A stretch of 42,070 nucleotides of DNA from Nocardiopsis potens DSM 45234 (GTDB lineage Bacteria > Actinomycetota > Actinomycetes > Streptosporangiales > Streptosporangiaceae), in the NCBI RefSeq assembly GCF_000341105.1, contig NZ_ANBB01000079.1, forward strand, positions 1 to 42,070, read 5' to 3'. Below, in pieces: positions 1 to 42,070 of the stretch; the stretch's first letter is position 1; every line of letters begins with the position of its first letter. A program made the translations under genes and the position numbers. The notes below the pieces were generated by a model. That model saw only the letters and a list, made by a program, of their open reading frames with translations. It had not been told where the DNA came from and ran no database searches.

Positions 1-51
1 GTATCAGAGCGCTCTGATACCCCCCGCAACGTCAAGATCATCGGGGAGGGG
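1..51. repeat. Half copy of dispersed palindromic element (copy a)
   Basis: Positions 1-20 are a perfect 20 bp palindrome (GTATCAGAGC and its reverse complement). It is followed by a C-rich step and the arm GCAACGTCAAGATCATCGGG. The reverse complement of this block matches 4306-4350 closely, including the C-run, the GATGAyCTyGACG core and the GTATCAG step. The window starts exactly at the palindrome, so the other arm may lie just outside. No coding signal is seen. Confidence 0.7.
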
Positions 52-576
52 CGGGGGAAGGGGCGCCCTGGTGGGTGCGGGCGGGCCCGCACGCGCCCAC
101 CAGGGGGCCTTATCCCCCTATGCCCGGTTCACGACAGGGGGCAGGCGGGGGCGGGGGCGCCCTGCGCACCTCGGCGGCACCCCGATTACATCTACCAGCG
201 AGTAGTAAGCCCCCAGGCCCCCACCGCCCCCTCGCCGGTCACCCAGAGTCGTTGAAGCAGGGCCTCCCCGGAGGACGAAAGCGACATCTCGCCCCCGTGC
301 CGCCCCTGCCCGGGGTTCGGCCCCCGCCTCCCGGTCTTCCGGGCGGCTCCAACCCCCGATCACCGGCCCGATCAGGGCGATTCGGGCCCCGGGAGGCCCG
401 ATCCGGGCCGGGATGCGCGCCCAGGAATCACCGGGGTGCTCTCGCGGTGCGCAGGGCACCCCGCCCCGCCATCACCCTGCGTATTCACCCAGGTCAGGGA
501 GGGGCGGCGGTTTCAGAGACGGCCGGCAACGGCACCCGGGCGACGCGGGAACGGCGCCCCGCCCCCCCGGCCCGTC
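52..576. other. Non-coding GC-rich stretch at the left end
   Basis: No convincing gene is seen here. Open frames on both strands are long only because the DNA is extremely GC-rich; their translations are runs of Pro, Arg, Gly and Ala without any recognisable domain. The stretch around 350-410 has small inverted GATCGGGCC-type segments. I see no promoter, RNA gene or clear terminator. Confidence 0.5.
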
Positions 577-950
577 CCGACCACTCCCACCCTGCTCTGC
601 CGCACCCGACCGACCGGCCGGTCCCCCACCACCGCCCTCGCCGCCCGCTTGAACCCCGCCCCGTGGGGCGCCGCGCCCGGGCGACCACCCCCGCCCCGCC
701 CCTACCTGCGCCGTCGCCGCCCGTCTTGACCTTCGCTCTGCGGGGCGCCGCACCCGACCGACCGGCCGGCCCCCCACCACCGCCCTCGCCGCCCGCTTGA
801 ACCCCCGCCCCGTGGGGCGCCGCGCCCGGGCGACCACCTCCGCCCCGCCCCTACCGGCGCCGTCGCCGCCCGTCTTGACCTCCGCTCCGCGGGGCGCCGC
901 ACCCGACCGACCGGCCGCCCCCTTCCTCTCCTCTGTGGTGGGCGGCCTTG
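577..950. repeat. Tandem array, about 149 bp units (left end)
   Basis: About two and a half copies of a 148-149 bp unit are present. The landmark CGCACCCGACCGACCGGCC recurs at 601, 749 and 898, and GCGCCGTCGCCGCCCGTC recurs at 708 and 857. Each unit is itself two related half units, each with a GGGGCGCCGCGCCC-like box and a CCGCCCGCTTGAACC-like box. The array ends at a conserved block (CCTCTGTGGTGGGCGG, then GGCACTGGAAACCACC) that joins copy b of the palindromic element. The reverse complement of the same arrangement is at 41771-42070. Confidence 0.85.
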
Positions 951-980
951 CAACAGGCACTGGAAACCACCGGCTTCGAG

Positions 981-1010
981 ACGGCAGCGACGTCAAGATC
1001 ATCGGCGGCG
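981..1010. repeat. Arm of dispersed palindromic element (copy b)
   Basis: The segment GCGACGTCAAGATCATCGGC matches the arm found at 25-45 and at 24335-24351. It lies at the inner edge of the tandem array, exactly as copy f does at the right end of the window. Confidence 0.7.
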
Positions 1011-1143
1011 GGGCACCCGCGGCGCGTGCGGAGCCCGGCACACGGGGACCGACACGCGGGGCCGTCCCGGTGGGCCGCCGCCCGGAGGGCGCGGGGTTAC
1101 CATCGCCCCGTCCGAACCACGGCCGCCCGCTGGGAGCCCGCAC

Positions 1144-2466
1144 GTGCCGAACCACCTGCACCGGAGAGCGTTCATCGCGCGAGGGGCGGCGACCGCCGCG
1201 GCGGCCGGGGCCCTGGCGGTGCTGGCCGTCGCCCGGGCCGGCGCCGCCGCGGCCGACGGGCACCCGCCCGGCCCGGTGATCCTGGTCGACTGGGACGGGG
1301 TGGACCCCTGCTACCTGGACCTGCACCTGGCCGGGCGGATGCCCGCGCTGCACGCCCTGGCGGAGCGGGGGGTGCGCGCCGTCGCGTCCGGCACCTACAA
1401 GGCGGTGTCCAACCCCAACCGGGCCGGCCTGGCCACCGGCGCCCGGCCCGCGGTGCACCTCAACACCGCCTACGTGCTGGACCCCGGCACCGGGAAGGCG
1501 CGGGGGCAGAGCCGCGCGCTGCACGCCGAGACGCTGTTCCAGGCGCTGCGCCGGCAGGGGCGCACCCTGCTCTCCGCGGGCTGGTACATCGTCGAGGGCA
1601 AGGGCGCCGACCGCGACGACCCCGAAGCGCTCTACGTCCAGGGCGAGACCTGGGAGGAGAACGTCGACGCCGCGGTGGCCGCGCTGCTCGGCGAGCCGGT
1701 CCGGGCCGACGGCGGGCCGGTGCGGCTGCCCCGGGTCCCCGACCTCATCGCCGCCTACGCCGCCGACGCGGACGCGATCGGGCACGAGGAGGGGCCGTCC
1801 TCGCCGCGCATCCCGGCGGCCCTGTCCGAGCTGGACGCCGGCCTGGGCCGGATCGCCGCCGCGGTCCGCCGGGCCGGGCTGGAGCGGCGGGCCGTCTTCG
1901 TGTTCGCCTCCGACCACGGGATGACCGGCTACACCGAGTCGCTGGAGCCCGCGGTGCTCGGCGCGCTCTCCGACGCCGGGTTCTCCGCACAGCGGCTCCA
2001 CTCCGGGCAGGCGCCGGCCCCCGGCACCGAGGTGGTGCTCACCGCGAGCCCGCGCGCGGCCAACGTCTACCTGCGCGGCGCCGCCGCCCAGCCCGCCGGC
2101 CGGGACCGGGTCGAGCGGGTGCTGCGCGGCCTGAACGTGCTGGAAGGGGTGTACGACCGGGCCGAGCTGGACGCGATGGGGGCCGCCCCCGACGAGGGCG
2201 ACCTGGCCGTGGACGCCCGCCCGCCGTACGCCTTCATCGACCCCGCCGACCTGGACGGCACCGAGCGGGGCGGGCACGCGAGCCTGCGCGAGGCGGCCGC
2301 GCCGCTGGTGCTGTCCGGGGCCGGCGTCGTCCCGGGCGCCCGCCCGGACGCCCCGCGCACCATCGACGTCGCCCCGACCATCGCCCGCCTGCTCGGCGCC
2401 GACCCGCCGGCCCGCGCCGAGGGCCGCGCCCTGGACGAGGTCCTCCGCCCCGACCCGCGCGTCTAG
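1144..2466 (+). CDS. Tat-exported alkaline phosphatase/phosphodiesterase-family protein
   Basis: A 440-residue protein with a GTG start. The N-terminus has a twin-arginine signal (HRRAFIARG at 6-14, then a hydrophobic Ala-rich stretch to about 36), so export in folded form is likely. The mature part looks like the nucleotide pyrophosphatase/phosphodiesterase branch of the alkaline phosphatase superfamily. It has a metal-binding ILVDWDG at 46-52, a nucleophile region SNPNRAGLATG with Ser89 where the family usually has Thr or Ser, D210..GH214, DHGM at 257-260, a later His in GGHASL, and a C-terminal IDVAPTIARLLG. These enzymes hydrolyse phosphodiesters or phosphomonoesters with two metal ions. 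The natural substrate cannot be read from sequence. It stands alone between the left-end repeats and a small broken gene. Confidence 0.8.
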   Translation: MPNHLHRRAFIARGAATAAAAGALAVLAVARAGAAAADGHPPGPVILVDWDGVDPCYLDLHLAGRMPALHALAERGVRAVASGTYKAVSNPNRAGLATGARPAVHLNTAYVLDPGTGKARGQSRALHAETLFQALRRQGRTLLSAGWYIVEGKGADRDDPEALYVQGETWEENVDAAVAALLGEPVRADGGPVRLPRVPDLIAAYAADADAIGHEEGPSSPRIPAALSELDAGLGRIAAAVRRAGLERRAVFVFASDHGMTGYTESLEPAVLGALSDAGFSAQRLHSGQAPAPGTEVVLTASPRAANVYLRGAAAQPAGRDRVERVLRGLNVLEGVYDRAELDAMGAAPDEGDLAVDARPPYAFIDPADLDGTERGGHASLREAAAPLVLSGAGVVPGARPDAPRTIDVAPTIARLLGADPPARAEGRALDEVLRPDPRV

Positions 2467-2519
2467 CCGCCCCGCCGGGCGCCTTCGGAGAGGGGCGGCA
2501 CGACCGCTCGCTCAAGGGC

Positions 2520-2536
2520 CGGGACGATCGGTCCCG
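2520..2536. terminator. Short hairpin after the phosphodiesterase gene
   Basis: CGGGAC, loop GATCG, then GTCCCG: a 6 bp perfect stem 54 bp after the stop. It has no T-tract, so it is a weak terminator candidate. Confidence 0.25.
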
Positions 2537-2585
2537 TGTGATCTCCGCCGCCGACGTCATCGCGCGCACCGGTGAGGACGGGCCG

Positions 2586-2938
2586 ATGCCCCTGCTCACC
2601 CTGGACGAGTTCTTCGCCGGCGACACCGACGAGGAGTCCATCGCCCCCGGCCGGTGGGGGTACGGGCGCCCGCCGATCGCGGTGCCGGCCGAGCGGCTGC
2701 GCGCGATCGAACGGCGCGGGGACGTCGCATGGGTGCGCGTCCGGCCGCCCCCGGAGGCGGTGGAGGCGGGGTACCTCTGCGCTGAAGCGGTCGCGGTGTG
2801 CACCACCGCGGACGGGGCCTCCTGCTCCGCGTGGGCGGGGGCCTCCGAGCGGGCGTCCTGGCGGGCCTGGTGGACGGGTACCGGGACGTTCCCGAGGTGC
2901 GGGACGGGGCGGCCGTGCGGTCGCTGTGCCGGGACTGA
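2586..2938 (+). pseudogene. Small conserved actinobacterial protein, apparently frameshifted
   Basis: Translation from ATG 2586 begins MPLLTLDEFFAGDTDEESIA and continues with WGYGRPP, a pattern I associate with a small conserved hypothetical family of actinobacteria of roughly 115-120 residues. The reading frame holds to about EAVAVCTTADG..AWAG. After that the plausible C-terminus (GLRAGVLAGLVDGYRDVPEV, then SLCRD and TGA at 2936-2938) is in another frame. Restoring one G in the G-run at 2838-2842 would join the two parts into about 118 residues. Without it the first frame runs on into unrelated Arg/Pro-rich residues. The break may be a real mutation or a base-calling error in a homopolymer. 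Function is unknown. Confidence 0.55.
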
Positions 2939-2991
2939 CCCGGGGCCCCGCCCGCGCCCGGGCTCGTCCGCGCGGGATCACCCGCCCGGGG

Positions 2992-3549
2992 TCACCCCTC
3001 CTGGCCGAGCAGGTGTGCGTTGACCGCGCGGGCCTCTTCGGCCAGGTCGGGGAGTTCGACGACGGTGCGGCCGGCCGCGGCGAGGCGCTCGGCTCCGCCG
3101 CCGGCGGCGAACAGCGCCGGCTCGTGCCAGGCGTAGACGATCCGCGGGATGGGCGTGCCCAGGATCAGCTCGGCGCACGGGCGGGGCCGGGAGGCGCGGC
3201 GGCCGCACGGCTCCAGCGAGGTGTAGAGCACGGCGCCGGCCAGCCGCGGGTCGTCCGGGGCCAGGGCGCGCAGCGCGACCTCCTCGGCGTGGTCGTGCGG
3301 GTCGTCCCTGCGCGAGTACCCCTCGGCGATGATCCGGCCGTCGGCGTCGCAGACGACGGCGCCCACCGAGAACGCGGTCTCCGAGGGCGGGCAGAGCCGG
3401 GAGAGCCCGATGGCGCGGCGGAGCACGGCGCGGTCCCGGTCGCCCCCCGCCTCCTCCGACGGAGACCCGTCGGGCCGCGTCCCTTCTCTACCGGGGCCGG
3501 CCGCCTCCGCCGGGCGGCCCTGCCGCGGTCCGCCGCCTCGCGCGCTCAC
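2992..3549 (-). CDS. Cytidine/deoxycytidylate deaminase-family protein (RibD deaminase-half-like)
   Basis: A 185-residue protein. The zinc-binding deaminase signature is visible: HAE at 87-89 (His ligand and catalytic Glu), then PCG at 114-116 with Cys115, and a second Cys125, giving a C-x9-C spacing typical of the CMP/dCMP and riboflavin deaminase branch. The first 40 residues are Pro/Gly-rich and may be non-conserved. The ATG overlaps the stop of the upstream reductase gene by four bases (ATGA), which supports both the start and co-translation. With its neighbour it looks like the deaminase and reductase halves of RibD made as separate proteins, in the order reductase-deaminase. The substrate could be the riboflavin pyrimidine intermediate or another aminopyrimidine; this is inference. 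Confidence 0.8.
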   Translation of the reverse strand: MSARGGGPRQGRPAEAAGPGREGTRPDGSPSEEAGGDRDRAVLRRAIGLSRLCPPSETAFSVGAVVCDADGRIIAEGYSRRDDPHDHAEEVALRALAPDDPRLAGAVLYTSLEPCGRRASRPRPCAELILGTPIPRIVYAWHEPALFAAGGGAERLAAAGRTVVELPDLAEEARAVNAHLLGQEG

Positions 3550-4289
3550 CGCTCCCCTTTCCCGGGCCGGCTCTCCCGGCCCCCCGGGTCGGCGTGGTCG
3601 GGGCGGTCAGTGCGGTCGGCGCGGTAGTGCAGCACCGCCATCCCGCCGACCTCGCGGACCCGCTCCAGGCGGAGCGGGGCGCCCGGCCCGTCGGCGAACA
3701 CCCCCGGGCCGGTGAACCTGGGGGCGGTGGCGTCGCCGACGAAGAACGGGGCGACCGCCAGCCGGAGCTCGTCGGCGAGCCCCTCGGTGAGGAACCGGGT
3801 GTGGACCCGGGTCCCGCCCTCCACCATGAGCCGCCGCACCCCGCGCCCCGCCAGGTCGACCAGGACGGCGCGGAGCCCGACCGGGTCCCCGGCGTCCACC
3901 ACCTCCACCCCGGGGGCGCGCAGGAAGCGCTGCTCGGCCGCGGGGTAGGCGGGGGAGCCGGTGTAGACGACCTTCCCGGCGTCGCCGGTGGTGAAGAAGC
4001 GCGCGGCCGGGTCGAGCTTTCCGCTCTCGCTGAGCACCGCCTTCAGCAGGTCCCCGGTGCGCCCCTCGGCCCTGCGCCGCAGCCGCCGCTCCTCGGAGCG
4101 GACCAGCAGGCGCGGGTTGTCCTTGCGCACCGTCCCGGCCCCGACCATGATCGCGTCGCACTCCGCGCGCACCGCGTCCACCTCGTCGAAGTCCTCGGCA
4201 CTGGACAGCCGCAGCCGCTCGGGGCTCGCGTCGTCGATGTACCCGTCGAGTGAGACAGCGCAGCTCAGGATCGTGTAGGGGCGCTCCAT
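3546..4289 (-). CDS. RibD C-terminal/dihydrofolate reductase-like reductase
   Basis: A 247-residue protein starting MERPYTILSCAVSLDGYIDD, the typical opening of the RibD C-terminal reductase fold. It continues with GAGTVRKDNPRLLV (a conserved nucleotide-proximal loop) and MVEGGTRVHTRFLTEGLADE near residue 180, as in 5-amino-6-(5-phosphoribosylamino)uracil reductases. The family uses NADPH to reduce the ribosyl group of the riboflavin intermediate. I chose the ATG at 4287-4289 because the longer frame upstream has only low-complexity residues. It is first in a two-gene unit with the deaminase. No other riboflavin gene lies nearby, so a role outside the main riboflavin operon is possible. The C-terminal 30 residues are charged and repetitive (RADRTDRPDHADPG). 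Confidence 0.8.
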   Translation of the reverse strand: MERPYTILSCAVSLDGYIDDASPERLRLSSAEDFDEVDAVRAECDAIMVGAGTVRKDNPRLLVRSEERRLRRRAEGRTGDLLKAVLSESGKLDPAARFFTTGDAGKVVYTGSPAYPAAEQRFLRAPGVEVVDAGDPVGLRAVLVDLAGRGVRRLMVEGGTRVHTRFLTEGLADELRLAVAPFFVGDATAPRFTGPGVFADGPGAPLRLERVREVGGMAVLHYRADRTDRPDHADPGGRESRPGKGER

Positions 4290-4305
4290 GGCGGCCAGGT
4301 TAGCG

Positions 4306-4350
4306 CCCCTCCCCCGATGACCTCGACGGTGCGGGGGTATCAGGGCGCTC
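4306..4350. repeat. Half copy of dispersed palindromic element (copy c)
   Basis: CCCCTCCCCCGATGACCTCG, then ACGGTGCGGGGGTATCAGGGC. This is the inverse of the block at 1-51 with a handful of differences. It sits in the gap between two divergent genes (3546-4289 minus and 4508-5920 plus) and must overlap or border their promoters. Confidence 0.7.
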
Positions 4351-4507
4351 CGGCGCCCCCGCGGCGCCGGGCTCGTCGCCCCGGGGCGCGCTCCGCGCCC
4401 GGTCCGCACCGATACGCCCCCTGGTCAGGGAAGACGCGCCGGGCGCCGGGTCTGGCCTCGGCGGCGGGAAGCGGGGAGCATCGGGGGGAGAAGGCGAGGG
4501 GGTCCCG

Positions 4508-5920
4508 ATGCCCGAGGAGGAGCTGGGGGTACGCGGCACCGCGTGGTCGCCGGAGACGCGGCTGTACGCCGACGGGGCGGTGCTCGGCGCCCGGGGCGGC
4601 CCGGTCACGGTGCCGCCGCATTCGGCGGCGGAGCGGGTGCCCGGGACCGGGCTGGCCGAACCGGGGGGCGCGCCGGACGGCGCCGCCGCCGCGACGCCGG
4701 ACGCCGTGTCCGAGGAGCGGACCGTGCTGGCCCGGGCGCGCCTCCCCGGGGTCGGGACCCGGTGGGAGGAGATGGCGCGCACCGCCCTCATCGACATCCG
4801 GACGCTGATGTTCCGGGGCGGCGCGGCCGACGGGGCGATGGTGGCGGCGTCCAGCCCGCACTGGCGGTACGTGTGGCCGCGGGACGCCTCCTACTGCGCG
4901 GTCGCGCTGCACCTGTGCGGCCTGGGCGGCGAGGCCGCGCGTGTGCTGGCCTACCTCGCCCGGGTGCTGCCCAGGGACCGGCCGTGGGACGCCCGGTACC
5001 TGCCGGACGGCTCCGGCCGGGTGCCCGACGGCCGGGGCGTCCAGCTCGACGGCGCCGGCTGGGTGCTGTGGGCGGTGTGGTGCTGGGCGCGGGGGGCCGT
5101 GTCCCGGAGGGCCTCCGCCGAGGGTGCCATCGGGCCGCGGGCGAGGGGGGCGGTGGCCGTCGGGGAGCCCGGCTGGCCGCGGATCGAGCCGCTCGCCCGG
5201 GCCGCCCTGTCGATCGTGCTCGGGGCGCTGGCCCGCGGCCCCGAGCCCGGCCTGCCCCGCGCCTCCGCGGACTACTGGGAGAAGCGGACCCCGGCGGTGA
5301 CCCTGGGCACCGCCGCGCCGCTGCTGCTCGGCGCGCGCTGCGCCGCGGACCTGTTCCGCGGCCGGGACAGGGCGGCCGCGGCCTCGGCGGCGGAGGCCGC
5401 CGCGGCCCTGGAGGGCGGGATCGAGCGGCGCTTCGCGCCGCTGGGCCACCCGCGCGACCCGGACTCCCCCGGCCTCGACGCCTCGGTCGCCTTCCTGCTG
5501 CCGCCGTTCGCGCCGGCGCGGTCCGGGCCGCACTCCTCCTGGCTGCGGGCCGTGTCGGCGCTGCGCACCGCCAACGGCGGGGTCCGGCCCGGGGAGGACT
5601 GGCCGGACCCGGTGACCGCGTGGACCCCGCAGGTGTCGCTGTTCGCGCTGACCGCCGCGTGCTCCGGGGAGCGGGCGCTGGCCGAGGAGCTGCTGGACTG
5701 GCTGGCGGCGCGGCGCACCCGGCTCGGGTCGCTTCCGGAGAAGGTCACCGCGGACGGCCGCCCGGCCGCGGTCGCCCCGCTGGCGCTGACCGGGGCGACC
5801 GTGCTGGCCGCGCTCGCCGCCCTGGAGGGCCGCCCGCTGCCGCTGCCGCCGTCGGCGGGGGTGCTCCGGGCCGCCGCCCCGCCCTCCGCCGCCGAAGGGG
5901 GCCGCCGGTGTCCGCCCTGA
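4508..5920 (+). CDS. Glycoside hydrolase family 15-type (glucoamylase-like) protein
   Basis: A 470-residue protein. WRYVWPRDAS at about 119-128 is the hallmark of GH15 (alpha/alpha)6-barrel enzymes, and QLDGAGWVLWA at about 179-189 is the next conserved helix. DYWEKRTPAVTLGTAAPLLL carries a Glu (DYWE) that aligns with the usual general acid region, and LPEKVTADGR near the C-terminus carries the likely general base. GH15 enzymes release glucose from alpha-glucans, trehalose or related glycosides by inversion. No signal peptide is seen, so it probably acts in the cytoplasm on imported oligosaccharide. Its stop overlaps the start of the sugar-binding lipoprotein gene (5908), making it the first gene of a glycan-uptake operon. 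Exact specificity is unknown. Confidence 0.8.
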   Translation: MPEEELGVRGTAWSPETRLYADGAVLGARGGPVTVPPHSAAERVPGTGLAEPGGAPDGAAAATPDAVSEERTVLARARLPGVGTRWEEMARTALIDIRTLMFRGGAADGAMVAASSPHWRYVWPRDASYCAVALHLCGLGGEAARVLAYLARVLPRDRPWDARYLPDGSGRVPDGRGVQLDGAGWVLWAVWCWARGAVSRRASAEGAIGPRARGAVAVGEPGWPRIEPLARAALSIVLGALARGPEPGLPRASADYWEKRTPAVTLGTAAPLLLGARCAADLFRGRDRAAAASAAEAAAALEGGIERRFAPLGHPRDPDSPGLDASVAFLLPPFAPARSGPHSSWLRAVSALRTANGGVRPGEDWPDPVTAWTPQVSLFALTAACSGERALAEELLDWLAARRTRLGSLPEKVTADGRPAAVAPLALTGATVLAALAALEGRPLPLPPSAGVLRAAAPPSAAEGGRRCPP

Positions 5921-7299
5921 CGAGCCGCGCCGCCCGCGCCGTCCCCTGCGCCGCGCTCTGCGCCGCCCTGCTGCTCTCCGCCGGTTGCAGGGCGCAGGAG
6001 GACGGCGGGGACGGCGCCCTGGTGTTCTGGACCCCGCACGTGACGCCGGACCGGCTGGCCCAGCAGGAGGCCACCGCCCGCGCGTTCACCGAGGAGACCG
6101 GGATCGAGGTGGAGGTGGTCCCGATGTCCGCCGCGGACCAGAACCAGAGCATGGTCAGCGGGGCGGTCTCCGGGAACGTGCCCGACGTGGCGCTGATCGC
6201 GCCCGACCAGGCCTCCGCCTGGCACGACCAGGGGCTGCTGGACACCGAGGTGCCCGCCGAGGTGATCGAGGCGCTGGGCCCGTCGACGTTCAGCGGCCGC
6301 GCCGTGGACATGGTGACGCTGGACGGCGGCCCGGTGGCGGTGCCCAGCGACGGCTGGGGCCAGGTCCTCGTCTACCGGACCGACCTGTTCGAGGAGGCCG
6401 GGCTCGACCCGCCGGAGACGCTCGCCGACGTCGCCCAGGCCGCCGAGGTGCTGGACTCCGGCGGCCGGGCCGGGATCGTGCTCGGCACCGCCCCGGGCGA
6501 CCCGTTCACCACCCAGACCCTGGAGGCGGTGCTGCTCGCCGGCGGGTGCGAGCTGGTGGACGGCACCGGGGCGGTGGCGCTGGAGACCCCGGAGTGCGTC
6601 GGCGCGCTGGAGAAGTACGCCCGGATGGCCGGCGCGTCGGTCCCCGGCGACCAGGACGTGGAGACGACCCGCGCCGCCTACCTCGCCGGGGACGCGGCGA
6701 TGCTGTTCTGGGGGTCGCACATCTTCGACGAGCTCGCCGGGCTGGCCCCGGACTTCCCGCCCACCTGCGAGGAGTGCGCCGGCGACCCGGCGTTCCTGGC
6801 CGAGCGCTCCGCGGCGGTGGGCGCGCTGCGCACCCCGAACGGGTCGGCCGCCCAGTACGGACTCACCCTCAACCTGGGGGTGCCGCGCGGCGCGGACACC
6901 GCCGCGGCCCGGCGGTTCGTCGAGTACCTGCTGGGCCCCGCCTACACCGAGGTGCTCGCGGTCTCCCCGGAGGGCCGGATCCCGATGCGGACCGGCACCC
7001 CGGACGACCCCGAGGCCTACACCCGGGCCTGGGCCGAGCTGCCGGCCGGGGAGGACGACGCGACCCGCGCCCCGCTCTCCGACTTCTACGACGAGGCGAC
7101 CGTGCGCGACATCGCGGAGAGCGCCCAGGCCTTCCGCCGGTGGGGGTTCGGCACCCGGCACGCCGCCTTCGCCGGGGCGCTGGCCTCGCAGAACACCCTC
7201 TCCCGGGACGTGGGGCCGCTGTTCGGCGGCGCCCCGCCGGCCGAGGTGGCCCGGAGCATGGCCGACGACGCCCGCGCCGTCCAGGCCGAGATCGAGTGA
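5908..7299 (+). CDS. Sugar ABC transporter substrate-binding lipoprotein
   Basis: A 463-residue protein with a GTG start inside the end of the glycosidase gene (13-base overlap). The N-terminus is a lipoprotein signal: Arg-containing head, hydrophobic Ala/Leu stretch and lipobox LSAGC near residue 27. The mature protein opens LVFWTPHVTPD and continues with ETGIEVEVVPMSA, typical of MalE-type extracellular binding proteins (SBP_bac_1/8). It should deliver a di- or oligosaccharide to the two permeases encoded directly downstream. A Cys-rich insert (ELVDG..PECVG and PPTCEECAGDP) may form a disulfide. It belongs to the operon of 4508-9296. Confidence 0.85.
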   Translation: MSALTSRAARAVPCAALCAALLLSAGCRAQEDGGDGALVFWTPHVTPDRLAQQEATARAFTEETGIEVEVVPMSAADQNQSMVSGAVSGNVPDVALIAPDQASAWHDQGLLDTEVPAEVIEALGPSTFSGRAVDMVTLDGGPVAVPSDGWGQVLVYRTDLFEEAGLDPPETLADVAQAAEVLDSGGRAGIVLGTAPGDPFTTQTLEAVLLAGGCELVDGTGAVALETPECVGALEKYARMAGASVPGDQDVETTRAAYLAGDAAMLFWGSHIFDELAGLAPDFPPTCEECAGDPAFLAERSAAVGALRTPNGSAAQYGLTLNLGVPRGADTAAARRFVEYLLGPAYTEVLAVSPEGRIPMRTGTPDDPEAYTRAWAELPAGEDDATRAPLSDFYDEATVRDIAESAQAFRRWGFGTRHAAFAGALASQNTLSRDVGPLFGGAPPAEVARSMADDARAVQAEIE

Positions 7300-7323
7300 A
7301 CCGGGAGGCGGGAAGGGGGAGCG

Positions 7324-8361
7324 GTGTCCTGGAGCGCCCTCGCCGCGGGCGGCGGCGGGAGACGGGCGGGAGGGGCCGCGGGCCGGCGGGCCTCCGCTGA
7401 GGGCGGCGGCGGGCGGGCCGCGGGCCGGCGGGCCTTCCGGCGGAGGACCGGGCGGCGGCGCCGGGAGGAGCTGCACGGCCGGCTGCTGGTGGCGCCGACG
7501 CTGCTGGTGGTCGGCGGGGTGGTGGTGCTGCCGATGGCCGCGGTGCTGGTGCTGTCCGTGCAGGACCTGCGGCTGATCGAGATCCGCTCGCTCTCCCTGT
7601 CGGATCTGGGCTTCACCCTGGACAACTTCGCCCGGGTGCTGTCCGGGCCGGGGTTCTGGGCGGCGGTGCGCACCACCGTGGCCTACGCGGTACTGACCAC
7701 CGCCGGTTCGCTGGCGGCGGGGCTGGTGGTGGCGCTCGCCCTGCGCCGGCCCTTCCCCGGGCGCGGGGCGCTGCGCGCGCTGATGCTGGTGCCCTACGCC
7801 CTGCCGGTGGTGGCGGGGACGACCATCTGGACCACGCTGCTCAACCCGCAGTACGGGGCGGTCAACGAGATCGGGCGGCGGTTCCTCGGCTGGGAGGCGC
7901 CGGTCTCCTTCCTCACCCTGGGCGAGGCGGAGGTCGCGGGGGTGCCGGTCCCGGTGGCGCTGTGCACGGTCGTCGCCTTCGAGGTGTGGAAGTCGTTCCC
8001 GCTGGCCTTCCTGTTCATCACCGCGCGGCTGCAGGCGGTGCCGCGCGAAACGGAGGAGGCGGCGGTGGTGGACGGCGCCTCGCCGGTGCAGGTGTTCCGG
8101 CACGTGCTGCTGCCGCAGCTGGCCGGGGTGCTGGGAGTGCTGGCGGTGCTCCGGTTCATCTGGTCGTTCCAGAACTTCAACGACGTTTATCTGCTGACCG
8201 GCGGGGCGGGCGGCACCGAGGTGGTGGCGGTCCGGGTCTACCAGGAGCTGGCGGTCCGCGCGGACCTGGGGACCGCGGCCGCGCTGGGGGTGCTGATGGC
8301 GCTGGCGCTGAGCCTGCCGCTCGCCGGGTACCTGCGGGCGGTGTACAGGGGGCGGCTTTGA
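7324..8361 (+). CDS. Sugar ABC transporter permease, MalF type
   Basis: A 345-residue inner-membrane protein. After a very Arg/Gly-rich N-terminus (about 1-55) come about six hydrophobic segments, the first being LLVAPTLLVVGGVVVLPMAA. The EAA loop EEAAVVDGASPVQVFRHVLL near residues 243-262 is the ATPase-docking motif of MalF/UgpA-type permeases. The GTG start follows a GGGGAGCG purine tract, 24 bases after the lipoprotein stop. The Arg-rich leader could be partly untranslated if a later start were used, but I see no better in-frame start with a ribosome binding site. It pairs with the next permease. Confidence 0.85.
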   Translation: MSWSALAAGGGGRRAGGAAGRRASAEGGGGRAAGRRAFRRRTGRRRREELHGRLLVAPTLLVVGGVVVLPMAAVLVLSVQDLRLIEIRSLSLSDLGFTLDNFARVLSGPGFWAAVRTTVAYAVLTTAGSLAAGLVVALALRRPFPGRGALRALMLVPYALPVVAGTTIWTTLLNPQYGAVNEIGRRFLGWEAPVSFLTLGEAEVAGVPVPVALCTVVAFEVWKSFPLAFLFITARLQAVPRETEEAAVVDGASPVQVFRHVLLPQLAGVLGVLAVLRFIWSFQNFNDVYLLTGGAGGTEVVAVRVYQELAVRADLGTAAALGVLMALALSLPLAGYLRAVYRGRL

Positions 8362-8450
8362 CCGGGCGGCGCGGACCGGGCCCGCGGCCGGGCCGGGGCG
8401 CCCGGAGAGCGCGCTCTCCGCACGCCCGGAGGAGGTGGGACCGGTCCTCG

Positions 8451-9296
8451 GTGGAGCGGCGGGTGCTGGCGGTGCTGCGGGTCGCGGTGATCGCCGCCGC
8501 GGCGGCCGCGGCGGCGGGCCCGCTGCTCTACGGGGCGGTGCTGTCGGTCCGCCCGTTCGCGTCGGTGGTCGCCGACCCGCTGGCGCCGCCCTCCCCCGGC
8601 GGCGCGGACCTGTCCGCCTACCCGAGGGCGCTGGCCGATGAGGAGGACGGCGGGTTCGGGCTGGCCCGGTTCATGCGGAACTCGCTGGCGGTGGCGGGGT
8701 GGACCACCGTGCTGGCGGTGGCCTGCAGCGTGCTGGGCGCCTACGCGGCGGTGCGGCTGCGGTTCTTCGGCCGGGACGCGGTCGGCGGGTTCTTCCTGGC
8801 GGTCTACCTGCTCCCCGGGATCGTGCTGGCGGTCCCGCTGTTCGTGCTGCTCGGCCGGGCCGGGCTGGCGGGGTCGCTGCCGGGGCTGGTGCTGGTGTAC
8901 ATGGCGCAGACCGTCCCGGTGGCGCTGTACATGCTGCGCGGGTACCTGCAGGCGGTGCCCGCCGGGGTGGAGGAGGCCGCGGAGGTCGACGGCTGCAACC
9001 GGCTGCAGGTCATCGTGCGGGTGGTGCTGCCGATGGCGGTGCCGGGGGTCGCCGCGACCGCGCTCTACGTGTTCCTGATCGCCTGGAACGAGTACCTGTT
9101 CGCGCTGCTGTTCCTGGTCGCCGACCGGGAGCGGTGGACGGTGTCGCTGGGCGTCGCCCGGCTGGCCGACTTCGCGGTGCCCGCCCCGGTGCTGATGGCC
9201 GGGTCGATCGCGATCACCGTGCCGGTGGTGGCCGGGTTCCTGCTGGCCCAGCGGCTGCTGGTGTCCGGCCTGGCGGCCGGGGCGGAGAAGGGGTGA
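8451..9296 (+). CDS. Sugar ABC transporter permease, MalG type
   Basis: A 281-residue membrane protein with its EAA loop VEEAAEVDGCNRLQVIVRVV near 173-192 and the usual MalG ending (VAGFLLAQRLLVSGLAAGA). I chose GTG 8451 because GGAGGAGG lies about 15 bases upstream and the first membrane helix begins soon after. An in-frame TTG at 8358 that overlaps the previous stop (TTGA) would add 31 mostly Arg/Pro residues and is the alternative. No ATP-binding gene follows. In actinomycetes such importers often share the MsiK ATPase encoded elsewhere, which is the likely explanation here. Confidence 0.8.
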   Translation: MERRVLAVLRVAVIAAAAAAAAGPLLYGAVLSVRPFASVVADPLAPPSPGGADLSAYPRALADEEDGGFGLARFMRNSLAVAGWTTVLAVACSVLGAYAAVRLRFFGRDAVGGFFLAVYLLPGIVLAVPLFVLLGRAGLAGSLPGLVLVYMAQTVPVALYMLRGYLQAVPAGVEEAAEVDGCNRLQVIVRVVLPMAVPGVAATALYVFLIAWNEYLFALLFLVADRERWTVSLGVARLADFAVPAPVLMAGSIAITVPVVAGFLLAQRLLVSGLAAGAEKG

Positions 9297-9344
9297 GCCG
9301 GGCGGCGGGCGGGGTGCGTCCGCCCTGGTGCCGCGCCGCCCGGC
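9297..9344. terminator. Hairpin between convergent operons
   Basis: An 11 bp perfect stem, GCCGGGCGGCG at 9297-9307 and its complement at 9334-9344, lies between the MalG-type permease stop (9296) and the aldehyde dehydrogenase stop (9355, other strand). No T-tract is present. It is a plausible bidirectional terminator. Confidence 0.5.
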
Positions 9345-9354
9345 GGGCCCGGTC

Positions 9355-10815
9355 TCAGAACGGGTACCGCTCGATCTCGGCCTGCATGGTGACCCACTGG
9401 GTCTCGGTGAAGGCCTCGACGTTGGCGGTGGTCCCGCCGAACCGGGAGCCGGTGCCGGAGGCGCCGACCCCGCCGAAGGGGGCCACCGCCTCGTCGTCCA
9501 CGGTCTGGTCGTTGATGTGCACCAGGCCGGAGGGGATGCGGTCGGCCAGTTCCAGGCCGCGCATCGGGTTGCCGGTGAGGATGCCCAGGGAGAGCCCGTA
9601 CTCGCCCTGTGCGGCGAGCTCCGCGGCCTCGTCCAGGGTGTCGAACCGGACGATGGGGGCGACCGGGCCGAACACCTCCTCGGCGTAGGCGGGGGCGTCC
9701 GGGCCGACCCGGTCCAGCACGGTGGGCCGGTAGAACAGGCCGTCGTAGGTGCCGCCGGCGAGCACCCGCGCGCCCGCCTCGGCGCTCCGCCGCACCAGGT
9801 CGTGCACCCGGTCGCGCTGGCCCTCGTCGATCAGCGGGCCGAGCGCGCCCTCCTCCTTCTCCGGGTCGCCGACGTGCAGCGCCTCGGCCTTGGCGGCGAG
9901 CCGCTCCGCGTAGGCGTCGGCGACGGCGGAGTGCACCAGGTGCCGGCCGGTGGTCATGCAGATCTGGCCCTGGTGCAGGAAGGAGCCCCAGGCGCCGGCG
10001 GAGGCGGCCCGCTCCACGTCGGCGTCGTCCAGCACGATCAGCGGGGAGTTCCCGCCGAGCTCCAGGTGGGCGCGCTTGAGGTGGCGGCCGGCGGCCTCGC
10101 CGACCCGGCGCCCGGCCGCGGTGGAGCCGGTGAACGAGATGACCCGCACCCGCGGGTCGGTGACCAGCCGCTCCCCCGCCTGCGCGCCGCCGGGCAGCAC
10201 GTGCAGCACGCCCTCGGGCAGCCCGGCCTTGCGGAACACCTCGGCGATCACCGCGCCGCCGCAGACCGCGGTGCGCGGGTCCGGCTTGAGCACGACGGCG
10301 TTGCCCAGCGCCAGCGCCGGGGCGACCGAGCGCAGGCCGAGGATGAGCGGGAAGTTGAACGGGGCGATGACGCCGACCACGCCGACCGGCACCCTGCGGG
10401 CCAGGCTGAGCCGGGGGCGGGCGCTGCGCAGCACCTCGCCGGCGGGCTGGGAGGCGAGCGCGGCGCACTCGTAGGCCTCGGTGACGGCCAGGTGCGTCTC
10501 GAAGGCGGCCTTGCCGCGGGCCGAGCCGGCCTCGCGGACCAGCCAGCCGGCGATCTCCTCGGCGTGCTCCTCGAAGAGCGCCCCGGCGCGGCGGAGCACC
10601 GCCGCGCGCTCCTCGAAGGAGGCCGCGGCCCAGGCGCGCTGGGCGCCGGCGGCGGCCTCCGCCGACGCGGTCACGTCCTCGGCGGCGGCGCTGCCGATCC
10701 GGGCCAGTTCGGCGCCGGTGGCCGGGGCGGTCACCGGGGCGTCGCCGCCGCGGGCCGCGGTCCAGGCGCCGGTGAACACGTTGCCGTGCCATTCCTGCGA
10801 TTCGAGCAGGGGCAT
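9355..10815 (-). CDS. Benzaldehyde-dehydrogenase-like NAD(P)+-dependent aldehyde dehydrogenase
   Basis: A 486-residue ALDH with all catalytic features: APFNFP with Asn154, LELGGNSP with Glu252, and GQICMTTGRH with nucleophile Cys286. Also visible are the Rossmann loop FTGSTAAGRRVG (228-239) and the late EEVFGPVAPI motif. QICMTTGRH resembles the benzaldehyde/vanillin/salicylaldehyde dehydrogenase group more than the short-chain groups. It is the last gene of the minus-strand operon, 44 bases after the decarboxylase gene. The neighbour indicates that the aldehyde comes from decarboxylation of an aryl 2-oxo acid. With pobA in the same locus, oxidation of 4-hydroxybenzaldehyde to 4-hydroxybenzoate is my preferred role; benzaldehyde is the alternative. 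Start ATG at 10813-10815. Confidence 0.85.
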   Translation of the reverse strand: MPLLESQEWHGNVFTGAWTAARGGDAPVTAPATGAELARIGSAAAEDVTASAEAAAGAQRAWAAASFEERAAVLRRAGALFEEHAEEIAGWLVREAGSARGKAAFETHLAVTEAYECAALASQPAGEVLRSARPRLSLARRVPVGVVGVIAPFNFPLILGLRSVAPALALGNAVVLKPDPRTAVCGGAVIAEVFRKAGLPEGVLHVLPGGAQAGERLVTDPRVRVISFTGSTAAGRRVGEAAGRHLKRAHLELGGNSPLIVLDDADVERAASAGAWGSFLHQGQICMTTGRHLVHSAVADAYAERLAAKAEALHVGDPEKEEGALGPLIDEGQRDRVHDLVRRSAEAGARVLAGGTYDGLFYRPTVLDRVGPDAPAYAEEVFGPVAPIVRFDTLDEAAELAAQGEYGLSLGILTGNPMRGLELADRIPSGLVHINDQTVDDEAVAPFGGVGASGTGSRFGGTTANVEAFTETQWVTMQAEIERYPF

Positions 10816-10859
10816 GGGTGCCTCCTCAGGGTCGGTTCGGGGGATGCGCGCGGGCGCGG

Positions 10860-12491
10860 TCAGGGGCGGAAGGCGATGTCGGCGTTGGAGTCGACCGCGA
10901 CGTCGAGCAGGACCGGCTCGGTGCGGTCGCGCAGGGTGGGCACGATCTCGTCGAGGGCGGCGTCCAGTTCCTCGGCGGTGGCGGCGGTGCGCGCCGGGCA
11001 GCCCAGGCCGCGGGCGAGCGCGGCGAGCGACACCTGGGAGAAGTCGGGCCAGGGCGGCTTGCCGCCGCGGGCGTCGGCCAGGCGGTCCATGATGGCGTAG
11101 CGCTTGTTGGACAGCACCAGGAAGCAGACGCCGGCGCCGTACCGGGCGGCGCTCCACAGCGCCTGGACCTGGTAGAGCGAGGAGCCGTCGCCGACCACCG
11201 CGACCACCGGGCGGTCCGGGGCGGCCATCCGCACCCCGGTGGCGGCGGGCAGCGCGAAGCCCAGGCCGCCCATGGCGGCGGAGAGGAAGCCCATCGGGCG
11301 CCGGGCCGGGACGAGCCGGTGCAGGTCGGGCCGGCTGGAGGGGGTCTCCTCGACGAGCACGGTGTCCGGGTCGATGCGGGCGGCGAGCGCCGCCAGCACG
11401 TGCGCGGGGCGCAGCCCTTCGGGGCCGTAGACCTGCTGCTCGGCGGCGGGGGCCGGGGCGGCGGGGGCGGGCGCGGGGGTGCGCGGGCGGACCCGGTCGG
11501 CGAGCAGCCGCACGGCCGGGGCGACCGGCGCCAGCACGGCCAGTTCGACCGGGCTGCGGTGCGCCTCGGCGGGGTCGTCGGTGAGCACCGCGATGCGGGT
11601 GCCCGGCTCGGCCAGCGGCCCGTCGAAGTAGGGGTACTGGCGGAACACCGGGGCGCCCACGGCGAGCACCGCGTCGTAGGGGGCGAGGGCCTCGCGCAGC
11701 CGGGGGCGGTCCGCCGGGAGGAAGCCGGCGAACAGCGGGTGGTCCTGGGGGAACCCGGCGCGGGCGCCGAAGCTCTCCTGGTACACGGGGGTGCCGAGGC
11801 GCTCGGCGAGGGCGGTGAGCGCGGCCCACTCCTCCTCCCCGTCGGCGCCGGCGCCGACCACCAGGGCGGGCGCGGAGGCCTCGTCGAGGAGGCGGGCCAG
11901 GCCGTCGACGGCGGCCGGGTCGGCGGCGGCGGAGCGGACCACCCGCTCGGCGGCGGAGCGGGGCCTGCCGGTGTCGGCGGGCTCGCCCCAGTCGCCCTGG
12001 GGGACGATGACGATCGCGGGGCCCTTGCCCTGCTCGGCCTCGTGGTGGGCGCGGGCGATCGCGCCGGGGACCTCCTGGGGGACCGCGGGCTCCTCGGTCC
12101 ACACCGGGTAGTCGCCGGCCAGGTCGCGCAGCCGGCCGGTGAGGAACGGCTCCAGGGCGAGGTGGCGGCGGTCCTGCTGGCCGACGAGGACGACCAGCGG
12201 GGCGCGGTTGGCGCGGGCGGTGGCCAGGGCGCCGACCGCGTTGCCGAGCCCGGCGGTGGTGTGCAGCTGCACCAGTGCCGGGCGGCGGCGGGCCAGGGCC
12301 CACCCGGTGGCCATGCCCACCACCGAGCCCTCGTGCAGCGCGAGCACGAACTCGATGTCGCCGGGCAGGTCGGCGAGGAAGGCGACCTCGGTGGAGCCGG
12401 GGTTGGCGAAGACGGTGGTCAGCCCGTACTCGCGGAGCGTCTGCAGCGCCGCGTCCCGGACGGTGGGGGTCTGCTGCGACCGGTCGGTCAT
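10860..12491 (-). CDS. mdlC: Benzoylformate decarboxylase-like ThDP enzyme
   Basis: A 543-residue thiamine-diphosphate enzyme. Residues matching the Pseudomonas putida benzoylformate decarboxylase active site are Ser33 (NPGSTE), Glu54 (LALHEG, cofactor-activating) and His77 (QLHTTAGLGN). GAPVFRQYPY (279-288) aligns with GAPVFRYHQY, so the second active-site His (His281 in P. putida numbering) is Tyr286 here. The cofactor motif begins GDG 434-436 and ends SNKRY. The reaction would be an aryl 2-oxo acid to aldehyde plus CO2. Residues after SNKRY differ from the P. putida enzyme (AIMDRL versus GALRWF), which may mean a different substrate. The start overlaps the stop of the transporter ATPase gene by four bases. 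A Pro/Ala linker at 340-350 joins the central and cofactor domains. Confidence 0.8.
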   Translation of the reverse strand: MTDRSQQTPTVRDAALQTLREYGLTTVFANPGSTEVAFLADLPGDIEFVLALHEGSVVGMATGWALARRRPALVQLHTTAGLGNAVGALATARANRAPLVVLVGQQDRRHLALEPFLTGRLRDLAGDYPVWTEEPAVPQEVPGAIARAHHEAEQGKGPAIVIVPQGDWGEPADTGRPRSAAERVVRSAAADPAAVDGLARLLDEASAPALVVGAGADGEEEWAALTALAERLGTPVYQESFGARAGFPQDHPLFAGFLPADRPRLREALAPYDAVLAVGAPVFRQYPYFDGPLAEPGTRIAVLTDDPAEAHRSPVELAVLAPVAPAVRLLADRVRPRTPAPAPAAPAPAAEQQVYGPEGLRPAHVLAALAARIDPDTVLVEETPSSRPDLHRLVPARRPMGFLSAAMGGLGFALPAATGVRMAAPDRPVVAVVGDGSSLYQVQALWSAARYGAGVCFLVLSNKRYAIMDRLADARGGKPPWPDFSQVSLAALARGLGCPARTAATAEELDAALDEIVPTLRDRTEPVLLDVAVDSNADIAFRP

Positions 12492-13279
12492 CGGCCCGCA
12501 CCTCCGGCGGCCGCGCCCTGCTTGGCGTTCTGGATCTCGGCGTAGACCCGCGCGCGGAGTTCGGCGAAGCGCGGCTCGGAGCGGGTGGACAGCTGGTCGC
12601 GCTCGTCCCCCAGGTCGATCTCGACGTCGTCCTGGACCACGGTGGGCGAGGAGGAGAGCACCAGGACCCGCCCGCCGAGGTAGACCGCCTCGTCGATGTC
12701 GTGCGTCACGAACAGCACGGTCATGGAGAACCGCTTCCACAGCCCGCGGACCAGGTCCTCCAGGTCGGCGCGGGTCTGGGCGTCGACCGCGGCGAACGGC
12801 TCGTCCATCAGCAGCACGCTCGGCTCGTAGGCGATGGCGCGGGCGATGGCGACCCGCTGCTGCATGCCGCCGGAGAGCTCCCAGGGGTGGGCGGACGCGG
12901 CGTGGCCGAGCCCGACGGCCTCCAGCGATTCGGTGACCAGCTTCTTCCGGCGCGCCTTGGGCAGGCGCTTCTCCTTGAGCGGGAGTTCGACGTTGTCCTG
13001 CACGGTGAGCCAGGGGAAGAGGCTGCGCCCGTACTCCTGGAAGACCACGGCCATGCCCGGCGGCGGCCCGGTGACCTCGCGGCCGTCCACCCGGACCGTG
13101 CCCGAGGTGGGCCGCATCAGCCCGGAGATGCACTTGAGCAGGGTGGTCTTGCCGCATCCGGAGGGGCCGACCAGGCAGGCCAGCTCCCCGTCCGCGAGGG
13201 AGAAGGTGAGGTCGCGGACGGCCTCGACCTCGCGGTCGCCGCCGCGGTAGATCTTGCGCAGTCCGGTCACGTCGAGCAT
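12488..13279 (-). CDS. ABC transporter ATP-binding protein, TauB/SsuB (NitT/TauT) type
   Basis: A 263-residue ATPase. It has Walker A GPSGCGKT at 38-45, Q-loop VVFQEYGRSLFPW, signature LSGGMQQRVAIARA, Walker B VLLMDEPFAAVD and the H-loop in FVTHDIDEAVYL. FPWLTVQDNVELPL is characteristic of the nitrate/sulfonate/taurine branch. It energises the two permeases encoded upstream and is translationally coupled (ATGA) to the decarboxylase gene. That coupling strongly suggests the imported compound is the decarboxylase substrate or its precursor. A 161 bp gap with a hairpin and a G12 run separates it from the permease gene. Confidence 0.9.
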   Translation of the reverse strand: MLDVTGLRKIYRGGDREVEAVRDLTFSLADGELACLVGPSGCGKTTLLKCISGLMRPTSGTVRVDGREVTGPPPGMAVVFQEYGRSLFPWLTVQDNVELPLKEKRLPKARRKKLVTESLEAVGLGHAASAHPWELSGGMQQRVAIARAIAYEPSVLLMDEPFAAVDAQTRADLEDLVRGLWKRFSMTVLFVTHDIDEAVYLGGRVLVLSSSPTVVQDDVEIDLGDERDQLSTRSEPRFAELRARVYAEIQNAKQGAAAGGAGR

Positions 13280-13325
13280 GTGGACCCCTTACATCTGCTG
13301 GTCGGGGAGGGGGGTCGGGCGGTGG

Positions 13326-13383
13326 GGCGGGGTACCGCGGACCGGTCGGGTCCGCGGCGCCCCGCCGGAGCGGGGGGGGGGGG
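13326..13383. promoter_or_regulatory. Intra-operon hairpin and 12-G run
   Basis: Between the permease and ATPase genes lies a stem of 9 perfect pairs (CCGCGGACC 13335-13343, loop GGTCG, GGTCCGCGG 13349-13357). It extends by seven further pairs beyond a 2-base mismatch to 13326-13366. A run of twelve G (13372-13383, read as C on the coding strand) comes just before it in the direction of transcription. It could act as a partial terminator or RNA-stability element that sets the expression ratio of transporter parts and enzymes, or the run could vary in length. It is outside all genes, so length changes would not shift a frame. Confidence 0.45.
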
Positions 13384-13440
13384 CGGGAGGGAGGGCCCGG
13401 CGTGCGCCGGGCCGGCGGCCGGGGCGGCGCGCGGGTCGGG

Positions 13441-14262
13441 TCATTCGCCTCTCGACGCCGCCCGCACGCCCCGGTACCAGCCCAGCGCCTTCCGCTCCAC
13501 CAGGGCGAAGAGCACGGACAGCAGGACGCCGAGCAGGCCGAGCAGGATGATCCCGCTCCACATCTCCGGGATGGCGAAGCTGCGCTGGAACTGGACGATG
13601 GCGAAGCCCAGGCCGCTGGAGCTGGCGAACATCTCGCTGATCACCATGAGGATGATCGCGAGGGAGAGCGCCTGGCGCAGGCCGGCCATGATCTGCGGGC
13701 TGGCCGAGCGGAGCACCAGGGTGGTGAGCCGGCGGCGGCCGCGGATCCGGTAGACGCGGCAGGTGTCGGCGAGGACCGGGTCGACCGCGCGGACGCCCTC
13801 GATGGTGTTGAGCAGCACCGGCCACACGCAGCCGGAGACGATGACGGCGGCGCGCATCGACGAGTCCAGGCCGATGAGCAGCATCAGCAGCGGCACCAGG
13901 ACCGGCGGCGGGATCGCGCGGAGGAACTCCAGGACCGGTTCGACCAGCGCGCGCAGCTTCGGCGACATGCCGAGCGGCAGGCCGAGGCCGACGCCGATCA
14001 CGGCGGCCAGGGCGTATCCGGTGAGCAGCAGGCCGACGCTGGGGAGCACGTCGACGGTGAACCGCTCGGCGGTCCACACCTCGCCGAAGGTCTGCACGAT
14101 CACGTCGGGGGTGGGCATGTAGTAGCTGCCGGAGGTCGCCGAGGCCCACCACCACACGGCGATGAGCACGGCGGGCAGCAGCAGCACCCGGAGCAGCGCC
14201 TTGGGCAGCCGGAGCAGCCGGCCGGCGGGGGCCGCGGTGCGGCCGGTGGTGGCCGCGGTCAT
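13441..14262 (-). CDS. ABC transporter permease, TauC/SsuC type (second)
   Basis: A 273-residue membrane protein with about six hydrophobic segments and the binding-protein-dependent permease signature. LPLGMSPKLRALVEPVLEFL and RAIPPPVLVPLLMLLIGL correspond to the conserved SsuC-family region, and the cytoplasmic loop follows as DPVLADTCRVYRIRGRRRL. I start at ATG 14260-14262 (MTAATTGRTAAPAG), which overlaps the previous gene's stop by four bases. Two different permeases side by side point to a heterodimeric channel, less usual for this family, which often uses a homodimer. Confidence 0.85.
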   Translation of the reverse strand: MTAATTGRTAAPAGRLLRLPKALLRVLLLPAVLIAVWWWASATSGSYYMPTPDVIVQTFGEVWTAERFTVDVLPSVGLLLTGYALAAVIGVGLGLPLGMSPKLRALVEPVLEFLRAIPPPVLVPLLMLLIGLDSSMRAAVIVSGCVWPVLLNTIEGVRAVDPVLADTCRVYRIRGRRRLTTLVLRSASPQIMAGLRQALSLAIILMVISEMFASSSGLGFAIVQFQRSFAIPEMWSGIILLGLLGVLLSVLFALVERKALGWYRGVRAASRGE

Positions 14263-15128
14263 ACGGCGGCCTCCCCTCGGACGGAGGGGTGCCAGCGCAG
14301 TACGCGCCGCTCCAGGGCGCGCACGCCGGTGTTGACCGCGACGCCCAGGATGCCGGTGGCGACGATGAGCGCGTAGACGACGTCCGGTGCGCCGCTCGAC
14401 TGGGCCACGGCGATCTCCTGTCCCAGGCCGGGGCTGCCGATGGTGAGCTGGGCGGTGATGGTCAGGATGAGCGCGACGGCCGCCCCCAGCCGCACCCCGG
14501 TGATCAGGTAGGGCAGGGCCGTCGGCCAGATGAGGTGGCGGATCCGCGCCCACCGGCCCAGCCCGTAGGCGCGGGCGGTCTGGTCGGCGACCGGGTCGAT
14601 GTCGGCGACGCCGTACAGCACCTGGACGTAGACCTGCCAGAACGCCGCGTAGATGACGAGCATCAGGGTGGAGGCGATGTCGGTGCCGTAGATCAGGATC
14701 GCCAGCGGGATCAGCGCGACCGAGGGGATGGGGCGGAGGAACTCCACGGTGGAGGCGGTGTAGGCGCGCAGCACCGGCACCGTTCCGATGGCGAAGCCGA
14801 GCAGGACGGCGGCGCCGACCGCGATGGCCAGGCCCAGGCCCCAGGCGGCGAGGGTGTCGCCGACGGCGGTCCAGAACTTCGCCGTCGCGGTGCGCTCGGC
14901 CAGGGTGGCCAGCACCTCCGAGGCGGGCGGGAGGTAGTCGGCGGAGACCAGGGGGGTCCGCGGGACGATCTCCCAGATCAGCAGGAAGGCGAGCACGCCG
15001 CCGGTGCCCAGCAGCGCGTCGCCGCCGGGGAGCCGGCGGCGGGGCCGCGGAGGGGACTTCTTCGCGGGCGGGGGCGGTGCGGCCGGGGCCGCGGAGGCGG
15101 CCCCGGCGGGTGCCGAGGGGGCGGTCAT
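14259..15128 (-). CDS. ABC transporter permease, TauC/SsuC type (first)
   Basis: A 289-residue membrane protein. The N-terminus (1-35) is Ala/Pro/Lys-rich and cytoplasmic. The first hydrophobic segment, GGVLAFLLIWEIVP, begins near residue 43. FLRPIPSVALIPLAILIYGT and the loop DPVADQTARAYGLGRWARIR are typical of nitrate/sulfonate-type permeases. Its start overlaps the stop of the binding-protein gene (ATGA) and its own stop overlaps the next permease start. The four transporter genes are thus tightly ordered: binding protein, permease, permease, ATPase. Confidence 0.85.
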   Translation of the reverse strand: MTAPSAPAGAASAAPAAPPPPAKKSPPRPRRRLPGGDALLGTGGVLAFLLIWEIVPRTPLVSADYLPPASEVLATLAERTATAKFWTAVGDTLAAWGLGLAIAVGAAVLLGFAIGTVPVLRAYTASTVEFLRPIPSVALIPLAILIYGTDIASTLMLVIYAAFWQVYVQVLYGVADIDPVADQTARAYGLGRWARIRHLIWPTALPYLITGVRLGAAVALILTITAQLTIGSPGLGQEIAVAQSSGAPDVVYALIVATGILGVAVNTGVRALERRVLRWHPSVRGEAAV

Positions 15129-16090
15129 GCCCGTCCCGGGAAGAGCTCGGAGACCTGCGGGTCCTCCTTGATGAGGCCGTCTTCCTTCATCATGTCCCCG
15201 ATGGTCTGCACGGAGTCGATGCTGCTGTCCGGCGGGAAGGCGGGCAGCCGGATGTCCTCGATGAGCTGCTGGTCCATCTCGGTGTAGGTGCCGAGGATGC
15301 GGCGGACCTCCTCCGGGTTGGACTCGGCGTAGGAGAGCGAGTGGTTCATCGCGGTCACGAACTTCTCGACCAGCTCGGGGTCCTTCTTCGCGGTCTCCTC
15401 GGTGGTGAAGTAGACCGCGACGGTGAGCTGCTCGTGGGCGTCGACGAAGTTGGAGGCGATCTCGGTGGCGCCGCCGTCCAGCGCGGTGGTGAGGAAGGGC
15501 TCGACCACCCAGGCGGCGTCGACCTCCTTCTTCTCCAGCGCGGCCGGCATGTCCGGGAAGGGCAGCTCGGTGAACTGGATGTTGCTCGGGTCGCCGCCGT
15601 CGGTGCGGACCGAGTTGCGGACCGTGGTGTCGCCGATGTTCTTCAGGTTGTTGACCGCGACCTTGGCGCCGGCGAGGTCCTTGGCGCTCTTGATGTCGCT
15701 GCCCTCGGGGACGACGATGGCACCGAAGTCCTCGCCCTCCTTGCCGGTGGAGGAGACTCCGTTGGCGACGGTCTGCACCGGCAGCCCGGAGTCGCGGGCC
15801 ACCAGCAGCGAGGTGACGTTGCCGAAGGCGAAGTCGAAATCGCCGCTGACCACACCGGGGACGGCCTGCGCGCCGCCGCTGGTGTTCTTCACTTCGACCT
15901 CGAGGCCCTGGGTCTCGAAGTACCCCTGGTCGATGCCGAGGTGGAGGGGGGCGACGTCGACGATGGGGATGGCGCCGACGGTGATCTTCGTCAGGCCGCC
16001 CTCGGTGGTCTCCGTGTCGCTGCCGCCGCAGGCGCTGGCTCCGACGGCCAGCAGAACGGCACAGGCCCCGGTGAGGAGTCTGCGAGGCAT
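15125..16090 (-). CDS. Substrate-binding lipoprotein, NitT/TauT-type (aromatic acid candidate)
   Basis: A 321-residue lipoprotein. MPRRLLTGACAVLLAVGASA precedes Cys21 in the lipobox. The mature protein opens KITVGAIPIVDVAPLHLGID, then QGYFETQGLEVEV, the classic NMT1/TauA/SsuA pattern. I chose ATG 16088-16090 rather than the longer frame because AAGGAGACC lies directly upstream and the signal peptide begins there. This family usually binds taurine, sulfonates, nitrate, thiamine precursors or aromatic acids. The operon context (aryl 2-oxo acid decarboxylase, aldehyde dehydrogenase) suggests an aromatic 2-oxo or 2-hydroxy acid. It is the first gene of the minus-strand operon, behind a promoter covered by two putative IclR sites. 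Confidence 0.85.
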   Translation of the reverse strand: MPRRLLTGACAVLLAVGASACGGSDTETTEGGLTKITVGAIPIVDVAPLHLGIDQGYFETQGLEVEVKNTSGGAQAVPGVVSGDFDFAFGNVTSLLVARDSGLPVQTVANGVSSTGKEGEDFGAIVVPEGSDIKSAKDLAGAKVAVNNLKNIGDTTVRNSVRTDGGDPSNIQFTELPFPDMPAALEKKEVDAAWVVEPFLTTALDGGATEIASNFVDAHEQLTVAVYFTTEETAKKDPELVEKFVTAMNHSLSYAESNPEEVRRILGTYTEMDQQLIEDIRLPAFPPDSSIDSVQTIGDMMKEDGLIKEDPQVSELFPGRA

Positions 16091-16182
16091 CGGGTCTCCT
16101 TGGGGAAGGGGGTGGAGGGGTGGAGAGCCGCGGAGGGAGGGGTGCCGGGGGGCACGTCGCACTCCACCCCGGATCCGAAAAT

Positions 16183-16197
16183 GTTCGTTTTCCGAAC
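16183..16197. promoter_or_regulatory. Putative IclR operator A1
   Basis: GTTCG-TTTTC-CGAAC, a perfect 5+5 inverted repeat with a 5 bp spacer. It lies just downstream of the predicted start of transcription of the minus-strand transporter operon. The same half sites recur at 17422. Confidence 0.65.
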
Positions 16198-16201
16198 GAG
16201 A

Positions 16202-16216
16202 GTTCAAAAAGCGAAC
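16202..16216. promoter_or_regulatory. Putative IclR operator A2
   Basis: GTTCA-AAAAG-CGAAC, one mismatch from the perfect palindrome, 19 bp from A1 start to start. It overlaps the predicted -10 hexamer of the minus-strand promoter, so binding there should repress. Confidence 0.6.
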
Positions 16217-16242
16217 GTAATTGATTCCCTATGCCCCGTCAA
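16214..16242 (-). promoter_or_regulatory. Predicted promoter of the transporter-decarboxylase operon
   Basis: On the minus strand, TTGACG (16237-16242) is followed by a 17 bp spacer and TACGTT (16214-16219). This is close to the housekeeping -35/-10 pattern of actinomycetes. The untranslated leader to ATG 16090 would be about 115 bases. Confidence 0.6.
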
Positions 16243-16418
16243 GCCCGAACGAAAACCCGTTTTTCTTCGCGATTCACCCGACGAATCGACCCAGAAAAAC
16301 CCCCATTAACTGATAATCGACACGATCAGCCCCACTGCACCACAAACACCCCAGAATCAGACAAATCAGAAAAACAGCGATCCTCGGCGGTAACTTCTCC
16401 GTCGCCTGCCGCACCCCT

Positions 16419-16433
16419 GTTCGGTATGAGAAC
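16419..16433. promoter_or_regulatory. Putative IclR operator C (autoregulatory)
   Basis: GTTCG-GTATG-AGAAC, one mismatch from the palindrome, 25 bp before the regulator's ATG. Its TATGAG could be part of the regulator's own -10 element. Unlike the other two sites in this regulatory system it has no partner 19 bp away. Confidence 0.5.
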
Positions 16434-16458
16434 ATCGCGGTGAACAGGAAGGGAACGC

Positions 16459-17277
16459 ATGACCGATACCGAGGGATCCGCGCAGTCGGCGCGCGGCGAC
16501 CACTACGTGCAGTCCCTGGAGCGGGGGCTGGCGGTGATCCGCGCCTTCTCCGCCGAGCGGCCGGAGATGACGCTCAGCGACGCGGCCCGCGCCACCGGGC
16601 TGACCCGGGCCGCCGCGCGCCGCTTCCTGCTCACCCTGACCGACCTCGGCTACGTCCGCTCCGACGGGCGGCTGTTCGCGCTCACCCCCCGGGTGCTGGA
16701 ACTGGGCTACGCCTACCTGTCCGCGGCCGGCCTGCCCGAGGTCGCCCAGCCGCACCTGCAGGCGCTCGCCGCCGAGGTCCGCGAGTCCTCCTCGGTCTCG
16801 GTGCTCGACGGCGACTCGGTGGTCTACGTGGCCCGCGCCGCGACCTCGCGCATCATGCGGGTGGCGATCAGCGTGGGCACCCGCTTCCCCGCCTGCTACA
16901 CCTCCATGGGCAGGGTGCTGCTGGCCTCCCGCCCGCCCGCCGAGATCGACGCCCACCTGGAGCGGGCGGAGCTGCCCGCGCTCACCCGGCACACCCTCAC
17001 CGACCCCGCCGAGCTCCGCGCCGAACTGGACCGGATCCGCGACCAGGGCTGGGCCATCATCGACCAGGAGCTGGAGGAGGGCCTGCGCTCCGTCGCGGCC
17101 CCCATCCGGGACCGCGACGGCCGGGTGATCGCCGCCGCCAACGTCTCCGCCCCCGCCGACCGCACCACGCTGCGCGGCCTCCGCACCGACCTGCTCCCCC
17201 CGCTGCTGGCCACCATCGCCCGAATCGAGGCCGACCTGGAGATCGCCACCCGGATCGGCGGCTCCCAGGGGGCCTGA
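16459..17277 (+). CDS. IclR-family transcriptional regulator (PcaR/PcaU-like)
   Basis: A 272-residue protein. YVQSLERGLAVIRAFSAERP (about 15-34) followed by LSDAARATGLTRAAARRFLL is the winged-helix DNA-binding domain of the PcaR/PcaU/PobR branch. YVRSDGRLFALTPRVLELGY follows, then an effector domain with SVSVLDGDSVVYVARAATSR and the conserved CYTSMGRVLLAS and GWAIIDQELEEGLRSVAAPI. These regulators sense protocatechuate, beta-ketoadipate or 4-hydroxybenzoate. It lies between the divergent transporter-decarboxylase operon and the pca operon, and the same GTTCG-type sites flank it on both sides. ATG 16459 has GGAAGGGAA upstream. The effector is not predictable from sequence. Confidence 0.88.
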   Translation: MTDTEGSAQSARGDHYVQSLERGLAVIRAFSAERPEMTLSDAARATGLTRAAARRFLLTLTDLGYVRSDGRLFALTPRVLELGYAYLSAAGLPEVAQPHLQALAAEVRESSSVSVLDGDSVVYVARAATSRIMRVAISVGTRFPACYTSMGRVLLASRPPAEIDAHLERAELPALTRHTLTDPAELRAELDRIRDQGWAIIDQELEEGLRSVAAPIRDRDGRVIAAANVSAPADRTTLRGLRTDLLPPLLATIARIEADLEIATRIGGSQGA

Positions 17278-17330
17278 CGCGCCGGCGGGCGCGCCCCGCA
17301 CCGCCCGCTCCCCCTCCCCTCCCCACTCCG

Positions 17331-17356
17331 CCCCGGGGCCCGCCGCGGCCCCGGGG
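17331..17356 (+). terminator. Hairpin after the IclR gene
   Basis: A perfect 10 bp stem (CCCCGGGGCC, loop CGCCGC, GGCCCCGGGG) lies 53 bp after the regulator stop and six bases before the -35 of the pca promoter. It probably insulates the pca operon from read-through. Confidence 0.6.
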
Positions 17357-17361
17357 CTCCC

Positions 17362-17390
17362 TTGACCGGATCGTCGGACGGAAGTAACGT
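17362..17390 (+). promoter_or_regulatory. Predicted pca operon promoter
   Basis: TTGACC (17362-17367), 17 bp spacer, TAACGT (17385-17390). It mirrors the minus-strand promoter of the transporter operon in sequence and spacing. Predicted transcription start is near 17397; the leader to ATG 17464 would be about 67 bases and contains both B operators. Confidence 0.65.
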
Positions 17391-17402
17391 CTGCCACATC
17401 AC

Positions 17403-17417
17403 GTTCGCAGTAAGAAC
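17403..17417. promoter_or_regulatory. Putative IclR operator B1
   Basis: GTTCG-CAGTA-AGAAC, one mismatch from the palindrome. It lies directly downstream of the predicted pca transcription start. Confidence 0.55.
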
Positions 17418-17421
17418 AATG

Positions 17422-17436
17422 GTTCGCTATCCGAAC
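17422..17436. promoter_or_regulatory. Putative IclR operator B2
   Basis: GTTCG-CTATC-CGAAC, a perfect inverted repeat, 19 bp start to start from B1. This is the same spacing as the A1/A2 pair. Confidence 0.65.
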
Positions 17437-17463
17437 ACATCGGCCGGACACAGAGGAGGGCGC

Positions 17464-18303
17464 ATGCTCGTGCCGCTCGACGAGGGCGTCCGCGAACTCG
17501 TCCGCGACGGGGACACGGTCGCGCTGGAGGGGTTCACCCACCTGATCCCCGTGGAGGCGGGGCACGAGATCATCCGGCAGGGGATCCGCGACCTCACCCT
17601 GGTGCGGATGACCCCCGACGTCGTCTACGACCGGATGATCGGCGCGGGGTGCGCGCGCAAACTGGTCTTCTCCTGGGGCGGGAACCCCGGGGTGGGGTCG
17701 CTGCACCGGTTCCGCGACGCGGTCGCCGGCGGCTGGCCGGCCCCGCTGGAGATCGAGGAGCACAGCCATGCCGGGATGGCCAACCGCTACGTCGCCGGCG
17801 CCTCCGGGCTGCCGTTCGCGGTGCTGCGCGGCTACACCGGCACCGACCTGGTCGGGCGCACCCCCAACGTCAAGGCGATCAGCTGCCCCTTCACCGGCGA
17901 GGAGCTGACCGCGGTCCCCGCGCTCAACCCGGACGTGGCGATCGTGCACGCCCAGCGCGCCGACCGGGCCGGGAACGTGCAGATGTGGGGCATCACCGGG
18001 GTGCAGAAGGAGGCCGTCCTGGCCTCCTCGCGCGCCCTGGTCACCGTCGAGGAGGTGGTCGACGAGCTGGAGCCGGTCCCCGGCCAGGTGCTGCTCCCCT
18101 CCCGGGTGGTCACCGCCGTCTCGGTGGTCCCCGGCGGCGCCCGCCCCTCCTACACGCACGGCTACTACGTCCGCGACAACGACGCCTACCAGGCCTGGGA
18201 CGCGATCAGCCGGGACCGCGAGCGGTTCGCCGAATGGCTGCGCACCGAGATCCACGGCCTCCCCCCGGCCCGCGAGGGCTCCGCTGCGAAGGAGAGCGCA
18301 TGA
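17464..18303 (+). CDS. pcaI: 3-oxoadipate CoA-transferase subunit A
   Basis: A 279-residue protein of the class I CoA-transferase alpha family, in the glutaconate-transferase-like form common in actinomycetes. FSWGGNPGVGSLHRFRDAV near 67-85 is the conserved Gly-rich loop; EEHSHAGMANRYVAGASGLP and NVQMWGITGVQKEAVLAS are further family landmarks. With PcaJ it moves CoA from succinyl-CoA to beta-ketoadipate. ATG 17464 follows AGAGGAGGGC, a strong ribosome binding site. It is the first gene of the pca operon and its stop overlaps the pcaJ start by four bases. Confidence 0.9.
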   Translation: MLVPLDEGVRELVRDGDTVALEGFTHLIPVEAGHEIIRQGIRDLTLVRMTPDVVYDRMIGAGCARKLVFSWGGNPGVGSLHRFRDAVAGGWPAPLEIEEHSHAGMANRYVAGASGLPFAVLRGYTGTDLVGRTPNVKAISCPFTGEELTAVPALNPDVAIVHAQRADRAGNVQMWGITGVQKEAVLASSRALVTVEEVVDELEPVPGQVLLPSRVVTAVSVVPGGARPSYTHGYYVRDNDAYQAWDAISRDRERFAEWLRTEIHGLPPAREGSAAKESA

Positions 18304-19103
18304 CGTCCGCGGCCGCGGAGGCGCCCGCCTGCACCTCCGACGAGATGATGACCGTCACCGCGTCCCGCGCGCTGCGCGACGGCTCCGCCTGCTTCGTCGG
18401 GATCGGCCTGCCCAGCACCGCGGCGAACCTGGCGCGCCGCACGCACGCGCCCGGCCTGTGGATGATCTACGAGTCGGGCACCCTGGGCGCCACCCCCTCG
18501 GTGCTGCCGCTCTCCATCGGCGACGGCGAGCTCGCCGAGACCGCCGACACCGTGGTCTCGGTCCCCGAGGTGTTCAACTACTGGCTGCAGCCCGGCCGGA
18601 TCGACACCGGCTTCCTCGGCGCCGCGCAGATCGACCGGTACGGCAACATCAACACCACCGTCATCGGCGACTACGGCGCACCGAAGGTCCGGCTGCCCGG
18701 GGCCGGCGGCGCCCCGGAGATCGCCGCGAACTGCCGCGAGGTGGTGGTGATCGTCCGGCAGAGCCGGCGGGCCTTCGTCGAGTCGGTCGACTTCACCACC
18801 TCGGTCGGGCACGGCTCCGGCCCCGGCGACCGGGAGCGGCTCGGGCTGCGCGGCGCCGGCCCCACCCGGGTCATCACCGACCTGGGCGTGCTGGAGCCCG
18901 ACCCCCGCACCCGCGAGCTGACCCTGACCAGCGTGCACCCCGGCACCACCGTGCAGCAGGTCCGCGAGGCCACCGGCTGGGACCTGGCCGTCTCCGCCGA
19001 CCTGCGCACCACGCCCGCCCCCGACCCGCACGAGCTGGCCGTGCTGCGCTCGCTCACCGGCCGCACGCCCCCCACCCACGACGGAAGGCAGGGAACCCGA
19101 TGA
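18300..19103 (+). CDS. pcaJ: 3-oxoadipate CoA-transferase subunit B
   Basis: A 267-residue beta subunit. FVGIGLPSTAANLARRTHAP (32-51) and MIYESGTLGA carry the catalytic Glu58, which forms the enzyme-CoA thioester. NYWLQPGRIDTGFLGAAQID and RYGNINTTVIGDY are typical of the subunit. It forms a heteromer with PcaI; ATGA overlap at both ends of the gene (with pcaI and with pcaF) supports coupled translation. The family also includes glutaconate and other CoA transferases, but the pca setting makes beta-ketoadipate the evident substrate. Confidence 0.9.
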   Translation: MTSAAAEAPACTSDEMMTVTASRALRDGSACFVGIGLPSTAANLARRTHAPGLWMIYESGTLGATPSVLPLSIGDGELAETADTVVSVPEVFNYWLQPGRIDTGFLGAAQIDRYGNINTTVIGDYGAPKVRLPGAGGAPEIAANCREVVVIVRQSRRAFVESVDFTTSVGHGSGPGDRERLGLRGAGPTRVITDLGVLEPDPRTRELTLTSVHPGTTVQQVREATGWDLAVSADLRTTPAPDPHELAVLRSLTGRTPPTHDGRQGTR

Positions 19104-20278
19104 CCGGCGACGCGTACGTCATCGACGCGGTCCGCACCCCCTTCGGCAAGTACGGCGGCGCGCTGTCCGGGACCCGCCCCGACGACCTCGCGGCGCACGT
19201 GGTCCGGGCCCTGGTGGACCGCTCCCCCGGCCTCGACCCGGCCGCGATCGACGACGTCTACTTCGGCGACGCCAACGGCGCCGGGGAGGACAACCGCAAC
19301 GTCGCCCGGATGGCGGCGCTGCTCGCCGGGCTCCCGGTGACGGTGCCCGGCGCGACGCTCAACCGGCTCTGCGGCTCCGGGCTGGAGGCCGCCATCGCGG
19401 CCAACCGGGCGGTGGCCGTCGGCGACGCCTCGCTGGTGCTGGCCGGCGGCGTGGAGTCGATGAGCCGCGCCCCGTGGGTGCTGCCCAAGCCCGCCAAGGG
19501 CTTCCCCGCCGGCCACGAGACGCTGCACTCCACCACCCTGGGCTGGCGGATGGTCAACCCGCGGATGGACCCCGCCTGGACCGTGTCACTGGGCGAGAGC
19601 ACCGAGCAGGTCGCCGAGGAGTTCGGCATCGGCCGGGCCGAGCAGGACGCGTTCGCGCTGCGCAGCCACGCCAACGCCGCCGCGGCCTGGGAGAAGGGCG
19701 TCTTCGCCGACGAGGTGGTCCAGGTCCCCGGCGCCGAACTGGAGCGGGACGAGAGCATCCGGGAGACCTCCGCGGAAAAGCTCGCCGCCCTCAAGCCGGC
19801 GTTCCGCCCCGAGGGCACCATCACCGCCGGCAACGCCTCGCCGCTCAACGACGGCGCCGCCGCCCTGCTGATCGGCGACGGCGACGCGGCCCGGGCGGCC
19901 GGGCGCGAGCCGCTGGCCCGGATCGTCTCCCGCGGTGTCGCCGCGGTGGAGCCGCACCGGTTCGGCGTCGGCCCGGTGCAGGCCGCCGAGATCGCGCTGC
20001 GCCGGGCCGGCATCGGCTGGGGCGACCTGGCCGCGGTCGAGCTGAACGAGGCCTTCGCCGCCCAGTCCCTGGCCTGCCTGCGCAGCTGGGAGGGGCTGGA
20101 CCCGGAGATCGTCAACCCCGACGGCGGGGCCATCGCCATCGGCCACCCGCTCGGCGCCTCCGGGGCCCGGGTGCTCGGCACCCTCGCCCACGGGCTGCGC
20201 CGGCGCGGCGGCGGCTGGGGACTGGCCGCGATCTGCATCGGCGTGGGCCAGGGCCTGGCCGTCGTACTGCACGCTTGA
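19100..20278 (+). CDS. pcaF: Beta-ketoadipyl-CoA thiolase
   Basis: A 392-residue thiolase. Nucleophile Cys91 is in LNRLCGSGLEA, the His is in GHPLGASGAR and the second catalytic Cys is in CIGVGQGLAV near the C-terminus. It splits beta-ketoadipyl-CoA with CoA into succinyl-CoA and acetyl-CoA, the last step of the pathway. Length matches the family. The ATG overlaps the end of pcaJ by four bases. Having pcaI-J-F before pcaH-G-B places the last steps first in the transcript. Confidence 0.9.
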   Translation: MTGDAYVIDAVRTPFGKYGGALSGTRPDDLAAHVVRALVDRSPGLDPAAIDDVYFGDANGAGEDNRNVARMAALLAGLPVTVPGATLNRLCGSGLEAAIAANRAVAVGDASLVLAGGVESMSRAPWVLPKPAKGFPAGHETLHSTTLGWRMVNPRMDPAWTVSLGESTEQVAEEFGIGRAEQDAFALRSHANAAAAWEKGVFADEVVQVPGAELERDESIRETSAEKLAALKPAFRPEGTITAGNASPLNDGAAALLIGDGDAARAAGREPLARIVSRGVAAVEPHRFGVGPVQAAEIALRRAGIGWGDLAAVELNEAFAAQSLACLRSWEGLDPEIVNPDGGAIAIGHPLGASGARVLGTLAHGLRRRGGGWGLAAICIGVGQGLAVVLHA

Positions 20279-20301
20279 GACAGCCCGAGCAAGGACCGAC
20301 C

Positions 20302-21066
20302 ATGAGCGAACCCCTCACCCCGGAGGCGCCCGCGGCGCCCCCGCCCGTCCTCGGCTACCTGCGCGACCGCGAGGTGCACCCGCCGCTGGACTACCCCGGC
20401 TACCGGAGCACCGCGCTGCGCCACCCGCGGCGCCGGCTGAAGGTCCTCCCGCACCTGCTCACCGAGGTCACCGGGCCACTGCTGGGCGAGGACCGGATCG
20501 GCGAGCTGGACAACGACCTCACCCGCCAGCACGACGGCGAGCCGCAGGGCCAGCGGATCATCGTGCACGGGCAGGTCCGGGACGGCGACGGCGCACCGGT
20601 CCCGCACACCCTGATCGAGATCTGGCAGGCCAACGCCGGGGGCCGGTACCGGCACACCGGCGACAACTGGCCCAGCCCGCTGGACCCCAACTTCACCGGG
20701 GTGGGCCGGACCCTCACCGACGACCAGGGGCGGTACCGGTTCACCACGATCCGACCCGGCGCCTACCCGTGGCGGAACCACGACAACGCCTGGCGGCCCG
20801 CGCACATCCACTTCTCGCTGTTCGGGCGGGCCTTCACCCAGCGGCTGGTCACCCAGATGTACTTCCCGGGCGACCCGCTGTTCTTCCAGGACCCGATGTG
20901 GAACTCCATCCCCGACCCGGACGCCCGGGAGCGGCTGGTCGCCCGGTTCGACTACGGGTCGACCGAGGAGGAGTGGGCACTGGCCTACGAGTGGGACATC
21001 GTGCTGCGCGGCCGCGAGTCCACGGTCTTCGAGGACGAGATCGCGCTGGAGGATGACGACGAATGA
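20302..21066 (+). CDS. pcaH: Protocatechuate 3,4-dioxygenase beta subunit
   Basis: A 254-residue subunit that carries the non-haem Fe(III). Its four ligands are recognisable: Tyr116 (GGRYRHTGDN), Tyr155 (GAYPWRNHDN), His168 and His170 (RPAHIHFSLFG). With PcaG it opens the protocatechuate ring between the hydroxyls to 3-carboxy-cis,cis-muconate. AAGGA lies upstream of ATG 20302. The C-terminus is very acidic (EDEIALEDDDE) and overlaps the pcaG start by four bases. Confidence 0.95.
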   Translation: MSEPLTPEAPAAPPPVLGYLRDREVHPPLDYPGYRSTALRHPRRRLKVLPHLLTEVTGPLLGEDRIGELDNDLTRQHDGEPQGQRIIVHGQVRDGDGAPVPHTLIEIWQANAGGRYRHTGDNWPSPLDPNFTGVGRTLTDDQGRYRFTTIRPGAYPWRNHDNAWRPAHIHFSLFGRAFTQRLVTQMYFPGDPLFFQDPMWNSIPDPDARERLVARFDYGSTEEEWALAYEWDIVLRGRESTVFEDEIALEDDDE

Positions 21067-21623
21067 CGGCGCCGACCACCCCCTCCCAGACCGTGGGGCC
21101 CTACCTGCACATCGGGCTGCCCTGGCCGGACGGCCCGTTCGCCGCGGCCGAGGGCTCCCCCGGCGGCGTGTGGATCCGCGGGGTGCTCACCGACGGCGCG
21201 GGCGCGCCGATCGGCGACGGCCTGGTGGAGACCTGGCAGGCCGACCCGGACGGCCGGTTCGACCACCCCGACGACCCGCGCGGCGCGGTGGCCCGGCCGG
21301 GCTTCCGCGGGTTCGGCCGCTGCCCGACCGACGCCGAGGGCCGCTTCGCCGTGTACACCCTCAAGCCCGGGCCGGTCCCCTCCCACCTGGGCCTGCAGGC
21401 CCCGCACATCGACGTGTCGGTGTTCGCCCGGGGGATGCTGAACCGCACGGTGACCCGGATCTACTTCCCCGACGAGCCGGAGGCCAACGCCGCCGACCCG
21501 GTGCTCGGCTCGATCGCCTCGGAGGCCGCGCGCGCCACCCTGGTCGCCGAGCCCGCCGAGGACGGCTACCGGTTCGACATCCGGCTGCAGGGCGAGGGCG
21601 AGACGGTGTTCTTCAACATCTGA
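21063..21623 (+). CDS. pcaG: Protocatechuate 3,4-dioxygenase alpha subunit
   Basis: A 186-residue subunit that shares the fold of PcaH but lacks the iron ligands, as is normal. SQTVGPYLHIGLPWPDG at the start, WQADPDGRFDHP, APHIDVSVFARGMLNR (containing the substrate-contacting Arg) and the TVFFNI ending are typical. ATGA overlap with pcaH gives the expected equimolar production. Confidence 0.95.
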   Translation: MTAPTTPSQTVGPYLHIGLPWPDGPFAAAEGSPGGVWIRGVLTDGAGAPIGDGLVETWQADPDGRFDHPDDPRGAVARPGFRGFGRCPTDAEGRFAVYTLKPGPVPSHLGLQAPHIDVSVFARGMLNRTVTRIYFPDEPEANAADPVLGSIASEAARATLVAEPAEDGYRFDIRLQGEGETVFFNI

Positions 21624-21630
21624 CCGCCTT

Positions 21631-21699
21631 CCCCGGTGGTCTCGGCGCCGCCGCCCCGTCAGCGCGGCTCGGCAGGGCCGCGGCGCCGAGACCACCGCC
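21631..21699. repeat. Full copy of dispersed palindromic element (copy d), between pcaG and pcaB
   Basis: Perfect 17 bp arms GGTGGTCTCGGCGCCGC (21635-21651) and its complement (21680-21696), with a 28-base loop. Flanks, arm length and loop composition parallel the element at 24289-24350. In RNA it would form a strong hairpin inside the pca transcript; no T-tract follows. It is 12 bases after the pcaG stop and could also act as a partial terminator. Confidence 0.75.
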
Positions 21700-21744
21700 G
21701 GGGGCGGGCGGGAACCAGCAGCAGCGAGGAGGAGCGAGAGCGGC

Positions 21745-23085
21745 ATGAGCGGCCTGTTCTCAGGGATGTTCGGCCGCGGCCCGGCGGCCGCCGAGACCGG
21801 CGGCGAGGCGTGGCTGCGCGCCATGCTCGACGCCGAGGCCGCACTGGCCCGGGCGCTGGCGCGCACCGGGCTGGCCGCGCCGGAGCACGCCGAGGCGATC
21901 ACCGCCGCCTGCCGGGACCGCCGGTTCGACGCCGAGGAGCTGGGCCGCGCCGCGGCCGCCTCGGCCAACCCGGTGGTTCCGCTGGTCAAAGCGGTGACCG
22001 CGGCGGTCGGCGGGGACGCGGCCCGGCACGTGCACCAGGGCGCCACCAGCCAGGACATCATGGACACCGCGGCGATGCTGGTGGCCCGCCGGGCCGGCGC
22101 GGCGGCCGCCGCCGAGGCCCGCGCGGCCGCCGACGGGCTGGCCGAACTGGCCGAGCGGCACCGCGGCTCGGTGATGGCCGGGCGGACCCTGCTGCAACAG
22201 GCGCTGCCCACCACCTTCGGCCTGGTCGCCGCGGGCTGGATGGCCGCCCTGGACGACGCCGCGGCGGCGGTGCTCGCCGAGACCGGCGAGCGGGCCAGGG
22301 CCCAGTTCGGCGGGGCCGCGGGCACCCTGGCCTCGCTCGGCGACCGCGGCCCCGCGGTCGCCGCCGCCTTCGCCGACGAGCTCGGCCTGGCCCGGCCGCT
22401 GCCGCCGTGGCACACCGACCGCGGGCCGGTGGTCTCCGCCGCGGGCGCGCTGGCCCGGCTGAGCGGCGCGGCGGGCAAGGCCGCGGGCGACATCGCGCTG
22501 CTCGCCCAGACCGAGGTGGCCGAGGTGGCGGAGGCCGGCGGCGCGGGTGTGGGCGGGTCGTCCACCATGCCGCACAAGCGCAACCCGGTGGCGGCCGTCT
22601 CCGCCGTCGCCTGCGCCGAGCAGGCCCCGGGGCTGGCCGCGACGCTGCTCGCCGCGCAGATCCACCAGCCGCACCAGCGCGCGGCGGGCGCCTGGCAGGC
22701 CGAGTGGGAGCCGCTGGACCGGCTGCTGCGCAGCACCGGTTCGGCGGTGTCCTGGCTCGCCGAGTCGGTGCGCCGGCTCCGCCCGGACCCGGAGCGGATG
22801 CGCCGCAACCTGGAGCTGACCGGCGGATTCCCGCTGGCCGAGCGGGTCGCCACCGACCTGGCGCCGCAGCTGGGCCGGCTGCCCGCGCACGAGCTGGTGC
22901 AGCGGGCGTGCGCCGAGGCCGCCGCCGGCGACGGCGACCTGGCCGCGGCGCTCACCGCGCACCTGGACGGCCTGCGCACGGGAGAGGAGATCGCCGCCCT
23001 CCTCGACCCGGCCGACTACCTGGGGGCGGCCTCCGCCCTCATCGACGCCGCCCTGGACCGGCACCGGACGATCGGCCCCCGGTGA
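21745..23085 (+). CDS. pcaB: 3-carboxy-cis,cis-muconate cycloisomerase
   Basis: A 446-residue member of the fumarase/aspartase superfamily. VHQGATSQDIMDTAAML (about 93-109) and the superfamily signature GSSTMPHKRNPV (about 271-282) are intact. It lactonises 3-carboxymuconate to gamma-carboxymuconolactone. AGGAGGAGCGAGAG lies upstream of ATG 21745. The 121 bp gap to pcaG contains a palindromic repeat, so coupling to pcaHG is looser than among the upstream genes. Confidence 0.93.
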   Translation: MSGLFSGMFGRGPAAAETGGEAWLRAMLDAEAALARALARTGLAAPEHAEAITAACRDRRFDAEELGRAAAASANPVVPLVKAVTAAVGGDAARHVHQGATSQDIMDTAAMLVARRAGAAAAAEARAAADGLAELAERHRGSVMAGRTLLQQALPTTFGLVAAGWMAALDDAAAAVLAETGERARAQFGGAAGTLASLGDRGPAVAAAFADELGLARPLPPWHTDRGPVVSAAGALARLSGAAGKAAGDIALLAQTEVAEVAEAGGAGVGGSSTMPHKRNPVAAVSAVACAEQAPGLAATLLAAQIHQPHQRAAGAWQAEWEPLDRLLRSTGSAVSWLAESVRRLRPDPERMRRNLELTGGFPLAERVATDLAPQLGRLPAHELVQRACAEAAAGDGDLAAALTAHLDGLRTGEEIAALLDPADYLGAASALIDAALDRHRTIGPR

Positions 23086-23472
23086 ACCCCGGTCCCCGCG
23101 CCCGCGCGTCCCCGCCCCGTCGCGGAGGCGCGTCCCCGCGCGCCCGCACCCCGGGCGGCGGGTCGGCCTCCCCTCTCCCCGCCCCGGACCGGGTCGGCGC
23201 ACCCGCTCTTCGCGGCAGAGGGCGGAGCGCACCCGTATCCCGCCGCGACCGGGGACGGAGCACCCCCGCCTCCGCCGCAGAACCGGGCCCGCGCGTCCGG
23301 CGCCGGGCGGCGGACAGGCCCTCCCCTCCCTCGCCCCGGGCCGGGTCGGCGCACCCGCACCCCGGCGCGACCGGAGACGGAGCGCCCCGCCCCGGAGCGG
23401 GGCCGGGCCGGTTCCGAAGCGCCTCTGGCATCCTGCGGAGCACGCCTCCCCCGAGCATCCGGAAGGAATCCG
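23086..23472. repeat. pcaB-pcaD gap with an imperfect 152 bp direct duplication
   Basis: No gene is seen. Two related blocks share the series CGGGCGGCGG, CCTCCCCTC, GGGTCGGCGCACCCGC, GCGACCGG and GACGGAGC in the same order. The GTCGGCGC landmarks at 23193 and 23345 are 152 bp apart. The sequence is distinct from the 149 bp array at the window ends. A purine tract just before ATG 23473 provides the pcaD ribosome binding site. Confidence 0.6.
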
Positions 23473-24258
23473 ATGACCACCGAGATCGACCCGGTCGACG
23501 TGCACGCGGTCGTGGACGGACCGGCGGGCGCGCCCACCGTCGTGCTGGCCGGGTCGCTGGGCAGCACCCTGGAGATGTGGGAGCCGCAGGTCGGCCCGCT
23601 GCTGGCCGCCGGGCTGCGGGTGGTCCGCTACGACCACCGCGGGCACGGCGGCTCCCCGGTGCCGCCCGGCCCCTACCGGATCGCCGACCTGGGCGCCGAC
23701 CTGATCCGGCTGCTCGACCGGATCGGCGCCGAGCGGGCCTCGGTCGCCGGGCTGTCGCTGGGCGGGATGGTCGGCATGTGGGCGGCCGCGGTGCACCCGG
23801 AGCGGATCGACCGGCTGGCGCTGCTGTGCACCTCGGCGCTGCTCGGGCCGCCCGAGGGGTGGACGTCGCGGGCCGAGGCGGTGCGCGCCCGGGGCGCCGG
23901 GGCGGTCGCAGAGGCGGTGGTGGACCGCTGGTTCACCCCCGCCTACGCGGAGCGGAACCCGGAGACCGCGGCGCGGATGCGCGCCATGGTCGCCGCCGCC
24001 CCCGCCGAGGGGTACGCCGGCTGCTGCGAGGCGATCGCCGCCATGGACCTCCGCCCGGAGCTGCCCGGGATCGGCGCGCCGACCCTGGTCCTGTCCGGCG
24101 GGGAGGACCCGGCCACCCCGGCGGAGCACGCGCGCACCATCGCCGGCCTGGTCCCCGGCGCCCGGCTGCAGGTGCTGGACGGCGGGGCGCACCTGGCCTC
24201 CTGGGAGTGCGCCGACCAGGTGAACCCGCTGCTGACCGAGCACCTGACCCGGCGCTGA
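23473..24258 (+). CDS. pcaD: 3-oxoadipate enol-lactonase
   Basis: A 261-residue alpha/beta-hydrolase. The triad is visible as Ser95 (GLSLGGM), Asp212 (SGGEDPATP) and His240 (DGGAHLASWE). The oxyanion-side motif is LAGSLGSTLEMW (25-36), followed by YDHRGHGGS. It hydrolyses beta-ketoadipate enol-lactone to beta-ketoadipate. Many actinomycetes have pcaD fused to pcaC as pcaL; here the genes are separate, with a stop and a 174 bp repeat-bearing gap. Ribosome binding site GGAAGGAA directly precedes the ATG. Confidence 0.92.
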   Translation: MTTEIDPVDVHAVVDGPAGAPTVVLAGSLGSTLEMWEPQVGPLLAAGLRVVRYDHRGHGGSPVPPGPYRIADLGADLIRLLDRIGAERASVAGLSLGGMVGMWAAAVHPERIDRLALLCTSALLGPPEGWTSRAEAVRARGAGAVAEAVVDRWFTPAYAERNPETAARMRAMVAAAPAEGYAGCCEAIAAMDLRPELPGIGAPTLVLSGGEDPATPAEHARTIAGLVPGARLQVLDGGAHLASWECADQVNPLLTEHLTRR

Positions 24259-24288
24259 ACAGGGCGTCCCCGCCGCCTCCCCTCCCCC

Positions 24289-24350
24289 GATGGTCTTGAC
24301 GTCGCGGCCCTGTCGACGCGCGTTCATAGGGCGGCAACGCCAAGATCATC
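24289..24350. repeat. Full copy of dispersed palindromic element (copy e), between pcaD and pcaC
   Basis: The left arm GATGGTCTTGACGTCGC (24289-24305) pairs with the right arm GGCAACGCCAAGATCATC (about 24333-24350) with a few mismatches across a short loop. The arms match those at the window ends (1-51, 981-1010, 41771-41789). It lies in the gap that separates pcaD and pcaC. Confidence 0.8.
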
Positions 24351-24432
24351 GCCCCGGGCCGGGCGGCCGGAACCCTGATCCCGGCTTCCCCGCCCGCCCC
24401 TCTCCGACCACCCGACCGCTGATGGAGGACCG

Positions 24433-24843
24433 ATGACCGCCGACCGACCGCACGCCCCCGACTCCGCCGACCGGGACCGCCACGAGGCGGGCATGAAGGT
24501 CCGCCGGGAGGTGCTCGGCGACGCCCACGTCGACCGGGCGACCGCGGCCGCCACCGACTTCACCGCCCCCTTCCAGGACTTCATCACCCGCTACGCCTGG
24601 GGCGAGATCTGGACCGGCGGCACCCTGGACCGGCGCACCCGCAGCTGCATGGTGCTGACCGCGATGGTGGCCCAGGGCCACTGGGACGAGCTGGCCATGC
24701 ACGTCCGCGCGGCCAAGCGCAACGGCCTGTCCGACGCGGAGATCCGCGAGGTGTTCCTCCAGGCCGCGGTCTACTGCGGCGTGCCCGCGGCGAACAAGGC
24801 GTTCGCCGTCGCCCGCGGCGTCCTCGCCGAAGAGACCGACTGA
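24433..24843 (+). CDS. pcaC: 4-carboxymuconolactone decarboxylase
   Basis: A 136-residue protein of the CMD/AhpD-like fold. GMKVRREVLGDAHVDRA near the N-terminus and RTRSCMVLTAMVAQGHWDEL (about 63-82) are the signature segments. HVRAAKRNGLSDAEIREVFL, QAAVYCGVPAANKAF complete the domain. It converts gamma-carboxymuconolactone to beta-ketoadipate enol-lactone. It is a stand-alone protein of normal length, not the C-terminal part of a PcaL fusion. pobA follows after 43 bp. Confidence 0.95.
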   Translation: MTADRPHAPDSADRDRHEAGMKVRREVLGDAHVDRATAAATDFTAPFQDFITRYAWGEIWTGGTLDRRTRSCMVLTAMVAQGHWDELAMHVRAAKRNGLSDAEIREVFLQAAVYCGVPAANKAFAVARGVLAEETD

Positions 24844-24886
24844 CCCCCGCCCACCCCTCCCCTGCCCCACGAGACCGAGGCTTCCC

Positions 24887-26068
24887 ATGCGCACCACCGT
24901 CGGCATCATCGGCGCCGGCCCGGCCGGCCTGTTCCTCTCCCACCTGCTGCACCTGCGCGGCATCGACTCCGTCGTGCTGGAGCGGCGCGACCGCGGCCAC
25001 TGCGAGGGCCGGCAGCGCGCCGGGGTCGTCGAGCACGGGCCCGCGGCCGCGCTGCGCGCCGCGGGCGTCGGCGACCGGCTGGACCGCGAGGGGTTCGTGC
25101 ACGAGGGGATCGAGCTGCGCTTCGGCGGGCGCGGGCACCGCATCGACTTCCGCGAGCTCACCGGCCGCGACGTGGTGCTCTACGCCCAGACCGAGATCGT
25201 CAAGGACCTCATCGCCCGGCGGCTGGCGGACGGCGGCGACCTGCGCTTCGAGGCGGAGGCGGCCGCGATCGAGGACATCGCGGAGGAGGGCGGCGCCCGG
25301 CCGCGGATCCGGTACACCCGGGGCGGCCGCGAGGAGGTGCTGGAGTGCGAGCACGTGGTGGCCTGCGACGGGTTCCACGGCATCGGGCGCGCCGCGCTGC
25401 CCGCGGACCGGGTGCGCACCTTCGCCAAGACCTACCCGTTCAGCTGGCTGGGCATCCTGGCCGACGCCGCGCCCGCCTGCGACGAGCTGGTCTACGCCCG
25501 GCACGACCGCGGTTTCGCGCTGTACAGCATGCGCTCGGACAAGGTCAGCCGGCTCTACCTGCAGGTGCCCAACGGGACCGACCCGGCGGACTGGACGCAC
25601 GAGCGGATCTGGGCGGAGCTGGACGCCCGGCTGGCCCTGGACGGCGCGGACGCGCGCCCCAACCGCGGCCCGATCACCGACGTGGGCGTCACCCCGATGC
25701 GCAGCTTCGTCACCGAGCCGATGCAGCACGGCCGGCTGCTGCTGGCCGGCGACGCCGCGCACATCGTCCCGCCGACCGGGGCCAAGGGCCTGAACCTGGC
25801 ACTGCACGACGTCATCCTGCTCGCCGAGGCGCTGCACTCCTGGCACGGCGGCGACCGGAGCCTCCTGGACGGCTACTCCGAGACGGCGCTGCGCCGGGTG
25901 TGGCGGGCCGAGCACTTCTCCTACTGGATGACGACGCTGCTCCACCCCGACCCGGAGGCCTCCCCGTTCGAGGCCCGGCTGCAGCTCTCGCACCTGGAGC
26001 ACATCGCCGCGTCCCGGGCGGCGGCCGGCTCGCTCGCCGAGAACTACACCGGCATCCCCGGGCTGTGA
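24887..26068 (+). CDS. pobA: 4-hydroxybenzoate 3-monooxygenase
   Basis: A 393-residue flavoprotein. FAD-binding IGAGPAGLFLSHLLHLRG (8-25), the middle motif CDGFHGIGR and GDAAHIVPPTGAKGLNLALH are all present. Residues that contact 4-hydroxybenzoate in the Pseudomonas enzyme (Tyr201, Ser212, Arg214, Tyr222) match Tyr203, Ser214, Arg216 and Tyr224 here, within YARHDRGFALYSMRS and SRLYLQV. It hydroxylates 4-hydroxybenzoate to protocatechuate using NAD(P)H and O2. Its place as the last pca-operon gene links the operon to 4-hydroxybenzoate, the predicted product of the 9.3-16.1 kb operon. Confidence 0.95.
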   Translation: MRTTVGIIGAGPAGLFLSHLLHLRGIDSVVLERRDRGHCEGRQRAGVVEHGPAAALRAAGVGDRLDREGFVHEGIELRFGGRGHRIDFRELTGRDVVLYAQTEIVKDLIARRLADGGDLRFEAEAAAIEDIAEEGGARPRIRYTRGGREEVLECEHVVACDGFHGIGRAALPADRVRTFAKTYPFSWLGILADAAPACDELVYARHDRGFALYSMRSDKVSRLYLQVPNGTDPADWTHERIWAELDARLALDGADARPNRGPITDVGVTPMRSFVTEPMQHGRLLLAGDAAHIVPPTGAKGLNLALHDVILLAEALHSWHGGDRSLLDGYSETALRRVWRAEHFSYWMTTLLHPDPEASPFEARLQLSHLEHIAASRAAAGSLAENYTGIPGL

Positions 26069-26336
26069 CCCGCGGCCGGCGGGCCCGGCCTCCGGGCCCG
26101 GTCCGCCGCCGCACGGCCGCCCCCGCGGTCGACGCCGGGAAGCGCCCCCGCCCCGCCGGACGCCCCGCGGGCGCGGGGGCGCTCCCGTTCGTTCCCCTCG
26201 GTACGGGGTACCTCCAGGGCCGGGTGCGCTTCGAACCGCCCCGAACCGTCCTGATTCTTCAGTCAGCAAGGGCGCAACGGATCCATTGAATCTCCTGTTC
26301 AGCGGAGATATCGGTGCTTTCAGTGCGGGCCCGTCG
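26069..26336. other. pobA-regulator gap with hairpin
   Basis: Gene-free. It contains a 10 bp stem GCGCCCCCGC (26142-26151) with its complement (26173-26182), followed by TCCCGTTCGTTCCC. This is the likely end of the pca-pobA transcript. From about 26240 the DNA becomes less GC-rich and leads into the regulator promoter. I see no small gene. Confidence 0.5.
26142..26182 (+). terminator. Likely terminator of the pca-pobA operon
   Basis: A 10 bp G/C-only stem, loop of 21 bases, 73 bp after the pobA stop, with a pyrimidine-rich (not pure T) tail. Confidence 0.5.
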
Positions 26337-26366
26337 TTGCGATTATCGCCATCCAGCTGATACGGT
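26337..26366 (+). promoter_or_regulatory. Predicted promoter of the XRE-TetR regulator (leaderless)
   Basis: TTGCGA (26337-26342), 18 bp spacer, TACGGT (26361-26366). The GTG start codon at 26375 is 8-9 bases after the -10, where transcription should begin, and no ribosome binding site precedes it. A leaderless mRNA is therefore likely. Confidence 0.5.
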
Positions 26367-26374
26367 CGCCGACC

Positions 26375-27418
26375 GTGAGCGAGACGAGCGACCCCCTGGA
26401 GGGCCTGCATGCGCGGGTCCGCGACGTGATCCGCCGCTCCGGGCGCCCGCAGCGGGAGTTCGCCGCCGCGATCGACCTGGAGCCCTCCAAGCTGTCCAAG
26501 TCCCTCAACGGCACCCGGCGCTTCTCCGCCGAGGAGCTGGTCCGGGTCGCCGACACCGCGGGCGTCACGGTCAACTGGCTGATCAACGGCTCCGAGGACG
26601 GGCGCTCCAGCGCCGTCTCGGCCGACCCCGGCAGCGCGGTGCCCTCCGGGCCGCCGCCGGACGCCGCCGAGGACCGCCGGGCCGCCCGCGAGCACGGCCG
26701 GCGCCGGCAGATCACCGACGCCGCCTGGCGACTGATCGCCGAGCGCGGCTACCACTCGGTGCGCATCGCCGACATCGCCGAGGCCTGCGGCACCTCCAGC
26801 GCCACCATCCACTACCACTTCCCCACCCTGCGCGACCTGCTCGACGAGACCCTGCGCTCCTCGGTCAAGCAGGCCTTCGACCGCCAGGTCGCCGCGCTGC
26901 ACGGGATCGCCGACGCCCGGGAGCGGCTGTACCGGCTGATCGACCTGCAGCTGCCCGCCCCGGGCCACCTGACCCTGGAGTGGTCGATCTGGCTGCAGGT
27001 GTGGACCGAGAGCATGCTCCACCCGGAGCTGCGCGACCTGCACGCCGCCTCCTACCAGCGCTGGCACGACACCATCGCGCGGACGCTGCGGGACGGCGCC
27101 GCCGCCGGGGTGTTCCGCGCGGACCTGGACGCCGAGTCGACGACCGTCCGGCTGACCGCCCTCATCGACGGCCTGGGCATCCAGGTGCTCACCGGCCGCC
27201 CCGGGCGGACCGCGGAGCGGATGCGCGCCGTGCTGACCGACTACGTCGCCACCTGGATCGAGGCCCCCGGCGCGGCCGGGGACCGGACCGGCCCGGATCC
27301 GGCCGCCGAGCGGGCCGCAGAGGACCGGGCCGGAACCGAGCAGACCGAGCAGACCGAACCGCGCACCGGCCCGCCCGCCGGTGCCGCGGCCGACCCGAGG
27401 AACGGGGAGAAGCCGTGA
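26375..27418 (+). CDS. Fused XRE-TetR transcriptional regulator of the carnitine gene set
   Basis: A 347-residue protein with two DNA-binding domains. Residues about 8-70 form an XRE/Cro helix-turn-helix ([20 protein letters not shown] and [14 protein letters not shown]). After a Ser/Pro/Asp-rich linker comes a TetR domain (about 107-160: [40 protein letters not shown]). Its C-terminal part (about 190-280, [12 protein letters not shown]) resembles the BetI-type ligand domain. The tail is Glu/Thr/Pro-rich. Its stop overlaps the BKACE start (GTGA), so it is co-expressed with the genes it probably controls. BetI-like regulators sense choline-type quaternary amines, which fits carnitine or betaine as ligand (inference). 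Confidence 0.82.
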
Positions 27419-28314
27419 ACGAGACCATGAACACCGAGGTCATCCTGACCGCCGCGCTCACCGGCGCCGGGGACACCGTGGGCCGCAGCCCGCACGTCCC
27501 GGTGACGCCGGCGCAGATCGCCGCCTCGGCGGTGGAGGCCGCCGAGGCCGGCGCGAGCGCGGTGCACATCCACGTCCGCGACCCGGAGACCGGCGCCCCC
27601 TCCCGGGACAACGCGCTCTACCGGGAGGTCGTGGAGCGGATCAAGGAGACCGGCACCGACATCGTCATCAACCTCACCGCCGGGATGGGCGGCGACCTGG
27701 AGATCGGGACCGACGACCCGTTCGCCTTCGGCGCCGGCACCGACCTGGTCGGCGGGCTGGACCGGCTGCCGCACGTGGAGGAGCTGCTGCCGGACATCTG
27801 CACCCTGGACTGCGGCAGCCTCAACTTCGGCGACGGCAGCAGCGTCTACATCTCCACCCCGGACATGCTGCGCGCCGGCGCCAAGCGCATCCAGGAGCTG
27901 GGCGTCCGCCCGGAGCTGGAGATCTTCGACACCGGCCACCTGTGGTTCGCCAAGCAGATGTACGCCGAGGGCCTGATCGACGACCCGAGCATGTTCCAGC
28001 TGTGCACCGGCATCCCCTACGGCGCGCCGGCCGACCCCGGGGTGCTGCAGTCCATGGTCCGGCTGCTGCCGCCCGGCGCCGAGTGGGCCAGCTTCGCCAT
28101 CGGCCGGATGCAGATGCCCTGGGTGGCGCAGTCGGTGCTGCTCGGCGGGCACGCCCGGGTCGGGCTGGAGGACAACCTCTACCTGAGCCGCGGGGTCAAG
28201 GCCACCAACGGCCAGCTGGTGGAGAAGGCCCGCGGCATCATCGAGGCGCTCGGCGCCCGGGTGGTCACCCCCGACGAGACCCGGGCCAAGCTCAAGCTGC
28301 GCAGCGCCCGCTAG
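27415..28314 (+). CDS. BKACE-family beta-keto acid cleavage enzyme (dehydrocarnitine cleavage candidate)
   Basis: A 299-residue member of the 3-keto-5-aminohexanoate cleavage (DUF849/BKACE) family. Zinc ligands His51 and His53 ([10 protein letters not shown]) and Glu252 (VGLEDNLYL) are present, as are TAALTGAG (12-19) and the loop [10 protein letters not shown]. The family condenses a beta-keto acid with acetyl-CoA to give acetoacetate and a new CoA ester. Next to a carnitine dehydrogenase and a thioesterase, the likely reaction is 3-dehydrocarnitine plus acetyl-CoA to betainyl-CoA plus acetoacetate, as known from Pseudomonas cdh loci and BKACE family studies. GTG start overlaps the regulator stop. 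Confidence 0.88.
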
Positions 28315-28586
28315 CCCGCCGGCGGAGAACCTCCCCTCCCGGGGGTTCCGGCGCTCCCCGCCCCGGCCGTCCTCGGGGCGGGGAGCGCCGGGACCCCCGG
28401 GCCCCGGGGAGAGGCCCCGCCCGCGCCCCGCCCCTGGGAGGGAGCGGTTCCCGAGGGCGCCCCGACGGCCCCGCCGGGGCGCGGCGCCGCACTGCCCGGC
28501 CCCGGCCGCCGCCCTCCCCGTCCTTCCCCCCGCTCTTCACCCCCCGCACCTCTCCGCCCCCGCGCACTAGTGAAGGAACCATTCGC
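28315..28586. other. Gap between BKACE and dehydrogenase genes
   Basis: 272 bp without a gene. The first part holds a very long hairpin (listed separately); the remainder is C-rich. GTGAAGGAACC just before ATG 28587 is the ribosome binding site of the dehydrogenase. Confidence 0.6.
28339..28400 (+). terminator. 27 bp-stem hairpin after the BKACE gene
   Basis: Arms 28339-28365 and 28374-28400 are complementary over 27 positions with a single G-U-type mismatch and an 8-base loop. It begins 25 bases after the stop codon. No T-tract follows. It is either a strong terminator, which would give the dehydrogenase-thioesterase pair its own promoter, or a processing hairpin inside one carnitine transcript. 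Confidence 0.6.
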
Positions 28587-29594
28587 ATGCCCGAACAGAG
28601 CAGCCCCGCGGCCCGGACCGCCCCCAGCGACGTGCGCACCGTGGCGTGCATCGGCGCGGGCGTCATCGGCGGCGGCTGGGTCGCCCACTTCCTGGCCCGC
28701 GGCTACGACGTGGTCGCCTGGGACCCGGCCCCCGACGCCGAGGAGCGGCTGCGCGCCCTGGTGGACGCGGCCTGGCCCGCGCTGGAGCGGCTCGGCCTCG
28801 CCGAGGGCGCCTCGACCGACCGGCTGCGCGTCGCCGCCACGCTCGCCGAGGCGGTGGCCGGCGCCGACTTCGTCCAGGAGAGCGCCCCGGAGCGACTGGA
28901 CCTCAAGCGCGACCTGCTCGCCGAGATCGACGAGGCCGCCCCCGCCGGGGTCGTGGTGGGCTCCTCCACCTCCGGCTACTCGATGACCGACATGCAGGTG
29001 AAGGCGGCCCGCCCGGAGCGGCTGGTGGTCGGCCACCCGTTCAACCCGCCCTACCTGGTGCCGCTGGTGGAGGTGGTGGGCGGCGAGTCCACCGGGGACT
29101 GGGCGGTCTCCTGGGCCGCGGAGTTCTACCGGGCCGCCGGCAAGGAGGTCATCGAGATGGACCGGGAGCTGCCCGGCTTCATCGGCAACCGGATCCAGGA
29201 GGCCGCCTGGCGCGAGGCGCTGCACATGGTGGCCAACGGCGAGGCCACGGTCGAGCAGATCGACCGCTCGATGACCGCGGGCATGGGGCTGCGCTGGGCC
29301 TTCTTCGGCCCCTGCCTCACCTTCCACCTGGCCGGCGGCGAGGGCGGCATGGCGCACATGCTCGACCATTTCGGTCCGTCCCTGAAGTCGCCCTGGACGC
29401 GGCTGGAAGCCCCCGAGCTGACCCGGGAGCTGCGCGACGCGATGGTCGCGGGCACCGACGAGGTGGTGGCCGGCCGGTCCACCGCGGAGCTGATCGAGCA
29501 GCGCGACCGCCGGATGATCGCGGTGATGCGGGCGCTGGCCGAGGTCGAGGCCGAAGAGGCGGCGCAGGCCGCGCGCGAAGGCGGGCGGGGCTGA
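28587..29594 (+). CDS. cdhA: L-carnitine 3-dehydrogenase
   Basis: A 335-residue 3-hydroxyacyl-CoA-dehydrogenase-superfamily protein. NAD-binding GAGVIGGGW (23-31), acidic end of beta-2 in VVAWDP, QESAPERLDLK, HPFNPPYLVPLVEVV and GFIGNRIQEAAWREAL are present. FFGPCLTFHLAGGEGGMAHM near the C-terminal domain is characteristic of carnitine dehydrogenases rather than FadB-type enzymes. It oxidises L-carnitine to 3-dehydrocarnitine with NAD+. The thioesterase start overlaps its stop by one base (TGATG), and the BKACE gene lies upstream. Confidence 0.88.
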   Translation: MPEQSSPAARTAPSDVRTVACIGAGVIGGGWVAHFLARGYDVVAWDPAPDAEERLRALVDAAWPALERLGLAEGASTDRLRVAATLAEAVAGADFVQESAPERLDLKRDLLAEIDEAAPAGVVVGSSTSGYSMTDMQVKAARPERLVVGHPFNPPYLVPLVEVVGGESTGDWAVSWAAEFYRAAGKEVIEMDRELPGFIGNRIQEAAWREALHMVANGEATVEQIDRSMTAGMGLRWAFFGPCLTFHLAGGEGGMAHMLDHFGPSLKSPWTRLEAPELTRELRDAMVAGTDEVVAGRSTAELIEQRDRRMIAVMRALAEVEAEEAAQAAREGGRG

Positions 29595-30028
29595 TGGCCG
29601 AGGTGTTCCGGCAGCGGGTGCTGCCCGAGTGGATCGACTACAACGGCCACCTCAGCGAGGCCTACTACGTGCTGGTCTTCGGTTTCGCCACGGACGCGCT
29701 GATGGAGCGGGTCGGCCTGGGCGCCGGCTACCGGGAGGCCACCGGCAACTCGCTCTACACCGTGGAGGCGCACGTGCGCTACCTGCGCGAGGTGCCGCCC
29801 GGCGCCGAGCTGGAGGTGTCCACCGTGGTGGTGGAGGCCGGCGCCAAGAAGGTGCGGCTCTGCCACGAGATGCGGCTGGACGGGATCGTGCGCGCCACCG
29901 AGGAGGTCATGGCGCTCCACGTCGACCAGGAGCAGGGGCGCAGCACGCCGTTCCCGGCCGAGGTCGCCGAGCGGCTCGCCGGGCTGGCCGGGCCGGCCCC
30001 GGACTACGCCGGCCGGGGGATCGGCTGA
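29594..30028 (+). CDS. Hotdog-fold thioesterase (betainyl-CoA thioesterase candidate)
   Basis: A 144-residue 4-hydroxybenzoyl-CoA-thioesterase-like hotdog protein. EWIDYNGHLSEAYYVLVF (about 12-29) contains the catalytic-region Asp and the typical D-x-x-G-H-x-x pattern; TVEAHVRYLREVPPGAELEV follows. In carnitine loci such a protein accompanies the dehydrogenase, in some bacteria as a fused C-terminal domain, and releases glycine betaine from betainyl-CoA. The one-base overlap with cdhA fits this role. Substrate assignment is from context. Confidence 0.82.
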   Translation: MAEVFRQRVLPEWIDYNGHLSEAYYVLVFGFATDALMERVGLGAGYREATGNSLYTVEAHVRYLREVPPGAELEVSTVVVEAGAKKVRLCHEMRLDGIVRATEEVMALHVDQEQGRSTPFPAEVAERLAGLAGPAPDYAGRGIG

Positions 30029-30156
30029 CGGCCCCTCCGGCAGTGCCGTCCGCCCCGGGACCGGGACCGGTTCCGGGGCGGACTCTTATCATGGAAAAAG
30101 AATTCTGTGAATAGGGATTCGGTCCCGACTTTTTGCGAACAGGATCACGACGGCGG

Positions 30157-30185
30157 TTACCAAGTCCCCTTGTTAGGAATACACT
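30157..30185 (+). promoter_or_regulatory. Predicted promoter of the methyltransferase gene
   Basis: TTACCA (30157-30162), 17 bp spacer, TACACT (30180-30185), within an AT-richer patch (30085-30190) that stands out in this window. The transcript leader would be about 40 bases. Confidence 0.5.
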
Positions 30186-30232
30186 CCGAGGCGTAACCGC
30201 ACCCCCCAGTCGCGAAGCGGAGCAGGACGCCG

Positions 30233-31144
30233 ATGGCCGGACTCGACCCACCGGAATTCCTGAAGAGGACCGGTCAGAAGTACCGCGAGCCGCCCGAGAT
30301 CGACATGTCCCGCCCCTCCATCGCACGGGTCTACTCCTATTACCTGGGCGGCAAGGACCATTTCGAGGTCGACCGGGACATGGCCAACTACGCCGAGGGG
30401 GTCGTCCCCGGCGTCACCGACCTGGCCCTGGGCAACCGGGCGTTCGTCCAGCGGGCCACCCGCTACCTCACCGCCGAGGCCGGGCTGGAGCAGTTCGTGG
30501 ACATCGGCTCCGGGCTGCCCTCCGACGGCAACGTGCACGAGATCGTCCGCAAGACCCTGCAGGAGCGGGGCCGCAGCGCCGGCGCCCCGCGCGAGGCCCG
30601 GGTCGTCTACGTGGACAGCGACCCGATGGTGCTGGCGCACGGGCGCGCCCTGCTCGCCGACGACCGGAGCGTCACCGTGGTCCGGGCCGACCTGACCGAA
30701 CCGGACGACGTGCTGGCCCGGGCGGCCGCGACCGGCCTGATCGACATCGAGCGGCCGGTCGGGCTGATCCTCGGCGGGATCCTGCACCACCTGCAGGACG
30801 GCGAGGACCCGGCGGGCTGCACCCGGCGCCTGCTGGACGCGCTGGCCCCCGGGAGCCACGTCGCCGTCAGCCACTTCTGCCTCCCCGACGCCTCCCGGGC
30901 GCCGCGGAGCGCGGAGCGCGCCGCGGCGCTGGAGCGGGCCTTCCTGGAGCGGCTGGGCACCGGCCGGTGGCGCACCGAGGCGGAGATCGCCCGCTACTTC
31001 CACGACTGGACCCTGGTCCCGCCCGGCCTGGTCCCGCTCAACGACTGGCGCCCCCAGGCCAGGGACGGCCTGAGGGCGGGGGGGTACAGCATGCCGGTGC
31101 GCAACCGGGCGATCATCGTCGGCGGGGTCGCGCGCAAGCCCTGA
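30233..31144 (+). CDS. SAM-dependent methyltransferase, DUF574 type
   Basis: A 303-residue protein of the DUF574/Methyltransf_19 family, which is expanded in actinomycetes. SRPSIARVYSYYLGGKDHFE (26-45) is the family signature; QFVDIGSGLPSDGNVHEI (87-104) is the SAM-binding motif I; VVYVDSDPMVLAHGRALL, HHLQDGEDP and VSHFCLPD continue the domain. Substrates of this family are mostly unknown. It has its own promoter and is followed by a large terminator-like hairpin, so it is probably a single-gene unit unrelated to carnitine use. Confidence 0.85.
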   Translation: MAGLDPPEFLKRTGQKYREPPEIDMSRPSIARVYSYYLGGKDHFEVDRDMANYAEGVVPGVTDLALGNRAFVQRATRYLTAEAGLEQFVDIGSGLPSDGNVHEIVRKTLQERGRSAGAPREARVVYVDSDPMVLAHGRALLADDRSVTVVRADLTEPDDVLARAAATGLIDIERPVGLILGGILHHLQDGEDPAGCTRRLLDALAPGSHVAVSHFCLPDASRAPRSAERAAALERAFLERLGTGRWRTEAEIARYFHDWTLVPPGLVPLNDWRPQARDGLRAGGYSMPVRNRAIIVGGVARKP

Positions 31145-31147
31145 CGG

Positions 31148-31207
31148 CGTTGATCCCGGCGCCGCGGGAGGTCGGAGCGCTCTGCTCCCGCGGTGCCGGG
31201 ATCGACG
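31148..31207. terminator. 23 bp-stem bidirectional hairpin
   Basis: Arms 31148-31170 and 31185-31207 pair over 23 positions with two wobble-type mismatches; the loop is 14 bases. It lies between the convergent methyltransferase and iron-binding lipoprotein genes and probably terminates both. Confidence 0.65.
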
Positions 31208-31240
31208 GTGACGCCCGGGCGCCCCCGGGCACGGGAGGCG

Positions 31241-32236
31241 TCAGACGCCGAAGGCCTCGGCCATCTCGTCCAGCACCGCGTTCGCGCCCTGCAGGCTGAC
31301 CGAGCTCACCCACACGTTGTCGTCGACCTCGTGCTTCTCCCCCTCCAGCTGGTCCCAGAGCGGGTTCCCGGTGAACTCCTTCGCCTTGTCGGCCGAGTCG
31401 CCGGTGCCGTCGTCCCAGGTGGAGACGTAGATGTGGTCGGCGTCCAGGTCGAGGATCTCCTCCGGGCCGAGCGGCACCATGATGTCGCCCTCGGGCGGCT
31501 TCGGCGCGTCCTCGGGCACGGGCAGCCCCACGTCGGACTGGATGATGCCGGGGAAGGACTCGGCCCCGTACAGCCGGACCGTGGGCTCCCCGGCGAAGCG
31601 GGCCAGCGTCATGGTGGGGGCCTCGCCGCCGTTGGCCTCGGCGATGTCCTCGCCGAGCTCGGCGGCGCGCTGCTCGTACTCCTCGATCTGCTGCTCGGCG
31701 AGGTCGGCCTTGCCCACCGCCTCGCCCACCATGAGGTGGTTCTCCTTCCAGGTCGCCCCGGTGGTCTCGGAGAACACCGTCGGCGCGATCTTGGAGAGCT
31801 GGTCGTAGACGTCCTCGTGGCGGACCTTGGCGGAGAGGATCAGGTCCGGCTGGAGCTCGGCGATCTCGGCCAGGTCGGGCGCCTCCAGGCTGCCCACCAC
31901 CTCGGCGTCGCCGGCGTAGGTCTCCCCCTCCTCGCCCAGGTAGTCGCGGAGGCCGCCGCCGTCGGAGTAGTCGGTGCGGCCGATCACGTCCATCTCCAGC
32001 GCGATCGCGGAGTCGAGGTAGCTGGTGTCCAGCACCACCACGGTGGACGGCTCGGACTCGATGACCGTCTCGCCCATGGCGTGCTCGACCGTCATCGGGT
32101 AGCCGGCGCCGGCCGACTCGCCGGCCGGCTCCTCTTCGCCGCCCCCGCCGCAGGCGGCGGTCAGCAGCAGGGCGCCCGCCGCGGTGACCGCCCCGATCAG
32201 GGACGTCGCGGACCTGCGGACTGGAGTGGGGGACAT
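31241..32236 (-). CDS. Iron-siderophore ABC transporter substrate-binding lipoprotein
   Basis: A 331-residue lipoprotein of the FecB/FhuD-type periplasmic-binding family. Lipobox LTAAC with Cys29, followed by an acidic Gly/Glu linker. The mature domain has VVVLDTSYLDSAIALEMDVI, LAEIAELQPDLILSAKVR, SKIAPTVFSETTGATWKENH and a C-terminal ANAVLDEMAEAFGV. It captures a ferric siderophore. An iron box lies 19 bp upstream. Encoded divergently from the two permeases and ATPase it serves. Confidence 0.88.
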   Translation of the reverse strand: MSPTPVRRSATSLIGAVTAAGALLLTAACGGGGEEEPAGESAGAGYPMTVEHAMGETVIESEPSTVVVLDTSYLDSAIALEMDVIGRTDYSDGGGLRDYLGEEGETYAGDAEVVGSLEAPDLAEIAELQPDLILSAKVRHEDVYDQLSKIAPTVFSETTGATWKENHLMVGEAVGKADLAEQQIEEYEQRAAELGEDIAEANGGEAPTMTLARFAGEPTVRLYGAESFPGIIQSDVGLPVPEDAPKPPEGDIMVPLGPEEILDLDADHIYVSTWDDGTGDSADKAKEFTGNPLWDQLEGEKHEVDDNVWVSSVSLQGANAVLDEMAEAFGV

Positions 32237-32254
32237 CGCCGACCTCTTAATGGT

Positions 32255-32273
32255 TTAGGTTTGTCTTGCCTAA
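32255..32273. promoter_or_regulatory. DtxR/IdeR/DmdR-type iron box
   Basis: TTAGGTTTGTCTTGCCTAA, a 19 bp sequence matching the consensus TTAGGTTAGSCTAACCTAA closely, with TTAGG...CCTAA ends intact. It sits 19 bp upstream of the binding-protein gene and 123 bp upstream of the permease gene, so it most directly controls the former: iron-loaded regulator would repress. Confidence 0.88.
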
Positions 32274-32395
32274 GCGGGCGCTCGCCCACGATCAGGCAGT
32301 ATGCGGATGAACGCGGCATTTGTCCAGTACGGTGACCTGGGCCTCTCCGCCGCCCGCACGCCCCCGCCCGCCCCGCCCAGAGGAGTCCGCCTCCC

Positions 32396-33460
32396 GTGAC
32401 ACCGACCGCCCCGGCCGCACCGGGCGCGCCCCCGCTCGGCGGCGCGCCCGCCTTCGGCGCCGCCGCCCGCTCCCGCCGCCTGGCCGGCCTGGCGGTGCTG
32501 CTCGTCCTGCTCGCGCTCTGCACCGCCGCGAGCGTGCTGATCGGCGGCCGCGCCCTGTCCCCGGCCGAGGTCTGGCAGGCGCTGCTCGCCCCGGACGGCG
32601 GCGAGGCCGACGCCATCGTCTGGGCGCTCCGGCTGCCCCGCACCGGCCTGGGCATCGCCGTCGGCGCCGCGCTGGGCGCGGCCGGGGTGCTGATGCAGAG
32701 CCACACCCGCAACCCGATCGCCGACCCGTCCCTGCTCGGCGTCGCGTACGGGGCCGCGCTCGGCGTGGTGCTGGGCGTCTTCCTGTTCGGCATGACCGAC
32801 CTCACCTCCTACATCTGGCTCGCCATCGCCGGCGCGGTGATCGCCGCCGCGGTGGTGTTCGCGGTCGCCTCCGGCGGCTCCGGCGGCCCGACCCCGGTCA
32901 CCCTGGTGCTGGCCGGGGCCGCGATGTCCGCCCTGCTCGCCGGGGTGACCTCGGCGATCGTCCTGCTCGACCAGGCCAGCCTGGAGGTGTACCGGTTCTG
33001 GCGGATCGGCGCGCTGGGCGGCCGGCCGGTGGAGGTGCTCTGGCAGGTGCTGCCGTTCATCGCCGCCGGGCTGGTGCTGGCCGCGGCCAACGCCCCGGGG
33101 CTGAACGCGCTCGCCCTCGGCGACGACGTGGCCACCGCCCTGGGCCGGCGGGTGCGCCGGGTCCGCGCCCTCGGCGTCACCGGCATCGCCCTGCTCACCG
33201 GGGCCGCGGTGGCCGCCGCCGGGCCGATCGGCTTCGTCGGGCTGGCCGCACCGCACCTGGCCCGCGCGCTCGCCGGGCACGACCACCGGTGGACCGTGCC
33301 CTACGCCGCGCTCTCCGGCGCCTGCCTCATCCTGGTGGCCGACGTCATCGGGCGGGTGGTCCGCGGCACCGGCGAGGTGGAGGTCGGCATCGTGCTGGCC
33401 GTGCTCGGCGGCCCGTTCTTCATCGCGCTGATCCGCCGAGGCCGGCAGGTCGCCGCCTGA
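32396..33460 (+). CDS. Iron-siderophore ABC transporter permease, FecCD type (first)
   Basis: A 354-residue membrane protein with about nine to ten hydrophobic segments. RLPRTGLGIAVGAALGAAGV, LMQSHTRNPIADPSLLGVAY and GPIGFVGLAAPHLARALAGH are the usual BtuC/FecD motifs; GTGEVEVGIVLAVLGGPFF is the typical C-terminal segment. GTG start at 32396 after AGAGGAG. It forms the channel with the next permease. Confidence 0.9.
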   Translation: MTPTAPAAPGAPPLGGAPAFGAAARSRRLAGLAVLLVLLALCTAASVLIGGRALSPAEVWQALLAPDGGEADAIVWALRLPRTGLGIAVGAALGAAGVLMQSHTRNPIADPSLLGVAYGAALGVVLGVFLFGMTDLTSYIWLAIAGAVIAAAVVFAVASGGSGGPTPVTLVLAGAAMSALLAGVTSAIVLLDQASLEVYRFWRIGALGGRPVEVLWQVLPFIAAGLVLAAANAPGLNALALGDDVATALGRRVRRVRALGVTGIALLTGAAVAAAGPIGFVGLAAPHLARALAGHDHRWTVPYAALSGACLILVADVIGRVVRGTGEVEVGIVLAVLGGPFFIALIRRGRQVAA

Positions 33461-33632
33461 TGCCCCCGCCGAACCGCAGGACCGAGCGCGGACCGGGGCC
33501 CGCGCCGTTCGCGGCCGGGCGCGGCCGCGGAGGCCGCCCCGCAGGGCGCGGAGCACCGGCCGGCGGCACGCCCGCCCTCGCCTCCTCCCCCTCCCCCGCC
33601 CGCCCGACCGAACCCGGAGGACCGACCGCCCC

Positions 33633-34733
33633 ATGACGCCCCGCTCCGCCGCCGCAGAGAGCGGCGACTACGCCCCGCCCGGCCGCAGGGTGCTGCGGCT
33701 CGGCCCCGCCTCGTGGGCCTGGCGGCCGCGCGCGGCCGCGGTGTCCGTGCTGGCCGCGGCGGTACTGCTGGCGCTGTTCGCCCGCGCCCTGGTCGCCTTC
33801 GACGACTACCCGATGGGGATCGCCGAGGTGGTCCGGGTGCTGCTCGGCGGGGGCGACGACGGGCAGCGCTTCATCGTGTTCGAGCTGCGCATGCCGCGTG
33901 CCCTGACCGGCGCGCTGGTCGGCGCGGCGCTCGGGCTCTCCGGCGCGCTGCTCCAGGGCATCGCGCGCAACCCGCTGGCCAGCCCGGACACCCTGGGCAT
34001 CGGCTGGGGCGCCTCGGTGGGGGCGGTCGCGGTGATCGTGGTCGGCGGCAGCGCCGGCGGGGTCAGCGGGGCCGCCGCGCAGTTCGGCGTCCCGGCGGGC
34101 GCGGTGGCCGGCGGCCTGGCCGCCGCGTTCGCCGTCTTCGCCCTGGCCTGGCGGGCCGGGGTGCAGAGCGGCCGGCTGCTGCTCATCGGCATCGCCGTCT
34201 CCCTGGTCTGCTCCAACCTGGTCTACTGGGCGATGACCTGGAGCGACGTCCAGGACGCCGCCCGCGCGCAGACCTGGGTCACCGGCAGCCTGCACGCCGC
34301 CGACTGGGAGCGGGTCGGCGCCGCCGCGGTCGCGCTGGCGGTGCTGCTGCCGACCGCGCTGATCGCGGCGCGCACCGTGGGCGCGCTCGGGCTGGGCGAC
34401 GACACCGCCCTGGGCCTCGGGGTGCGGGTGGACCGCGTCCGCGCCGGCCTGCTGTTCTGCGCCGCCCTGCTGGTCTGCGCGGCCACCGCGGCGGCCGGGC
34501 CGATCAACTTCGTCGCGCTGGCCGCGCCGCAGATCGCGCTCCGGATGTGCCGCTCCCCCGAGCCCCCGGTGCTGGCCTCGGCGCTGCTCGGCGGGGCGCT
34601 CACCCTCGGCGCCGACCAGCTGGCCGCCGGGCTGTTCCCGATCCAGCTTCCGGTGGGCGTCTTCACCGCGGTGCTCGGCGCCCCGTTCCTCATGTACCTC
34701 ATCATCGTCCGGCACCGGGAGGCCCGCCTGTGA
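33633..34733 (+). CDS. Iron-siderophore ABC transporter permease, FecCD type (second)
   Basis: A 366-residue homologue of the previous gene. RMPRALTGALVGAALGLSGA, LLQGIARNPLASPDTLGIGW and GPINFVALAAPQIALRMC are the family motifs, and LPVGVFTAVLGAPFLMYLI ends the domain. A 172 bp gap, very GC-rich and without a gene, separates it from the first permease; GGAGGACCG precedes its ATG. Its stop overlaps the ATPase start. Confidence 0.9.
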   Translation: MTPRSAAAESGDYAPPGRRVLRLGPASWAWRPRAAAVSVLAAAVLLALFARALVAFDDYPMGIAEVVRVLLGGGDDGQRFIVFELRMPRALTGALVGAALGLSGALLQGIARNPLASPDTLGIGWGASVGAVAVIVVGGSAGGVSGAAAQFGVPAGAVAGGLAAAFAVFALAWRAGVQSGRLLLIGIAVSLVCSNLVYWAMTWSDVQDAARAQTWVTGSLHAADWERVGAAAVALAVLLPTALIAARTVGALGLGDDTALGLGVRVDRVRAGLLFCAALLVCAATAAAGPINFVALAAPQIALRMCRSPEPPVLASALLGGALTLGADQLAAGLFPIQLPVGVFTAVLGAPFLMYLIIVRHREARL

Positions 34734-35566
34734 CGTCCGCCGATCCCTCCACCCCGGCTCCGGCCGAGGGCGCCCGGCTCCGCGCCGAGCGGGCCACCCT
34801 CGGCTACGGCGACGCGGTCATCGCGCGCGACCTCGACTTCGCCCTCGCCGACGGCGCGGTGACCGCCGTCATCGGGCCCAACGGCTGCGGCAAGTCCACC
34901 CTGCTGCGCGCGCTCGGCCGACTGCTGCGGCCGAGCTCCGGGCAGGTGCTCCTGGACGGCCGGCCGGTCGGCTCGCTGCCCCCGCGCGAGGTGGCGCAGA
35001 CCGTCGCGGTGCTCCCCCAGGCGCCGCAGGCCCCGCCCGGGCTGACAGTGGCCGACCTGGTGTCGCGCGGCCGCCACCCGCACCAGAGCTGGTACCGCCG
35101 CTGGTCCGCCGAGGACGCCGCGGCCATCGCCGACGCGCTGCGGATGACCGGCATGCTGGAGCTGGCCGAGCGCCCGCTGGAGCGGCTCTCCGGCGGCCAG
35201 CGGCAGCGCGCCTGGATCTCCATGGCGCTGGCGCAGGGCACCGACCTGCTGCTGCTCGACGAGCCCACCACCTACCTCGACCTGGCCCACCAGGTCGAGG
35301 TGCTGGAGCTGGTCCGCGAACTCAACACCGAGCACGGCCGCACCGTGCTGATGGTGCTGCACGACCTCAACCTCGCGGCGCGCTACAGCGACCTGATGGT
35401 CGCGATGCGCGCCGGGGAGATCCGCGCCTGCGGCCCGCCGGCCGAGGTGCTCACCCCCGAACTGGTCGCCGGCGTCTTCGGGCTGGACTCCCGGATCGTC
35501 CCCGACCCGGTCACCGGCGGCCCACTGGTCGTCCCGGTCGGCGTCCTCTCCCCCGACCGGACGTGA
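34730..35566 (+). CDS. Iron-siderophore ABC transporter ATP-binding protein
   Basis: A 278-residue FepC/FecE-type ATPase. Walker A GPNGCGKST, Q-loop VAVLPQAPQAPPGLTVADLV, RGRHPHQSWYRRWS (typical of siderophore ATPases), signature LSGGQRQRAWISMALAQ, Walker B LLLLDEPTTYLD and H-loop VLHDLNLAARYSD are present. GTG 34730 overlaps the permease stop (GTGA). Last gene of the operon; a terminator follows at 35624. Confidence 0.92.
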   Translation: MTSADPSTPAPAEGARLRAERATLGYGDAVIARDLDFALADGAVTAVIGPNGCGKSTLLRALGRLLRPSSGQVLLDGRPVGSLPPREVAQTVAVLPQAPQAPPGLTVADLVSRGRHPHQSWYRRWSAEDAAAIADALRMTGMLELAERPLERLSGGQRQRAWISMALAQGTDLLLLDEPTTYLDLAHQVEVLELVRELNTEHGRTVLMVLHDLNLAARYSDLMVAMRAGEIRACGPPAEVLTPELVAGVFGLDSRIVPDPVTGGPLVVPVGVLSPDRT

Positions 35567-35623
35567 CCCCCGGCCCCGGCCGGGCCCGCTCCCCGCGGCG
35601 CCCGGCCGGAAATGCACGCAAAA

Positions 35624-35656
35624 CGAAAGGCCCTCCCGTTTCGAGAGGGCCTTTCG
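35624..35656. terminator. Bidirectional rho-independent terminator
   Basis: CGAAAGGCCCTC (35624-35635) and GAGGGCCTTTCG (35645-35656): a perfect 12 bp stem with a 9-base loop. On the minus strand it is followed by TTTTGCG, so it is a good terminator for the tRNA gene; on the plus strand it ends the iron-transport operon. Confidence 0.85.
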
Positions 35657-35663
35657 CCTACTG

Positions 35664-35736
35664 CTCCCGCGATTGGACTCGAACCAATAACCTGCCGGTT
35701 AACAGCCGGCTGCTCTGCCGATTGAGCTACGCGGGA
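35664..35736 (-). tRNA. tRNA-Asn (anticodon GTT)
   Basis: The minus strand folds as a 73-base tRNA. Acceptor arms are TCCCGCG and CGCGGGA with discriminator G; the D-arm is AGCTCAATCGGCAGAGC; the anticodon arm CCGGCTGTTAACCGG has GTT in the loop; the T-arm contains GGTTCGAGTCC. The CCA end is not encoded. Possible -10 hexamers (TAGAGT or TAATAC on the minus strand) lie near 35780-35790. A terminator follows at 35624-35656. Confidence 0.97.
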
Positions 35737-35912
35737 TGGTGTTCCCTGCCGCTTCGGGGGGCGTCCCCCTCGGCGACAGGTATTACTCTAGCGCACCCCG
35801 GAGCGTGCTCGTGACACCTTTTCGGGAGGCACCGGGCGCCCGCCTCACCGTCGGCGCACCGCCCGGCGGGTAACGTCGGACACGACAGCGGTACCGACGC
35901 CAAGGGGGACGC

Positions 35913-36224
35913 ATGCGCTATCGGATCACCTTCATCGCCGGCCTGGCGATCGGCTACGTCCTCGGGGCCAAGGCCGGCCGGGGCCGCTACGAGCAGATCG
36001 CGGGCACCGCCCGGAAGATCGTGCGCAACCCCGCGGTGCAGGACGCGGCGAACGCCGTCGGCTCCCAGGTGGCCGGCGCGGGCCGGGCGGTCTACGGCAA
36101 GGTGGAGGAGCGGCTCCCGGTCACCTCGGTCAAGGACTTCCTCGCCCGCCCCACCCAGGAGGAGAGCGAGCACCTGGACCAGGAGGGCGCGGCGGCCGTC
36201 CCGCCCCAGGACTCCCGGATCTAG
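35913..36224 (+). CDS. YtxH-like small membrane-anchored protein
   Basis: A 103-residue protein. MRYRITFIAGLAIGYVLGAK (1-20) is a short membrane anchor with the Gly-rich AGLAIGYVLGAKAGRGRYE pattern common to small actinobacterial YtxH-like proteins. The rest is an amphipathic, Ala-rich helical region ending in an acidic tail. Ribosome binding site AGGGGGA precedes the ATG. Function is unknown; such proteins are widespread housekeeping-region genes. Confidence 0.8.
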   Translation: MRYRITFIAGLAIGYVLGAKAGRGRYEQIAGTARKIVRNPAVQDAANAVGSQVAGAGRAVYGKVEERLPVTSVKDFLARPTQEESEHLDQEGAAAVPPQDSRI

Positions 36225-36461
36225 CCCCGGCCGCCCTGCGCCGCCCGCCCGCTCGGTGGGCGGCCGGCGCCGAGCGAGCGGGGCGCGGCCGAACCGCTCG
36301 GCCCCGCCGCCGGCCCGGGGACGGCGGCGTCCCGCCTCTTCCGGAGCGCCCGGCCGGGCCGGCGGGCCCGGCGGTCGGCGCCGCCGGGGCGGACCCGGTC
36401 CCCGGCCGCAGGCGGAGGCCCGGCCCTCCTCCGGTCCGCTTCGGGGTTCTAGAGTGGCTCC

Positions 36462-36947
36462 ATGAGCCGTTTCCGCCGTACCTCCCTTCCCCCAGAGGTC
36501 CGATCCGGCCTGCGGCTGGAACGGGGGGAGCGGGTACTCGCCCACGCCGCCGGGGACGGCGGCGTGCTCGTCGCCACGACCGGCGCGCTGCACCTGCCCG
36601 GCGGGCACCGGGTGCCCTGGGAGCGGATCGACCGCGCCCGCTGGGACGACGAGGGGCTCCGGTTCACCGAAGAGGGCTCCGGGGAGCACGTCTTCCCGGT
36701 GGCCGAGCCGGGGCGCCTGCCCGAGGTGGTCCACGAGCGGGTCACCTCGACCATCGTGGCCGGCCGGCACGTGCCGCTGCCCGGGGCCGGCGGCGCCGGG
36801 TTCCGGCTGGTGGCCCGGCGGCCCCCGGGCGGATCCCGGATCGACTGGCGGATCCACCTGGACGAGGGCGTCGACCCCGGCGATCCCCGGGTCCGCGCCG
36901 AGGCCGAGCGCGCACTGGCCCTGATCCGCGAGCAGACCGGGATCTGA
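36462..36947 (+). CDS. Conserved hypothetical actinobacterial protein
   Basis: A 161-residue soluble protein, MSRFRRTSLPPEVRSGLRLE at the start. The middle (LAHAAGDGGVLVATTGALHL, VPWERIDRARWDDEGLRFTE) alternates beta-strands as in PH-like small domains, though I cannot assign a family. VVHERVTSTIVAGRHVPL lies in the middle of the protein. A TAGAGT hexamer at 36450-36455 ends seven bases before the ATG and no ribosome binding site is seen, so the mRNA may be leaderless. Function unknown. Confidence 0.75.
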   Translation: MSRFRRTSLPPEVRSGLRLERGERVLAHAAGDGGVLVATTGALHLPGGHRVPWERIDRARWDDEGLRFTEEGSGEHVFPVAEPGRLPEVVHERVTSTIVAGRHVPLPGAGGAGFRLVARRPPGGSRIDWRIHLDEGVDPGDPRVRAEAERALALIREQTGI

Positions 36948-37197
36948 CCGCGGCGCATGAGACCTCCCGCCCCGCCGATCCCGTTCGGCCCGCGGCCGAA
37001 GCCGGACGATTCGCTGTTTTCCACCGCCCCTGGGGACAATCCGTGTTCAAGTACCTCTACCGTGGTGACCGAGCCGGTCCTTGTCCGCACTCCCGCCGGC
37101 AGTGGACCCCGCGGCCGTACGGCCCCTGAGAGAATCTCGGCCTGTGGGCGCTGACGACCGGCACCGCAGGCCACGAAGCGTCGACGACAGGAGAACC

Positions 37198-38022
37198 ATG
37201 GGGTCCCCTAACCCGCCTGTTCCTCCCCCCGGCCCCTCCGACCCCTACCGCGGCGCCCCCACCGGGGGCTCCGCACCCGGCCCGGGGGCGCCCGGCGCTC
37301 AGGGAGCGCCCGGCACCCCGCCGCCCGGCGGACCCCCCGTGCCCGGGGCGCCGGGCCCGGCTGGCATGCCGCCGAACCGGCCCACCCCTCCGGGCGGCCT
37401 CGGTGGTCCCGCGGGCGGCCCGGCGGGCCCCGGTGCCCCGAGCGGTCCCGGCGGCCCGGTCGGCCCCGGCGGTCCGAAGCAGCCCTGGCCCCCGTCCGGG
37501 GCGCCGTCCCCCTCCCCGTCCTCCTCAGGCTCCGGCGGCAAGCGGCCCACCGGCCTGATCATCACGCTCGTGGTGGTGCTCGTCCTCGCCCTCGGCGGGG
37601 CCGGCGCCTCGGTCTGGCTCTACCTGGGCAAGACCAGCGCCGAAGAGTCGCTCGCGGCCTCCGAGGACGACGCCGCGGGCCTCCGCGAGCAGCTCGGCAT
37701 CACCGAGGACGAGCAGGCCGCCCAGGAGCAGGAGGCCCAGGACGCCTACGAGTCCGCCGACCTGCCCGGCCTGCTCAACGAGGTGGAGACCCTCAGCGAC
37801 GACCTGGACGGCTCGATGAAGGACTTCGCCGAGGCCTCCACCGACGAGGGCGCCAGCGTGGAGCAGATCGAGACGCTCTTCGCCGACATGTACGACTGCA
37901 TGGGCGCCCGCGAGGAGTACAACATGAGCGCCGCCGAGCACTCCGCGCTGCTCAGCGACGACCTCCCGGAGTACCTCTCGGAGAGCGAGTACCCCTGCGG
38001 CCGCGACTTCTGGGGCGTGTGA
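37198..38022 (+). CDS. Pro/Gly-rich single-pass membrane protein with acidic outer domain
   Basis: A 274-residue protein. Residues 1-115 are almost only Pro, Gly, Ala and Ser (collagen-like PGAP/GGPAGP repeats). A single membrane helix follows at about 119-143 (GLIITLVVVLVLALGGAGAS), then an acidic, Gln/Glu/Asp-rich helical domain with two Cys (MYDCMGAREE and YPCGRDFWGV). The proline-rich part should be cytoplasmic and the acidic part outside. ATG 37198 follows AGGAGAACC. Function unknown; similar architectures occur among actinobacterial envelope proteins. A clear terminator follows. Confidence 0.8.
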   Translation: MGSPNPPVPPPGPSDPYRGAPTGGSAPGPGAPGAQGAPGTPPPGGPPVPGAPGPAGMPPNRPTPPGGLGGPAGGPAGPGAPSGPGGPVGPGGPKQPWPPSGAPSPSPSSSGSGGKRPTGLIITLVVVLVLALGGAGASVWLYLGKTSAEESLAASEDDAAGLREQLGITEDEQAAQEQEAQDAYESADLPGLLNEVETLSDDLDGSMKDFAEASTDEGASVEQIETLFADMYDCMGAREEYNMSAAEHSALLSDDLPEYLSESEYPCGRDFWGV

Positions 38023-38046
38023 CCCGCCCCCGCGATCGGTCCGACG

Positions 38047-38078
38047 GAAGGGGCTCCTGCGTTCAGGGGCCCCTTCCC
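38047..38078 (+). terminator. Rho-independent-type terminator
   Basis: GGAAGGGGCTCCTG (38047-38060), loop CGTT, CAGGGGCCCCTTCC (38065-38078): a 14 bp stem with one wobble pair, followed by a CTGTTCTCC pyrimidine tail, 25 bases after the stop. Confidence 0.75.
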
Positions 38079-38216
38079 TGTTCTCCCCCCTTCTCCCCCG
38101 CCCGGCGCCGAGCGGCCCGCCGGCCGCGGCCCCGCCCCGGCCCGCGACTACGGTTCCGCGAAGCGCACCGGACCACCGCGCGGCAGCCCGGGGCGGGGTC
38201 CCCCGGAGGGCGGCGG

Positions 38217-41120
38217 TCAGTTCCGGGGGCGCGGGCCGGGCGGCAGGCCGGCGGCGAGGGCCTCGGCCAGGTGGACGGCGGTGCGGCCGGTCTCCTGGAC
38301 GATCTGGGTGCGGCAGCTGAAGCCGTCCGCGATCACCAGGTCGCCGGGGCCGGCCGCGCGCACCGCCGGGAGCAGCACCCGCTCGCCGATCGCCCGGGAC
38401 ACCTCGTAGTGCCCGTCCTCGAAGCCGAAGTTCCCGGCCAGGCCGCAGCAGCCCGAGTCCGGCAGGTCCACCTCGATCCCGGCCCGCTCCATCAGCTCCC
38501 GGTCGGCGTCGAAGCCGAGCACCGCGTGCTGGTGGCAGTGGACCTGCCCGACCGCGCGGGCCCGCACCCGGGGCGGCTCCCAGTCCGGGGCGTGCTCGCG
38601 GAGGAAGCCGGCCAGGGTGTGCACCGCGGCGGCGGTGCGCTCGCTCTCCTCCCCCGGCACCAGCTCCACCAGGTCCGACTTGAGCGCCGCGGTGCAGCTC
38701 GGCTCCGCGCCCACCACCGGCAGCCCGGCCGCGGTCAGCGGCGCCAGCGCGCGCAGGGCACGCCGCGCCACCGCGCGCGCCACCCCCAGCTGGCCGGTGG
38801 AGACCCAGGTCAGGCCGCAGCAGACCGGCCCCTTGGGCAGCACCACCCGGAACCCGGCGTCCTCCAGCACCCGCACCGCCGAGACCAGCACCCCCGGCTG
38901 CATCCAGTCGCCGAAGGTGTCCGGCCACAGCACCACCTCCCCCCGGTGGCCGGGGGCCGGCGGGTGCCGCCGGAACCAGCGCCGGAACGTGGTCCGGGAG
39001 AACTCCGGCAGCGACCGCTCCGCGGCGATCCCGGCGAGCCGCTTGACCGCGCCGGCCACCGGCGCCGCCCGCCCGATCCGGTTCACCTCCGCCGGGGCCA
39101 GGCCGGCCAGCCGCGCCCACACCGGCAGCCACCCCATCGAGTAGTGCGAGGCCGGGCGCACCCGCCCCTTGTAGTGGTGGTGCAGGAACTCCGCCTTGTA
39201 GGCCGCCATGTCCACGTCGACCGGGCAGTCGCTGAGGCAGCCCTTGCAGGACAGGCAGAGGTCGAGGCCGTCGCGGACCTCCTCGGAGCGCCACCCGTCG
39301 GTGATCACCTCTCCGTTGAGCATCTCGAACAGCAGCCGGGCCCGCCCCCGGGTGGAGTGCTTCTCCTCCCCGGTGGCCATGTAGCTGGGGCACATCACGC
39401 CGGGGCCGGAGTGCCGGCGGCACTTGCCCACGCCCGAGCAGCGGCGCAGCGCCTTGGCGAAGTCGCCGCGGTCCGCGCCGTGCGCGAGCACGGTCAGCGG
39501 GGGCCGCCCGGAGGCGGCGACGCGCAGGTCTGCGTCGAGCGGCCGGGGGTGCACCACCGCGCCCGGGTTCATCAGCCCGCGCGGGTCCCACACCGCCTTG
39601 AACGCCTCGAACGCCCGGATCAGCTCCGGCCGGTACATCCGGGGCAGCAGCTCCGAGCGGGCCTGGCCGTCGCCGTGCTCGCCGGAGACCGACCCGCCGT
39701 GCTCGGCCACCAGGTCGGCGGCGTCCTCCAGGAACGCGCGGTACCCGCGCCGCCCCTCGGCCGTGCCCAGCTCGAAGTCGATCCGCACGTGCAGGCAGCC
39801 CTCGCCGAAGTGGCCGTAGGCCACGCCGTCCCGGCCGTGCCGGTCCAGCAGCCGGTCGAAGCCGCGCAGGTAGGAGCCGAGCCGCTCGGGCGGGACCGCG
39901 GCGTCCTCCCAGCCCGACCAGGCCTCCCGGCCGTCCGCGGTGCGCGAGGTCAGCCCGGCGCCCTCCTCCCGGATCCGCCACAGCGCCCGGGTGTGCGCCG
40001 GGTCGGTGACCACGGCCGAACCGGTCGGCCGGGCCCCGGCGGACAGCGCGCGCACCATCGCCTCGCCCGCGGCCGCCGCGCCGGCCGGGTCCTCCCCGGC
40101 CACCTCCACCATCAGCCAGGCCCGCCCGTCGGGGAGGGACACCCCGGAGCGGGCCCCGGGCCGGTCCAGCCCGGCCACCAGGCGCTCGTTGAGCCCCTCC
40201 ACGGTGAGCGGGCCGTGCTCCAGCAGCTCGGGCACGGCGTCGGCGGCGGCCGGGGCGTCGGGGTAGCCGAGTACCACCAGCGCCCGCGCCGGCGGCACCG
40301 GGACCAGCCGCACGGTGGCGCCGAGCACCGTCACGCAGCCGCCCTCGGTCCCGGTGAGCGCCCGGGCGACGTGCCCGCCGTGCTCCGGCAGCAGCCGGTC
40401 CAGCCCGTAGCCGGAGACCCGGCGGGAGAGCCGCGGCATGCCGGTGCGCAGGTCGCCCATTGACGCGTCGACCAGGTCGCGCAGGGCCGCGTAGACCCGC
40501 CCCCGGCGGCCGGGGCGGGCCGCCTCCCGGTCGAACTCCTCCCGCGAGGTGCGGCCCACCGTCATCCGGGTGCCGTCGTGCAGCAGCACGTCCAGCTCCT
40601 CGACGTTGTCCGCGGTGGTCCCCCAGGCCACCGAGTGCGAGCCGCAGGCGTTGTTGCCGATCATGCCGCCGAGCGTGCAGCGGCTGTGCGTGGAGGGGTC
40701 GGGGCCGAAGGTCAGGCCGTGCGGGGCGGCCGCGGCGCGCAGCGCGTCCAGCACCACGCCGGGCTGCACCCGGGCGGTGCGCGCGCCGGGGTCGACCTCC
40801 TCGACCGCGGTGAGATACCGGGAGGCGTCGAGGACCAGGCCGGGGCCGATGGAGTTGCCGGCGATGCTGGTGCCGCCCCCGCGCGGGGTGAGCGGCACCC
40901 CGTAGGCGTCGCAGGCGGCGACGGCGGCGATCACGTCGTCGACGGTGCGCGGGAGGACCACGCCCAGCGGGACGTGCCGGTAGTTGGAGGCGTCGGCGGT
41001 GTACAGGGCTCGTGCTCCGGCATCGAAGGCGACCTCGCCGGAGACCTCGGCGCGCAGCGCACGCTCGAAGCCCGCGGTGTCGATGTCGCCGAGTGCCGCT
41101 GGGGTTCGCGGATCGGCCAT
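38217..41120 (-). CDS. FAD/Fe-S D-2-hydroxyacid dehydrogenase-like protein (GlcD-GlcF fusion)
   Basis: A 967-residue fusion. Residues about 45-500 form an FAD-linked oxidase (PLGVVLPRTVDDVIAAVAAC; flavin loop RGGGTSIAGNS at 80-90; C-terminal FAD-oxidase part with AYGHFGEGCLHVRIDFEL). Next come Fe-S motifs (CSGVGKCR..MCPSYMATGE near 560 and CLSCKGCLSDCPVDVDMAAY near 625-645). Two CCG domains follow (CCGLTWVSTGQL near 765 and SGCCGLAGNFGFEDGHYEVS near 890). This is the D-lactate/D-2-hydroxyglutarate dehydrogenase-type architecture; electrons would go to quinone or another acceptor. ATG 41118-41120 was chosen because only the longer frame's unrelated residues precede it. The substrate is unknown; an aryl 2-hydroxy acid is conceivable but unsupported. 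Confidence 0.85.
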   Translation of the reverse strand: MADPRTPAALGDIDTAGFERALRAEVSGEVAFDAGARALYTADASNYRHVPLGVVLPRTVDDVIAAVAACDAYGVPLTPRGGGTSIAGNSIGPGLVLDASRYLTAVEEVDPGARTARVQPGVVLDALRAAAAPHGLTFGPDPSTHSRCTLGGMIGNNACGSHSVAWGTTADNVEELDVLLHDGTRMTVGRTSREEFDREAARPGRRGRVYAALRDLVDASMGDLRTGMPRLSRRVSGYGLDRLLPEHGGHVARALTGTEGGCVTVLGATVRLVPVPPARALVVLGYPDAPAAADAVPELLEHGPLTVEGLNERLVAGLDRPGARSGVSLPDGRAWLMVEVAGEDPAGAAAAGEAMVRALSAGARPTGSAVVTDPAHTRALWRIREEGAGLTSRTADGREAWSGWEDAAVPPERLGSYLRGFDRLLDRHGRDGVAYGHFGEGCLHVRIDFELGTAEGRRGYRAFLEDAADLVAEHGGSVSGEHGDGQARSELLPRMYRPELIRAFEAFKAVWDPRGLMNPGAVVHPRPLDADLRVAASGRPPLTVLAHGADRGDFAKALRRCSGVGKCRRHSGPGVMCPSYMATGEEKHSTRGRARLLFEMLNGEVITDGWRSEEVRDGLDLCLSCKGCLSDCPVDVDMAAYKAEFLHHHYKGRVRPASHYSMGWLPVWARLAGLAPAEVNRIGRAAPVAGAVKRLAGIAAERSLPEFSRTTFRRWFRRHPPAPGHRGEVVLWPDTFGDWMQPGVLVSAVRVLEDAGFRVVLPKGPVCCGLTWVSTGQLGVARAVARRALRALAPLTAAGLPVVGAEPSCTAALKSDLVELVPGEESERTAAAVHTLAGFLREHAPDWEPPRVRARAVGQVHCHQHAVLGFDADRELMERAGIEVDLPDSGCCGLAGNFGFEDGHYEVSRAIGERVLLPAVRAAGPGDLVIADGFSCRTQIVQETGRTAVHLAEALAAGLPPGPRPRN

Positions 41121-41229
41121 GCCCACCAGCGTGGCGCGCCGCCACCGGAGTGACAACCGCGCCCCGCGGTCCGGGCGGCGGCGATCCGACCTGACAGGGG
41201 GTGGCAGGAATCCGCCGCAGACTGGCGGC

Positions 41230-41757
41230 ATGGAGCAGAGCAGCAGTGTTTCGACCACGGACGCCGGGACCGTGCGGGAGGCGCGCACCTGGGAGGAGTT
41301 CGCCGCGGAGGCGCCGGAGCTCGCCGAGCGGATCCGGCGGAGGTTCGCCCGGACGCCGCACCACGTGCTGGCGACCCTGCGCCGGGACGGGGCGCCCCGG
41401 GTCAGCGGCACCGAGGTGGCCTTCCGCGGGCCCGACCTGGCCCTCGGTTCGATGCCCGGCGCGGTCAAGGCACGCGACCTGCAGCGGGACGGCCGCTTCG
41501 CGATGCACGCCAACCCCGGCGAGGTGGCGGCCGGCGAGCCGATGGAGGAGGGCGACGCGAAGGTCTCCGGGGTGGCGGTGGAGGTCACCGACCCCGGGGA
41601 GGTGGAGCGCCACCGGGACCCGGGTCAACCCGCGGGCCCCTTCCACCTGTTCCGGCTGCTGCTCACCGACGCGGTCCTCACCTCTGTGGAGGGCGACCGC
41701 CTGGTGATCCGGCACTGGCGCCCGGGCGCCGGCGTCACCGAGACCCGCCGGACCTGA
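41230..41757 (+). CDS. Pyridoxamine 5'-phosphate oxidase-family flavoprotein
   Basis: A 175-residue split-barrel protein. HHVLATLRRDGAPRVSGTEV (about 44-63) is the usual first strand pair, followed by DLALGSMPGAVKARDLQRDG and RFAMHANPGE, then a C-terminal VEGDRLVIRHWRPGAGVTET. Members bind FMN or F420 and reduce varied substrates; the specific role is unknown. It is divergent from the D-2-hydroxyacid dehydrogenase gene with a 109 bp shared control region. The right-end repeats begin directly after it. Confidence 0.78.
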   Translation: MEQSSSVSTTDAGTVREARTWEEFAAEAPELAERIRRRFARTPHHVLATLRRDGAPRVSGTEVAFRGPDLALGSMPGAVKARDLQRDGRFAMHANPGEVAAGEPMEEGDAKVSGVAVEVTDPGEVERHRDPGQPAGPFHLFRLLLTDAVLTSVEGDRLVIRHWRPGAGVTETRRT

Positions 41758-41770
41758 CCGCCCGCCCCGA

Positions 41771-41789
41771 TGATCTCGACGCTGCGGTC
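41771..41789. repeat. Arm of dispersed palindromic element (copy f)
   Basis: GATGATCTCGACGCTGCGG, followed by TCCTGTCAGAGCGGG. It is in opposite orientation to copy b (981-1010) and likewise abuts the tandem array. Confidence 0.75.
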
Positions 41790-41800
41790 CTGTCAGAGCG

Positions 41801-42070
41801 GGTGGTTTCCAGTGCCCGTTGCCACACCGCCCACCACAGAGGAGAGGAAGGGGCCGGCCGGTCGGTCGGGCGCGGCGCCCCACAGGGTGACGGCTCAAAC
41901 CGGCGGCGACGGCGCAGGAAGGGGCGGGGCCGGGCGTCCCAGCCGGACGCGGCGCCCCACGGGGCGAGGGTTCAAGCGGGCGGCGAAGGCGGGAGTGGGG
42001 ACCAGCCGGTCGGTCGGGCGCGGCGCCCCGCAGAGCGAAGGTCCGAACCGGCGGCGACGGCAGAGGCAGG
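41801..42070. repeat. Tandem array, 148 bp units (right end, inverted relative to left end)
   Basis: The reverse complement of this stretch follows 690-985 almost base for base: GGTGGTTTCCAGTGCC, CCGCCCACCACAGAGGAGAG, then GGCCGGTCGGTCGGGCGCGG and GCGGCGCCCC boxes. GTCGGTCGGG landmarks at 41861 and 42009 give a 148 bp period; GCGGCGCCCC boxes at 41872, 41949 and 42020 show half units of 77 and 71 bp. The array runs off the window end. There is no gene in 41758-42070. Confidence 0.85.

Follow-up and report, generated by a model that had tools for sequence, protein, structure and literature searches.

The 42,070-nucleotide stretch of Nocardiopsis potens DSM 45234 DNA analysed here (contig NZ_ANBB01000079.1; hereafter the window) contains, between positions 9355 and 26068, two divergently oriented sets of genes, and every gene that an initial annotation had named there was confirmed to be present. 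The minus strand, from 9355 to 16090, carries an importer substrate-binding protein (SBP; 15125-16090; PF09084 NMT1, 120.7 bits), two importer permeases (permease 1, 14259-15128, and permease 2, 13441-14262; both PF00528), an importer ATPase (12488-13279; PF00005, 118.9 bits), a ThDP-dependent, benzoylformate-decarboxylase-like enzyme of 543 residues (10860-12491) and an aldehyde dehydrogenase of 486 residues, a predicted hydroxybenzaldehyde dehydrogenase (9355-10815; PF00171, 488 bits). Overlaps of 4 bp between the genes for the SBP and permease, the two permeases, and the ATPase and decarboxylase fit a single operon, in agreement with the earlier placement of the decarboxylase, the dehydrogenase and the four-part importer in one such unit. 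A 1048-residue open frame (9355-12501), considered as a possible decarboxylase-dehydrogenase fusion, was rejected: the dehydrogenase frame is merely open through the decarboxylase gene, whose stop lies at 10860. The best PDB matches of the dehydrogenase were 4-hydroxybenzaldehyde dehydrogenases (359.7 bits), and it reached no NCBIfam cut-off among the 25 models listed. The importer belongs to the sulfonate/taurine/nitrate type and missed every listed cut-off; its ATPase (taurine/nitrate type) fell below the NCBIfam cut-offs among the matches listed, and the best PDB relative of its SBP scored only 49 bits. A sugar-type ABC transporter adjoining at about 7.3-9.3 kb, located by eye, was judged to be unrelated.

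The plus strand, from 16459 to 26068, carries pcaR, the pca genes and pobA. The IclR-type regulator PcaR (16459-17277; TIGR02431, 337.2 bits against a cut-off of 284.75) falls by that model in the PcaR/PcaU/PobR subfamily, and matched Pseudomonas putida PcaR (8eju) with 213 bits. Curated cut-offs were also passed by the protocatechuate 3,4-dioxygenase subunits PcaH (beta, 20302-21066; TIGR02422, 357.8 versus 296.4) and PcaG (alpha, 21063-21623; TIGR02423, 207.1 versus 126.25), the 3-oxoadipate enol-lactonase PcaD (23473-24258; TIGR02427, 284.6 versus 255.85), the 4-carboxymuconolactone decarboxylase PcaC (24433-24843; TIGR02425, 172.5 versus 155.7) and the 4-hydroxybenzoate 3-monooxygenase PobA (24887-26068; NF006091, the PRK08243 model, 558.2 versus 351; 7on9, 428.8 bits), the last of which remained under the stricter TIGR02360 (468.8 versus 538.7). 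The 3-carboxymuconate cycloisomerase PcaB (21745-23085; TIGR02426, 353.8 versus 355.75) was marginally under its cut-off, and the 3-oxoadipyl-CoA thiolase PcaF (19100-20278; TIGR02430, 469.9 versus 597) was under as well. The CoA-transferase subunits at the pcaI position (17464-18303; PF01144 in a longer frame) and the pcaJ position (18300-19103; TIGR02428) scored far under the pcaI and pcaJ models (39.4 versus 128.5 and 42.7 versus 243.55), and the former resembles glutaconate CoA-transferase A (1poi, 99 bits), so that the CoA-transferase step is assigned from gene position together with CoA_trans homology. The divergent set of pobA and pca genes described previously was therefore recovered, though with PcaB, PcaF, PcaI and PcaJ below curated cut-offs.

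Two perfect copies of a tandem palindrome, GTTC-N7-GAAC-N4-GTTC-N7-GAAC, are present, one in the promoter region that serves the importer and decarboxylase genes (16183-16216) and one ahead of pcaI (17403-17436), and these are the only perfect matches in the 6.9 Mb genome; a weaker, single operator-like site (16419-16433) precedes pcaR. The window contains two occurrences of GTTCGN5CGAAC, where 0.02 would be expected, and the sequence is found at six places genome-wide. The palindrome unit is the published PcaR site, given for Corynebacterium glutamicum as GTTCGC-N3-GCGAAC in excerpts of a report that also describes tandem sites 18-22 nt apart bound by 94 IclR groups (PMC8222616), and a candidate operator is present at both promoters. 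The pairing of an IclR regulator with a site of the GTTCG-N5-CGAAC type is likewise a property of the PcaR and PcaU regulons, as portrayed in extracts of the corresponding studies (PMC8222616, PMC12455658).

Analysis of relatives demonstrated that this site recurs with the same gene set. Sites with no more than one mismatch were found in 35 of 72 upstream regions, as compared with means of 0.77 (maximum 3) and 1.49 (maximum 7) after single-base and dinucleotide shuffling of those regions, and, of the pairs, 26 have a spacing of 19 bp and three a spacing of 26 bp, with none at 24 other spacings. Among loci that bear PcaR, 32 of 34 displayed a site, again allowing a single mismatch at most, somewhere in the stretch from PcaR to the first gene, which exceeds 1 kb in seven of the 32; by a stricter 300-bp test the count was 28 of 34. 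In 35 genomes, 40 of 43 tandem sites were located upstream of pca, pobA, importer or decarboxylase genes, even when those genes were dispersed, a tally that is descriptive and not that of a random sample because the genomes (those of 35 of the 76 loci) were picked partly for sites already noticed in their loci. The tandem site was absent from seven of these 35 genomes, four of them Nonomuraea whose loci contain only single variant sites. Gene neighbourhoods also varied: Streptomonospora nanhaiensis has a permease-permease-ATPase-aldehyde dehydrogenase operon divergent from pobA, eight importer-bearing loci have no adjacent dehydrogenase, and pcaI was nearby in only nine of 76 fetched loci, which extend at most 10 kb out. 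Clusters of open reading frames, which are noisy at 76% GC, were excluded from all counts. The 34-bp operator is offered as a predictor of regulon members across genomes.

In this soil actinomycete, the locus is probably one PcaR-controlled unit for the import of a para-hydroxylated arylglyoxylate, an aromatic keto acid of plant type, its conversion to 4-hydroxybenzoate, and entry into the beta-ketoadipate pathway. The four-part ABC importer would take up the arylglyoxylate, most likely 4-hydroxybenzoylformate, which the ThDP enzyme would convert to 4-hydroxybenzaldehyde and the dehydrogenase to 4-hydroxybenzoate; PobA would then form protocatechuate, and the Pca enzymes would yield succinyl-CoA and acetyl-CoA. 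At each of the two promoters PcaR is predicted to bind GTTCG-N5-CGAAC-like palindromes arranged as a tandem pair with a 19-bp spacing, and the importer-decarboxylase operon would accordingly be switched jointly with pcaIJF. The gene content, the operators and their conservation, the missing usual benzoate branch and the separate decarboxylase clade were all computed, and we infer the substrate, its transport, the enzyme activities and the binding of PcaR. Excerpts of published work indicate that P. putida PcaR responds to beta-ketoadipate and related acids (PMC12455658), and that decarboxylases from Rhodococcus jostii RHA1 and Pseudomonas Pf-5 are active on 4-hydroxybenzoylformate (PMC9811514, PMC7760541). 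The route from an arylglyoxylate to central metabolism, as proposed in the initial annotation, finds good support in homology and context, and the prediction that its substrates are para-hydroxylated is strengthened by the shared operators, the missing benzoate branch and the pobA neighbourhood of S. nanhaiensis; the proposed source, turnover of a 4-hydroxyphenylglycine intermediate, was not supported.

The decarboxylase contains three TPP_enzyme domains, scored 479.3 bits against the benzoylformate decarboxylase model NF005485 (below the curated cut-off of 493), and matched benzoylformate decarboxylases (BFDs) of the PDB with up to 336 bits. In a tree of 27 clade rows (the window enzyme and 26 others), 23 BFD-model rows, four PDB chains and four outgroup rows, its clade occupied its own long branch. 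Of the 75 decarboxylase loci (L009-L083), 62 entered the alignment used to compare residues, as did 23 of the 25 BFD-model loci, partial matches being excluded. At position 281, which we take to be in the numbering of the P. putida enzyme, the window enzyme has Gln-Tyr against the Tyr-His of 6qsi: His281 is replaced by Tyr286, preceded by Gln285, and the Gln285 position is Tyr in all 23 BFD-model rows, of which 19 also have Tyr at 281. Positions 377 and 464 of the window enzyme are Pro and Leu, and Gln280, Pro377 and Leu464 are invariant wherever a clade row has a residue there. The enzyme falls in a separate, actinobacterial clade whose members resemble benzoylformate decarboxylases but have a changed active site, and its substrate is for that reason an inferred one. 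This clade is named here with no characterised member among the enzymes compared, and a search for a reported activity within it found none.

These same features bear on the reaction itself. The separate clade, the invariant Gln280, Pro377 and Leu464, and a best PDB match to chain 4mpp, itself with Y281, P377 and I460, would suit a ThDP enzyme that acts on a lignin-type compound in some other way, for instance by cleaving a carbon-carbon bond in an aryl ketol to release a hydroxybenzaldehyde on which the dehydrogenase would act. That reading is improbable: the equivalents of Ser26, Glu47 and His70 (S33, E54 and H77 in the window enzyme) are conserved in 59, 62 and 61 of the 62 clade rows, and the Pf-5 BFD is reported to be inactive on an aryl C3 lignin fragment (PMC7760541). 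A substrate with a second ring oxygen is an unlikely but credible alternative, whether 3,4-dihydroxybenzoylformate, or 4-hydroxy-3-methoxybenzoylformate followed by demethylation; entry would then be at protocatechuate, with PobA serving free 4-hydroxybenzoate. The PcaR-type operators and pca linkage fit this equally well, the replacement of Phe464 by Leu might enlarge the pocket for the ring, and the RHA1 pathway is reported also to process 4-hydroxy-3-methoxybenzoylformate (PMC9811514). Against it, the gene set itself includes pobA, which S. nanhaiensis has divergent from the dehydrogenase operon. A methoxylated substrate would, moreover, require a demethylase, and none was noticed in the window; the Ring_hydroxyl_A model used genome-wide may miss VanA.

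The predicted use of 4-hydroxybenzoylformate was further examined against genes sought with Pfam and NCBIfam models throughout the organism's own genome (99.4% complete, 6.9 Mb). That genome contains no Ring_hydroxyl_A (BenA-type) gene, no catechol 1,2-dioxygenase above cut-off (its third intradiol enzyme scored 70.7 bits versus 404.4 for catechol dioxygenase) and no BoxB, and a benzoate or catechol branch was rejected on these grounds, which extends to the whole genome the earlier remark that no catechol branch is present. Among the genomes of 50 of the 76 loci, BenA exceeded its cut-off in none of the 32 relatives whose locus includes PcaR, versus seven of the 18 others; a strict rule that the operator is exclusive to genomes lacking BenA was rejected, since two loci (L013 and L067) have both. 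An ordinary mandelate-type route from unsubstituted benzoylformate to benzoate, which draws on benzoylformate decarboxylase as the nearest named family and on the BenA found in seven of the 50 relatives, is highly improbable in view of these absences, the zero count in PcaR-bearing loci and the PcaR-type operator. As already remarked in the initial annotation, no mandelate dehydrogenase is found at the locus; the genome's single full-length FMN_dh match lies on a different contig (C27), and no oxidase able to make the arylglyoxylate adjoins the locus. The suggestion that the system scavenges or turns over 4-hydroxyphenylglyoxylate from 4-hydroxyphenylglycine biosynthesis draws on the presence among the relatives of Amycolatopsis and Nonomuraea, both of which include producers of glycopeptides. 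It is barely tenable, in that the genome has no full-length match to HPPD or hydroxymandelate synthase (38 bits over part of the model only), and in the two Amycolatopsis genomes searched the decarboxylase has different neighbours, namely a gene with 36% identity to PcaR and, in the neighbourhood that was scanned for it, an MFS transporter; the single tandem site of each genome lies at pcaI. Another source of arylglyoxylates, described in excerpts of work on RHA1, is the aryl-C2 fragments of lignin (PMC9811514).

The proposed route for 4-hydroxybenzoylformate may be compared with several known systems, described here as their reports present them. R. jostii RHA1 degrades 4-hydroxybenzoylformate by way of a cluster that encodes BFD, vdh and an FMN glycolate oxidase (PMC9811514, PMC10795516), and shares with the locus (here by homology) a ThDP decarboxylase and an aromatic aldehyde dehydrogenase for a lignin-type aryl-C2 acid; the locus differs in that its cluster encodes no FMN oxidase, includes an ABC importer of four parts, and shares operators of the PcaR type with pca. 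The decarboxylase clade is distinct from the four PDB enzymes with which it was compared. The bzfRABCD genes of Pseudomonas sp. LLC-1 and Pf-5 similarly combine a decarboxylase, a dehydrogenase and a transporter without mandelate enzymes, but with a LysR regulator, an MFS transporter, a porin, and benzoate as product (PMC7760541). Among the papers searched, none combined benzoylformate and PcaR. The chemistry is already known from RHA1; the enzyme branch, the importer and the shared switch appear to be new, and would bring both the import and the initial cleavage step of an aryl-C2 acid, likely a lignin fragment, into the actinomycete PcaR regulon. More tentatively, and with belief and doubt close to balance, the Nocardiopsis and Nonomuraea families may possess an unrecognised arylglyoxylate regulon, in which a clade marked by Gln-Tyr, Pro377 and Leu464 would be specific for hydroxylated arylglyoxylates, with its own ABC importer, direct control by PcaR, and an operator that stays with its genes as they disperse across the chromosome.

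In Streptomyces lividans, a block of BFD, BADH and transporter genes was raised by 5.35-8.36 log2 on protocatechuate or 4-hydroxybenzoate, alongside the pca genes and pobA; its transporter is termed an aromatic acid:H+ symporter, and its BFD is a possible member of the clade at this locus (PMC10731712). A Streptomyces BFD relative (L123/L185) was rejected as a model of that block, its neighbourhood being different. Among 150 genomes of Streptomyces-like size from one genus, presumably Streptomyces, six encode a decarboxylase of the window type at 65-69% identity, and eight more encode one at 42-46%.

The locus proposed in the initial annotation, together with its gene content, was borne out by gene calls and model scores across 9355-26068 of the window, which is one contig of a 6.91 Mb actinomycete genome that is 99.4% complete. 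Running from 16090 to 9355 on the minus strand are genes for an SBP, two permeases and an ATPase, followed by a ThDP decarboxylase (10860-12491) and an aldehyde dehydrogenase (9355-10815), with 4-bp overlaps at three junctions of that run; on the plus strand, from 16459 to 26068, lie pcaR, pcaI, pcaJ, pcaF, pcaH, pcaG, pcaB, pcaD, pcaC and pobA. The product of pcaR, which is divergent to the minus-strand operon, was assigned by model score to the PcaR/PcaU/PobR subfamily of IclR regulators, and is related to the PcaR of Pseudomonas putida (8eju, 213 bits). Neither the importer parts nor the aldehyde dehydrogenase reached an NCBIfam cut-off among the models listed, and PcaI/PcaJ (17464-19103), judged from PcaI as the subunit compared, look like the glutaconate CoA-transferase type rather than the usual PcaIJ/SCOT type.

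The two operons appear to be joined by a shared operator. Palindromes of the form GTTCGNNNNNCGAAC occur at only two positions in the window (0.02 expected), one in the intergenic region between the SBP gene and pcaR (16183) and the other upstream of pcaI (17422); the same pattern is found at six places in the entire genome, and its backwards-read form at none. Both window sites belong to pairs (16183-16216 and 17403-17436) in which GTTC-N7-GAAC is repeated with starts 19 bp apart, and the resulting 34-bp tandem pattern is found in perfect form, within 6.9 Mb, at these two promoters only, with no further place at one mismatch and one at two mismatches. A single, weaker operator-like site precedes pcaR at 16419. 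In the literature, the Corynebacterium glutamicum PcaR site is given as GTTCGC-N3-GCGAAC, and 94 IclR groups are described as having tandem sites at 18-22 nt from centre to centre (both PMC8222616); the P. putida PcaR site is given as GTTCGATAATCGCAC (PMC12455658), and the pca genes of Rhodococcus opacus PD630 are described as repressed by PcaR (PMC9582017).

In 35 of 72 related loci, the 300 bp before the first gene contain a site with no more than one mismatch (shuffled controls: mean 0.77 and maximum 3 by single base, mean 1.49 and maximum 7 by dinucleotide), although these upstream regions are not independent draws, because the loci share ancestry. Such sites were found in 28 of the 34 loci that include PcaR versus 7 of the 38 that do not. 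Pairs were spaced by 19 bp in 26 cases and by 26 bp in three, and by none of the other 24 spacings between 15 and 40 bp; by their positions, the three 26-bp pairs fall between the two tandem pairs of three Herbidospora loci. When 35 relatives, chosen partly for an already-seen site, were searched whole, the tandem pattern (at most one mismatch) was found at 43 places in 28 of them, and the reversed pattern at two. Forty of the 43 lie near an outward-pointing start of pcaI, pcaB, pcaR, pobA or an SBP, decarboxylase or permease gene: 37 of the 40 sites that were typed, all within 450 bp, plus three repeats of identical letters (two in G300, one in G337), which are at an importer, pcaI and an importer. 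For the three unexplained sites (L177:3985, L178:731 and L183:4046), no homologue of the window's pca, importer or decarboxylase genes with an outward start was found close by. The tandem site was absent from seven of the 35 genomes: four Nonomuraea (G314, G316, G318 and G319), Microtetraspora niveoalba (G346), Pseudonocardia eucalypti (G317) and S. tagetis (G330). In most of the pcaR-bearing Nonomuraea loci, the stretch from pcaR to the first gene holds instead a single variant site, GTGCGCA-N2-GCGAAC; two lack any.

The gene set itself was followed through 76 loci (75 actinobacterial, at 53% identity or more, and one remote, L084, at 27%), each reaching no further than 10 kb from the match, with some truncated by contig ends. 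At a threshold of 60% identity or more, the importer ATPase lies just upstream of the decarboxylase in 35 of the 76 and the dehydrogenase downstream in 34, PcaR is within the locus in 34 (in 31, together with the ATPase), and pcaI is visible within that reach in only nine; eight importer-bearing loci lack an adjacent dehydrogenase despite having room for it. The operator can be kept when the genes move apart. Nocardiopsis sp. NRRL B-16309 carries its pca operon (L165), importer operon (L166) and SBP-decarboxylase operon (L184) in three separate places with a tandem site at each, and in Streptomonospora nanhaiensis two tandem sites separate pobA from a divergent permease-permease-ATPase-ALDH operon (L170), an arrangement that ties the dehydrogenase to 4-hydroxybenzoate; the pca genes of this species (L169) have a tandem site at a second place, and its SBP-decarboxylase genes (L016) a single site at a third. 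The decarboxylase is differently surrounded in two Amycolatopsis genomes and a Saccharothrix: its neighbours are either an IclR-like gene, with an MFS transporter where scanned, or an FAD monooxygenase plus MFS. Each of these genomes yielded one tandem site, located at pcaI. A hydroxyquinol-type route would fit the S. tagetis locus, where the genes around the decarboxylase include those for an FAD monooxygenase and an iron alcohol dehydrogenase family protein as well as a remote intradiol match.

Several other neighbourhoods were noted. At L056 and L057, FAD monooxygenase genes and remote intradiol dioxygenase matches lie close to the decarboxylase, joined in L056 by an iron alcohol dehydrogenase family protein; these loci may represent a hydroxyquinol lower pathway. 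In L196, probably from Streptomyces, a decarboxylase and a dehydrogenase (66% each) have PcaR-like (50%) and pcaF-like (70%) genes as neighbours. In L201 and L202, from two genomes of that genus, a different decarboxylase type (41-42% identity) accompanies an SBP-permease-permease-ATPase importer (permeases 40-42%), so that the pairing of a decarboxylase with this kind of importer recurs.

The window decarboxylase scored 479.3 against the benzoylformate decarboxylase (BFD) model, below its cut-off of 493. In a 58-row tree, its clade, in which Nocardiopsis proteins are the nearest named relatives, forms one side of a single branch (100/100, stem 1.14), separate from four PDB decarboxylases and 23 BFD-model proteins, with an unsure nearest sister group (84/37). 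In P. putida numbering, Gln280 and Pro377 are invariant in 62 clade rows, and Leu464 in the 59 that have a residue there; in the 23 BFD-model rows, position 280 is Tyr and position 464 Phe, with Pro at 377 in only three. The best PDB match, 4mpp, has Y281, P377 and I460 and, by sequence, resembles an engineered chain of P. putida. Such differences weaken the identity of the protein as 'a BFD', but not as an enzyme that is BFD-like in its working, and its substrate stands as a prediction.

The argument that no catechol branch is present, made originally from the window alone, agrees with model searches of the whole genome. Ring_hydroxyl_A, the BenA family, gave no match there (4 of 14 control genomes were positive), nor did BoxB (1 of 14 controls positive, none over cut-off). 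Besides PcaH and PcaG, the only intradiol dioxygenase is a 220-aa protein on contig C56 (L086:1489-2151), with a secretion-type leader by eye, that scored 70.7 bits against a cut-off of 404.4 for actinobacterial catechol 1,2-dioxygenase and fell below every NCBIfam cut-off listed. By these routes, an unsubstituted benzoate product would therefore lead nowhere. Among relatives, in genomes of unstated completeness, BenA exceeded its curated cut-off in 7 of 50 (those of L013, L018, L019, L021, L027, L030 and L067), comprising none of the 32 with PcaR in the locus versus 7 of the other 18; 44 of the 50 match the model to some degree, mostly weakly. The correlation is not absolute, since L013 and L067 carry both operator and BenA.

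Published chemistry includes a BFD-type decarboxylase of Rhodococcus jostii RHA1 that converts 4-hydroxybenzoylformate to 4-hydroxybenzaldehyde and the 3-methoxy form to vanillin (PMC9811514), its gene clustering with vdh and glycolate oxidase (PMC9811514, PMC10795516), and a Pf-5 enzyme active on benzoylformate and 4-hydroxybenzoylformate and inactive on an aryl C3 fragment (PMC7760541, which also describes a bzf cluster). In Streptomyces lividans, log2 rises on protocatechuate/4-hydroxybenzoate are reported of 5.35/6.61 for BFD, 6.69/8.36 for BADH and 5.66/7.30 for an aromatic acid transporter, together with the pca genes and pobA (PMC10731712); this independent result, for a BFD outside the 58-row tree, supports the co-regulation of BFD-BADH-transporter blocks with pca in an actinomycete. 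Within the collection searched, no paper joins 'benzoylformate' with 'PcaR', or 'benzoylformate decarboxylase' with 'Nocardiopsis'. The earlier proposal, that decarboxylase and dehydrogenase act on para-hydroxylated compounds (4-hydroxybenzoylformate to 4-hydroxybenzaldehyde to 4-hydroxybenzoate), is strengthened, with substrate and PcaR binding both predicted; the locus is a regulatory and enzymatic novelty within a known pathway, its substrate and PcaR binding putative.

Searches for further related enzymes in this genome gave one partial match (38 bits) for HPPD/HmaS, and a single full-length FMN_dh protein, on another contig (C27), that passes no NCBIfam cut-off listed. Within the window, a large FAD-oxidase and a 4Fe-4S/CCG protein (38217-41588), of D-lactate or 2-hydroxy-acid dehydrogenase type, could in principle oxidize a D-2-hydroxy acid, any tie to the importer-decarboxylase operon being hypothetical. 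Beside pobA, genes at 26375-30028 encode a BetI-like TetR regulator (81 bits, below cut-off), a 4HBT_2 thioesterase, a beta-keto acid cleavage enzyme of the BKACE type (PF05853, 322.6 bits) and, read by eye, a dehydrogenase-like frame, the frame scanned there matching no family; together, they look like a carnitine degradation operon.
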